Positions 1 through 64,000 of a DNA stretch of 64,000 nucleotides are shown piece after piece. Under the pieces are notes generated by a model. That model was not told the DNA's origin and did no database searches. It worked only from the letters and a program-made list of their open reading frames with translations. Source of the DNA: Acanthococcus lagerstroemiae (lineage: Eukaryota > Arthropoda > Insecta > Hemiptera > Eriococcidae); NCBI GenBank assembly GCA_031841125.1, contig CM063110.1:24423626-24487625 (forward strand), written 5' to 3'. The translations under genes were made by a program, and so were the position numbers. Position 1 is the first letter of the stretch. Each line of letters begins with the position of its first letter.

Positions 1-45
1 TTATATCTTGCGACTTGAGATCTTTGAGATATGGGTCACTATATA

Positions 46-1405
46 TCTTCTCTGTCTGTATACTAAGAAAGTAAAATCCGCTGCCACCGCCAACACCTCT
101 GGGAGAAAAACCCACTGCGGGTTGCCTTCCCTGCCCCTTCTTTACTCATTTTTCCAGGGGTTGCCTACCCTGCCCCACTAATTGCTAATTTCTCCAAGGG
201 TAGCCTACCCCTAGGAGGTGATTCATGGTGGAGGGAGCTCCAGAATGGGGAGATTCATGAGGGCGTGGTCTCAGGAGGGGGATAAAAGCCCTGGAAGGTG
301 GGGTAATGGTGAGTAAGAGGTTCTGGTGGAGGAGGAAGTCCTGGGTGAAAGAGGGACTGGGGAGGGAAATGAAAGCCGTGGTGTGGGAGGGGCTGGTGGT
401 GGTGGAAGGGGAAGGCTGTAGGGAGAGATTAAGGCCGCAATTGGGGAGGACGTAGTGATGGGTGAAGAGGTCATGGTGGGGGCGTGGTACGTGAACAGAA
501 ATTAAAGCCATAGTGGTGTGGGGTGGTCGGACCAGAGGCTTCTATGCCCACCTCATGGTCTTTTACCTCCGCAGTACCCCACCCCCTGCGAACCCTTCCC
601 TCTCCTTTGGACTTCCTCCTCACCTCTACAATCATCGACCACCACAACCGACTTCCACCACCTGGGCCTTAATCTCTCCACATTACCATCTCCCTCGCTA
701 CATGGCCTTCTCCATCCACAGCTTCTCCCCCACATGGCACCCTCCGTTCATCTCTCCAATCATTACCCAGTCCTCCACCTAGTCCCCCGTTACCCTCTTC
801 CACCCTGAGTGCCCTCGCCCATTGGGACCACGTCCCTCCAACCACCCCCATACCACTATTGCCTTCATTTCTGTTCACGTAGCACGCCCCCACCAAGACC
901 TCTTTACCCATCACTATGCCCTCCCCAATTGCGGCCTTAATTCCTCGCTACAGCCTTCCCCTTCCACTGCTCCTTCTCTGTGGCCTCCTCGTCCCAACTC
1001 CCTCGAAGATTCCTTAGTCCTCCACTCAGGAGCTCCCACTACCATGACCACCCTTCCCCTTCAGACCCTCGCCACCAGCCCCTCCCGCACCACGGCTTTC
1101 ATTTCCCTCGTCAGTCCCTCTTTCACCCAGGACTTCCTCCTCCACCAGGACCGCTTACTCACCATTACCCCCACCATCCAGGGCCTTTATCCCCCTCCTG
1201 ATGAGGCCGCGCCCCCATGGATCCTCCCTCCACCATGAACCACCTCCTAGGGGTAGGCTACCCTTGGAGAAATGAACAATCAGTGGGGCGGCAGACCCTC
1301 CCAAATATAGGCTACCCCTAGAGAAATAAGCAATTAAGGAGCAGGGTAGAGGTAACCCGCAGTGTTTTTTTTTCGGAGGCACTGTGCAGCCACGCAGCCG
1401 CCGCC
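46..1405. mobile_element. Helitron-derived foldback (palindromic Helitron fragments)
   Basis: Two halves of the same Helitron-like sequence lie head to head. The left arm (about 97-530, G-rich on +) matches the reverse complement of the right arm (about 870-1375), including the shared words ACTGCGGGTT, CTACCCCTAGGAGGTG and GGCCGCAATTGGGG. About 340 bases between them continue the right-hand copy only. The left end (46 onward) has an A|TC junction and the TATACTAAGAAAGTA-like start also seen at 14985 and 15447. The inner sequence is related to 33130-34353 and 20788-21480. The long ORFs on both strands here are frame-open low-complexity DNA, not genes. A direct repeat resembling GAGATCTT..TATATCT flanks it (about 14-48 and 1470-1500). 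Confidence 0.7.
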
Positions 1406-2520
1406 AATGATTTTGGGAAAATTCTCAGCGAACAGATCTAATGACACGATGATGACGTCATAAGGACCTGAGATCTTAGAGTCCAGTACCTATATCTGAA
1501 AATCTGAGTCCTAGATATTATTTTAATTCGAAGTTTATGTACGCAGTAGGTAGATAATCACCATTAATGTACATGTTTTTTCTTTCACACTCATTCATTG
1601 CATTTAATTTTTCGTTGCTCTGGGGAAGGGAGATAGGGAGGGTTCCTTTAATTTGAGGAGGAGATGGTGTGAGGGCTTTAGTTACGGTAGAGCTCTGTAT
1701 ACTTCGTGTAAGTACGATCGTCCGCCATTTTGACTCCAGTGGTGCCCGTGGATGCCGTATCCGACTATGCGAAGCGTACCCTGTTGTCAATTCGGGCCGA
1801 GCATCAGCTAGCAGCGCTACAATCGGCAAAATTGAAACCGGGATCACGATGATTTTCCTGTTTGAATGTTGATTGAGTTATCTCAAAATAAGTCGAGAAC
1901 GAAGCCATTTAGAGGAAAAATTAAAATGACAAAATTTGTGGAGCGTAAAATTTTCTATAAGTTACCTTCTCTCATAGAAATTGATTTCAATCGATGTAAG
2001 GAAAGTATCCGCCAACCACTCGCGCCGCTCACCAATTGTCCCGTTTTCATTGTGCGTGATACTAGCGCTGCGTGGCCCGAACTCGGCATCGACGGGCGTG
2101 GTTGAATCCAAAATGGCGTATGAGCGTACTCGTGTTTTCAGCGCTTTAGTTACTGACGTAGAATTAGCACCAGAATTATATTAAAGAATAATTTACCACA
2201 GTTACGGTGCTAAACTGGATTTTTCAAATCGTTTTCAAATTGTGTCTTTAGTGTGGACGTTAGTCTTTAACATGGGCAGAAGAAATTTCAAAGTTTTTTT
2301 TTTATACAACGAACTAGTGACCACGTTAGTGGACCATGCATAATATATTGAATGTCTAGGGCACCTTCTCAAGAAATTCCGGGAAAGAAATTCTGAAAAT
2401 TTCGCAAAAATTTTTTTCAACTTTGCGATGTTCAATCGTTCCCCAAATTTGAGAATCACCCTCTTACTAATGTTGATTCACTCGTTATGTCATTTATACC
2501 AACATCCGTCTGTTTCATAG
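1406..2520. other. Non-coding stretch, probably intron of gene A
   Basis: No exon could be supported here. Positions 1669-2165 contain a degenerate inverted repeat: the block around 1720-1765 (CGCCATTTTG..GGATGCCG) matches the reverse complement of 2080-2120, so this is probably an old foldback or MITE. Because gene A enters the window at an exon equivalent to exon 4 of genes B and E, this stretch is most simply its long intron 3. Confidence 0.45.
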
Positions 2521-3951
2521 TCAACTGATGTTCATGGAGTCAAATGTACAATGGCTGAGTGAAAAATTCTTTGTCTTCAAATCTGTAGTAGTCAATGGTT
2601 AGTCAATTGAATCAATTACATAGGTTACACCTACCCAAGGATACGATTTAATGGTAGCAAATCATTCAGACGATTCCTGGGTCAGTCATAGGTAGAACCC
2701 AATAATTCGAATAAAATCACTAATATAGTGTTATGTTATAGTAATGAAAGCCGACAAACAAAGTATGACTTCTACGGTCTCAGAACAGAAGGATGCTATC
2801 ATAGCCGCTCTGAGTAAGACTTTAGTTTACCTATTTTATTTCAAACCCGTTATCCGTCCAATCAACAAGAATACCCATCCACAGTTTTGTTCATAATGTG
2901 TAAGAATATTATGTACTAAGAGCAAGTTCAACATTTCGGTAGCTCTCGATCCTAGCGCAAATCAGGCACCAATCAAAAATTCGTGCTCGATTAGCTCTAA
3001 GCGTTTTGGGCTAAGTTTGCGCTGCTCCTGAGTGGTCGATTTCCAAAGAGGGTGTTGACTAAAAATACGATAACTCTAAATAATTGCTTTGTGAACTGAG
3101 TTTTCATTTCAATATCTTCTGAGTCAAGATTCGACATACCTAGATGAGTATTATTAATTTATTTGTATTACAGGTTCTTCGTTCTGTATTCTGGGTGGTG
3201 ATTTGGAAACATTCGTTGTGACGCAAACCGGCACAGGACAAGGTTGAAATTTATTCTTTTTTCCTCTTCTTTAAATTTTCTACCACCGATATTCAGTCCA
3301 GGATCTGGCCTAGGAAGGTCTCAGTCTTGAGAGAGGGGATTGATGAATTGGGACCTGTGTAATTAATACCCTAAAATGCATTCTAAAATGATCTTTTTGA
3401 CAGCGTTGAGGGAGGGGGTTGTAACCTGAAGACCTCCTGTTCCTACGCCGGTGCTCAAAAGGTATGTACTCGTAAGCTTTTATTATTCTCGTATCAATTA
3501 ATGATGATGCTTATTTTCAGACGCAGTTGTAATCGTAAGCGTAATAGAAGAGTGGTACATGAAGCAAGATAAAACTGAACTGACTGTTAAAATTAATAAA
3601 GTGTTGGTCCAACACGGCATTGATTGCACTCAGTTAACAACTTTCACTAAACCATTCGAAATAGATATAAGCCAAATAAAGTCGGCATCCACGGAAACCA
3701 GAAATCCGGATGGATCTAAGACCGTATCAACAGTTTCTAAAACACCCGATGGCGGCACTGCAGTAGTTACTACTAGCAGTGATTCTGGTAGTAGTGCGAC
3801 CACTGGTACTACACCGCCTTGCCCTACACCTGGCGGTTCACCAGTGCAACCTAGCATCGGGGTGTTATCACTCTCCATTTCAGTGGCACAAAATAATGGA
3901 AATGGTCCTGTTGCAGCAAGTTCCACTTCTGGAGCCGCCGCAACTGGCTAA
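2521..3951 (+). CDS. Gene A: secreted-family paralogue, last four exons (5' partial)
   Basis: No known family recognised. Four exons join in frame: 2521-2597, 2742-2813, 3174-3242 and 3521-3951 (stop TAA), giving about 216 residues. All junctions are GT..AG; the first exon starts in phase 2 and all later junctions are phase 1. Exon 1 here reads VQWLSEKFFVFKSVVVN, matching VAYLSETFEVLQSNVVN of gene B exon 4; both exons are exactly 77 nt. The next begins MKADKQSM like MKAEASSD of gene B exon 5. The third (SFCILGGD..) and fourth (VIEEWYMKQDKTEL) match gene C. The tail after about residue 120 is Ser/Thr/Gly/Pro-rich low complexity with PPCPTPGG. Upstream exons with a signal peptide are expected before the window or beyond the repeats at 46-1405. 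Function unknown. Confidence 0.72.
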
Positions 3952-4247
3952 ACTGTAAAAGCTGTATATTCTAGATCTGAAAAAGCTGATTACGCATAAA
4001 CTGAAAGATGTTCTGTTCAGTTCTGTTCATAATGTTCACCCATCATTTTTCAATTTAGACTTTTGCTAAACGCTAGCAAATTTATTCTAGATTGTGTTAT
4101 TATTATTCACTATATACCTTTATGACTTCTTCTTCCAAGTGCGACATAAGTAGTATATGAATGAAGTATATTATTCTTATGTAGGTACCTACATATTATT
4201 TCAAATTGATTTTGTGCGTTATATTATTTAGTTGAATTATATAATGA

Positions 4248-4253
4248 AATAAA
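4248..4253 (+). terminator. Poly(A) signal of gene A
   Basis: AATAAA about 300 nt after the gene A stop codon in an AT-rich 3' region. Confidence 0.5.
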
Positions 4254-4479
4254 TATGATTATCTGAAGAACGTATTTTTTTATTGATTTTGGTCCTTCCA
4301 CCAGCCAAAGCCAGCTATAGGAGTCACCTTTAACAAAAAACCAATGCCAAAGAGGGTTTAAATAATAATAGATTTTTATAAAAAGGAAATTTTTTAAAAA
4401 TTTAAAAAACAAAAGAAATAAAAAAAAATTAAGAAATAGATAAATAAAAAATAATAAATGAAGAGAAATAATGGCGAAG

Positions 4480-7140
4480 AAAATAAAAATAAACTTGCCA
4501 CATATCCGCTATCCCACAGCTCCCCATCCCACCACTAGCCGCTTAAACGTCAATCTATTAGGCATACTATAAAAAATAATGTCAGCGCCAGTACACTCTG
4601 TCAAGAAATTATTTGCAGGGTTCATGAGGTTGTTTAAGGAGGAGAATTCCATTTTAGTGGTGCGATATTCTTTTAGAGAAAAGTATTTTTTGTATCTAGA
4701 TTGTGTTTTTGGGGCCCACGTATTTATTTCTTGAAACAGTTTTTCTTCGTTAATATTGTTGTAGCATCGTACTATTAAATGCACTCGTCGCAGATAGCCT
4801 AATAAGGAACCGATATTCCTTATCTGGCTAGAAAAGTAATGTATCTATCGTACCAGCCTAGCTGGCTATGATGATGAGTATGTGATGTGCATGTTTGGAA
4901 TATACGGCTAGTTAGAAATGTTTCTCGCATTTGTTTAATATAACAATTACCGTGAATTAGATCATAATATAGAAACATTATTGCTATTTTTCGTCTTCTT
5001 TTTCTTAGAGATTCAATTTCATATCCGGCCAATAGTTCATCATAGGTTATGTTTTCGGAGTCAGGGTGGTATTCAAAATCTTTAAAATAAACGTACTTTA
5101 AAAATCTATTTTGTATTTTTTTTTCTTTCTATTTTTTCAATTACTGCAACGGAATGTGAAACCAAACTAAGACCCCAAATTCCAGAAGGACCTAACAAAA
5201 GAAGAATATAGTATTTTCTGGGTGCTAGTTTTCTTGAAGTTTGCATGCAGAGTTCCTGACAATGAAGTATGCCATTCTGTTCGTCCTAGACATGACACTA
5301 TCAATATGATCGTGAAAGGTCAACTCTCTGTCCAAAAGGATGCCCAAATCTCTGACCTTATCTGATCTAGTTAGTTTTCTCCCCATTATGACGTACTCAT
5401 ATTTGATGTATTACTTTTTCCGGGTGAGAGTGGTATAAGTGCACTTCCCAACATTTAACGACAGCCTATTTTCAATACTCCAGCACGCGAGTCTATCTAA
5501 ATCTCTTTACAGGTTTTCAAAATATTGAACGGTATATTTTTACATCGTCAGCATATATCAGTATTTCCGAGTCTTGGATCACTGAAGGCAAGTCGTTTAC
5601 AAATAGTAGAAACAGTAACGGACCAAAAGATTTGAGCCCTGCGGCAATCCAGATGGACATACAAATTTTTCTGATGTACGACCCCTGTAAGAAACATACT
5701 GTACCCTACCTGTAAGATATTATGACCAAAAGAAGTCACATATGTAGGTTATCAGAAAATCCTAAATCATTGAGTTTTTTCTTCAGAATCCTATGATTTT
5801 TACAGAATCGAAAGCTTTTTGAAAATCAGTATAAATAACGTCTACTGGTACTCTTTTGTCCATACTTCGAGTTCCATATTCTATAAAGTTTATTCAATTC
5901 GTATTAATCGATCTCCCCCCCCCACCCCCCACAAAACCATGCTGACTAGATGATATGACATTTTTATTTGGAGTATAGATAATTGTAAGTGACCAAATTT
6001 TCGCAGGCATTGGGATTAAAGATATTGGTCTGTAATTGGTTACATTTTCGTATGACTCTCTCATTGGGATTGGGACTACTTTAGAACATTTCCATGCTGT
6101 AGGGAAGACACTGTTCGATATACTGAGGTTATACAAATAGGTTAGGGGTTCTATCAGAAATTCTCCTATCAGCTTATAAATGTACGAAAGGACATTATTC
6201 GGGCCTAGGGAGTGTTTTACTTTTAATTGTGGGATTGCCATCTTTACGTATTTTAGCAGAATATGAGTAATGGTGATTAAGGCGCAAGAGGGGGGACATG
6301 ATGCAATTTTGTCTGAGGACACTACATCTTCCAGTATGTATACACAATGAAAAAATTCAGCGAATGCTGAGGTCATTTCATCCTCGTCTCTCACTATTCC
6401 ATTCATATTCTTGAGGAAATCGCAACTCCCAGTTTTTGACTTTTTTTTATTGATCTCTTTCCAAAAGTCTCGAGGGTTTTTATTGTAATTGAGGAGCTCA
6501 GTTCCAAACTGCCCTTAGTCCAAAAAAACCGAAATTGACATTATGACGCAATCTGTCGGAGGAAGTCGATAGCTATCGAATGCAGTTTACCGGAGTTCTC
6601 TATCTATATTCGTTCTCGTTTTATGGGCATACTAATCCGCCATTTTTGTGCTGACCTTTTTCTGTTGACGGTCCACGGAAAAATCAGCACAAAAATGGCG
6701 GATTACTTGACCTGTGAAAATCATTATTGTGTAAGAATCGCAAAAATGAGAAAAAACAGACATTTTACCACAATACAAGATTAAAGAGTTGCGCCAAACT
6801 GCCCTTAGTCCACGACTCTCCCCACTTCACACTTTCATATCTCAGGATAGGTAAAAGTTACAATGACGTCAGTTTTGTCAGTGTTGCCACAATACTTCAG
6901 CTTGCGATTCGTGTTAACAAACTCGAATTTACTCAACATGTTCCAGGATGGGAATGTTTTTTTCGATTTTCTCGAAATCGTTTTTTTGGACTAAGGTCAG
7001 TTTGGAACTGAGCTCCTCAATTGTTCTCCAAGTCAGTACCATACCTGATTTCAGTTTCTTTAATCATTTTTTCGTCTCTCTCCTGAAGTCCTGGAACCTG
7101 CTCAACTCAATTGGTGAAGCGTATAGCGATAAACGCATGC
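4480..7140 (-). pseudogene. Jockey/CR1-like non-LTR retrotransposon, decayed, split by a MITE
   Basis: Read on the minus strand from 7140 to about 4500. The segment before the MITE reads into NKNPRDFWKEINKKKSKTG, the linker typical of Jockey/CR1-type ORF2. It continues with an RT N-terminal region (6406-5894: NYRPISLIP, then SQHGFVGGG), then TDFQKAFDSV (around 5840) and YADDVKIY (around 5545). The C-terminal tail (5032-4509) has the GYEIESLRKRRRKIAIMFLY pattern seen after the RT in this group. Frameshifts and stops interrupt all parts, so it is dead. A 530-bp MITE sits between the linker halves. No endonuclease domain was found. Confidence 0.75.
6492..7021. mobile_element. MITE with about 40-bp terminal inverted repeats
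   Basis: The ends AGGAGCTCAGTTCC..CCTTAGTCCAAAAAAAC (6493-6531) and the reverse complement at 6975-7016 form long TIRs. It interrupts the Jockey-like reading frame, which resumes on both sides. Flanks TAATTG and CAATTG look like a short target duplication. Inside, 6634-6654 and 6684-6704 are a perfect 21-bp inverted repeat around GCCATTTTTGTGCTG, and 6794-6811 repeats the TIR word CTGCCCTTAGTCC. Confidence 0.75.
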
Positions 7141-7198
7141 CAAATTAGCTCCCCAGACACCGCACCCCTGGCTCCGGAAACTACCCTTTCAAGTAACG
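7116..7198 (+). repeat. Dispersed repeat R1, copy 1
   Basis: Ends GCGTATAGCGATAAACGCATGCC..CACCGCACCCCTGGCTCCGGAAACTACCC. The same block occurs at 50933-51025 (+), 12386-12480 (-) and 37510-37583 (-). Probably the conserved end of an unidentified element. Confidence 0.6.
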
Positions 7199-7479
7199 CG
7201 TCGCCTATCTTTTACGACAACCAAAGTAACTCTTTTTTCCTTTGTGTGCCACAGTAAAGACATAAAAATGTCAAAAAACTTCTCTCCCTCATCTAATATA
7301 CTACCAAATTTGGAATCTTAGCACCCGCAGACTGGCAAGGGAATTGTAAAGGGGGAATACTGGCTGGGGCCCGCGGGCCCCGACCAGTATTTTTCCATTG
7401 CTGAAACAAGTCATATTTTGGATGGGCCCGCAGTCCAAGGGGCCCGGCCGATACCCCCATCCCCCTAGCCAGTCCGCGG

Positions 7480-7715
7480 TTGAATTTTAAATAGAAACCT
7501 ACCGAGTAAAGTATCGAAATAGAGATTATTTGGATCACTGATTTAGAATATCGTATCAGATTTTTAATCTGGCCCCGTCCGAAGCCCCTAAATTTGAAAA
7601 AATAGGCAAAACTAACTTGGAATGAAATATCGAGCAAAAAGTATCAAAATAGAGGTATTATTTGAGTCATTGGTTTCGAATATCACCTCAAATTTTCGTC
7701 CTATAAAGCCTTACA
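7480..7715. repeat. Satellite-like units, about 128 bp, two copies
   Basis: The phrase AAAGTATCGAAATAGAG..GAATATCG..CAGATTTT recurs about 128 bp apart (7504 and 7632). Related units are at 10580-11160, 16440-16560 and 41940-42190. Confidence 0.55.
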
Positions 7716-7829
7716 CACAAGTTTGGAAAGGTTATACCAAACATGTGAAAGTTTTTGAGCGTCTTGACTAAGTCTGTAAGAGCTTGAGCGAATCTTAAGT
7801 AAGTAAAGTGAATCACAGAGTATATTTAC

Positions 7830-8320
7830 TCAGAGATACCACGCATATAGGTAAATCATAAAATTTCGAAAAATTTAAACCGTGGTTGCAGACTTGTCTG
7901 CAAGATGATGCACTAGCAGAGCGTAATGCTCGCAGCCTGATACAAGGAGTGTGATGTTCGCAGGCGAATGAAGTGTTGAGTCTGTCAGTCAGTCCAGTCC
8001 AGCCAGTCAGTCCAGTCAATGTCAAAACGATTTCCAAGGAAATGATAATTCCTTTTCGTTACTCCTTTCCGTTCCTTCTCAAATGTAACGTTTTTCCCGT
8101 TTGTGTTATACCCATGGCTAGAATGTGCTAAAGTAAAGACAAGAAAGTGTCAAAATAAATTTCCATGGAAATGAGTATTTCATTCCTCATCCTCAAATGT
8201 AACGCGTAACGCGTGAAATGTGGCGCGTGATAGTAACGTTTTTCCGGTTTGTGTGCCAAAGTAAAAACATCAAAATGTTTTTAAAAAATTGCTCCAAACA
8301 TGGCATGATATTCATATGAG
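7830..8320. repeat. Dispersed repeat R2, copy 1
   Basis: Shares its layout with 43560-44110: a GCAGACTTGTCTGCAAG block, a TCAGTCAGTCCAGTCC run, then TTTCCATGGAAATG-type units with AAATGTAACGTTTTTCCCG. Probably a non-autonomous element of unknown class. Confidence 0.6.
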
Positions 8321-8449
8321 AAAAAAATGAGAAATATGTTGAAATTAGAATGGGAAACTTCTATTTTACATAAGTAAGTACATCAATCAATTTAAAATGC
8401 TGCAAAATTTGCGCATAAATGTTTCTTTATCTGACTCATAACCAGCGCA

Positions 8450-8644
8450 CAGGGACGTACCAAAGAGTCTTTCCTGGAGGAGGGGGGGGGGGTAAAAATT
8501 GTGAAAGTCCCAACTGACTCAACTCACAATTCCCAAGTATTGAAGCAAAAAAACAAAAAAACAAAAAACATAAAAAAGCTTTTGACTTTTTGAATTTTCC
8601 TAACTCCGCCTGACTGAAATGGTAAATTTTCCGGTACATCCCTG
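8450..8644. mobile_element. hAT-type MITE (195 bp) with perfect 8-bp target duplication
   Basis: Ends CAGGGACGTACC and GGTACATCCCTG are inverted, and CCAGCGCA occurs immediately outside on both sides (8442-8449 and 8645-8652). CAGGG-type ends with 8-bp duplications are the hAT pattern. It sits in the pogo-like pseudogene. A second, less complete copy starts at 46884. Confidence 0.85.
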
Positions 8645-8652
8645 CCAGCGCA

Positions 8653-9785
8653 TAACTCATGCAACCAACATTGACTATGCGGATTGATACAACAAAACCA
8701 CTATTTACCCCATTGATCTTGAAAGGAACTAGATATGTTACAACAGGAGCATTCTGGATTATCATTTTACACATCGACTCCGTTGAAAACATCTTTCTTC
8801 GCAGGAACTGCCCTTTAGGTCTATTACTTCAGGGTCCTTCAACTGCACTAGAGTAAGCCCGAATTCATCTACATTGAAAATACGATCGGACTGGAACTTG
8901 TGCTGGTTCGTTGCAACTTCCACCAAGTCAAAAAACCGATATACCTTTGATTTAGTACAACCGTTAACGCGAACAATGGACGTGGCTTCCGGCTTTTAAA
9001 ATAACTACGATGTCGCTGCATAAAAAATTTCGGCCATTCTTTACCTAAAACATAACACATATTCGTGTGTCAGATACTCAGATATACTGATTTATTTTTT
9101 CTCAAATTTTACCTCGAGCAACGCGATGTACACTTACCAGCAGCTTATAGTCGGCGCACATATGTTGTAGGTACATCATTTTCGACTACCAACTGGTACA
9201 CCATTTGACATAGATCTGTTCTGGTTATTTTAAGAAATGTCTTTTTCTAAAATGCGTAAATACTCCACCGAAATATGTACTTTCGATTTATTCGGGGAGA
9301 TAAGGTATTTTGCCAAAAGCTTTGTTGCTGTAACACTCTTGGCTGGACCTTTTTTCTACAATATAGGAACGATGCAACAAAACAATGGGAACGTGCAGAG
9401 CCAGTTTTAAGTACTTTGCCGCCCTGGGTTGTAGTATTTATACAGCCTTATTTTTTTACATCCCCCCTCCCGCAAATGTTTTTCTGGGCCGCAAATTTTG
9501 CCGCTCTGGACTGCAATCCAGTCAGCCCGTATGGTAAAACTGGCGCTGGGAACGTGAGAATGTGTACTTCGCAGCTTTTTCATAACTAAGCCTTTCAGAC
9601 CAAACATCTGCAATGGCGTTTTGCATATTTTCCTCGTCCCACTGTCTTGGTTTCTGAAAATTATCATAACATTCTATATTTAGAGCCCCACACTTTTTGT
9701 CAAATTTTCGTTTCGCACTAAAATAATTACAAATGTATAATGAAATAACCACACTAAGATGCCCACGGGTAATAACGCCGCCCAT
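8653..9785 (-). pseudogene. pogo/Tigger-like DDE transposase, decayed
   Basis: Minus-strand remnants appear in family order. An N-terminal psq-type helix-turn-helix (around 9650-9520: QWDEENMQNAIADV..LSYEKAAKYT) comes first. A DNA-binding/linker region follows (GKEWPKFFMQRH, 9050-9010), then in shifted frames a stretch resembling the pre-catalytic part. IFNVDEFGLTLVQ (8880-8843) follows, the usual first-Asp motif of this family. Stops and frameshifts separate the parts and later catalytic residues were not found. The frame probably runs on past the MITE at 8450-8644 towards 8400. Family known to be cut-and-paste transposases; this copy cannot be active. Confidence 0.65.
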
Positions 9786-10569
9786 TTTTCTAAAACGATT
9801 ATCTTCCCCCCCCCCCTACCCCTAAAAACATGGACGGATTTTTTGACATAATGTAAGGGGATGTGTAGGTATTTGGTAACATTTTATTAGCTTCATTTTT
9901 GTTAAATTTTTTTGAGACCTTCCACTTTTGGCAGGAACCGAACTTGGAAAACTCACTTCCTGGCGTTGTTACCCAACTTGGAAGGGTATGATTGTCAGTT
10001 ATTTCCACCATCAGATTTATTACTTTTAGGAAGGTTTTCGTGGGAAAATTGATTGGCTTATGATATTAAGTAATAAAGAATGTCAATTTAAAAAACTTTT
10101 ATACTAAAAAATTGTGAAATATTTGAATATCTCCTTTTAATGATATAAGTTAAAAAAATAAAATGAAAAAATAGGGTTTTTGTAACCCTTGCCGTTTCAC
10201 TCGAACGAGGGATTGCAATCGCAGAACGTGTTACCATCAGAGCAGAACGATCGGTACTGTGCATGTGCACATTGTAGACAGCTTACTCAACATCGTGAAA
10301 CACTCTCTGTTAACATCAATCGCTTTCAAAAACTTCAACTTGAACACAAACCTTATTTTCAACAAAAATCACTTTTTTGGTTTTCTCATCATAACTTTTT
10401 AGCTATTTAATTGAGCTACAGAGCCGATTTTTTGAAACTGGCTCTTTTTTCATTTCTACACCACTCCTAAGGATTTCCGATAGGATGCGCCGCTTACGGA
10501 CTGAGAAAATCTTTCATACTACATTTGGAGCTCCTTTCGTATTTGGTGTCTTTCCTCTAGTAATTCGAT
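9786..10569. other. No feature seen
   Basis: AT-rich DNA with short unsupported ORFs on both strands; no splice-joined frame, repeat or motif recognised. Confidence 0.4.
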
Positions 10570-11170
10570 TGTATTCTTTCGATACGACCCGACCCCCTCC
10601 GGAACCTCAAATTTGAAAAAAAAAGGGGCAAAACTGACCTTGAATAAAATATCAAACAAAGCATCAAAATAGGGGGATTTTGGATCGTTGATCTCGAATA
10701 TCGCCTCAGATGTTGTGTCCGACCCTTCCAGAGTCCCAAATTTGAAAGAAAAAGAAAAAAGCAAAACTGACATGGAATGAAAAATCAATCAGAACAAGGG
10801 TTTTCTTCGTTCGCTGAATTTGAATATCACACCAAAATTCTTTATCCAGTCCCCTCCAGAGTCCCAAATCTAAGCAAAACTCTGGCTTTGAATACTATAT
10901 TAAACAAAGTATCGAAACAAGGTTTTTTTAGGTCGTTGATTTCAAATATCGCATCAGACTTTTGATTCGATCCTGCTTTTGGCCTAAAAATTCGAATCTG
11001 ATCCCTTGAAATAAGCTATTTCGACTTTGCTAAAAAAAAAAAGAAAAAAAAATTGAACAAGGTATCGAAATAAGAATTTCTTGAGTCGCCGACTTCAAAA
11101 ATTCAATCATATTTTGGTCCAAGCCCGATTTTGGGCTGCTTTATTCGAAAGTTCAATCAACGGTTTAATC
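10570..11170. repeat. Degenerate tandem array of about 115-150 bp units
   Basis: About five diverged units, each with an AAGTATCGAAA word, a TTGATTTCGAATATCGC word, a TCCGACCCC word and a CCAAATTTGAAA word. Same family as 7480-7715, 16440-16560 and 41940-42190. Divergence between units suggests an old satellite-like tract. Confidence 0.6.
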
Positions 11171-11379
11171 TGATTCAAATTAGCACCCCAAATTCATTTT
11201 TCTCTTTTTTCCAAAAAGTCAATTTTCGAGATGGTTTTGATTGAGAATAACCTTTTCCTATTACTGAAACGAGCTAAGCAAATTATTCAATTTCTCGAAA
11301 AATGAGAAACACGTCCTTTCTTTGAGCTCATAATGCAAAATTTCCGACAAAGTGATGTGGAAACGTTGCTGCGAGTTCC

Positions 11380-11870
11380 ACCGAAGCTAGAAAAAAAAGT
11401 TTTCTGCTTCCAAAAGAAGAAGAATGCAGTCGCCCTTTCCCTTTCTTGAGTGAAGAGCTATGAGGAAGCTGGAACTAATTCTTTTTCTTCTGGGGAAGAA
11501 ACTACAATCGTTCTTTACTTCTTTTTTTTTTAATCAGAATTTTGCTTTTAATTTTCAGGGAATAAAACATTTTCTTGTCTTAAAAAAAAATTACCACTTC
11601 TCTCACGAATAGGAATTCTTTTACCAGAAACTTGGCCGTTCCCTTTCCAGAATACGAAAAGTTTCGTTCCTTCATATTTGGGAAGAGAAACTTTTCCCTT
11701 TTTTCTAGAAGGAAGAAACGATGTTCTTTCAAAAAGCTGAAGGAACGATTTTTTCTCTCTTTTACAAAAATAAAATCTTTCTCTTCTTTCTTCGCATTCC
11801 TTACATTGAGGAGGGGGAAGGGCCGATTTCTTTCTCCTCCAGCAGAGAACATACCGAGGTTCTCAAAATG
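11380..11870. repeat. GAAA/TTTC low-complexity tract
   Basis: Alternating purine and pyrimidine tracts (CTTTTCCCTTTTTTC, AGAAGGAAGAAACG) with short mirror and inverted repeats. Long frames open on both strands because of composition; no coding claim is made. Confidence 0.5.
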
Positions 11871-12385
11871 ATTGATTGAGAAGGATTCTCTTGGAGGAAT
11901 AACCCTTGATAACCCTAGGCACAACCTGTTCTAATGTGACGTATGGGAGCAGGAGAGGCGTGGGACGGTAACAACTGTCGACCCCGGCGCCAAAAGCGAT
12001 GGCGACGGTCACAACCGTCTTGCGCTGGACACTTTGGTTCCATAATGCTGAAGAGCCATACAACGGATGGAACTGGGTGTCAGCCTTTGTCTTCACCGTC
12101 TGCGGAAGAAGATGTAGACGGAGTGATCGAATCAGAGGACCAAAGAAAGTTCGGCATATATGCGACACAACCAGCTCTCTGTACCATACTGAACTGCTGC
12201 TGTTGCTGTAAGATTCGAGGGGTGAGGAGAAAGCGTGATCAGGCTCTGGTCCATCCGAATTCCAGATTAACACTGAGTGTTGCCTCTGTAAGTAGGATAT
12301 CCCAGAGTGGTCCTAGCAGGACAACGCGGTTCCAGATCAAGGCGGGATGAAATGGGGGCCCGGGCCAGTCTCAAAGCGTTTCCTC
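11871..12385. other. GC-richer block with overlapping open frames, unassigned
   Basis: 11943-12350 (+) and 12273-11863 (-) are both open for about 135 codons. Neither shows a recognisable domain, signal peptide or splice context, and the block abuts repeat R1. It is more likely element-derived than a gene. Confidence 0.3.
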
Positions 12386-12480
12386 TGGTCACCGACGTGA
12401 TACTCGAAAAGGTAGATTCCGGGGCCGAGGGTGAGGATTTTGGGGAACCGCTTTGGCATGCATGCATCGCAATACGCTCT
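12386..12480 (-). repeat. Dispersed repeat R1, copy 2 (reverse)
   Basis: The reverse complement gives GAGCGTATTGCGATGCATGC..CGGCCCCGGAATCTACC, then GGTGACCAGAGG, matching 50933-51025 almost through its whole length. Confidence 0.6.
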
Positions 12481-14845
12481 ACCAAACAAATGTATCTGCA
12501 GGCAGATACATCATTCAGAAGAGCTGTTTGAATCAATATTATAGGTATCCGCGTCTAATTTGCTTATGTCATCGAAGAAATTGTGTTAAAGGGCACCTTT
12601 GCGATATACTTGTTTTCATTAGTACTGTAATGAATATAATGTATAAAATCTGTTCAATTGAATAACACACGTATAAATCATACCCGTGTACATGGATGGC
12701 CTTTACGCTCATTCTCGCCTTTCCCAGCTGTAAATGTTTGCGACAGCGAAATGATTCTTCGTAATTTTCCATTTACGTCAAAAAATTACACAGAAAGCTA
12801 AATATTTGGCGGGTGCCCTTTACGTACATAGGAACTTTTCCGGCGGTGACCGTGAACGTTGGCAATTATTAAATTATTATTTGAAATACAGGTGCACGTT
12901 AATTTCCATTGACATCGAAATATTATAACAAATTAAATATTTGATCAGTTTGAATGGAGGAAAAATTAGATTTTACCGACCGTGATTTTCGCATAATTTT
13001 TGCTCTTGTTCAACTTGCCCGACAGACCCTGTCTAATGGAGAAATTTTCGGTACGGTTGTATGTAAATAAGTCTGCGTTTCATTATGCGATGACAATCGT
13101 ATAATTCAACATAATTATCTGACGCCATACCACAAAATACCATAAATTATTATTCGAAAAAATTTCAATCGATCCATGAAAAATACGAGCACAATTTCGA
13201 CTCTGAAATTTGGTCTGAACTGGAAACCTAATTTCGTTCTCAGATTTTTGTAACCGTGATTTGCTCAGGTCAATCATCAACAATGCTGAGTAATGAGACC
13301 ATATGCTCCTCAATAATATTGAACCTTGAAACAGCATTTGTATGTCACAAATACTCTATACGAAAGTCAAAATCCCATAATAAGGCTCTCCCTTTTCCGT
13401 TCTTTTCATGCTAGTAATTGGCAACTTAAGGAGTGAAGAGCGAGTATAATGATCTGCTGACCCTTCCACTGCAGAGTGCTGAGCTACAAGGGCGCCAAAG
13501 CGTATAAATTCCATATGGAGCGAGATGGAATTTATAAAGTTGATATCGTACTTTTTCGTATGAATAGTAAAAAATTTTTCGAAAAAATCCACTTTTTCAC
13601 TTTGGTTAGTTATATTGGTCTTGTGCAATTTTTTTTCATATGGGGCCACTACTCCTCGCTCCATATGGGTTCGGCGCCAATGCTGAGCTATCATCCTGAC
13701 TCGATGAACACTGTGTATTTTAATTTTTTGAAGAATATAGGGCGTCTCTTTTGCAATGACCCCCTTCCACCTGGTAAGCAGGCAACCTACCCCAACAATA
13801 TGTAGATGTGTTTGCATACTCTTACGTCTAAAGGGTCCGAGGTCTGATCAAATTTTAAAAAGTTTTCAATCTTTGAAATTTTTTTTTCCTTCTCACGACT
13901 GGAGATGGACAAGAACATAGTACCAATAGGTAATAGTAGAGGGCAGTTGTGGTAACCACAGAAAAAAAAGGTCGGAATCGGTTCCACAGGGTGTTCACGA
14001 AATCAATTTCAGTGCAAATAATTATACACGTATCAGAACATTTTCACATTTTTCCAATTTCCCGTGAAACTTGCCCACTTAAGCTACAGTATTTTTTCAT
14101 TTACAATAGATTGTATATTAAATTTCCTATGAAGAAGGTCATAAGTAATTTTCTTGTATCTGGATTAGAACTTCTCAAAATGGAGTTGAAGATATCCCCG
14201 TTAAGAATTATTACTTTTTTTAACACACATGCACAGACCTTATGAAGATGATATTTGTAATCATCTTCTTCAGCTACTTTACCACTTCACAGAGTTATAT
14301 CGTTTATGAGCTTATTCACCTTCCTCCTTTCATCTATTAACCCCATATTTGAAATTGAGGCCCATGCAAAGAGGGGGGGGGGTTCTAGTATCTTCTACAG
14401 GTTTGTATGAGTATCCAATAATGGGTTCCAAAGGTCGCTAAATTCGGTTTTGGTAACAGTTTGGCCATACTCCCCGAACTGTGGCGCAAACCCATGGGAA
14501 GGATGGGGAAGATGACTGTTGTAGTAACCACACAGAATAAAATTAAAGGTCATGGAAAGGGGCAGAACATGATTTTCACAAAATAAATTCCACTTAGTAC
14601 AAAATTGTACAGGGAAATGTTGGTATCTTTTCTATTTACTCTAACACTCCGGGGGGCTGGGGTGGGGTATTAATTTAGTGATGAGGAATGTTATTTACGT
14701 AGGTTGACATTGACAGTCATGTTTATCACGCTTTCTTAATCCACCACTGGATAGACCGAAACAACATACAGGTTTTTCATAACAAAAAAGAAGTGTTAGC
14801 AGCAATGATTTTTTCAGGAAAGGGAAGTTCAATAATTTATAATTA
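12481..14845. other. No gene seen; minor inverted repeats only
   Basis: AT-rich. Around 13480-13530 and 13635-13690 short inverted words (CTCCATATG, GGCGCCAA, GCTGAGCTA) recur, suggesting a small degraded foldback. The overlapping ORFs there (13476-13805 + and 13817-13356 -) have no supporting features. Confidence 0.35.
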
Positions 14846-15952
14846 CTAAAAGAGGGCCAATTAGAAGGATGTTTCCCTCAGACCTGGTTGGAAAAATCAA
14901 CTTTTAATCAAAAATGCCCCCTTTCTCCTAAAATATAATTCCTTTTTATACGTCCTTTGAGAAAGTAGGGGCATTACGGGGGAATCTCTCTTCTCTTCTC
15001 TCTATATACTAAAAAAGTAGAATCCACCGCCTCCGGGAGAAAAAAAAACGCACTGCGGGTTGCCTATCCTATTTTGTGCTTGATATAGTTATATTTCATT
15101 TTTCCAAAACTATTTTGGCACAAATTTGGTAGTATGCACCATCCTCCCTTTTGGTAGTAAGAAATTTTCTTCACTGATTCGAAAACTAGACGTTTCATTT
15201 TGAAGCTCTCATTCGTCTCAGTTGTCCATGATCTTTAATTTTTTATCAGCTCTCCATAAAATTTTTTGTTTTTAAATCTACTAATCGACAGCAGAACACT
15301 TTTTTTCGCTATTGTCTTTCAGCATGAACCTTTTCATGTGTCCTTCGGCATGGTATTTATCATTTTGATTGCCATGCCAAAATCGCAGCGCGTTTTTTTT
15401 TCTCCTGGAGACGGCGGCGGATTTTACTTTTTTAGCATATAGAGAGATTCCCCCGCAATGCCCCTACTCTCTCAAAAGACGTATGAAAAAGAATTATATT
15501 TTAGGTGAAGGGGGACATTTCTGATTAAAAGTTGATCATAATTTCTAAAACAGGGCCAATTAGAAGGATTTTCCCCTCAGACCTGGTTGGAAAAATCAAC
15601 TTTTAATCAGAAATATCCCCCTCATCCTAAAATATAATTCCTTTTCATACGTCCTTTGAGAGAGTAGGGGTATTACGAGGGAACATAAATTACTTTTTTA
15701 AAAATAGGGAATGAGCTTTTAATTTTGCCACTATTATAAAATTTGTAATTTTTCATGGCAAACATGTTAGGATTAAAATGTTGAAAAGTCTGACAATTGA
15801 GATGTATGAGAACTTCAAAATGAGACATCTAGTTTTCGAATGAGCAAAGAAAATTTCGTACTACCAAAAGGGAGGATGGGGCATACCACCAAAGATATGC
15901 CAAAATAGTTTTGGAAAAATGAAAAATAATTATATCAAGCACAAAATACGAG
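14846..15952. repeat. Nested inverted-repeat complex containing two Helitron 5' ends
   Basis: Segment a (GGGCCAATTAGAAGGAT..GTAGGGGCATTACG) lies at 14846-14984, again directly at 15540-15690, and inverted at 15448-15533. Segment b (AAACTAGACG..CCTCCCTTTTGGTA) lies at 15080-15262 and inverted at 15787-15952. Helitron-type starts (TCTCTATATACTAAAAAAG) begin at 14985 on + and at 15447 on -, both directly after GGGGGAA. The loop 15270-15385 resembles 16720-16880 in reverse. The order shows at least two rounds of inverted duplication. Confidence 0.65.
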
Positions 15953-17190
15953 TCAATGTATTCTGTTATTTAAAATAGGATTTTTGTTTTCAAGACCTTC
16001 TTTCTATTTTGACTATTTAAAAATAATTTTCAGGTCCCATATTTATTCACAAATCCAGTTCCCGAAATAAGTTTCAATTTATATTCTCAGATTTTTCTCT
16101 TATGAAAAATATTTGAAACAAAAAAGGTTATTTTTGTAATCTAAAAACTTAGTTTTGAATATAGTCTATTTTCAAATGCTATTCAAAACCCAACTTGCAG
16201 ACTGGCCAAAACTTATGAACAACAAATAATTTATAAGATTATTTAAAAATAAAGGAATTAAAATAATAAATTCTAAATTTAAAAAAAATGAATAAAATTA
16301 AAGTTTTAATAAAATTTATAGGGAAAGAAATATTTTTATTATTTAAATTATTAAATCCGCATTCAATTGAATTTAAAGAATTTTTATTATATAAATTTTT
16401 TATAAAATGTTTATAATAAATTAAAATAATTCGAATATAGAGTTTCTCTGGTCACTTATTTTGAATATTTAATCAGATTTTGCATCCGACTTAATCTGAC
16501 CCCTAAAATTCAAATTAACCCGTTTTCATCCCCTTTTTGGTAAATGAGACCCGGTCTTGACAAAAGCGTAGCAGGGTCATTCTTCAAAAATGTTGATATT
16601 TCAAGTATGTTTTTCATGAGGGAAAGTAGGGGATATTTGAACTTTTTTAATGAGAGTCGTGAAGAGGCGTTCTGTATAACATATTGGTAACATCAGGCCG
16701 ACAGTGAGGGATTCGGTATATTGGCATGGCAATCATGCCATGTCGAAGGTCACATAAAAAAGTATAAGCCGAAAGACAATAACGGAAGAAAGTGTTCTCC
16801 TGTTGATTAGTCGATTCCAAAACAAAAAAGTATCTGGAAAGTTGATAAAGGCACACTAAAACCCATTAATTAATTAGATGTAATTATTTTTGGATGATGA
16901 ACGTCTATCGTTGCATAAAAGATGGCCATGCCGAAAGATACTTTTTTTTAAATTCCTCATTTTAGACAATAATACGCGAATGCACGAGTCTCGTCACAAA
17001 AAAAAAAAACAGGATTTGATATGCGGACCGTATTGTTCTTATGAAAATATACAATTTTACCATTAATTGCGACGAAAAAAAAGATTGAAACTGCTATTTT
17101 GTGATTGGTTGAGAAAGAGTCGGACCCGATGGACAAAACATCGAGGGACAATAAATTTTGAAAGCTGATGACCATACTGACTCCCACCTG
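15953..17190. other. AT-rich spacer with repeat pieces
   Basis: Holds one satellite-like unit (16440-16560, GAATATTTAATCAGATTTTGCATCCGAC region) and a copy (16720-16880, TGGCATGGCAATCATGCC..AAAGACAATAACG) of the loop sequence at 15270-15385. No coding evidence. Confidence 0.4.
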
Positions 17191-17191
17191 T

Positions 17192-18055
17192 GAAGATGCG
17201 ATCGATGGCTGAATAACCTACGATATGCAGATGATATTGTGTTCCTAAGTAATGAAATAGAGGAGTTACAAGAGATAGCAGAAGAACTCAATACCAAAAG
17301 TAGAAGGGTGGGACTGTCAATGAACTTGACAAAAACCAAGCTGATGTCAAATACTCAGGAGGGAAAATTAAAGGTGGGGGGTACAGAAATCGAAAAGTGA
17401 AGGAATATAATTATTTAGGGCAAATGGTAGCATATGAAAATAGAGGGAAACTGGAGCTGAGAGCAAGAGCCGCAAAAGCTTGGAAAATTTTCTGGGCCCG
17501 TGGAGCAATGCTAAAGGGTAACTTACCACTGAGATGAAAAATAAAAATGCTGGATCAATGTGTGATACCCACCCTCACCTACGGAGCACAAACCTGGTCT
17601 TTGACTAAGGCACACTACGAGAGCTTGAAGGTGACCCACTTTAGGAGGCTCCGTAGTACTATAGGAATACGCATCAAAGATAGAATAAGTCTGAAAGAAA
17701 TACTTAAAAGGACGGGCTTGAAAAATATTGGAGAGAGAATAAAAAAAGCAAAATTAGGATTCGCAGGGCATATTATGGCGAGGGGCATAGACAAATGGGG
17801 AAAGGCGATAGAAGAATCAATGTTCACCTAAAGAATGGAAAGAAAAAAGGATAGATCACCTACAAGATGGAGGGACGAGGTTACGAAGAAATTTGGGATA
17901 CTGTGGGGAAGAGTGGGAAGGGACAGGTTATGGTGGAAAAAAGCGATGGATGCTGGTGCCCCGAAATGGGGGCATTCGACGTCACAGCGACCTTCCACAC
18001 TCCGGGGCCTAATGTATGTACGACGAATGAACGGCGTAAAATAAAAACATAAAAT
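17192..18055 (+). pseudogene. RTE-like retrotransposon, 3' part
   Basis: Starts inside the RT at LRYADDIVFLSNEIEELQ and runs through the thumb and C-terminal region. YGAQTWSLTKAHYESL, then IGIRIKDRISLKEI, AKLGFAGHIMARG and PTRWRDEV follow in RTE order. Single stops and shifts near 17398 and 17535 break the frame. The 3' end is the A-rich tail ATAAAAACATAAAATAAAAA. 5'-truncated, no endonuclease. Confidence 0.8.
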
Positions 18056-18755
18056 AAAAATTAAGCCCAATTTTGTTCTTAGAATGTAACATTTCAAGTG
18101 TAGGAAAATGAATCGACACCTGAGAACAACTTGCAAACAATTTGTAACACTCTGACCCTTTCAAATTTAACAACTTCGCACAATGATATGCATTCTCGAA
18201 ATCGTTATAAATTACGGCAATTACAGAAGTGCAATCGCATTTCTCTGGAACGAATAAGGAAGAACAAGGCCTTTCATACAGTGATGGCTTTCTTCCTTTT
18301 CTTCAAATATCTTCAGAATTACCTTTGGACAACAAGAACAAGCTGCGTCGCTACCGTCTGTTCATCAACGTAAATTTGTAAGATCGTCCTCAAAACATTA
18401 ATCAAAGCCAGTAAATTACAAAGGTGTTATGAAGTTCATCCCCCTTCCTAGAATAACTACTGACCAAGTCCAATAAGACGAAACTGGACAGCAAAATCTT
18501 CCATTGCTTGTAGCCAGTCTCCCTCTGTCCCTTATGTCTAACTACGTCATACCAGTGTCGTAATACGTATTACGTACTCGTATTTCGTAAGTCATAAACA
18601 TGTTTTCCGATAAATGCTCTACATTACGAATAACAATCAAACATTTTATTTGAACACGTTTTTCGAATAAATTTACGCGAGTGTTTGAATCGGCTTTGCG
18701 AATCCACTTAGCGTATTTAATCAGCTGTACACATAATCTGAGGGTTAAATTTTAA
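18056..18755. other. No feature seen upstream of candidate promoter
   Basis: Short ORFs only; nothing supported. Confidence 0.35.
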
Positions 18756-18759
18756 AAGG

Positions 18760-18854
18760 TATAAAAGGCCACCATAATGCACATCGGTAGCTAGTTAAGT
18801 TTCAGTACGTGAGTTTTCATATCAAGCGATCAGAAGCACACCAGGAACTTTCAG
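18760..18854 (+). promoter_or_regulatory. Candidate promoter and non-coding first exon for gene B
   Basis: GGTATAAAAGG (TATA box 18760-18767) is followed by TTTCAGTACG (TCAGT initiator, A at 18804), then by CTTTCAG|GTATGA, a good splice donor at 18855. The first exon would be 18804-18854 and would splice to 22358, where the gene B 5' leader begins after an acceptor. TATA-to-initiator spacing (44 nt) is longer than the usual about 31, so the start could be elsewhere. An alternative TCAGTT initiator without TATA lies at 22139. Confidence 0.4.
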
Positions 18855-19179
18855 GTATGACTGATATCAATTCATACTATCTTTTTCAGATATCCGCTCC
18901 ATTGCATTGCGGGGTTCTCTTGTCGTTCTTCTTTTTACTGTGGTTTCAAATGTCGATACCCACACTTATGGTAGAATGCAACTATTTTGGTGTAGGTTAT
19001 TTGATCCTTCCTACGTATCTTCTTCCTCGTTTTCGTTTTCTTCTGTTAAATTCCTGCAGCGTGCCTGCACTCGATAGTGGTACGCAGAAGTTTTTCCTGA
19101 GAAGAACTGAGGTAATTCACCCAGTTCCTTTCTTGGCTCAGTGTGTCTCCTCTTTTCCTTTGACCGCTTTGCTCATGTA

Positions 19180-19560
19180 GGCGACCTGCCAGTGCTCCGC
19201 GGCTTCACAGCTCGCTCTTCGTACATCTAGCAGCCTAGTTGGTTGACTAGTAGCTGCGTACCTGTTGTTCTATCAATTAACAGCAGCTGTCTGCCTTCCT
19301 AGACTAGCAATTAGCCTAGCTTTCTGGATAATTGACAGGCTAACTATCAGTTGGCTACGTTATCTGTCTTTCTGTTGGCCAGCCAATCGTCAATATTGCT
19401 GTCTGTCTGTTCGAACCTAAGAGATACTCTGTTTATCTCCTTCTCTTTGATAACGGGTAGCTCGCTGGTCTGTCTGGATTTCAAGAATCTAGCTCCTTGT
19501 CTTATAAGGAGAAAACGATAGCAATGTTGAGACAAGCTGACAATAGCGACGGAGCGGCCC
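19180..19560. repeat. CTGTC/CTAGC low-complexity repeat
   Basis: Many CTGTCTGTC, CTAGCAGC and GCCAGCCA words. Similar composition recurs at 51270-51770 and 60180-60380. Confidence 0.4.
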
Positions 19561-19739
19561 AGGTTCCAAAGGTACATCCAAGATGCACGCTGGTTTTCTG
19601 AGTCAGACAGTCGGCGCCAATCGTCGCCTAGTCCAGCCATGTCGAGAGGGAGGGGAGAAAGGGGGAAATACCCCGGGCCCGGACTTTCAAGGGGGGCCTT
19701 TCTTTTTTAAAAGGCCTGAATTTCTACGCTTAGGGCTAC

Positions 19740-19985
19740 ATAATTTTTTTATTTTTGACGCTGAGTAGGTGAAACATGAGCATACACTTCTTCGTATCGC
19801 ATGTACGTAAGCCACCACCGACTCCGCCCACCGTAGGGCATATGTCTCCGTCACCTTTGCCCAGGCTTTACGGTTCGCCGCAGTGGGCCCCCAGCAGGGT
19901 CCAAGATATTTTAGTATTTTATCCATCCACCTCATAGCTGGGCGACCTCTGTTCCTTTTATGGTCACGCGGGTCCCAGAGTGTGC
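19740..19985 (-). pseudogene. RTE-like 3' fragment (minus)
   Basis: The minus strand reads HKRNRGRPAMRWMDKILKY..NRKAWAKVTETYA, the extreme C-terminus of RTE ORF2. With 20450-20787 it is probably one element broken by the material and TA repeat between them. Confidence 0.7.
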
Positions 19986-20301
19986 ATTTGATGTTCCATT
20001 TATCCAGGTTACTGAAAAGAAGAGAATGCTAACGTACTTTCAGGAAGCAGTAGGATCTATTTCAGGAAGAAATAGTTTTCGCGTGTTTTTTGCAAATCAT
20101 ACTTTCTTAGAGAATCTAAAAGGAGGGCCAAGAAAGTGGCTCAGTTGCTCCTCTCCTGAACATATGGCCTGCATATTTGAATTTAGATTTTTTAATTTTG
20201 TAGCCAACGCTTAAGATCTAAATTCAACATTAAATCCAGAAATTAATTCAGATTCACTTTCAAAAAAATCAAAAGGAATTCGAATAATTTCAACTATTAT
20301 A

Positions 20302-20787
<486 letters not shown>

Positions 20788-21480
20788 TAGCGAGGGATTC
20801 AGGCCGCAATTGGGGAGGGCGTAGTGATGGGTGAAGAGGTCTTGGTGGGGGCGTGGAACGTGAACAGAAATGAGAGTGGTCGGGAGGACGTGGTCCTAAT
20901 GGGGGAGGGCACTCCACGTGGAAGAGGGTGATGGGGGGGGGAGATTATGTGGAGGACTGGGTGATGATCGGCGGGATGGACAGAGGGTGCCATGTGGTAG
21001 AGAAGCTGTGGATGGAGAATGTCATGGAGCGAGGGAGAGGGTAATGTGAAGAGATTAAGGCCCAGGTGGTGGAGATCGGTTGTGGTGGTCGATGATTTTA
21101 GAGGTGAGGACAAAGTCCAAGGGAGAGGGAAGTGTTCGCAAGGGGGGATATTGTGGAGGTAAAAGACCATGGGGTGGGCATTGAAGCCTCTGGTAGATTA
21201 TGGCCGTCCGTTGTGGGGGAGGAGTTCGTGGCTGAGAAGGGCTGTGACTGTTGAAGTGTGACCGTGGGGGCGGAGAGCGACCGTGGTGAACGAGGGGGCC
21301 GTGGTGGAGGAAGAGCCTCGTGATGAAGAAAAGATGGAAGGGGGTTCATGGTGGAAGATTGAGGACCGCTGATAGGGGTGAGCAAAAGTAGCCCAAAGCA
21401 AACTTCAACTCAGGAACAAAAGTTTTAGACCAAACACCGAGGATTGTAACGGCGGAGGGTTGGGCCGCAAAGCCCCCTAG
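20788..21480 (+). mobile_element. Helitron 3' fragment ending in CTAG
   Basis: Collinear with 33961-34353 and with the foldback at 46-1405. It ends GGGCCGCAAAGCCCCCTAG followed by T, the canonical Helitron 3' end (hairpin, CTRR-type end, host T). The 5' part is missing. No Rep/helicase coding: non-autonomous. Confidence 0.75.
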
Positions 21481-22357
21481 TGTTCATAAAAATATTTAAA
21501 TTATCAACTTTAACTGAAACAGTCCGTCAATGTCGATAATCACTAGTTATTGTCGACATTCCCTGAATTATCGACTTTCAGACTTTCACTGTAACATATA
21601 GACATAAGTTTATCTCCAAAGGTTATGAAGAACGCGTGCATTTGTGTCTAAAACGTTTGTACAGGATGTGTGAGTTTGTTTTCAGGACTTGTGAAGAATG
21701 CGGATTATCTCTCCCCAAGATCTGTGAAGCATGTAAGAATTGGCCTTCAATGCATGTGGGGCATTTTTAGATCTGTCTACAAAGTTCACATTCCCCGAGT
21801 TCTGATTTTTCTCAAAAATAAATTATGAAAATTCTGTTCGTTCAAATATATGTAATTAATGATGATTGCGAGTGTTTGATATCAAGGGTATTTTCTCGAA
21901 TATGTATGAAGTTCGCTGCTGACTCATTGTGATTTTAAAATGCAACGTTAGCTTATTCTCACGCAATAGGGAAGCCAGTTCGAAATTTGTGAAATGTAAA
22001 AGAAACAAAGAAGACAGGTAACTGCATTGTGTCGGTTTTTACTCGAAGAAGTCAACAAATTGTGCTGTGAGCAATTTCTCTACTCTTTTTTTCCACAGTA
22101 ACCTCGGTGGCTCCTTTGAAGAGCGACAGACTAGTTGATCAGTTCATCCTACTCATAACTCTACAAGCAAGAATGAACTTGTGTTAGTTAAACGACATAA
22201 ATTTTAATTAATCTGCTCTACAATTTTTGAAAACACATCGGTTAAAAGCACTAAGAGCAAAAAACGGATCATTTTCGCGACGCACACAATTTTATTTCTC
22301 TTATGTATCTGTAATGATATTTTCTACAAATCCAACTGAGCCAATTTATCATTCCAG
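21481..22357. other. Spacer upstream of gene B coding start
   Basis: AT-rich, no coding. Ends in a clear acceptor (ATCATTCCAG|GTATAAC) at 22357, so at least its end is intron. Confidence 0.5.
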
Positions 22358-22371
22358 GTATAACTTCAAAC

Positions 22372-25300
22372 ATGCGTCTCATAAGCGCGATTTCTCTGTG
22401 TGTGGTATTCGCAGCGATTTGCTGGAGTACACCTTTACCAGAAGAAACAGTAATCGCAGCATCTCTTTCGGGAGCGTCGGCACAAAATAACGGACAACGG
22501 ACATCGGCAAATTCTCTATCAGAAGCTGAGGTCACAAATACAGGATCTCCTCCAGCATCCTCAGTTTATGGTCCCAGTCCCAATCCCAGTAGTTCTGTTA
22601 CTTCGTTATCAGGATCTGAGGCAAAATCTGGTCCTGGTGGCACGCAGGCGACCTCATATGGAGCATCTGAAGCAGAAAACACAACTCCAAACGGCAAGTC
22701 TAAGGTAGCATCCGAATCAGGATCTGAGGCAACAACTGGTCATGGTGGCACGCGGGCGGCCTCATATGGAGCATCTGAAGCAGAAACTGCAAGTCCATAC
22801 GGTGGGTCTATGGCAGCATCCGAATCAGGATCGCAGGCAAAAACTGGTCCCGGTACCTCTGAAGCGTCATCTATGACGGGATCAAAAGCAAGCTCAAATG
22901 GTCAATCCGAACCAACACCCTGTCCACCAGGAGAAACACCTCATCCAGGAACATCCCATCCACCAGCACAAAGTCCCCCAGCATCTGGCGGTGCTGCAGC
23001 GGCAGCGGCAGCGGCAGCGGCTGCAGGAGGTGGTGGTAATAATAATTCTGCAGCGGCAGCGGCGGCGGCGGCTGCGGCGTCTAGTAGCGGTTCTAGTAAT
23101 GGTGAACACCAGAAGAACCCAACTGGAGAAACTGGAGAAACTGGAACACCCGACGTGGAGCAATGCGCAATGCACTCTAAGGTCTTGATGCGTAAACCCG
23201 AACATCTGCAATGGGTAGGTGTTACACTGAATAACTTTTTATTTATTTATTTATTTATTTAATAGTTTCCTCCCCCATCACAGCGATTAGGCCAGTTACG
23301 ATTTTTATGATAGAGAATACATGCTCTTGTTGAAACTGAGTTATATAATCGCTACATGTTCTTTTGCAGATGCAACAAACATTTATGCTGTACATGGTTA
23401 CGCCAGCGTCAACCGAAATAACGCTCGATAGTCCAGCATGCTTCCCTCGTCGTAAGTGCTATTATGCATTCATTTTCTTATTTAATGATTGTTTTGATAA
23501 GTATTTAATGTTTTTTGGACATTGAATTGGTACGTTTCTTTTTGTTTAGATTTCAGTGGCGAGTGCGGCTGCACGGCATCGAAATGGAATTACGTCTGCA
23601 CGGAATCCGGTGGATTCGTTAGTAAAGCATGGGCAACGGACGGCAGGTGAGTAAATAATGAAGATATTCAAGAAAATTAGAGAAACTGATGTTCAACCTA
23701 ACCTGATACGTTTATACCTCAGCCACATTTCTTCTTTTACTCCGAGATGATTTGCAAATATGCAAATTAGCATGATCCCAACCAGGCCCGTGCCCAGCTA
23801 TGTGCGGTAGGGGGTGCTAACTGTTTACCAGGGGGGCTTGAGGATACACATAGTGTATAATGTGAAGATTTCTACGCGGCAGTGGTGTAGCCAGGGAGGC
23901 GAAGAATGCTAATGCCCCCACCTCCCGAGGCATTTGAAATTGAATGTAAAATATGCAAAAATTATCAATTTTTGCCTTTAAAACACGTTCTTTCGAAAAA
24001 TTTTTGCTCAAGCAGTAATTTAACTTCATTTTTATAAGATAGTCCACTAATATCGGCGATTTTTAAAAAATACCTCAATTTTCTACCGTTTTTCCCTTGA
24101 AAATCTTACTTTGCCCCCTCCCCTCCTCTTTGGGAAAATCTTGGCTACGCCACTGAATCATGGGTAGAACAGCTAGACTGTACATTCGAATCATTTGATG
24201 AAACTGGAGGTTCGTTCAGGCTCGAAATCGAAAAAGTTGGAGTCAAATCTTTATCGTCGCATCAGGGCCGACAACGTCTATACATATAGCGTGTGTAGCG
24301 AATGCTACATATGGGGAATTTCATGTGTAGCGACGCTACCTACACATGGCAACACCGGGGGAAATTATTGGTACAATTGAAGGTATGCATATAGAGAAGC
24401 TTCAGCTTTCACTTCGCAGAAGTGAAGTGCAAGCTGCAGAGTGTATGCATAAAAAAAGTGAAGAGGAAGCTTTTGCTCAGGAGTGAGAGCGTTTGCTTCG
24501 GGAAAAAGGTTTTCCTTCGAGTTGTGTGCATAAAGAGGAGTGTTAATTTCAAAAGTGAAGCTTTCGCTCGCGCAAAAATGCGTCTAGTACCGAGTAGACT
24601 TCCTTCCAAAAAACACGTGCAGTTATCATTTATCTTCGAGAAGATTCCTTTGATTTCCGATGATAATTTTCGAGGAATTTTAACGAAAATGTTAAGGAAA
24701 AATTTCCGATCATTTTCGAAGAATTTCATCGGACATCACTGAGAAAAATCTCCGATGATTTCAGGAGAATTTTGTTGAAAATTTTAAGAAGAATTTCCAA
24801 CGATACCAAAGGATTTTATTGGTAATCATCGAGAAATATCTCTGATAATTTTTGAAGCATTTCTTCGGAAAAAAGGTTCGATGATTTCCAGAGATTTTCA
24901 TCGGAAATTTTTAGGATAAATTATCGAAGATTTCCGAAGAATTTTATCAGAAATGTTAAAAGAAAATCTCCGATGATTTCCAAGGAATTTTATCAGAAAT
25001 ATTTGAGAATAATCTCTGAGAATTTCCGGAGGATTTCATCAGAAATCTTCAGAGGAAATTTCCAAAGATTTCCGAAGAATTTCTTCAAAACTCTTCCGAT
25101 AGGGTTTTATCAAAAAAATTTGGGAAAAATCCGAGGGTTTTTGAAGAATTTTATCGGAAGTTATCAGGAAAAATCCCTGATGATTTCCAAAGAATAATTT
25201 CATTGGAAATCTTTGAGAAGGATCTCCGATGATCTTAAACGAATTTCATCTCAAATTGTTGGAATAAAATTCAAAAAATTTCCGAAGAATTCCATTGGAA

Positions 25301-28300
25301 ATCTTCAGAAAGAATTTCCAGTGTTTTCCAAAAAATTTTATCAAAATTTTTCGAGAACATTTTCCGATAATTTTTGAATAGGAAACATTCGGGGAAAACT
25401 CCGATAGTTTTTGAAGAATTTTATCGAAAATCTTCAGGAAAAATCTCTGATGATTTCCAGGGAATATAATTTCATTGGAAATCGAAAAGAATCTCCGATG
25501 ATTTTTAAGGAATTTCATCGGAAATTTTTGGGGAAAAATTCTGATTCCCGAAGAATTGAAACTATTTCCGACTCATCCCTACGGGCAAAATACCGCCGGG
25601 CGAAACGCGGGAGATAATGTGAGACCGATGAAACCGCGCGATTTTTCAACTTACCAGAAAACGCGCGATTTTCAACGTATCAAAAAACGCCAAGTAACCA
25701 AGCGTTCTTTATATGAGAGCGTTTATGTGACGTTTGTAAAACGCCTCTTTTCTAATGAATTTAAAAACGCTCCTTCCAATTGTTTCTTAAAAAAACGCCC
25801 TCACAAATAATTTTCAAAAGCGCTTCTTTTCAGTACTTTTTAAGAAAAAATAATTGAATAGAAATTAAATATGCAAAAATTATATTTAATATTAATAGGA
25901 AAACAAATTGGTAAAAAAAAAAAAAAAATGAAAATAAGCATAGGAACACACATCGTTTCAAAAATGTAGGTAAACATTTTCCATAAACTAGTCAACCATA
26001 AAACAACTAAAATGTCCATTACAACAATGATAAAAAATTTTAAGAATTGAAAACGACGAAGAAATAAACATTGTGCACTATAAATTTTAATACTTATACA
26101 GTGACGCATTCATTTTTTTCTTCTTCTAATTTTAAACATAAGAAAACTGCAATAAATATTAAATGAAGAGTGGTAATGATAAAAAGAAATGTCAGGTGTA
26201 TTTAATATACTATAAATTGCGTGTATCAGTGTTCTGAATTGAAATTGGAAAGTATAAATGAATCTTTTAAAATTAGAATAGAAAAAAATACAGCAATACA
26301 GCGTCCTAATATTACCAGTACGCTGCTCCAATGACGATTGACTTGACACCACTTCATGTTGTTCATCACTGTTTTCAAGGTTCTTTTTGGCGGCTGGAAA
26401 GAAAGGAATGAATGAATGAACAATTTAAAAATTGTGTTGCACCTCCTGCTTCCTTTCTCTCTTCTAGCTTTTTCGCCCTGGTTATCGCATTCTGCCAGTA
26501 TTTCAGCCAGTTGGCTACCTCTTGCTCCAAGCCAGAATGAAAGTTGTACTCAAACTGTAAGAAGACGATTGTGTCGCTTTGGCCGAAAATATAGTTCGCT
26601 CAGTATAAGTTGACGCTCGTAGTTTCGTATCAAGTTGTCAGGTTTACTCAAACTAAAACGCTCCTGTTTTACCAGGTAGGCGCGTCACCCTGGTTAATTA
26701 TATGCGGAAGGGTTAATTTAATTCACCTGTACGCAAGCAATAACGTTGGTCGACTCCGAGCAGGAGCAAATTAAATGAGTTGGTTCATGAAAAAAGCAGT
26801 TCGCGAAATTATTCCGAGCAAAAACCATCTGCTCACTGCTCTGTAATTCTGGTTCAAGTTTAACTGTGTACTACACAAGCTTCTGCCAGAAAGGTCCTCA
26901 TTTGTAAAAGAATTCAGTTGAATTTGAATAAATCGCAGGGTATAATAGAGTAATGCATGGTTCATACTATTAAGAAAGAGGAGTTTCCTGCTGTATCTGT
27001 CCTAAGACAGCTAGAACCGCGTGTATTTCAACGCACAGAATTCTGCATGTACATCATCAAATGGAAGGATCAGATTTATGATTGTTGAAAGAAAGAGGAC
27101 AGCGTGGATATGAGTAACACTCAGGTTCTGTATTTCAACAAGCGATCGCAGTATTTCGTCTTCACAGATATCTAGCAACGTTATATTCACAGATTTCTTT
27201 TCAGGTCACTCAGTTTTTTCTTTTCCCACAATACGTATTATGAATCAACGTTACACACTTTTATTTTTTTGATATACCGTTCAAAAACAAAAGGTTTTCG
27301 TTTGTGTACCTAGACCTGCTACATAATCCGAGACCTCATGGTCAGTGATAATTATTCTCAATTACAAAAAGTCAAAAACCTTATTGCAAAATTTTTGGTG
27401 TTAAAAACGCTATGAAACCCGACCATCTTAGTTAAATTTGTTCCATATGTTCAATTTCAGATTTCTTCTATCATAACACTCAGCGAAAAATGCACCGAAC
27501 TACAAAGTATACAAACTTTTATAAGAAGTCTTAGTCAGGATACCCGTACAAACACAATATCTTCTTTCGTTCTTGGTACAAATCAGTTGTTCTCTATGTT
27601 CTATTCGTTATTCGTGAATCAAGCAAGGAATAGTTGATCTCAAACCTGATCGCTGCGACACTTCTCTCTTTACTGATAAAGAACAATCCGGAGCAACATA
27701 TTGGAGCAGTGAGCAGATTAAAAACCCTAGTTCGCTAAAAGAGCAAGCAGATGAGCGAGGAATTGCCATTCCTACACGCAATGACGATCAGGGTTGGAAC
27801 CATTCATTCTAGGTACTATATATAAACCAGATTTTGTTTCATGTTTCTATCTCATTTCTATGCCGAAGTATGTAATTTGAAACTCTTTTTACAAACGGCA
27901 GTTTCCTAGACTCCCACTATTTCTATACCACTTCTATGTAACGAATTAACAGGACGAATCTGAATGTGGGAGATGTTGTTATTCAAAATATGCATACTGA
28001 AGATCCCTGAAACACACAAGTTCTTCAGCGTTGCAGGACAAAATACGAGTATCAACTTATACAGGGCGATATTATGTACGTGCTCTTAGAAATCAATTTT
28101 CTCTCTAATTCGTACTCACTATAATGAATCGACATTGCAATCTAATATCGCACTTACTTACACATTTTAAAGATATTGTACGTATTATACATAGTTCTTA
28201 CCGTGTTCGTTCTGAGAATCATCCTCCATATGGTTATTTAAATGATATGCATCACAGAATAATACATGGAAACTTAAATAAACCACGACTGTTGTTTTTC

Positions 28301-31300
28301 GTTTCACAATTTCAGCATTTCAGGCTACAAGTCACAGCCACACAGATAACCAGTAACGGTTTCACGTTATCAATAATTTAATCTGCGCGCGCAGATGTAT
28401 GTGGAAAACGCCACGAAATTATAATAATTCGGGCGTTTTCGAACCTGTTCATATTCGCGCGTATAATACCATGAGTGCAAAACGTACGATTTCCTACGTA
28501 TAACAATTACAGAAAACGCACTCTTTCTTAAAAAAGGGGCATTCTAGTGATATGAGAGAATACGCGCGCTGAACATTTCTTATGAATCTGCGCGTAAATT
28601 AAGAACTGATGAAACGCCCGGCAAATTTTCCCATCTTTACTTCTCTAAAACGCCCATTTTTGTAACATGAAGAAATTCGCACGTTGAATGTTTTCAAAAA
28701 GCAATGGCTAATGCGCGCGTAAATAAAAAGTTGTTAAAACTGCCAGTAAAATTTTCAAGGTTCTAAGTGATTTTTTAGTTAAAACGCCCGTTTTTTTCAA
28801 AAACGCGCTCTTCGAAGGCGGAGTTTTGTCAGCAGGGATGCGATGGGATCAGAAATTTTCCCGAAGATTTTTCGGAAATCGTTGGAAATTTTTCTGAAGA
28901 TTTCCGATGAAATTCTTCGAAAATTAGCGGAGATTATTTTCGAATACTTTTCCAATGACATTTTTTTGAAATTATCGGAGACTTTTCTCAAATTATTTTC
29001 GATAAAATTCTTCGGAAATTGTGGGCTGATTTCCGAAGAATTTCATCAAAAATCTTCGGGAAATATCTCTGATTCCATCGCATGAGTGGAAAATAGTCTC
29101 AAGTCTTCGGAAATTATCAATTTTTCCCCCAAAGAATTTCCTATGAAATTCCTTTAAAATCATCGGAGATTTTTCTTGAAGATTTCCAATGAAATTATTC
29201 TCTGGAAATCTTCGGAGATTTTTCCTACAGATTTTCGATAAAATTCTTCTAAAAACCATCGGAGTTTTTCCCCCAAATATTTCCGATGAAATTCTTCATA
29301 AATGATCGGAAAATTATCCAGAAGATTTTCGAAGAAATTCTTTGAAAAACATTGGAAATTTTTTCTGAAGATTTTCGATGAAATTCTCCGGAAAAGATTT
29401 CCGAAAAAATTCTCCTGAAATCATCGAAGATTTTCTTCAGTGATGTCCGATGAAATTCTTCGAAAATTATCGGAAACTTTTCCCTAATATTTCCGATAAA
29501 ATTCTTCAGAAAGTATCTTCGGAAATCAAAGGAATATTCACGAAGATTTCTGATGAAATTCTTTGGAAATCATCGGAGATTTTCCCCGAAATTTATTTCA
29601 TCGGTGCGTTCTGTACACCACAACCATCTTTGTCTTCTCTTCTTTGATGAATGATTTTCGATTTAGAACAAGTTCCCTGAACACTTACGTCGGCTGGTAA
29701 CAACCTGAGCAAACTTTGTTGTCTTTGAAGCACTCCCTTTACTTTGTGGAACGTTTGCTTTGAAGTGAATGAGAAAGCTTATGCATACGGATTAAAGCAA
29801 AACCTTAAACTTCTATCTCTCCCTTCGGAGCGAAGGTTCTCACTCCACTCTTTTGCTTTGACGTTAAAGCTTAATTTTTATGCATACGACCCAATGATAC
29901 GATAATAAAACGTTTTTGTGTAAAATCAGTGTTGGTTTTTCAGTAGCGTAACTACTCATTCCTTCTGGGGTGGGGATTAAAATCATTAGATATTGTTTCA
30001 CCATGTTCAATTTTCATTAAATGAACAAAAAAGGAAACAAACTTATAAGGTATAAGATATCTATCATCTATTACGAAATAAGGTCTATTTTACGCTCTTT
30101 AGATACAGCAAAAACTAAAAATTTTACTTTTAAAGAGTTCAGGGGGGAGGGGTCCCCAAAACCTCCCCCGTATTTACGCCACTGTTGTTTTTTTTTTGTT
30201 TTTTTTGTTTTTTTTGCTACACATGGAATTATGAAAAGTTGCCGGCCCTGCTTGGATTTCACCGTCAATTTTTACAGCCACTTATCCACTATGTTTAAAA
30301 TATATAAACCAAACATTCTGGAGGAAAAATAGCAAATTTACAGTATTACAGAACATTGAATTTGGTCTCGAAATTCATAATCAAAACTGGTGATTCAACT
30401 TACCTACAACCTATTGAAAAAAAAAATTGAATATATCGCGTGAAAAAATATGAACACTTTTACAACAATCAAATTTTCTAACTTTTGGGAGTAAAAGAAA
30501 ATCAAGTTATCAGTTCTCAAACAGCCATTCAGGCATTTAGCCATCGATATTCGAAATGAACTGGATCGTGAGCCTACCACTGTGTTTGTGAATGGCAATG
30601 TGACACAAGAAAAGGGCCTATGTGTCTGAAACTGCTGGATGGACACTCGGGCTCTTTTCTTGTGACACGTCACATATGGAGAACGACAAATACACACGAT
30701 TCGTCTATCTTTTAAAGCAAAATCAGTGCTGCTGAATTTATGAACATTAAAACGTGGGAGAAAAAGAGGTTTTGAACAAAACTAGCAAGAAAACTATAAA
30801 GAACTCGTTATTTTGATTGAGGACATTTTACCATGGGGGAGGGCTCCGGTAAGCGCTAGGGACCCCTCTGGCTACGGGCCTGATCCCAACGTAGGCATAA
30901 CTAGTTGGTTTCACGAGGAATTATAACGGCTCGTATATTAGTTTCATGTACCTACTTGACTTAGAATAGGAATCGATCGAGTATTAACCCTGAGAATTTA
31001 TTTGCAGCATGTTAACTTTTGTTCAAGAAGAAGTGGCATACTTGAGTGAAACGTTTGAAGTACTGCAATCTAATGTAGTAAATGGTTAGTTTATTAGCAT
31101 CGTAGCATGAAAAACTTGATGAGAAAGTCGACTCAAAGGTTCTAATCTCTTACATATACAATTTTCAGTGATGAAAGCAGAGGCGTCATCAGATACCGCT
31201 GTGGCCTCGGAGCAACCTGATCAGCTGGTGGAAGTCCTCAATGGTACGAATCAAGTTATTTATCTATAGTAAAAATTAGAGTATCGGGAACTGAGAACTG

Positions 31301-34300
31301 AGAAGAAATAGGATATTTCTGGAGTGGAAGAAATATATATTTCAGCGTCTGTGAGTGAGTGCAGTGGCTCTCTGAGACCACCCCACCTCCGATCATTTTT
31401 GGGCGCACGCCTCCACGTAGTTTTTCCATTTTCGTTTTTCCTGCGCTAATCTTTGCTACTGGGCCCTCAGTTCTCTGACGAGTTCATCTCTCCATCTGGC
31501 TACTGATCTACCCTTCTTTTTTTTTCCTTTGCAGCGGAATCCAGTTGAGTACTGTTACTCCCCATCTATTATTATTCGTCCTCGCTAGATGCCCCGCATA
31601 TTTCCACATTAATTTTTTGATATTATACCCTATATCCCCGCCTCCCACCATTTCGTATAATTTTGCATTTGAGATTTTATCTACCCATCGCAGTCCTAGA
31701 AGTTTCCTTACCATAGATCTAAACGTAATTTTGAGCTTCATCATTTGTTTCCTCGCAAGAGACCAGGTCGGCGCTCCATACGTGAGGACTGGTACCGCTG
31801 AGCTATTCAGTATTTTGATTCTGAGGGCGGTGTTGGAATTTCCGCAAAAAATAGATTTCAATGCCCAGAAGTTGTTCCACCCCATTTTGATACGCCTCGT
31901 AATTTCTTTGTTACTCTCTTCAAAAATGGTAATCTGTCCTAGATATTCGATTTCTTTTACCCTCTGCCCCTCGATTATCAGATTTTTTCTTTCCCCGTTT
32001 CCGATTATTTTTGATGTGTTAGTAATTCAGCTTGAGGCTAGCTTTTTTTTGCATTCCCTCAATAGCTCTTCTGCCATTTTCTTCAACTCCTTACTATTTT
32101 CTGCAAATAAGATAATATTGTCTGCGTACCTTAGTTTAATTAGAAATTCTCCATTTATTTTTAGTCCCCTTCGTTTCCACTTCAGATTTCGAAATATTTC
32201 TTCCAGAATGCAGGTAAAAAAATTTGGCGACAAGGGATTCCCTTGTCGGACCGCCTCCCAATTTTGAAATCCCTCCCTTTGCTTTTAAGGCTGATCTTTG
32301 CACTCGAATTTGCATAGCAATTCTGTATGACTTCAATAAACCCTCTTTCAGTTCCCTGATTTTCCTGTGCTTTTAACGTATCTCTCTATATATTAAAAAC
32401 CAAAACTCCCCCTCCCCTTCCCCACTCCTGGAAAAAACTCCAAGGAGTCTGATATCTAAATCTCGGTCTTCGTCTAAGACATACCAGACATAAACAGACA
32501 TATAATGACATAATTACCCATACTGCGGGTTACCTACCTAAAAATCAGAAAAATTGCAGGGGCAGACCAGAACTCCTCCCCCCTCCCCCGGAAAAAACTC
32601 CAAGGAGCCTGATATATAAATCCCGGCCTTTGATTAAGACATAACAGACATAATAAAACATAAAGAGACATATAATGACAAAACCAAAACTCCTCCTCCC
32701 CCTCCCCCCTCCTGAAAGAAAAACTCCAAGGAGCCTGATATCTAAGTCCCAGTCTTCGTCTAAGACATAACAGACATAATAAGACATGAAAACACATAAT
32801 GCCATAATTACCCATACTGCGGGTTACTACCTAAAAATGAGAAAAATTGCAAGGGCAGACCAAAACTCCTCCTCCCCCCCCCCTCCTGAAAAAACTCCAA
32901 GGAGCCTGATATCTAAATCCCGGCCTTCGTCTAAGACATAAAAAGACATAATGACATAATTACCCATACTGCGGGTTGCCTACCTAAAAATCAGAAAAAT
33001 TGCAGGGTCAGATCAGCTACTTTCAAGGATATAATCTGTTTTAACATAAAAGATCTCCAAGTTTTAATACATAACCGACATAATAAGGCATATAATGACA
33101 TAATTACCCATAATCTACAAGATCTCAAATCACTGCGCATTGCCTACCCTGCCCCTTAATTGCTCAGTTTTCCAGGGGTAGTCTACCCTCAGGAGGGGTT
33201 CATGGTTGTGGAGGAAGCTCCTGAAGGGGGAGGAGGGCCCCTGTGTTGGCGTGGGGAGGCCCTGGGTGGGGGCAGGCGGCAGGGGGTTAAGATGAATAAG
33301 AGGACCCGATGGAGGAGAAAGTCCTTGGTGAGAGAGGGGACCAGGGAGAGAAATGGCCGTGGTGCGGGAGGTGCTGGTGGCGGGGTGGGGTCTTGAGGGG
33401 GAAGGGCTCTCGAGGGGCGGGTTGGTCATGGTTGTGAGAGCTCCTGGGTGGATGGTCAGGGATCTTCAAGGAGGACCATGGTGAGGACAGGGACTGTGAA
33501 GGGAGATAAGTCCCAGGGGGTAGTCGTGGGTGAGGGGTCCTCATGGTGGAGGAAATGGTTGGTAGGAGACGGTGGCCATTGAGGAAGGATTAGGTAGTGG
33601 TGGGTGAGGGTCCTGGAGGGGCAGTAAAACTTTAGTGGATAAGGGCCCGGGGTTATAACAGGAACTCACTGTGGAGGAGGGAGCTCCTGAAGGGGAGGAA
33701 AACCACGGTGGTGACTGGGACTGTAGAGGAAGATAACGGCCCAGGGTGGGGTGAGTGAGAATTCCTGGCGGAGGAGGAAGTCCTGGGTGAAAGAGGGACC
33801 GGGGAGGGAAATGAAAGCCATGGTGCGAGAGGGGCTGTGGTGGGGGTCTGAACGGGAAGGTAGGTCATGGTGATGGGAGCTCCTGAGTGGAGGACCAGGG
33901 GATCTTTGTGGGAGTTGGGATGAGGAGGCCGCCGAGAAGGAGCAGTGGAAGAGGAAGGCTGTAGCGAAGGATTATGGCCCCAATTGGGAAGGGCGTAATG
34001 ATGGGTCGTTATAGGGGAGGAGTTTGTGGCTGAGGAGGGCTGCAACTGTTGAAGTGCGACCGTGGAGGCGGACAGCGACCGTGGTGAACGAGGGGGTCGT
34101 GGTGGAGGATTAGGAGGCTCGTGATGAAGTAAGGATGGAAGGGGGAATTCAAGGTGGAAGATTGAGGACCGCTGATAAAGGGGGAGCAAAAGAAGCGCAA
34201 AGCAAACCTCAACTCAGGAACAAAAGTTTTAGACCAAACACTGAGGACTGTGATGGTCGAACGAGGCGCGAAGCGCCGAGCAAGGCCGGCGCGAGCAAAG

Positions 34301-35901
34301 TGAGTGATGGTGGGGGTTAGGCCGCGAAGCGGCCAGGGGGCAAAGCCCCCTTGTATTTATGATTCACACTGAATCAAATGTCTTATGAAAGTCGATGCAA
34401 AGCGTTTCAATTTCCGCATCTTATTCATTTGTTTTTTCAATAATTCGGGTCACATAGAAAATATTGTCTACAGTTGAGAAGCCTATTCTGAATCCCGCTT
34501 GTTCATTCCCCCTGCTTTGAATCCAATTGGGCATACATATATCTTTTTAAAACTAACCATAAATACTTTACAGATGTTCGATGTTAAGCTTATTGGCCTG
34601 TAATTTTCAATTAGTTCCTTCACCCCTGTTTTTATATAATAATATTATTTCGGCCAAAAGTTCCGCTGTTTTGGACATATTTTCGTAGATAAAATTTTAT
34701 TAAATATTTTAGTCAAGTGTGGTACAATCTGATTGCCAAACCCTTTCAACATTTCGTTCGTAATTCTATCCGGACCTGGGGCTTTGTCATTTTTCAGTCT
34801 ATTCAATTCGTATTCCACTTCTCTCTCCATTATCTTCGGGATTCCTTCCTCCTTCCATCCTCCAGTTTTTACTATTTTTGGTATCTCGTTTCGCTCGCGG
34901 TACAAGTCCTCGTAAAACCTTGTTGCTACCTCAATTTCTTCTTGATTTTGAATCAATTTTCCTGTCTGATCTCTTAACTTTAGCATAACTTCTCTCTCGC
35001 CACCGAATTCCCGCCTGACTTTTTTAGTGGACCAGCTTTTTCCCAAAATACGAGTATCTTGAATCATATTTTTTAACATCTTCTCTAACTTTTTCCTCAC
35101 TAATTTTTGTACTTCAGTTAGCTCAGTTTTGTCCAGTGGTGTTTTATTTTTATTTTCCCAAAGGGTATTCTTCCTGTGAACCAACTCGAGAATCTGTTTT
35201 GAGAGCTTATCGCCCGGTTTTTCTTTAGCCCTCTTTACTCCAAACTCTTCAACCGCGTTTTTTAAAGCTTGAACCATCCCGTCGTAGAAATTTTCTCCGA
35301 CTTTCGTTTCTTCTAGCACTGATTTTAGTTCTGGCATGCTTCCTCTTTCTTCCCCCTTTACCCTCCCTGTGATTCTTATACTGAACTCTCTGCGGGATGA
35401 GATGCTCAATTTACGGTGTGGTATTAAGTGTTGTTACATCTTTAACTACTGAGGTCATTTACTAGTAAGTGGTCAATTTAATTTTTAGTTTTCCCGTCTG
35501 GCGATATCCATGTCCATTTTCTTTTGACTTTCTTCTTGTAAAAAGTGTTTGCTATATGTAAGTTAAATTTTTGGGCCATTTCTGTTAATCTTTTCCCCCT
35601 GTCATTTCTTTCCCCCAGACAAAATGGGCCGGATTGTTTTGAGTTTGCTTGGAGTGGAAGAAATACACGTCACACATTAGGGATTCAGGTATGAGTGAAG
35701 AATCCCTCTAATTGACCCTCTTTCATAATCATAAATCACTAAACTTCCTTTCATAGAAAAAATCATTGTTGTTAACCCTCTTTTTTGCGTATAGAAAATC
35801 CGTTTGTTACTACGGCCTATCAAATGGTGGGGGTTAATGGAAAGTGCGATAAAGACGACTGCTGCTGTGAATTTTTGTATCATTCAAAAACACCTTTCTA
35901 A
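22372..35901 (+). CDS. Gene B: secreted silk-like repeat protein with Cys-containing C-terminal domain
   Basis: Exons join in frame: 22372-23214, 23370-23451, 23550-23646, 31008-31084, 31169-31243 and 35795-35901, about 426 residues. Junction phases are 0, 1, 2, 1, 1. MRLISAISLCVVFAAICWS is a signal peptide. Residues 80-175 are 36-residue tandem repeats (108-nt period from 22609: SGSEAKSGPGGTQATSYGAS). Then come TPCPPGETPHPG and poly-Ala/Gly/Asn (about 205-240). Exons 2-5 match gene E: MQQTFMLYMVTP.. against MNRLWVVTKIIP.., an ECGC motif, VAYLSETFEVLQSNVVN. The last exon carries KCDKDDCCCEF and the stop. Intron 3 is 7.4 kb and intron 5 is 4.6 kb, both filled with mobile elements. An extra exon 6 may have been split by the RTE at 31321. 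Function unknown; composition suggests an extracellular structural or glandular protein. Confidence 0.78.
22609..22880 (+). repeat. 108-bp tandem coding repeat in gene B
   Basis: The word TCAGGATCTGAGGCAA starts at 22609, 22717 and (as TCAGGATCGCAGGCAA) 22825, exactly 108 bp apart. It encodes 36-residue Ser/Gly/Ala/Glu units, about 2.5 copies. Confidence 0.9.
23237..23262. repeat. (TTTA)n microsatellite in gene B intron 1
   Basis: TTTATTTATTTA run directly after the exon 1 donor region. Confidence 0.9.
23880..24155. mobile_element. hAT-type MITE in gene B intron 3
   Basis: Left end CAGTGGTGTAGCCAGG and right end CTTGGCTACGCCACTG are inverted; CAGTGGCGTAGC ends are common in animal hAT elements. 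No matching 8-bp flank is visible, so the duplication has decayed. Confidence 0.65.
24381..29889. repeat. 5.5-kb foldback structure inside gene B intron 3
   Basis: Mirror-ordered arms. Outer blocks at 24381-24600 and 29690-29889 carry repeated GTATGCATA and GAAGCTT words. Middle blocks at 24640-25560 and 28835-29600 are degenerate tandem TTTCCGATGATTTCC / GGAAATCTTCG units, opposite in orientation. Inner blocks at 25565-25830 and 28385-28830 are AAAACGCGC-rich. The 2.5-kb centre has no recognised genes. The arms are diverged, so it is old. No protein to move it was found. Confidence 0.6.
25840..28380. other. Centre of foldback; no gene recognised
   Basis: AT-rich, scattered ORFs under 90 codons, no conserved motif seen. 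Confidence 0.4.
29941..30184. mobile_element. hAT-type MITE in gene B intron 3
   Basis: Ends CAGTAGCGTAAC and TTTACGCCACTG are inverted; flanks TGGTTTTT and TTGTTTTT match 7 of 8, as expected for an 8-bp target duplication. Same TIR family as 23880-24155. Confidence 0.6.
32381..34353 (+). mobile_element. Complete non-autonomous Helitron (1973 bp) inside the RTE
   Basis: Starts TCTCTCTATATATTAAAA after A (32380) and ends GGGGGCAAAGCCCCCTTG before T (34354), preceded by GC-rich hairpins (GCCGCGAAGCGGCC, GGGGGCAAAGCCCCC). Removing it joins the RTE frame without loss: the codons around the A|T site then read NHKYTLKAQ, as expected after DFxKxFDSV. Internal tandem blocks of about 120 bp at 32440-33000 (AAACTCCAAGGAGCCTGATAT) and a G-rich region 33130-34200 carry no Rep or helicase. 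Confidence 0.88.
32440..33010 (+). repeat. Tandem repeats inside the Helitron
   Basis: CTCCAAGGAGYCTGATAT..AAGACATAACAGACATAATAA recurs about four times at intervals of 130-170 bp, each followed in part by TACCCATACTGCGGGTT. Confidence 0.7.
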
Positions 35902-35903
35902 AT

Positions 35904-35909
35904 AATAAA
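35904..35909 (+). terminator. Poly(A) signal of gene B
   Basis: AATAAA three nucleotides after the gene B stop codon, unusually close. Confidence 0.5.
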
Positions 35910-36022
35910 ACAAAGCGTCAGTGCCCGTAGGTGTATCTGCCATGTTACAGTTTTCACATTTCAAATTCCAAGACTGCTGGAAGATAAGGTTCAGGATTCA
36001 AGAAACGTAAAAAAAACAACAA

Positions 36023-36060
36023 TATATAAAGCCTTCCAAAAGTGGGAGGGGCTTTCAGTC
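36023..36060 (+). promoter_or_regulatory. TATA plus TCAGT core promoter, probably gene C
   Basis: TATATAAA (36023-36030) and TTTCAGTC (36053-36060, A at 36057) are 32 nt apart, TATA to initiator, which is the standard spacing. It lies just after gene B and upstream of gene C on the same strand; the coding exons between 36060 and 38980 were not found. Confidence 0.6.
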
Positions 36061-36329
36061 ATCAAAATAGAACAACACAGACCGTTCCATTGCCTGCTCG
36101 GTCGCTCGACGAACAGACGGTGACATTTCGGGGGAGGGGGCTTTCCGTATGTTTGAGGATTAATCATCCATCAAGCCCGCACTTGTTTGTACTAATGCCA
36201 AGAACCCAAATTTCAGTAGCTGTGTGCATCTCTTCACATCTAGAACTAATGTCAGAGAAACGAATCTTATTATTTCAAAACCTACCCTTTTGGAGAAACA
36301 GGGACAAAAAGTCGTGATACAAGTTCTGG

Positions 36330-37020
36330 GAGTCATTCTCTCTAGTTCTGCACATCGCAGTCCTTGGAGAATCTTTATACAAAATCTGAGTCAGTTTTAT
36401 CGGAGTCAGAAAGAGTCTGGGTGAGCACTGCCTAGTATGAATGAGTCTCATAAGATTTCGGGACGGCCTAATGGCTCTGAACTAGTCCAGCGAATCAACT
36501 GGATGTAAATGGGTAACAGTCTCAACATAGTTCAAATAATTTTAATGGGGCTTTAGAGTCTGGACGGGTCTGTAAAAACTGAAACAGAGTCTGACATGAG
36601 TTTTAACGTATCGTAACAGTCGGGAATAATATTTGGAACAGCTTGAATGAGTTCCAACAAATCCTGAAAGAGTTAATATAAGACTTCATTAGTCTTGAGG
36701 AATTTTAACCTGAGTAAACCTTGAGCTTCGAGCTAGGCTACATTAGTCCCAACATCTTAACTACTCTTGAAAGGAATTAAATAAGCCTTTATAGTATCAA
36801 CATGAATTTTAACGATTCTTAATTTAAAAAATTTAATAATGGTTCAGAGTCTGAATTGGTCCGAACGAGTCATAACCGTCTCAAAGAGACTGAACATGTC
36901 TTACTAGTTTAAAATAAGTTTTAAAAAGGAAGGTATGGATGAACTGTATAGCAGTCTGAATGAAACGTAACACGTCTTAAAAAAGAGTCTGAACAATCTT
37001 CAGTGAGTCGTCCTGGTCCT
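36330..37020. repeat. Degenerate GAGTCTGAAC / GAGTCTTAAC array
   Basis: Dozens of diverged GAGTCTGAA, GTCTTAACA and GAGTTTTAA words at irregular short spacing. Similar tracts at 37920-38050, 42830-43270 and 44120-44760. Confidence 0.5.
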
Positions 37021-38976
37021 TAACTAAAAGCTTGTGTGTGCCAGAGCATTTGATATCTCAACTAGGGCATAAGGTACAACAAAACTTCACTTTTTTTTTG
37101 GAACATGTGCTAGCCAGGGCGGCGCTGCCCTGACGTAAACTACGGGCCTGGAGTCTTTTAATACATCATTGACAGATCTTAACATAGTTCAAATAAGTCT
37201 GAGGGCGGTGTTCTAAGAAAGGTTAAAAGAGCGATCTAGATAAAGTAACATTTCTGGGTTGAAGGAACCAGCGAAATTAAATAATCAGTGAAGGGAGACT
37301 TGAGGAGATTCTAGACACTTGAGCCCCCGTCCATTCCAACTCTACCACAAGCTTAATGAACCTAATCCGATTCTATAGAATGAATGATTCTTTCACTTGA
37401 CAAAGTACTGGTTGTCAAAACGTTTTCGAACTGACACTACTTGTTTTAAAGAATTGTACCTACAAGTTTACTCAACCCTCAGAGACAGAACTGGCCACTG
37501 ATGCTATATTCGAAAGAGTAGTTTCCGGGGCCGAGGGTGCGGTGTCTCGGGGGCCACTGTGGCATGCGCGTGTATCGCCATATGTTTCAACACCCACCCC
37601 TCAGAGACTAAATGAATTCAGAACTATATGGAATTTGAACGAACTCCAAGTGGAAATTATAATAATTCTGTTTTTATAACGACTGCCCGTACGAAAGTAC
37701 AGAAGCTACAGAGGCGGTTTTGTTGGGCGTGTGTTGGATGGGGAGAAGTTGAATTTCTTCAACTGCAAAATGTCAGCTTTATCAGTTGGATCCTGAGGAT
37801 CTAATGTTGCCAACTGATAAAAATAAAAATTCTCCATTTTAGTAACTTTGCCAACTAAGTAGGAATTCAATTTTGCCAATAAAACAGAATTTTTAAAATT
37901 AAGAAGAAAAACTTTTCCCTTAGATGGATCAATAAGTCCAGATGAGTCTTAACAGAGTCTGAATTTTGACATAAATTATCTAATAGCTGATGTAAATAAT
38001 TGGTTAATGAAGTATCTAATGCCAACAGAGCTGTAACATCAAACTATTTTGTATAAGTCAGTATCTGTTATAAGTTTAATGAGTAGTTAAATATTCAACG
38101 TTGGCTCACATGTTAACAAACTTGAATTTTCAAGGAAATTAAATCAACTTATTGGCTTCGCTATGTAATGAAAATTAGGCGCTTTTACTTCCCCTATCAG
38201 GAAGGAACCGATTTGTAAGTCCTCGATCGAGATTCTCGGAGATACAAATCTCTTTAAAATAAAGAGAAGAGACAAGAAATGCATAAAAATATAAGTAGAT
38301 ACTTATTGTAAATTTTCACTATTTTTCTGCTTCCTACGTCTTTCTTACGGCTCCCTACAGTCAATTCTTCATCTCTTCACATATTCCTTTTACGACTTTC
38401 TCTTACCGCTTTCAATAAGTCCTCTAGTACCAACCTTCCCTTCATGAGAGACCAAGGCATAAGCGAGGAGCCATGCTTCGAGAAAGGCCGGTATGAGAAA
38501 AGCAAGCTATCGCAGAAACAAGGCCACTAATAAGCCAATGGATAAAACCTTCCGTTAGAGCACCATTTTCACTTTACTGAGTTTCTCAAATCGAGGTTTT
38601 AACCTACATCTGGGCTCGCTACCAGATTGGATTTGTTCATTCTTCCACCTGCTCTATCCACCCCTGAATTAGATTCGTCATAACCATTTGCAGAACGACA
38701 TCAAGATTAACACAATCTTCTAGAAGCGTGTGCTCATTTTGTATTCTTAGGCATCTCGGATCATAGATTCATTACGGATCTTTTGGTAGCTACAGTTTCA
38801 GATTCACGTTTCATCTGTAGGCATTCATTTAACCTTCCATAGTTCCAGTCACGGCCATTAACAAAAAATAGCTTCTTAATTTCTACGAGAAAACTAGTTC
38901 TTCATTCCTTGTATAACCGCAAATACACACATACACCAATACATATACATCTTCTCTTACGAGTGTTTACTTTTTA
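37021..38976. other. Spacer upstream of recognised gene C exons
   Basis: Contains repeat R1 copy 3 (37510-37583, reverse; TTTCCGGGGCCGAGGGTGCGG). Upstream exons of gene C should be here but none passes both frame and similarity. Confidence 0.4.
37510..37583 (-). repeat. Dispersed repeat R1, copy 3 (reverse)
   Basis: Reverse complement reads GCGATACACGCGCATGCC..GGCCCCGGAAACTAC, like 7116 and 50933. Confidence 0.6.
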
Positions 38977-38979
38977 CAG

Positions 38980-39690
38980 CTTCTGCCTATGTGATTTTGG
39001 GGATTACTAAGAGATTTATTATCCTGAGAACGTGTGGCAAAAGTAAGATTGCCAGCTATAATTAACGTTTCTAGATATGCGCACAGACTTGTAAGGTATG
39101 CGGATGAATCCTACATTGAGATTATGTTTTCAGATTCCATTGTGTTCGTCGGTATAATTGAAGAGGAGTACAATAAAAAAGACAAAGACGAGATCACTCA
39201 CCTTATTAATGTCATACTAGCTGAGAACGGTATTGACAACAGAGACCTCATATTCCTATCGGAGCAATTCCCCGTGGACACCAACAAATATACGAGGGAT
39301 TCAGAAGGCAGCCAGGGCGGTTCTGGAGGTAGTAAAGCGGCTGCGGGTGCAGGTGCCGGTGCCGGTGCATCAAATAACGGAAAGCAGGGTGGTTCATCAG
39401 CCGCTGCGGCTGCCGCCGCTGCTGCTGCATCAAGCAATGGTGGAACTCCATGTCCTCCTGGAAGCGCACCAAATACTCCAAAAAGCCCACCAACTACTCC
39501 ACCATGCCCACCAACTACTCCACCAAGCCAACCGCCTACTCCAAAAAGTGCGACAGTCATCGCCGGTTCTGAAGCTGGTGCCGAGTCTGAAGGTGGTAAA
39601 GCGAAAACAGCGTCCCTTTCAGCAGCAGAAGCAACTCCGAACGGAGTTGAAGCAGCTTCGTTGTCTGCAGCTGAGGCAGAAAATTACTAA
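38980..39690 (+). CDS. Gene C: paralogue of gene A, last two exons (silk-like tail)
   Basis: Exons 38980-39042 and 39134-39690 join with phase 1 on each side (91-bp intron GTAAGA..TTTCAG), 206 residues plus stop. The first matches gene A exon 3174-3242 (SAYVILGITKRFIIL against SFCILGGDLETFVV). The second starts IVFVGIIEEEYNKKDKDEI against VVIVSVIEEWYMKQDKTEL of gene A, and continues in parallel to LSEQFPVD / TKPFEID. The rest is low complexity: GAGAGAGA, poly-Ala, TPCPPG, a PTTPPCPPTTPPSQPPTP block, and an end rich in SLSAAEA, with motifs shared with gene B. A GTG-led reading from 39034 crosses the intron and is not the gene start. Upstream exons (signal peptide) are missing from what I can read. 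Confidence 0.72.
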
Positions 39691-39833
39691 TTCCCCCGAA
39701 ACATTAAATCGATTTGTTCATCCTGATATACGCTACCCGAAGAGTTTGCCAGTATGCAAATATTGGTATCCAATTTTCTTTGTATTAATCATGTCTCATC
39801 AGCTTGATTTTACAACTTTTGTATCTATTCCGA

Positions 39834-39839
39834 AATAAA
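39834..39839 (+). terminator. Poly(A) signal of gene C
   Basis: AATAAA 144 nt after the gene C stop. Confidence 0.6.
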
Positions 39840-40780
39840 TTATGCGTAATTATTCGAGTTTTTCTTATTTCTTAACAAAATCCCTTTTGCGTACCTGTAT
39901 TAATTGCGACCTGTTAGAAACTGCCCCATTACTGGAGGGTTTGAAACGGATTATAAGGTACCTATCTTAATTAACGCCATGCTAAAGGACAATGACGATG
40001 GTTGGCAAAGTAATTAGTCTATGAGGTTTTTGACTGGGATGGGTAAGAGACGAAAGATTCAAGTACGTATTTTTGACCTCTTCTATGGGATACTTGATTT
40101 AGTGACGAGCTCTAAGCTCATACAGTTGGGTGGCGGTATTTGGAGCCCCTCTTGATGTGTTCCTAAAAATTCCAGCTCGTGTTCTTTGTTTTTTAAATGA
40201 TATTTTATGAGTGATTTGGAGTGCTTTTAGGGAATGAATCGGGAACAGGTAGAATAAGGGGGTAGGGAACAATCTACCTCCCAATAATGACAACATTTCA
40301 TTTTTAATCAGAAGTTTTATTTAAAATAAATATAATCTCGTGAGTCCGACGCCAGATATGTTATACTGAGTCCTGATAGCATTTGTAGGCAACTTTCCTT
40401 CACGAATTTCTTCATTGCATTTAATAATGCTCGTTCACTTCATAATGACCGCTTGTTTTCCATTCTTAAACAAAAAAAAAAAAAAAAATAGTTTGCGTTG
40501 TTAGGAGCAAGTATTACTGAATACTTCAATCGCATAATTCAGTTCGAATAAATCATTATTCTGAACATTCTGCGAGTACAATATGTAGAAAATTGAGTAA
40601 ATTTACAATATATAATGAAAGAACTTACTCGAGAGCTTTTCGACATGGATATGTCTATTAACTGGCCCTCCCATCCTATTTCAGACCGACATGGAACTTG
40701 ATTCCAATTCAGTTCACAGTTCAGTTCAGTTGTGCGTACTGCGTGAAGCCAATCAGGATGATTTAATTCTTCATGGTTTC
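39840..40780. other. No feature seen
   Basis: AT-rich spacer with an A-homopolymer near 40470; no coding support. Confidence 0.4.
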
Positions 40781-41095
40781 AGTTCTGTGTTCCACATTTC
40801 CATGGAAATTATTTTTCCTTCTAGTCATATGTGCTTATTGATCTTGATCTTGGCTGCGCGGCTGCAATCTGCAGCCGATTATTTTACAATGCTTAAAAAT
40901 TTGACATTTACAGCCATGGATATACTTGAGCGAAAACTGTATAGCTCCAAAGCTCCCCCCCCCCCCCCGATACGCTCGACGTTCCATACCGACATTCTTC
41001 CAGCCATGTGCACATTGATTTTGATCTTTACTGCGCGACTGCAGTCTGCAACCGTGTTGTTGACAGAAATTTCCATGGAAATTTTGAATTAGGGT
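40781..41095. repeat. Direct duplication
   Basis: GTGC..TTGATCTTG..CTGCGCGGCTGCAATCTGCA (40829-40880) recurs as GTGC..TTTGATCTTTACTGCGCGACTGCAGTCTGCA (41008-41050), with TTCCATGGAAATT near both outer ends. Confidence 0.6.
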
Positions 41096-41521
41096 ATTCT
41101 TACAATCATGGGTTTTCCTTGCATTCAATAACATAGGAACGTCAAAGTCCATCTAAAAAAAGTTCGCTGACCAATAGCTGCGCTCAGTTGATCAAGATTG
41201 ACATTTTTATGTTGAATGAATATGTAGAACATGTTCAGTAACTACAAGACATATCCATGTACCTATGTATCATCTGCGTGCAGTGTAGATACTCGTCATC
41301 AATTTACTGATGACTTGCAAGTGCGGATACCTATGATGTAGACGCGCGGAAGTATTGTAAAGGAGATGGTACAGCGCAACAAACTACCAAGGACCCCCTA
41401 TCAGTAGAGGGGTTTTGCAAACACAATGAAGGATTGACTGTAGCAGTGCGCGACTATAGAATCCTAGTCGAGCTGGCGGGATAACTGTCTGTCTTGCAGT
41501 TCCTGGCTGACTGTCTAGCTT

Positions 41522-41757
41522 TTCTCTTTTCTAATTTTACTCTCAATCTTAGCCCTGAAATCCGCCCTTTCGAGCATTACTTCAGAGACGTCGGGAAGGC
41601 CATTAGAGTTGTCTTAACGCTCTTCTCATCTTGCCGAAAAACCGGCCTAGGTCGAAATGTAGCGAGTCGCAACGTGGGCTCGAACCCGGAACCTCCGGAT
41701 TCCGAGACCAGCGCGCTTTCCACTCGACCAACCAGACAAGACCTCTCTTGAACTGAG
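41522..41757 (-). repeat. tRNA-derived SINE, copy 1 (reverse)
   Basis: Reverse strand: A box TGGTCGAGTGGAAAGC, B box GGGTTCGAGCCC, then a body TTTCGACCTAGGCCGG..CGACGTCTCTGAAGTAATGC. Matches 62676-62898 over its full length. Confidence 0.8.
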
Positions 41758-41939
41758 TCTTTGGCTTGAAATTTGTTCAGGAGGAATTAAAAATGTGAGT
41801 TTTGGTAAACTACAATGTGTTTTCATAAATTTCTAACATTTTTATACAAGACGTGAAACAAAAATCCCCAGCCGTTATCCTCTTCTTCCTCTTCTTTTTT
41901 TTTTTTTCTATTGATAAGAATATTGAGGTGAATACCCGG

Positions 41940-42190
41940 CCATCTTCAAAGGCTATAATCTAGTTTCTTATGGGTCGAAAAAAGATTTTTCCGCCCAGAG
42001 GAAGACTAGAACTTAGAATTCCATATAGAAACATACTGAATAAAGAATCGAAATGAAAGTATTTTCGGTCTTTGGGTTCGGAAATGAAATCATATTTTCA
42101 GTCCAACCCCGATTTAGGCCCCAAGTTCAACTTTACCACCTACTGAGAATCTAGTTTAACTTGGTGAAAAAAATTGAAAAATGTATCGGA
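41940..42190. repeat. Satellite-like units (about 140 bp)
   Basis: AAAGAATCGAAATG..TTTCAGTCCAACCCCGATTT and a second unit start; same family as 10570-11170. Confidence 0.45.
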
Positions 42191-43300
42191 ATAGAAGGTT
42201 TTTTTCATTGGTGGCGAAACGGGTGTCGCGAAGCTACGATTGCGATACATGGATCGTTCATCTGTCGCAAAGTTTTATTTTTAAGACACATGAAATTCTT
42301 CGGAAAATAAATTTATTAATAACACAATTCAAAAATAAGAATAAAAATCATAAAAGCAGAAAATTCTAGATAATATGATTTGTAATTTCTTTATCAATGG
42401 CAAGTCCCCGATCTGCAAGGGTTGACATAATTTTGACATGGTATTTTGACATTTTGACATACATTCAACTACTCAGAGCACTCTGACGCATTTTTGACTT
42501 CTTGATACACTTTTGAACGATCAATTCTGCTATACAAGTGGGCGGAGCTTGCGTGATTGTCAAGGACCGACACTATTTTGACTCAAAAAGAGTGTGAAGA
42601 GTGTCTTTTGACGCTGACAGCTCGGCTCTTGTTTTCATGGTACCAAAAAAATTTGCCAGATGTCAGCCGTGACTCTCTTGATTGTTAAATAGATTTCTGG
42701 GTGCTACTGCGCAACTCACTGGAAATTCTCGTGACAAATGATATTTTCAGTTTACTGCCTAGTGGCTTCAGATAAGAACTATTCAAGATTTCTTTAGATT
42801 CATCGCACTCAGCTTAGCAGTTTCAAAACCTTTCGAAGACTTTTCAGGTTTTTCCAAACTTACTTGAGAATCTTCAGGATTGACTGTGTGTTAGATTCTT
42901 GTAACATTTTCCTGACTCGATTCAGACTATCTAGATTCTTCTAAGATTCTCCTGACTCGCTTAAGACGATTCTTCTGATGTTTTATTAGCTCGCTTAAGC
43001 CTATCTTAAAAATTTTCTTGACTCGTTTGAGACTATTCTATGGACTCCTTCAAAGCTTCCAGATTTTCCCACACTTTTGTAAGACTTCTTCAATTTGCCG
43101 ATTAAAATATACCGGAAAGGTCCTGAACCAGTTTGAGGAAGCCTTCGAGTCTCAAAGGATATACTAAACGCTTTCGAGTGGGCCTTCAATATGTTTGGAA
43201 GAGTATCAAAAGTCTCAGTGGGATACGGAATAGTCTTGAATGAGTCAGTTAGGTCTCGATTAGAAACAAGTCGAGAAGTATCTTATAAAATACTTTATTC
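42191..43300. other. Spacer with degenerate CTTTGAGACTCG-type repeats
   Basis: From about 42770 a loose array of GATTCTTCTAAGATTCTCCTGACTCG-like phrases; in reverse it resembles the GAGTCTTA array. No gene. Confidence 0.35.
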
Positions 43301-43304
43301 GCCA

Positions 43305-43719
43305 GCGAGTACCACACTCCTTGTATCAGCCTGTATTCCATTGCGTGCATCACGTTCCTTGTACCAGCCTGCAAGCACTACCCTCTCCCAGTGCATCATC
43401 TTGCAGACCAGTCTGCAACCACGGAAGGGCATTTTCACGTCTGCTTCGCGGACTGCGCCGACATGAGAATGTCGTCGTCTCGTCGTCCACTACGCTCCAC
43501 AGAGCACGTTGCGCTCCATATTTTTGGCGCGCTCATTTTTTGGACGCTATGTTTACTGGATGATAACATTCTCATGTGGGCGCAGTCTGCGAAGCAGACA
43601 TGAAAATTCTCTTCCGTGGTTGCAGACTCGTCTGCAAGGAGCGTAGGGCTCGCAGGCTGGCACAAGAAACGTGATGCTCGCAAGGGAATACAGGCTGATA
43701 TAAGGAGTGTGGTACTCGC
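43305..43719. repeat. Foldback element with about 170-bp inverted arms
   Basis: Left arm 43305-43478 (GCGAGTACCACACTCCTTGT..GTCTGCTTCGCGGACTGCGC) is the reverse complement of 43553-43719 with few differences; the loop is about 75 bp (CGTCGTCTCGTCG..TTTTTGGCGCGCTC). Confidence 0.75.
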
Positions 43720-44110
43720 ACGCGAGTGAACTGTTAGGGCAGCCAGTCAGTCTAGTAAGTCAGTCAGTAGTTTCTTTATTACTATTATTTTTCGTAACGC
43801 TATTTTCGTCACGCTCCAAAGTAACATTTTTCTCCCAAAGTAAAGAGATAATAAAAATGTTTAAAATGTCAAAATGATTTCCATGGAAATGGTAATTTCT
43901 TTTCGTTACGCCTTTTCGTTCCTCATCAAATGTAACGTTTTTCCCGTTTGTGTTTTCCCCTTGGCTGGAATGTGCCGAAGAAAAGACAAGAAAATGTCAA
44001 AATAAATTTCCATGGAAATGATTATTTCATTCCTCCTCAAATGTAACGCGTAAAAGTAACGTTTTTTCGCTTTGTGTGCCAAAGTAAAGGCATGAAAATG
44101 TCAAATTAGG
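43560..44110. repeat. Dispersed repeat R2, copy 2
   Basis: Collinear with 7830-8320 (TTTCCATGGAAATG, AAATGTAACGTTTTTCCCG, TTGTGTGCCAAAGTAAAG); here its start is also one arm of the foldback. Confidence 0.6.
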
Positions 44111-44820
44111 CTTAAACATGTCTGGAAGAGTCTCAGAGATGTTTTGAAGAGTTCTAGAGAAATTTTATAGTCTTATAGAAGTTTTGAAGCGGCTTTATTA
44201 ATCTCTTGAAAGTCTTAAAAAACTTAAAAGTCTTTCTCAAACGCGTTTGGGTGAGTCTCTAAAAGTCTGACGTCCAACAGAGTTAAAATAGATAACAGTT
44301 CAAGAAAAAAGTCTCGGTGGGCAAAAGACAGTCTTAAAAACCTCCAAAAATCCCCAAAATCCCGAAAAAATCCTACAACTTGAAATAATTACGAGGCCAG
44401 GAATTGTCTTGAACTAACTCGAAAGAGTGTTAATGAGTTTTAAAAAAAAAAATTAAAACTTTGCTTAAAAATCTAAAGCAAAGCTTTTAGAAGACTCAAA
44501 ACATTTTAAATGAGTTTCCAAAAGTCTAATAATAATCTATGAATCTTAAGCAGGTAATAGCTTGGCAAAAAATGTATTTTGGGTGAGTCAAAAGTCTTAG
44601 AAATCTCAAGGAATCCCGAAGAAATCCCAAATCATAAAGGCTTATCACACTTAAGATAGTCTTGACCTAATCGGGATAAATGGTAAAGAGTCGTAAACCT
44701 GTGTTAAAGCATCTCGAAGGATATGACTTTTCTTTAAAAATCTGAAACCATCTTACACAATAGGTACTTTAACTAAATGCACGATTTCAAAATTTTACTC
44801 GTTCAAAACAGTTAATTCAA
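44111..44820. repeat. Degenerate GTCTTA/GAGTCT array
   Basis: Repeated GAGTCTCAGAG, AGTCTTAAAA, GAGTTTCCAAAAGTC phrases, same character as 36330-37020. Confidence 0.4.
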
Positions 44821-44828
44821 CTTGTAAC

Positions 44829-45358
44829 CAGAGATGGGTAAGATCTAGATCAATAATGATCTTAGATCACAGATCACATAAAATTTTGATCTTTAATCTG
44901 GTCTTAGATCACTTGCGTTTGCCTGATCTTTGATCTTTTTTCATATCACTTTTTTTTTTTAGAAAATACCAGATCAGATCATCAGATTCTTTTTCTGAGA
45001 TTTTCTTGAAAAATCAAATTAGTCCTAGAAAGTATCAAGTTTTAGGTCTTCTCTTGTTATTTCTTTGTGAATTGTGAGTTCGTGACGTTATAAATTCCTA
45101 GAAAACGTACGGTACAATATCGATTAAAATGATTATGAATTAGAAGAAAGAGAATTATATTTTGATCTATGATCTGATCTTTTCGCCAAAAAAACTTATT
45201 ATGATCAGATCTTTTTTGTGCTTGGAGATCTGATCTGTGATCTGATCTTTCTGGGAATGATCAGATCATTTAGAATGTGATCTGATCTTAGATCCATTTC
45301 CTGTTGGTGATCTTGCTCTGATCTGAGATCATTTAGTTTGTGATCTTGCCCATCTGTG
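44829..45358. mobile_element. hAT-type MITE (530 bp) packed with GATC words
   Basis: Left end CAGAGATGGGTAAGATC, right end GATCTTGCCCATCTGTG. Flanks CTTGTAAC (44821-44828) and TTTGTAAC (45359-45366) match 7 of 8. Both subterminal regions are dense in GATCTGATCTT / AGATCAGATCA, giving long inverted arms. Confidence 0.8.
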
Positions 45359-45416
45359 TTTGTAACGTACCTAGAAAAAGGTTTCTCCACACTCTTCGTT
45401 TTTTCCTTATGTCCTT

Positions 45417-45532
45417 CTTTTTTATTTTGCTTCCAACCCGAGCCCTGGAATCCGCCCTTTCGAGCATTACTTCAGAGATATCGAGGAGGCTGTTAGGGCT
45501 GTCTTAGCCCTTTTCCCTTCTGGACAAAAGAA
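45417..45532 (-). repeat. tRNA-derived SINE, 3' body fragment (reverse)
   Basis: AACCCGAGCCCTGGAATCCG..CGAGCATTACTTCAGAGAT matches the body of the two longer SINE copies, without the tRNA head. Confidence 0.75.
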
Positions 45533-46666
45533 TCAGTATACTCGTGTTTTCTGTTTTGTTTTTTTTGTTTTTTTTTTCCCAGTTATGAAGACTAATTCTA
45601 ATAAGAACGGGAAAAATTGTCAACATGGTGTAAGAGTGATTTTTTGACGAGATGTATTTTTGAGCAATTTTGATAGGTAACGTGACGTAAAACAGTAGTC
45701 ACTAGTTTTCCGACAGATGAGATACGAGCTAGAAATACGGTTGGTCACTATTTCTAATTACGTTGAAAACATTTGTGATAGAATTATCTTCAAATCCTAG
45801 AATTTTTTCTACGACATGAAAGTTGGTCAAGTTGAATAATTTTTACATAATTATGTTGTATTGAAATACGACGGTATGGATTAGTTTTCACTGGATATCC
45901 TCTATCGTAGGTACTTAGCTAATTGTTATAATTCTTGCGAGTATGAGATCGAGATGTAGAGAACAAAATTTTGACTCAGGTCATCTGCGAGAAGAGGAAG
46001 TGACTCGAAAAATTGACATCGTCTGTGAAAACTGGTGTGTAACTTAAGTGGTGTTTGAACGTGAAGGTGTCTCGCCAATGATGGGCAGTGAACTGAAAGT
46101 TCAGTGGCAGTTCAGTTGAACTGTTGTGACGCAGTGATATTCCCGGATGGTCACAGTTGCAGGCTGAAGTTTGGGCAGTAGTAGCTATCTAGTAATGGTC
46201 TTGACGGGAAGCCATTCATGGAATGTTCTATGGCGGCACTATGACAGGTTACGGGGCTGTGGCTCCAGTCCGCCTATTTCACGTCATAGCCTATGTGCGG
46301 GAGCAGTCCTCCACCTGACTTGACGACTCTGTAGTGGAGATAAGCTGCGTGCCTAAACTCCAGGGGGTTTCTAACCAATACTTGAACTTTCGGGCTGACG
46401 ATTCAAGGCTAGGGTCGGATTGTGAAGTTACGTGTGGACTAGTCCAGCTAGTCAGGTCAAACTGGTGTACTGCCAATGAAGAACCCATACTTTCAGGCTC
46501 ATTGCACATTTTGAGGCCAGTATTAAGCTCATCCCTTCGTGCTGGGGGCGGACGGACGTGTTTTGCTGATGGATTATGTACGTCGGTTGTGCTACAGTAG
46601 GCGAATTCGGAGCTGGAACTGGTTATTAAGGCTGCAGTGGCAATTGTCAAAGACAGGAGGGTATTT
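45533..46666. other. No supported gene
   Basis: 46291-46671 is open on both strands for 88-126 codons, but no domain, splice context or codon signal supports either. Confidence 0.35.
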
Positions 46667-46805
46667 GACACCTGAAGTATAAGAGTTGTGTGCCCTGGAG
46701 TTGAAGTATGAGAGGATTGTGTACCCTGGAGCTGAATTATAAAAGAGGGCTGAGTTCCCTGGATTTGAAGTTACTAAAAAGGAGGCTGGAGTGGAATTGA
46801 AGACG
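46667..46805 (+). repeat. Minisatellite, about 32-bp units
   Basis: Four units of GAAGTATAAGAG..TGTGCCCTGGAGTT type with diverging interiors. Confidence 0.65.
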
Positions 46806-46883
46806 GACTGAGTCTGTCTTTTGAGAGACATGCTTAGCTTAGCGTTAGCCTTGTTTTTGGAATTAGACCCATGAAGATGTTCC

Positions 46884-47075
46884 CAGGGACGTAGCGAAGA
46901 GTTTTTTTCTGGGAGGGGCTAAAGTCGTTAAGTTCCCAACCGACTCAGTCAAAATTCCCAAGTATTAAAATTTGTTTGTACTAGCAAAAAAAACTTTTGA
47001 CTTTCTGGATTCTTCCTTGTTGGATTTTCCCAACTTTTGATCCATCTAATGAAATTTCCCAACTCCGGAGGAAGC
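46884..47075. mobile_element. Second, degraded copy of the CAGGGACGTA hAT-type MITE
   Basis: CAGGGACGTAGCGAAGAG..AATTCCCAAGTATT..CTTTTGACTTT parallels 8450-8644; right end not identifiable. Confidence 0.55.
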
Positions 47076-47660
47076 TTAAGGGTAGGCTGCCCCCGTGTCC
47101 CCTTTATTTTCCGTCTTTGGGGCTTTCCACCAAATGAGAAGGCCAGAAAATGTTATTATTTATGTACCTATTTGGTAAGTCTTTATACAAATAGCTGAAA
47201 GGCGATACGGAATTTAGCGTCCTATATAGTTTTTCGAACTTACAACAGGAATGCCTCGAACCATCTACCCGGCATCCCCTCGGTCGATGATCACTAGCAG
47301 ATTCAACACACCCACCACTCTCGAAAAAAATTATTATAAATCGAGAAAATCATTAAAACTATTAATCCGGTTTTGTTAAAGATAACTTTATGAATCAGCA
47401 TACATGTTACATAGTATATGGCTGCACAATGCATATATTATGTACTACATGCATTGTGCATTACGCGCAGTTTCTTTGATCTACAGATACCATTTGTTGG
47501 TAATCGATGCCATTTTTAGTCAAAACTTGATAAATTGGTTTCATGGCCGCTCTCGATATTCCATTCATGAAAGCATCCTCTGTGAATGCGACCCATGCTA
47601 ACGGTACTGATGAAACATACGTATAATGAAACGTGCGCAGTTTTACTACAATTGTATAAT
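47076..47660. other. No feature seen
   Basis: AT-rich spacer; short ORFs unsupported. Confidence 0.35.
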
Positions 47661-47760
47661 ACCAATTGGTAAATGTGCCCTGGAATCATGAAATGTGCCT
47701 CTGGTATCAAAAATCATTTTTCACTTTCTTGGCAGTTCTTATAGAAAAAAACACGCTTTT
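47661..47760 (+). pseudogene. Plus-strand partial copy of gene E last exon
   Basis: CTGGAATCATGAAATGTGCC (47681-47700) also occurs on the minus strand in the gene E terminal exon. In the matching frame it reads PWNHEMCLWYQK against TWNHEMCLSYEN. Upstream parts of the exon are not preserved, so this looks like a small inverted duplicate. Confidence 0.5.
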
Positions 47761-47934
47761 TCGAATGAAATTAATTGCAGCTTCCTATCTTTATTAGCTT
47801 TTCCACAAATTGCCTTTGAAAACTACGTCAACTTTAAAAACGTCCGTTTATACGGCGTTGTGTGCAACGGGCCTACGGGAATAACAGAGCACAAGAATTT
47901 GAAACGCGGCTGTCATAGCAACGCGTAAACGCAC

Positions 47935-47963
47935 CACAGATGTACACGCTATGTACATCTGTG
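47935..47963. other. Perfect hairpin downstream of gene E
   Basis: CACAGATGTAC and GTACATCTGTG form an 11-bp stem around a 7-nt loop, 25 nt after the gene E stop, on the transcribed strand. Confidence 0.7.
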
Positions 47964-47987
47964 CGCACCTCTATCACCATCCCATCT

Positions 47988-50117
47988 TTACACTTGTTCA
48001 TCTCGAAACCTGTTTTCGTAGGAGAGGCACATTTCATGATTCCAGGTCACATACGATGTTTGGTTTTTTGATCCCGTTGTAGGGAAATCTATGCTAATAA
48101 AAAACAAGATGAGAAGGTATTTCGCCCACTTTTTGAAAATGTAGAAAATAATGGACAGTTTAACTGTATGAAGTACCCAGAGTGTTCCATGAAAATCCAA
48201 ATTTTTTGTTTCAAGTCACATTGAAACGGAACAAAGGAGGGCTAATTATATTTTTGAGTGACAAATTTCTATCAGGGTTTTTACTTGCAGATTTAAATAC
48301 TTATTTCTGAGACAATTGATGTTCCTTACTTGAGCTGTGGGATGAGCAGGTCGCAAAAACCGCATATGTCTTGTAATTATCTGTAGCTAGAAGGGCGAAA
48401 GGGATATCTGCGGATAAAGATAGAACATTAGTACACATCTGATAATAGTTTGTTTTATTGTTTGTCGTCCAAGTAGGGTAATTCTATATTTTACTAAATC
48501 CTGAGAAAGAGATTTAATGATTTTCAACTATACATTAGATCAGACTGTAAGTTTGAGCAGCGCATGTATCTTCAAAGGTAAAGAACGATCATGTCCCAAC
48601 TTTAACATTGTGTTCGTAAGCACATTCTGGTAAAAATATTCGCCCGGCAATACTTACATTCTGGGCTCAATTCTTCATCAGTAAGCGACGTGATTTTGGT
48701 TGGAGAACCAGATGAAATTAAGGCAGCTATTCGAATAAAAAGGAATCACATTTGTTAGCAAATAATTAATATAATTATTCAAAAAACTGGATGATTCAAT
48801 TACTGGACTAATAATTCTTACCCATGACATGTTGTGACTGAAAAACGTCGTATGTGTCATCAACGAACACAACTCTGTTTTCTATGAATCGGTAAGTTTG
48901 TGACCTGGAAAAATTAATTATAAGACAGCCTGTTCACTAAAAAGCTTTGTAATCTCATTTTTTAAATCAAATTATTGTTAATATAGTCTACTTGATACTG
49001 TGAAAATCATGGGTATAATACGCATAATAAATATGACCCTGGATGAAAAAACCCCCTCAGTGTTTCTCTGCGTTTTATGTGAACACATGTTTATGTAGTC
49101 GTCGACTCTGGATAGTAATAAAACTTCAGTACCCGGAACCATCGAGAATATAAAGCTGCATTTACACTAACCTGACGAACAGAATTTTGAATGCAGAGTT
49201 CTTGAAAAAACGTGAAAATACACTATATGAGGGGGTTTTATCATTCGGGGTCACAAATATGCTTAAAATTAGATGTCAATTATTCCCATCCAGAAATGTT
49301 CGGGAAAATTTCACCCAGAATCTTGTAAAATTCTCACGTCAATAAACATTTTTAATGAAGTAAGAGATTCTCCAAAATAAGGTATAGGTAATACTCGTAC
49401 CTTATAACTCATCTATCCGCTCAAATTGCTCTGTGGTTTTTACTTACTTTTCATGCAGTCCTATCGACTGCATTTTTATCGAACCATCATCATTAAATCC
49501 GATGTAGTAACGTAAACATTTACATTCTCGGTCACTAAAATCTATTAAAAAAATTTAAAATAGAAGTTCGATTTAATATTGAAAATCTTCGTACGCTGTA
49601 GGGGTCAATTTTGAAACTCCAAGAGATCTTACTGTGCAGACCACAGGCTACGGAATCATCTAAATACCTGCTTCTCCCTTTAGGTATTATTTTAGTTACT
49701 ACCCATAATCTGTTCATCTGCAATACATAAATAGATGTTTTTAGAATTTAATTCATAACAGTTCTGTATGAAGCTCCGCCGAAGTTCATATTTAAAAACG
49801 AATCTTACGTAGCCCTGGAATTCATCAGCTACGTCAACGATCGCATAATTGGGGCAACCTTTTGCATATTTACGCGAATGTGATTCCAGAACAGCCTTAG
49901 AGTCGTCGATGTCTTCTTGAACTCTGCCCATTTCGTTATTCATTTTTTGATTCATATGTTTCATTCTTTGATGAGGAATATTAGTGATAATATTTTCGAG
50001 TTTCTCTTCCGCATCAATATTCCCCGGAGACGCCATACCTGAAGCCAATTCTCCTGGCAATGTTCTCCCCCAAGACATGTCCATTAAAGAGGCGAGGAAA
50101 ATAAGAAAAAGTTGCAT
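47988..50117 (-). CDS. Gene E: small secreted Cys protein, seven coding exons
   Basis: Minus-strand exons 50117-49809, 49717-49633, 49526-49448, 48904-48822, 48726-48658, 48380-48330 and 48088-47988 total 777 nt (258 residues plus stop). Phases 0, 1, 2, 1, 1, 1. MQLFLIFLASLMDMSWG is a signal peptide; residues 20-85 are polar and helical-looking; cysteines follow at GCPNY, ACGLH, CKC, ATCSS and EMCLSY, with one NQT glycosylation site. Exons 2-4 match gene B in frame, phase and pattern (MNRLWVVTKIIP; KCKCLRYY; VVFVDDTYDVFQSQHVM). No low-complexity region. The exon 3 acceptor is chosen by frame (GACCGAG|AATG); a stronger-looking TTTTAG upstream would break it. An acceptor just before the ATG implies a non-coding first exon. 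Role unknown; extracellular. Confidence 0.8.
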
Positions 50118-50483
50118 TTTCTGTAAATGTGCGAAGCATAAATGTTGAACAAGTAATAAACAACTATATTAAACAGCTTAACCATTAGACACAAAGTAAG
50201 TATTACTCGGATGTTGAGCAATAATCACATTTTATTTCATTTTTTACATCAAGTCTGGTGCCTGATATCGGACGGTTATATTTCTCTGAAAATACCACAA
50301 TTATAAAGAATTTCGAGTTTGAATTTTGAAATGCGATAGAGATTAAAAAATTGGTACTGCATCGAGCAATAACACCGATTATTTTTTTTAATAATGTTGT
50401 CAGTGCTATACATACAAGATCTTTTATTTTTTTGAAATGTGACATTTTGGAAGAAATTGAGGGTCTGATAAGAAGCTCAAAGC

Positions 50484-50489
50484 TTTATA
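50484..50489 (-). promoter_or_regulatory. Weak TATA candidate for gene E
   Basis: ACATATAAAGC on the minus strand, 367 nt before the gene E ATG, followed by TATCAGACC. Spacing is about 24 nt, shorter than usual, so this is only a candidate. Confidence 0.25.
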
Positions 50490-50932
50490 TGTACAAAAAA
50501 TAAAATCAAATATGTGTGTTATGACTCGATTTTTGTCCATCCTACCGCAGCGTTTTCAAATTTTAACTTCAGATTTTTTAGGTCACAGAGAAAAATGTGG
50601 CTTTTTGGAAAACTGAAAGACAGAAAACTTGATATAGAAAAATGAATAAACAATTGGTTTTATTACTAGGTACAGTACCCAATGTATCTTGTCCTTCATT
50701 GTGTTTTTAGATTCACAGTTTTTTCAATTGGTATTTCTGAGATCGGCCTAACCTATACGTTCTCTTTCGAAATCTTTTGCATTACCCTCACATTTAGATC
50801 GTAGACTTTCAATTTTAAATTGCTACAATACAACAAAGAATCAACCAGAAGAACCTGGTGCCTGGATATTCGTGTGGTGTGCTGCAGTATTCCTCTTAAA
50901 TTGGCCCTTTTTCTCTATTAATGTTTAATAGA

Positions 50933-51025
50933 GCGTATGGCGATGCACGCATGCCAAATTGACTCCTCAGACACCGCACCCCTGGCCCCGGAAACTACCC
51001 TTTCAAGTACCGCACCAGTGACCAG
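50933..51025 (+). repeat. Dispersed repeat R1, copy 4
   Basis: GAGCGTATGGCGATGCACGC..GGCCCCGGAAACTACCC..AGTGACCAGAGG; see 7116 and 12386. Confidence 0.65.
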
Positions 51026-51269
51026 AGGAACTTAAATTGGTCCTCATAGGCACCATATAAAATTTACGCTATATTAACATGGGGTTGGGGAGAGAAAAGA
51101 AGTGAAGCTCATTTTACTCCAAGTATCTAATGGTTACATGTGTTTGCAACCGGACATACATCAGGTCTCAAATGAACGTTCTCAAATTTCGGTAGTAATT
51201 TGTGGATCATTTCACCACTACAGATATTGAATCCCACTAAAAAACTTCATAGTTCTATTAACACAGACA

Positions 51270-51770
51270 GATGAACAATTATTTAGGCAGCCAGTCAGTC
51301 TGCCAACTGGTCTGTCAGTCACATTGGGAAGACAGAGAAAACACGAGGGACACAGCTTGCTCCGCCCTTCAGTCTGACAAAAAGACAAAAAGTAAATCAG
51401 CTAGGCAGCCTGAAAGACCAACACACGAACAACTTGCCAGACTTCCTACCAGTCAGCCAGCCAGCCTGCTAGAAATACGAGTAATTAGACAGACAGAAAG
51501 GCAGAGACCGATAGTAAGCCAGTCAAACAGATAAGGAAAATTGTGTATTGGTCAAATGGTGGTTTACTCATTTGATAAACGCGAAAAATTTCAGGGCAAG
51601 ATTTGTTACCAAAGATCCAATCAAGAAGGCTATGTGAAGTAGACAGTGAGACTGAGAAAGTAGACTATGAGACAGCGAGACCAAGAGACAGTCAGTTACA
51701 TTGACTTGCAGACAGACGTACAAATAGTCACCAAGAAAAATTCCTAAGCAGATATATCCACAGTCTCGGT
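51270..51770. repeat. CAGTCAGT / AGACAGAC low-complexity tract
   Basis: Short words around CAGTC, CCAGC, AGACAG repeated throughout, mirrored between halves; similar to 19180-19560 and 60180-60380. Confidence 0.4.
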
Positions 51771-53559
51771 TCTCGACTCTGGTTATTAATTTCATATTTT
51801 CACATTCTGACATTTTATTTATTATTATTATTATTATTTTTTTTTTTTGAAATAAATTGTTGCGCCTTCAGCCTGCTTGCTCTATAATTTTGGAACGACA
51901 GTTCTGTGCTGTAACATTCACGAAGCGGTCGGTAGTAGCCACCCGAATAAGAGGGTTGATACAAGCCAAGTAAAAAGAACCTCTGAGGTCAAAGTGAAAA
52001 TAATAAATATCGACTTATCAATGAACTGAAAAACGATGAAGTGAATATTTTCGCTAATCGTAATTCAAAACTTCAGACTTGTAAAAAAAGAAACGCATAA
52101 AAAGTTCTTTTCACTCTCCTGGCAGGCATATAAAATTGATGAAATATTTAGTCATTTTGTAATCTTCACTGGCAATTTCTTCACCAAAACGAATTTGTGA
52201 ATTGGTGAAGCAGCTGCCGATTTAGGGGGGAAGTTGAATCGTGACTTTAAGCACCCACTACAAACTCAGTCACGCCTTAAATCAGCAACCCCTGCGCATT
52301 AACTACAAGTAATTCATAAAACAACATAAAACAATGAAATTGCTTCAGGGAATCTTCTTTACAAAATATCAATGACAAATTATGGTTGTTTCAGTAGAAT
52401 GAAAAATTAACCAAAACTTATTCAAGAACACGAGCTGAGAAACAGTAATATGTATCGTTTTGATATTCAATTCCGGGACTAGATGTATGGTTTTGGGCCC
52501 CGGGATCGGAACTTGGTAGAGCCCCATTTCCCCCAGGTGGCAAAAACTCAAACATCATGACTAAAATAATATGTATAGGTATACCTATTAAGAAAAAAAA
52601 ATACGAAATCTAATTTATAATGATTTTATTTTGGTTGGTAATGGCACTCAATGGTAATTTTTTAGGGTTTAGAATTTTTCAGGAGGCCACGAGTTTTCAT
52701 AGTCGGCATTTTTCTTATACATGGGAAACCGATTGACGATCTGCGAACAATTGTGTTTCTGTTTCTAATTTAAAAAAAAAAAATTCATTTGATGGTGGTC
52801 CCGGAATGCTTTCCTAAATCTGACCCTGTCGGACTCATTGAATACATCTATAGTCAAGAACAGGCTCGTAGTACAACCACTTTTCCAGAGTAGGCTACTA
52901 CTTTTCAGGATAAGCAGAGCAAAATTTTGCAAGTTAGTCTAGACAAGAAACAAGCAAAAAACTTTCAAACTTTTTTTTTTAATAGACAAAAAAACATGTT
53001 TGCAAGTGCGGAGTTCCATTAGGAAGATTTCTTTTCAAAATCTTGAAGAAAGAAAGAAAATCGAAGTGACGAAGTGAGCAACCAATCGTCTCAAGGTGGG
53101 CTAAGCCCCTTCACGGCGCTATGGACCTGGTCAGGAATCTGTACTGAAGAAAAATTCATTCCAAAGACATGAATTACACGGAGATTTTCTTATGGAGAGG
53201 GAGGGGATGTTCAACCTATAAAACGGTTATTTAGTAACCTGAAAACATGTTTAGTTTGAATTGATGAATAAATGAAAGAGAACACGTCTTCCTTTACTGT
53301 TTGAATGTTGTAAACTTAAGATCTTATTTCGCTAACAAATGAAAATTCTGGGAGTAACAAGTAGAAAGAAAGACTTCGTTCTTTCAAGATTTTTAATTGA
53401 TGCTCCTAGTTATCCAGTGTGGAAATCTTCCTTCAAGCGCTTCTTTTTGAGTATGTTCACGATTTCTTCGGTTTAATTTCAAATGCTCAAACCTCTTCCA
53501 AATTCTCACTGTAAGAAACCAGGACCTGCTTGAATCCCGATGCGCAAAATCCCACAAAT

Positions 53560-53765
53560 TACCCGGGTAATTAAAGGGGAACAAGAGTAATCTGAAGGTA
53601 ACCGAGGGTAAAAAATGAGTAACTCTCCCGCCGCGAGTAACTAGAGGGTAACTAATTGCGTAGTATCCCGCCAGTTACCCGGGTAACTAAAGGGGAACAA
53701 GGGTAACAAATGGGTAACGTTTCCGCAGGTAACTGGGTAACTAGAGGGTAATTGATTGCGCATTG
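53560..53765 (+). repeat. Tandem duplication rich in GGTAAC
   Basis: Two units of about 100 bp: CCCGGGTAATTAAAGGGGAA..TAGAGGGTAACTAATTGCG and CCCGGGTAACTAAAGGGGAA..TAGAGGGTAATTGATTGCG. GGTAAC or GAGTAAC occurs about ten times. Confidence 0.8.
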
Positions 53766-55364
53766 AGATGTTGGCCGGTTGGGAAAAGTTGCATTGACAA
53801 CTTCAACGGAGGTATAAAGGATGAATGGCTATAGTTCAACAAGGTAAACATGAGTACAGGCGTACAAAATTCTCAGAATTTAATAATCAGCCAAATTACA
53901 AATGTAACTCCCAACAAGTTAACCAGAGGCGCCAGGCCCGAAAAAAATAACAGGGTAGGGGCTAGTTGCAAAACATAATACTTCCAAGTAGGTAGCATCT
54001 CTAATTGTCGGTCTATATTTTCATTATTTTTCACCCTGTGACTCTACGTAAGCTACATGCAAGAGAGGAGCGATGACAGAATTATGATTTCTCTCTTAGG
54101 TCCAGTCACGGACCCGTACAAGACAAGTATCTTATTTATCATATTGTGACCAAAAGGAAGAATTCAGCTTTTGAATTGATTTGAAACTCTGCGAAACTTA
54201 TTAGGTGCAAGTGGTAGACATACTTCGAAGTTAGACAGACCATTTAGAGACTTTGAAATGAAATTTATGTCGCAGAATAAGTTTAACATGGTTCGAGATA
54301 CCTGAAACTCATAATTTTAAATCATATTCTAAGTAATCAGTATATTACGTAAATTTTATCTGGATACCCACAATGTACCCAGGTATCTATATGTATACTT
54401 ATACGAATAATCGTTTGCTTACTAATATGATCAATTATCCTTTGCAGACGTAAGCAAGCGTTAGTATAATTACGTAGGTATAGACACAATGTTGCGTAAC
54501 TTACGTACCAAATTTTTCAGATTCTGCATGATCCACCACGAATTAGACGAAATTAATGCGAAATTTACAGTCAATTAATTTCAAAATGAGTTGTTAGCTA
54601 TACGCAATTGCAGAACACTTGGCGATTATACCTGATGCTTTTCAAGGGTAAACTGTACCGCAATATCACGCAATTTGATTCGTTTATTGACTTTATGGTT
54701 CCGTAATCACTTGCCCGTGCCGCAAGCACTAATAATGTAGTATATTTTTCTGAATTTATTCAGTTATATAGCCGTATGATTCAAATGCGAGTCATTATTT
54801 TCAATTTTTTCTTCTAGAACTAGGTTGAAAGTGACAAAATTTGATAATGCATCTGTGTTAGCAGAATGATTGCACTGACGCATGTCGAAATGTTGGTACA
54901 TTGTAAGCTGAAACTGAATGGGCGGGAACAATCATTTCAGCAAGCACAGCTGAAAGGACATAAGTAGAACTAAGTAGTAAAATACATATGTTTGCTATTA
55001 TTCTTTTACTTTACAACGACGAACCCATTAGGCAAGATTACATCCTCATCCCTTCATCATGGTAGATTGTGAGATCAACTTGGTAGATCATTTTAGTATA
55101 TTATGATCATCGTAGTAGATCAAGATAGCAGCTTAATAAATGACGAAATTATCTTAGGTGTAGATCATAAGAAATCATTTAGTAGATCATAAGGTTATAT
55201 TAGAAGACTGATGGAGAGTTCTAACGCAGTCATGGATTTGGAAATTTTTCACTCACTTTTAATCACTATAAAAAATCCCAAAAATTTGTCAAGTTGCCAC
55301 AGTGAATATTTCCATATTTTTGAATAAAAATTACCCCATTTTATCTCTACGAAAATTCAGAATT
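53766..55364. other. Spacer; degenerate GTAGATCAT words at 55060-55200
   Basis: AT-rich with no gene. Near the end GTAGATCAT / GTAGATCAAG recurs about six times. Confidence 0.4.
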
Positions 55365-57790
55365 GATAAAACCAGTAATGGTGGAGAAAGACTGATGCAA
55401 CTAGCGTTTGAAAACAAACCTTACCGTGGTTAATACCCTCTTTAAAAAGCCATGAAGGACAAAGTGGACTTGGTTGACACCGAATGGAGTTTCAAAAAAT
55501 GAAACTGACCACTTCTTGATTTGTAATCCTACAGTTGTATTGAATTATGAGGTTTTAAACGATTTTGATTTTTCTTCTGATCATAGACCTGGAAGGGACT
55601 AAGTCTATTAGTTGACCCCAAACCCAAATTTGATAATAAAAAACCCTTTGGTAAGTGTGGTAACTTAATTATTACGGTTTACCTGCGAGAGGTTGCCAAT
55701 TCTATACTAGAGGAGAAACTGAGGGTGATTACTGCGGAGAACGTGGCTGATATCCAAATGAGATATAATCGTTTCGAACAGGCTATCACGGAGACCTTGA
55801 AGGCGGTTGGGGTGGAACGAACCCAGTTAAAAAACTGACGACAAATCCAATGCTAAAACGAAACAAATGATTGAAAAACAAAATCTCTTAAAAAGGAAAA
55901 AATAAAAAACCCTCGTGAAAAAATCGAACTTGTTATTTTGAATAGAATCATATTAGAAGTGAAATTAAACAAGACTTGAGCACCTTCGATCGGGAAATAG
56001 TAGAAGCTGAAATCACTAACAGTTGGTCAACTAAAATAGTGAGGAAGGCAATCTCCAAAAATTACTTCTGACCTCCAGGATTGGCAAACGCAACATCTAT
56101 GATAGATCTGAGATAATGAAGGAGGCAACCGATTTTTTCCGTAAGCTTTACAGCACAGATAATATGAATGTTCTACCCACTCCGGTTGGTGGAGGTTCTA
56201 ATGCCCTAGCAAAATATGAACAATCTCCTCCCTTCCTGGCTATGGAAGTTTTCACTATTTCGTCCCAACTTAAATGCAACAAAGTGGCTGGCCCAGATGG
56301 GCTCGACAATTCCACGCTCAAGGTTTTAGCTAAATCCATTACTCCGTTTTTTACAACTCTGGTCAACGAAATTTTGGTCTCTGGAGTTACACCGACTCGA
56401 TGGCACGTGTCTGAAATTGCCCTGCTATATAAAAAAGGCAAGAAACGTGACTTGAATAATTAAAGCCAATTAGTTTAACGTCGAATGTCAGTAAAGTTTT
56501 CATAAAACCAATAAAAAACAGAATTTTCGGAATGCTGGATGCTCACCAAACTGAGGAACAAGAAGGTTTTAGGAAAGGGTACTGTACTATTGATCACATT
56601 TTCACGCTTAATAGACTAAAATCCTGGTTACTAGGGAATACAAGTTAGCTATGTACTTCATGTTCATTGACTTTCAGAAGGCGTTCGATTCTGTGTCACA
56701 TAGATTTGTCTGGAAAGCTTTAGGAGACCAAGGGGTCAATGCGGATATTATCAAAATACTAGGAGAGCTCTATGACAGCTCGGAGGTCTACGTGAAACTG
56801 GATCTTCCAGAGGATAAATTCAAGTTGGGTAAGGGAGTAAAGCAGGGTGACCCCTTTTCTCCATATTTATTCAACAGCGTTCTGGAAGGGATTTTTAAAA
56901 ATTTGAATTGGGGGAATAAGGGTATTTCGATCAATGGGCAAAAATTAAATCACCTCCGTTTTGCTGATGATATTGTTCTGGTAAGTGAAAGCGAAGAGGA
57001 ACTGGAATCCATGGCCAACGAGCTGACTGCGGTGAGCAAATTAGTTGGCCTGTCAATTAATTCCTCAAAATCGAAACACATGTTTAATGTTGAAGTGTCA
57101 ACATTTTTGGTTGATAATCATGAAATCAAAAATGTCTCAGAATATAAACATCTAGACCAAATCTTATCATTTGAATACAGACAAAATAAAGAACTAAAAG
57201 CTTCTATATCCAAAGCAGGGGATAACTTCTGGTCTCTTAAGCACATTTTCAAGAGCAAATTGAATATTATGCCTCCAAAGCCTGGGTGTTCAGACAGTGT
57301 GTAGAGCCGTCACTGACTTACGGAGCCCAGACCTGAGCCCTTATTACCAAAACCCAAGTTAATAAACTAAGGGCCACCCACAATAGGTGGTGAGGTCGCT
57401 TTTAGCTTTAAGATTGATCGATAAAATTAGTACGCAGTTTATTAGAGGAAAGTCTAATACTTCTGATGTTCGATGGTCAGTGCAGAAGCTTAAACTTGGA
57501 TATGCGGGGCACCTGGCCAGAAGTCACGGAAATAAACTGAATAAAATTGTGGAGTCTTGGTATCCATAGTAGTAGAAGGAGAATACCACCACGAGGTGGA
57601 GGGACGAAACTGTTCGGAGATTCGAGATTTCATGGCAGAGAACTGCTAAGAACAGAGGGACTTGGAGACAGGCGGTAGCGGCCTACGAGACCCGTGACTG
57701 GGTGGACCTGATGGCGTGACGTCCCCATCAGGGCCATCCGTTTATGGTAAAGTTAATTAAATACATGTATATATTTCTTTCCACCGGGTC
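55365..57790 (+). pseudogene. RTE-type retrotransposon, endonuclease end to RT C-terminus
   Basis: Starts in the APE-type endonuclease (GGERLMQLAFE, KWTWLTPNGVSKNETDHF in broken frames, then FSSDHR near 55580), linker 55680-56100, RT start 56116-56460 (KVAGPDGLDNSTLK), IDFQKAFDSVSHRF (56660), KQGDPFSPYLFN (56845), LRFADDIVLVSESEEEL (56955), SLTYGAQT (57310), KLGYAGHLARSHGN (57490) and TTRWRDETV (57590). At least five stops or shifts: inactive. 3' end is the repeat (AATAAAAT)-like tail near 57800. Confidence 0.88.
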
Positions 57791-57799
57791 AAGGCAACA

Positions 57800-59489
57800 A
57801 ATAAAATAGAATAAAAATAAAATTTCATCTCAACAAGTTCAAAAATTTTCGAACTTTTGTATGATTTCCTATGTTTTTTCGAGGTTTTCAATGGATGAAG
57901 ATTTTCGTTCTAGCATAGTCGTAATTTTTTCAACTTTCACTCATTTTTCCACATCACAGAAAATCGAGAAATCTTTAACGTTTCCACCGTGAATATTTTG
58001 CCCATTTTTAAATCAAAATCAGACTAAATATTTCAGTTTCACATCGCTTCAAAATTTTCGAACTTCTGAACTCAACTTTTGTTATTTTTCATCCTTTTTA
58101 TTACTTTACTTCAAATCCTAAGGAATTGAAATTCCAAGCGTAACCTACTGTTTTTAAAATTTCTCATTATCCCAGAAAGTCAAAAAAGTTCAATTAGCAA
58201 TACTCACATCACACATCATAATACCAAATTGAATACACTGTTCGTCTTTGCATGAGCGCATATAGATTTTTGTTTTCAAAATTAGATTTTTTTGTTTTAG
58301 ATGCAGACAGTTTCTACAAGGGGATGTAATGAGAAAGGGTTAGATTCACAGAATAATTACTTTTCTTTTCTGCTGAGATTATCGAGTTTCGGGGTCGTAT
58401 TTACGTTAGTGAGCGTGCGAGGACTTGAGGGCAGTGATCAGGTGTGTTCATGAGGGCATTGTCCCCCCCCCCGAGTAACTAGGCTGGCCTTTTTAGCAGA
58501 AAGAAAAATTCATTGTTGCCCCTATTCCTTTCTAAAAATCCTTTGTTATCCCCTCCTTTTGTAGAAATTTGATTCTTCAAAAATTTGGTTTGCCCCCTGA
58601 TTCAAATGGGCTGGTTACGGTTTTGGTGCGATGGAATAATCAAGATGTTGTGGGACTTCCCAATGGAGGGAAGACTGATGGGTTGTCCGCTATTTCAGTA
58701 CTTTCGCTTGGTGTCAAATGCTTTCTTTTTCTTTTTCTCTCTTTCACTATCTTTCAGTATTTTTCTGCCTTTCCTTTCTTTCTTCCCCATTTTTTTCAGG
58801 TATATATTATTTTTTTAGTCCTGTAAAAGGCCTCCTTCTTGCTTGGCCCCTCCAGGCTGTAAAAGGACTCAATTAATTCATTAAAATAAATAAATAAAAT
58901 GGCTTTTCAAGAATGAGTTGGAGGGAGTAAACATTTTTTCGCTTGCCTGGCTCGGAGAATTTTGTCACGCTTTTAGTACACTTGGGAAATTATTATTCCC
59001 CCCCCCCTCACTCATGCTAATTTTCTGAGCCATAATAGGTATAGTTCTCCCAAGGGGGAAAAAAATTTCAAGTTCGAGTGTTATTTGTTTGCTTCTTTGT
59101 GAGTGACGAGAAAAGTACCAAGAGTGACGCACTGAACTTACTTTTTCATATGTTTATATTTTGGATCGAAAAAGCAGAAGAATGGAAGAATTTTTCTGAG
59201 TGAAAAACAAAATTTACTGACCCATGGGACGGGAGAGAGGATACAGGCAAGTTGAAAGTTTTCTTTTTCAAAATTAGTAGAACCTTTTATTCTAAAAATG
59301 TGTAATTTCCTGGGAGATAAAATCATTTTCCCAAGTTGTCTGAGGTTTTGATGGAAAAAGGGGATGGAGAGAGCAAGGTAGGGCAGTAATTAGAAGTATT
59401 CGTGAGGACACTACCTAGTAACGGGACTAATCTTCTTGGCAGAAGGAAAAATCCAGTTTTGCTCCGATTCCTTTCTAGATATGTCTTTC
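57800..59489. other. Spacer with one diverged direct repeat
   Basis: GGGCAGT..ACTAGGCTGGCCTTTTTAGCAGAAAG..CCTTTCTA (58428-58535) resembles GGGCAGTAATTAG..GGCAGAAGGAAAAATCC..CCTTTCTA (59375-59478). ORFs at 58569-58826 are pyrimidine-rich low complexity, not genes. Confidence 0.4.
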
Positions 59490-60125
59490 TATTTTGAAAA
59501 TTGTACATACATGTATGAAACTTTGGAAGGGATTATAAACGAAAGAATCGCTAATGCATGGAAAGCATTTTGGCAAAACAAAACAATTTTAAAAAGCAAA
59601 ATGAAAAACAAAGTCAGAATATAAATTTTGGAGGGTTGTGTGCTATCGATGTTGACATACGGGGCCTAAACGTGGTCGCTCACGAAGAAACAGTCTGAGC
59701 GTCTTATAAAAACTCAAAATTCTATGCTAAGGAGTATACTGTGTGTACACTTAAAAGATAAGATAAAAACAAAATCCATTATAAAACAACTGGAGACAAA
59801 AAGGATCGCAAAAAAATCAAAAACCTAAAATTTAAACATGCTGGTCACATGGCGAGAGAGAATCCTGAGAAATGGAACCTGCAATGTACTCTTTGGACCC
59901 CATTGGACCATAGCAGACTCAAAGGTCGATTGGCCACGCGCAGGATAGATGAATCTTAAAACTGCTAGAGCCCAACGAAACAGACAGTAACAAACCAAAA
60001 GGCTTGGACGAGGGTAACAGAGACATACTCGTATTCCCAACGGCAGGCGAGTAGATGGTGGCTCACAGACACGACAGAAAGAAATAATAGAAATGTAACA
60101 TTGTGCGCCTACTCAATGTCAAAAT
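59490..60125 (+). pseudogene. RTE-like 3' fragment
   Basis: IINERIANAWKAFWQNKTIL, then MLTYGA.TWSLTKKQSERLI and HLKDKIKTKSII, and a degraded C-terminus (RRVDGGSQTRQK). Same subfamily as 20450-20787 and 19740-19985. 5'-truncated, many stops. Confidence 0.75.
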
Positions 60126-60179
60126 AAAAAATAATTAAGAAATGAAACTTTGACCCAGGATCGCTAAGAAGCCCAACTT

Positions 60180-60380
60180 TCTGTCAACCCTCGATTTGTC
60201 TGGGCGCCTGTGGTCTTGTTACTAGCTGATATATGCCTTCGTCTTCTGCCTAACGAGAAGCCTGTCCATCTAGAAGCTAGGTCTGGCTGGCGATCTCTTC
60301 CTGGAAGCCTGGTTTGTGTATAGCTCACTAAATTACTGCTGTCTCTCTGAGAGCCTGGAGCTTTTTCATTATTTTCATTT
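60180..60380. repeat. CTGTC / GAAGCCTG low-complexity repeat
   Basis: AGAAGCCTGTCC, GGAAGCCTGG, GAGAGCCTGGAG phrases; composition like 19180-19560. Confidence 0.35.
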
Positions 60381-60757
60381 TGTCTGGGGGAATCTCATAA
60401 AAGGCTGTTCCGCGTATGCTAAGAAGTTTTCGAATCGTAACGGCTACGCTCTCTAAACTAACGAATCTTGAACTTTTTATATTAGTCTCACATGTAGCAT
60501 TGAAATTTTAACGAAAATGATCTTTGAAAGCTTCAGAATATGAGTTCGTCAACGTTGAAGTACAATATCAAGGTTCAAACATTTGAAACGAAACTTAAAT
60601 TTTTCCGAAACAAGTCATGAATTGAACTGTTTAAACAGTACTCGTTGACTACAAAATAGGCACCTGAAATGTGTGGACTGTCGCGCACAGAATGAATTTA
60701 TTACAATGATCAAATATTTTTCACGCATACTCCTGACAAACCAGCAAATTATGGCAG

Positions 60758-60766
60758 TATATAAAG
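60758..60766 (+). promoter_or_regulatory. TATA box of gene F
   Basis: TATATAAAG 73 nt before the gene F ATG, compatible with a start near 60790. Confidence 0.6.
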
Positions 60767-60838
60767 AAATATTTTATGGAATGCTCTGCAAATTACCTAT
60801 CTGATTTTAAAAAGCAATGCGAGAATAATTTACTCAAT

Positions 60839-63664
60839 ATGGCGACACGATTGGTCTTTTTCATTGTCATCTTTTTGGTAAGGTTTCATTTTTTATTATA
60901 ATTTTCGTTTACTATTATATTAAACTGTTACTGAAAAAAAGAGGAAATTTTTAACTTATGCGAGAGGGTAATTAAATATTCAGTTTTTGAGGCCGAATGT
61001 GAGTTTTGAAAACATATCCTCAGCTGGGTATTCAACACATGCAGTTTTGGTAGCTCGGGTATAAATTAGAATAGCATGTAGTATGGGATCGGTAGTAGAA
61101 ACGTATTGGAAGCTGAGAACTACAAAATGAAATTAGTTGCAAATAGAAAATGTGTGACAAACTAACATCAGTTTTGTGATTTATTTCAAACTAAAACAGT
61201 TCCTGTATTCAAATACTAAAAAAAAAAAAAAAAAAAAGGTTCTTCTGATCTGTAAAATAGATGACCTTTTTTATTTTTGAGCTAACAGCAGTGAAGTTGG
61301 TGCGGGTGTCATGGAACACATATATATAAAATCGGAATACTGGAAGTTTCAATAAATTTAAAGTTTGGTAACGTCATTCTGTATTCTCCTGAAAGTCCAC
61401 CAAATTGAAAGATAGGTAAAAATAGCTGAATTATCAACTAAATTTACACACGTACAGCCATGATTTGCAGCTAAGGTGTACTCTAAAGTGGAGCAAAAAA
61501 AAAAGTTTCGTTATTTTTCTAAGGGTTAGGTGATTTGGCTGCCTTTCGACCTAAAAACGATGCTTGAAAAATTTTAATGAAAAATACTGAAATTTTTCCT
61601 AAGCAACCTTAATTTGAAATTTGATATCCAGGATTTTATCGATAAAAGATAAAGAGACCAAATTACTGTTATAACCTATTCGAGAACTATCTTGATTGAA
61701 TAAGCGATTCCGAGCCGAGAAATCAAATCAGAAAAATACATATTTTTAAAATTGAATTTGGCAACCTAATCAATCCATAAATCTATCCCTGGCTTCAATT
61801 CTTAATCACCCCTCCCTCATTGAGGAGCTACCGAGTGAAGACATCGATCTTGATCGCTGCATTATAGTGGCACGCGCCATTTTAATAGATACAAGACCTT
61901 CCGAAATTGGAATCTAAATTTCTAAAGTTTTTAGAGGGTGAGAAAAAAATGTATTAAAATGATGAATTTCGAGGGGGATGGAGCTCTTCTCATATGCCCC
62001 CACCCGATCTATCCATAACGTCGTAGTCATTTTATTCTACATTACCAGAGCCTATATGAACGGGTTTCCCGACAAAAAGGATTCACCTAACGGAAATAGG
62101 AAGCACTTCATTTTTTATCGTTCAGATCTTTGACCTCAAATTTCAAATTAAATTTGCCTAGGAAAAATTTCAATATTTTTCGCTGAAATTTAGCACCGAT
62201 TGTTTTTAGGTCAGACAGCAACAAAATCGCCATACCCGTCGAAAAAGTAACGCAACAATTTTTAGGCCGTTCGTACTCCACCCTAGTGTACTCTCCTGGC
62301 CCTATTCGTTCCCTAAGAATATAATTTTGTAAATAAACATGATATTTTACCCCGAAAATATTCCTAATTTCCCGTCCTATCAAACCATATTCGCATATTT
62401 GGATGAACCTCGAACGTTTTTCTTTTTTATATTTGCGCATAAGGTAATACCGACATTATGATGACTCGCCGCATTCATTCTCAATCAAGTTCATCAAATT
62501 ACCAAGTTCATTTCTGTAATATCTACCCATATACTATGTATTCGATTGTGCCTAGGGCTCTATTAGAGGGAATTCTGTTGCATGAGATGATTGTACCATC
62601 TAAATGGAGAGAACCATGTTATTCACCCGAAATGAGATTTTTAATTACTTAAATAGAATTTTTGATAAGTAGAGGTCGGGTTGGCCGAGTGGATAGCGCG
62701 TTGGTCTCGGAATCCGGAGGTCCCGGGTTCGAGCCCATGTAGCACCTCCCCAGATTTCGACCTAGGCCGGTTTTTCGGCCAAAAGAGAAGAGGATTAAGA
62801 CAGTCCTAACAGCCTCCCCGACGTCTCTGAAGTAATACTCGATAGGGTGGATTCCAGGGAGAATTCCAGGGCTCGGGTTGAGAGCAAATTAGAAAAAAAG
62901 AACTCACTGACTCTTCACACGCGACCATAAATTTTAAAAATGGTCTTTTTTAATTTCCTGAGTAAGTCAATTTATTTAACTTATGTTATTTGCTATTTCT
63001 TCAAGGTTGGAGAAATAAGAGGAAAGTTATCAGCATCTGACCCAGCCCAGAATGAGTTGCCACCGATGTCGATTTTCGAGTGGTCCCCCGCATTTGATCC
63101 ACCATGTCTGGAAGAGTTGTACAATGCAGCTTACTCATTCGCAAAGGATGCACAGCCATACATAGAAGTTCCAGATATTATACAACGAGAGCCAGATTTC
63201 ATAGTACGATCTTCCGCCGTCTATGCCGTTTACAATGCTTGCGTACAAATATATTCTGTAATGGATGTGTATGGCAAAGCGCAAATCTTACAAGAAATAG
63301 AAAATGACTTGAGCGGCAGCACGCCAGGTACAAGTTCAATAATGAATCCGAGTGGACTGCAGGCACCAATTACATCTGATTCATCAACAACTGGACCAGA
63401 TAGCACCAGGCTGACGTCTATGCCGCCAGAAATGACAGTTAATCCAAATGTACACAATCCAACAATGACACCAAATGAAGCCAGTCTTGCAAGTACATCA
63501 CCTAATCCTCCAAGTACATCACCTAATCCTACAAGTACACCACCTAATCCTCCAAGTACAGAGAGTCCCACAGCTGCAGTACCTAATCCACGTACAGCCA
63601 ATCCCACAACGACTATTCCTGATTCTTCTTCCATTACACCACAGCCGGATCAACCAGATACCCC
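60839..63664 (+). CDS. Gene F: secreted protein with Ser/Thr/Pro repeat tail, exons 1-2 (3' partial)
   Basis: Exon 60839-60877 encodes MATRLVFFIVIFL and ends at TTG|GTAAGG in phase 0. It joins 63006-63664 (TTCTTCAAG|GTT) in frame, completing a signal peptide that ends around VGEIRGKLSA. Exon 2 holds a folded-looking region with two cysteines (DPPCLEELYNAAYSF..VYNACVQIYSVMDVYG), then about 110 residues of Ser/Thr/Pro with repeats NPPSTSPNPTSTPPNP, mucin-like. It ends at ACCCC|GTAAGC in phase 2, so further exons lie beyond the window. An ATG at 62940 would give a rival start with a hydrophobic leader, but the TATA box and exon 1 favour 60839. Weak resemblance of AVYAVYNACVQIYSVMD to the A/C last exon is not enough to call homology. 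A SINE sits in intron 1. Confidence 0.62.
60878..63005. other. Gene F intron 1
   Basis: AT-rich, no second exon found. Includes the SINE at 62676-62898; the minus-strand ORF 62440-62108 has no support. Confidence 0.5.
62676..62898 (+). repeat. tRNA-derived SINE, copy 2
   Basis: Pol III A box TTGGCCGAGTGGATAGC and B box CGGGTTCGAGCCC within a tRNA-like head, then body TTTCGACCTAGGCCGGTTTTTC..CTGAAGTAATACTCGATAGG and an A-rich end. Same family as 41522-41757 and 45417-45532. The acceptor stem does not pair, so it is not a tRNA gene. Confidence 0.82.
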
Positions 63665-64000
63665 GTAAGCCACTTTTCTTTTTTAATTTACAAAAAAAGA
63701 ATAGGCTATGCATATTTTGACTCGAAAAATCAGAAATATTTCTATAAGAGACCTAAATTCGTAGCTTAAACTGAAATTCTATCATTTGAATGTCAACCCG
63801 ACGTGACAGGAATGTGCTGATTTCATTCGTGCATGCACTAGAACTAAGTTTTCTTTATTACTAACATTACAAATAAACGTTTACTCCACCTCATTTTCGT
63901 TCTTTCTGATCGCCTCTCTGGCGATCTTACTTTTCTTTCACTTACTACTCTTAATCTGAATCGTAGTACGCAGTCTAGATATCTATTATAAATCTGTCTT
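63665..64000. other. Probably start of gene F intron 2
   Basis: Follows the GTAAGC donor; AT-rich, nothing else seen. AATAAA at 63871 could instead end the transcript if the donor is not used. Confidence 0.4.

Follow-up and report, generated by a model that had tools for sequence, protein, structure and literature searches.

Three clustered genes with conserved intron phases in Acanthococcus lagerstroemiae: divergent proteins of probable lipocalin ancestry

Lipocalins are secreted barrel proteins, which usually carry small fatty molecules. A subgroup of them, the kernel lipocalins, is marked by a GxW motif in strand A. The positions of introns in lipocalin genes were reportedly tabulated by Sanchez et al. 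in 2003. In two published accounts, a fixed exon structure that houses a divergent protein appears as an ordinary lipocalin trait (PMC3695081; PMC4487233). The former account describes how exons of the tick outlier lipocalins (histamine-binding proteins, Japanin) are recognised by the conserved position and phase of their introns (PMC3695081). Quite another set of divergent proteins united by gene structure is that of the bicycle genes of aphids, phylloxerids and coccids, with about 17 exons on average (5 at minimum) and microexons of phase 2 (PMC9168663; see also PMC13041983).

We compare with these systems a locus of the eriococcid A. lagerstroemiae. The window, i.e. the whole stretch of DNA that was analysed, spans 64,000 nt (C5:24423626-24487625). 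Coordinates of features are given in the frame of this window, negative numbers lying upstream of it.

Three genes at the locus

A sequence-only reading of the window had described four genes, A, B, C and E, as one related multi-exon set with fixed phases and low protein identity. The set itself is borne out, with real exons, splice sites and phases: the proposed exons have GT-AG borders and open frames in a splice-site and frame check. A, BC and E have a common origin. The count did not survive. The locus holds three genes (A, BC and E), what had been named C being the last two exons of B, across a 7.7-kb intron. The observation is partly confirmed, and its interpretation partly supported. 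Phases 0,1,2,1,1,1, ascribed to all, are those of A and BC; E, where intron 1 is missing, has 1,2,1,1,1. The exon 4 lengths put forward (77, 77 and 83 nt) are those of exon 4 of A and BC and of its equivalent in E. Each of the three predicted frames runs open from its start to its stop.

Gene BC is read on the forward strand. Its exon 1 (22372..23214, 843 nt) comprises a signal-like N terminus, a repetitive Ala/Ser/Gly arm of 242 residues and the start of the core. Exon 2 (23370..23451, 82 nt, phase 0 to 1), exon 3 (23550..23646, 97 nt, phase 1 to 2, with a Cys-x-Cys motif), exon 4 (31008..31084, 77 nt, phase 2 to 1) and exon 5 (31169..31243, 75 nt, phase 1 to 1) follow. Intron 5 (31244..38979, 7736 nt) contains long frames, by eye broken non-LTR transposons, two of which have no Pfam match above the cut-off. 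Exon 6 (38980..39042, 63 nt, phase 1 to 1), with acceptor TTTTTACAG and donor GTAAGA, was chosen from eight listed candidates; it is matched by an outside protein, P0121. Because this missing exon was found between exon 5 of B and C, the two are read as a single gene. Exon 7 (39134..39690, 557 nt), within the former C, starts 91 nt past exon 6 and encodes the end of the core, an Ala/Gly/Ser/Pro arm of 129 residues and the stop. Spliced, BC makes 597 residues with no internal stop.

The window itself carries only exons 4 to 7 of gene A, again on the forward strand. Exon 4 (2521..2597, 77 nt, phase 2 to 1) is defined by its splice sites and frame; exon 5 (2742..2813, 72 nt) and exon 6 (3174..3242, 69 nt, with a weak donor, GTTGAA) both run from phase 1 to 1, and exon 7 (3521..3951, 431 nt) holds the last part of the core, a Ser/Thr/Gly-rich arm of 89 residues and the stop. 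The pattern proposed from this half of the gene led to the other half, upstream of the window on the same strand: exons 1 to 3 lie at -8180..-7800, -3621..-3540 and -2241..-2151. In the 10 kb searched upstream, an N terminus 81% identical to BC exon 1 over 26 residues (E 2.7e-9) is followed by a sequence similar to BC exon 3 (E 0.03). A profile of exon 3, made from BC and E alone, was run over 304 kb; among 11,428 frames, the best after the profile's own two sources was A exon 3 (E 0.035). Exon 2 was picked by eye from a candidate list. It has 82 nt, as does BC exon 2. Of the four open candidates of this length in the interval it scores 31, and none of the other three exceeds -23; 4 of 100,000 shuffles reach 31. 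Joined, gene A encodes 400 residues with phases 0,1,2,1,1,1, and it reads as intact. Both A and BC contain long introns (4-8 kb).

Gene E, on the reverse strand, encodes 294 residues. Its exon 1 (49703..50117, 415 nt, ending in phase 1, donor chosen by eye) spans exons 1 and 2 of A and BC. The equivalents of exons 3, 4 and 5 are at 49448..49541 (94 nt, phase 1 to 2), 48822..48904 (83 nt, phase 2 to 1) and 48658..48726 (69 nt, phase 1 to 1). That of exon 6 (48330..48407, 78 nt, phase 1 to 1) bears a lipocalin stretch, LATDNYKTYAVFATC, and that of exon 7 (47461..47606, 146 nt with the stop) ends in NGIDYQQMVSVDQRNC, an ApoD-like ending.

Profiles of exons 3, 5 and 6 have little power. Over the 304 kb around the window, the exon-3 profile from BC and E brought up no fourth member. 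Genome-wide (658 Mb), BC exon 7 retrieved BC and A only, in a search that gives a lower bound; besides A and BC, A exon 7 retrieved one place at E 5; E retrieved all six of its exons and, weakly, two further places, on C8 and at C5:3.93 Mb, the latter being read as noise from its frames. In genome searches, distant members such as E and A do not find each other, and three genes is therefore a lower bound for the size of the family.

Probable kinship with lipocalins

E is the less diverged member. Against PDB it has a single match, ApoD. Its score with lipocalin profiles lies beyond permutations in two runs, the alignment covering 117 profile columns when five lipocalins are used and 119 when six are. 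The cysteines of E, ApoD and a lipocalin of the same genome coincide in columns 18, 80, 175 and 235 (E has three further ones), and the TDxY stretch of E aligns with that of ApoD, one of the structurally conserved lipocalin regions. Combined with A and BC, E scores lower than alone (28.9%), and none of 60 permutations reaches that score. Not every template gave a signal: E was not significant against bilin-binding protein and Blc alone, its score with an insect-only pair was reached by 2 of 100 permutations, and with Blc as the only template by 9 of 40.

The lipocalin of the same genome, an ApoD-like protein of 289 residues in 5 predicted exons (C4:45177915-45184543, phases 0,2,1,1), passes Pfam and keeps GTWYE. 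Just downstream of it, near C4:45185190, by eye, is the first exon of an apparent tandem lipocalin copy. The phase-2 intron of the C4 lipocalin falls in the same column as that of E, at the end of E's exon 3 equivalent, and phase-1 introns are off by 1 and 3 columns; two of E's five introns and the phase-0 intron of the C4 gene are unmatched. The phases of A and BC include 0,2,1,1 in this order. The layout of the family is most likely that of ordinary lipocalin genes, to which two introns of phase 1 have been added. The genome's single PF00061 match (C8:43647929-43648192) was discarded, as by eye it looks like an exon of a fatty-acid-binding protein.

Taken alone, A and BC tell little. Of 60 permutations, 45, 5 and 2 reach the scores of BC, A and BC+A with lipocalin profiles, and 10, 29 and 7 do so in a further run; against the C4 lipocalin, BC and A have Z of -0.1 and 0.4. 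Since neither stands out, the lipocalin membership of both rests on E. They keep only traces of the structurally conserved regions. Cys-x-Cys is present in exon 3, with no cysteine where E ends in RNC, and as the four-cysteine ApoD pattern is thus incomplete, A and BC are filed as lipocalin-derived, not ApoD-like. The cores of E, BC and A have no GxW of strand A (the C4 lipocalin has GTW), and we file none of the three genes under the kernel lipocalins.

Profile collections were silent. Up to E 10, Pfam has no family for full E, A or BC, and no lipocalin match was obtained for them in Pfam and NCBIfam; the Pfam gathering score is diagnostic of lipocalins, not their defining feature. Of the 742 candidates that E alone had in the protein collection, not one came within E 10. 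Some matches were set aside: against PDB, the BC core alone met only a designed repeat protein (0.96); the BC+A profile met two unrelated proteins (0.57 and 1.8), and P0121 alone five weak matches (best 0.37).

Profile A1 (E+BC+A), run against 5.77 billion proteins, had 1243 candidates scored and one kept, P0121 (E 8e-17). It consists of BC exon 6 and exon 7, between which the intron is read through for 30 residues. The prediction of P0121 includes a retained intron of about 90 nt, which is open there and, by eye, closed by a stop in the present genome. P0121 itself was not found in the 658 Mb genome, where the lower-bound search with BC exon 7 matches BC and A only, and another species is therefore its probable source. 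Its core agrees with that of BC exon 7 in 55 of 61 residues. Its arm, 72% Ala/Gly/Ser/Thr/Pro, has a make-up similar to that of BC and, by eye, a different sequence. The sequence-only reading spoke of racing proteins; in this single comparison the core is held and the arm drifts, which is not a picture of racing.

The sequence-only reading had also recognised no published family, a view that is not supported: E is lipocalin-like, with A and BC grouped with it. We regard a lipocalin ancestry as close to certain for E and highly probable for A and BC, and we consider it very likely that the cluster consists of three ApoD-like lipocalins that have diverged. An apparently orphan, fast-evolving effector family can, then, be a lipocalin family below the reach of Pfam. 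The present one was recovered via one less-diverged member, together with intron positions and phases.

Arms, neighbours and rival readings

The N arm of BC (242 residues, 72% Ala/Gly/Ser/Thr/Pro) has 108-nt repeats; its C arm (129 residues) and that of A (89 residues) reach 76% and 71%, as against 27-29% for the cores (A being counted from exon 4 on, with its Pro-rich N arm outside the count). The suspicion that the proteins are secreted finds an echo in the hydrophobic, signal-like N termini of E and BC, a matter of hydropathy measure only, the N terminus of A being the one so close to that of BC. These termini suggest secretion.

The following scenario may be proposed. A, BC and E would have arisen by duplication within the cluster, their hydrophobic N termini would direct secretion, and the fold would be an eight-stranded barrel with a C-terminal helix. 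With its ApoD cysteines and TDxY, E would most likely carry a small hydrophobic ligand, and it seems to be the member of the family closest to a working carrier. Judging from composition, the arms may form secreted material; those of A and BC would most likely place the barrel inside hydrated or fibrous secreted matter, as a ligand store or an assembly node. That A and BC carry a ligand within such material is a possibility against which we would rather bet. More tentative still, and somewhat unlikely, is a picture of BC and A as composite secreted proteins, a motif-stripped lipocalin barrel set between silk-like or mucin-like arms, a carrier fold recruited as building block of a material, with the C4 lipocalin as halfway form. 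If the arms do put barrels in secreted material, the lipocalin fold would be used there in an unusual way.

Five frames, apparently a second set of secreted proteins, flank the lipocalin genes on both sides: 60841-63668 (+), -15253..-14792 (+), 82691-83287 (-), 123372-123830 (+) and 134340-134921 (+). Each has a Cys-bearing, probably helical part, then a tail rich in Pro/Ser/Thr/Asn/Gln. Compared in pairs, they are only weakly similar (in 4 of the 10 pairs, at most 3 of 500 shuffles reach the score), and phmmer with three of them returned only themselves up to E 1. The one at 60841-63668 has no Pfam match above the cut-off. A reverse transcriptase domain (PF00078, E 2.9e-24) lies at 56615-57301 (+); four other long frames searched along with it have no Pfam match above the cut-off. 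Two tRNA-like sequences with similar flanks, about 62674-62745 (+) and 41690-41760 (-), are by eye a tRNA-derived SINE, without a tRNA call from ARAGORN anywhere in the window. Tandem arrays of 46-nt period (24662-25087 and 29121-29420), by eye related and in opposite orientation around some 4 kb, are possibly the inverted repeats of a DNA element.

Could the genes form a new family of secreted effectors or gland proteins that has nothing to do with lipocalins, with E resembling ApoD by convergence or chance? The absence of Pfam matches for full E, A and BC, the lack of lipocalin signal in A and BC alone, and an E that has no relative up to E 10 among its 742 candidates all speak for it, as do signal-like N termini, low-complexity arms and secreted-looking neighbours. 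We nevertheless hold it to be highly unlikely: ApoD is the sole PDB match of E, profile scores lie outside permutations, and intron positions and phases coincide with those of the C4 lipocalin, which Pfam accepts. Plant effector genes of the bicycle kind share with the cluster the very idea of a conserved gene structure with divergent protein (PMC9168663). Yet their own published linear classifier, which uses exon numbers, lengths and phases, rejects E and BC when run with its printed coefficients (p about 1e-9 and 6e-19, for a cut-off of 0.72), and 6-7 exons, a single internal one being of phase 2 in each gene, sit poorly with an average of about 17 (minimum 5); we see next to no chance for this identity.

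A last reading accepts lipocalin ancestry and takes the genes to be on their way out, drifting, weakly expressed relics that make no functional proteins. Long introns of 4-8 kb in A and BC, lost motifs and the weak donor of A exon 6 speak for it. Three predicted frames without interruption, and a BC core kept at 55 of 61 residues in P0121 while the arm differs, speak against it, and we hold it to be very improbable. We retain divergent lipocalins in one cluster as the preferred account.

Comparison with known lipocalins and bicycle genes

The C4 lipocalin is one term of comparison. As in A and BC, a phase 0 intron precedes strand A; in common with the family, phase 2 comes after strand B and phase 1 stands on either side of the TDY strand, and this protein too ends in an Ala/Pro-rich (Ala/Pro/Gly/Lys-rich) tail. 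It has, however, two phase-1 introns fewer than their layout. Human ApoD (PDB 2hzq) shares with E the TDY..Y stretch, four cysteine columns and an ending of the form (N)xID...DQxNC. E differs from it in having no GxW tryptophan, about 20 residues inserted ahead of strand B and an N-terminal part of greater length, and A and BC in their missing last cysteine and their repetitive arms. Tick outlier lipocalins, likened here by description, have in common with the cluster low identity and conserved introns; they are not known to bear long repetitive arms. Bicycle genes stand apart from A, BC and E by exon number and by their phase-2 exons. The conservation of the lipocalin exon layout despite divergent sequence is already known. 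The novelty at this locus lies in how far the sequences have diverged, in two phase-1 introns beyond the usual set and in the repetitive arms that A and BC carry.
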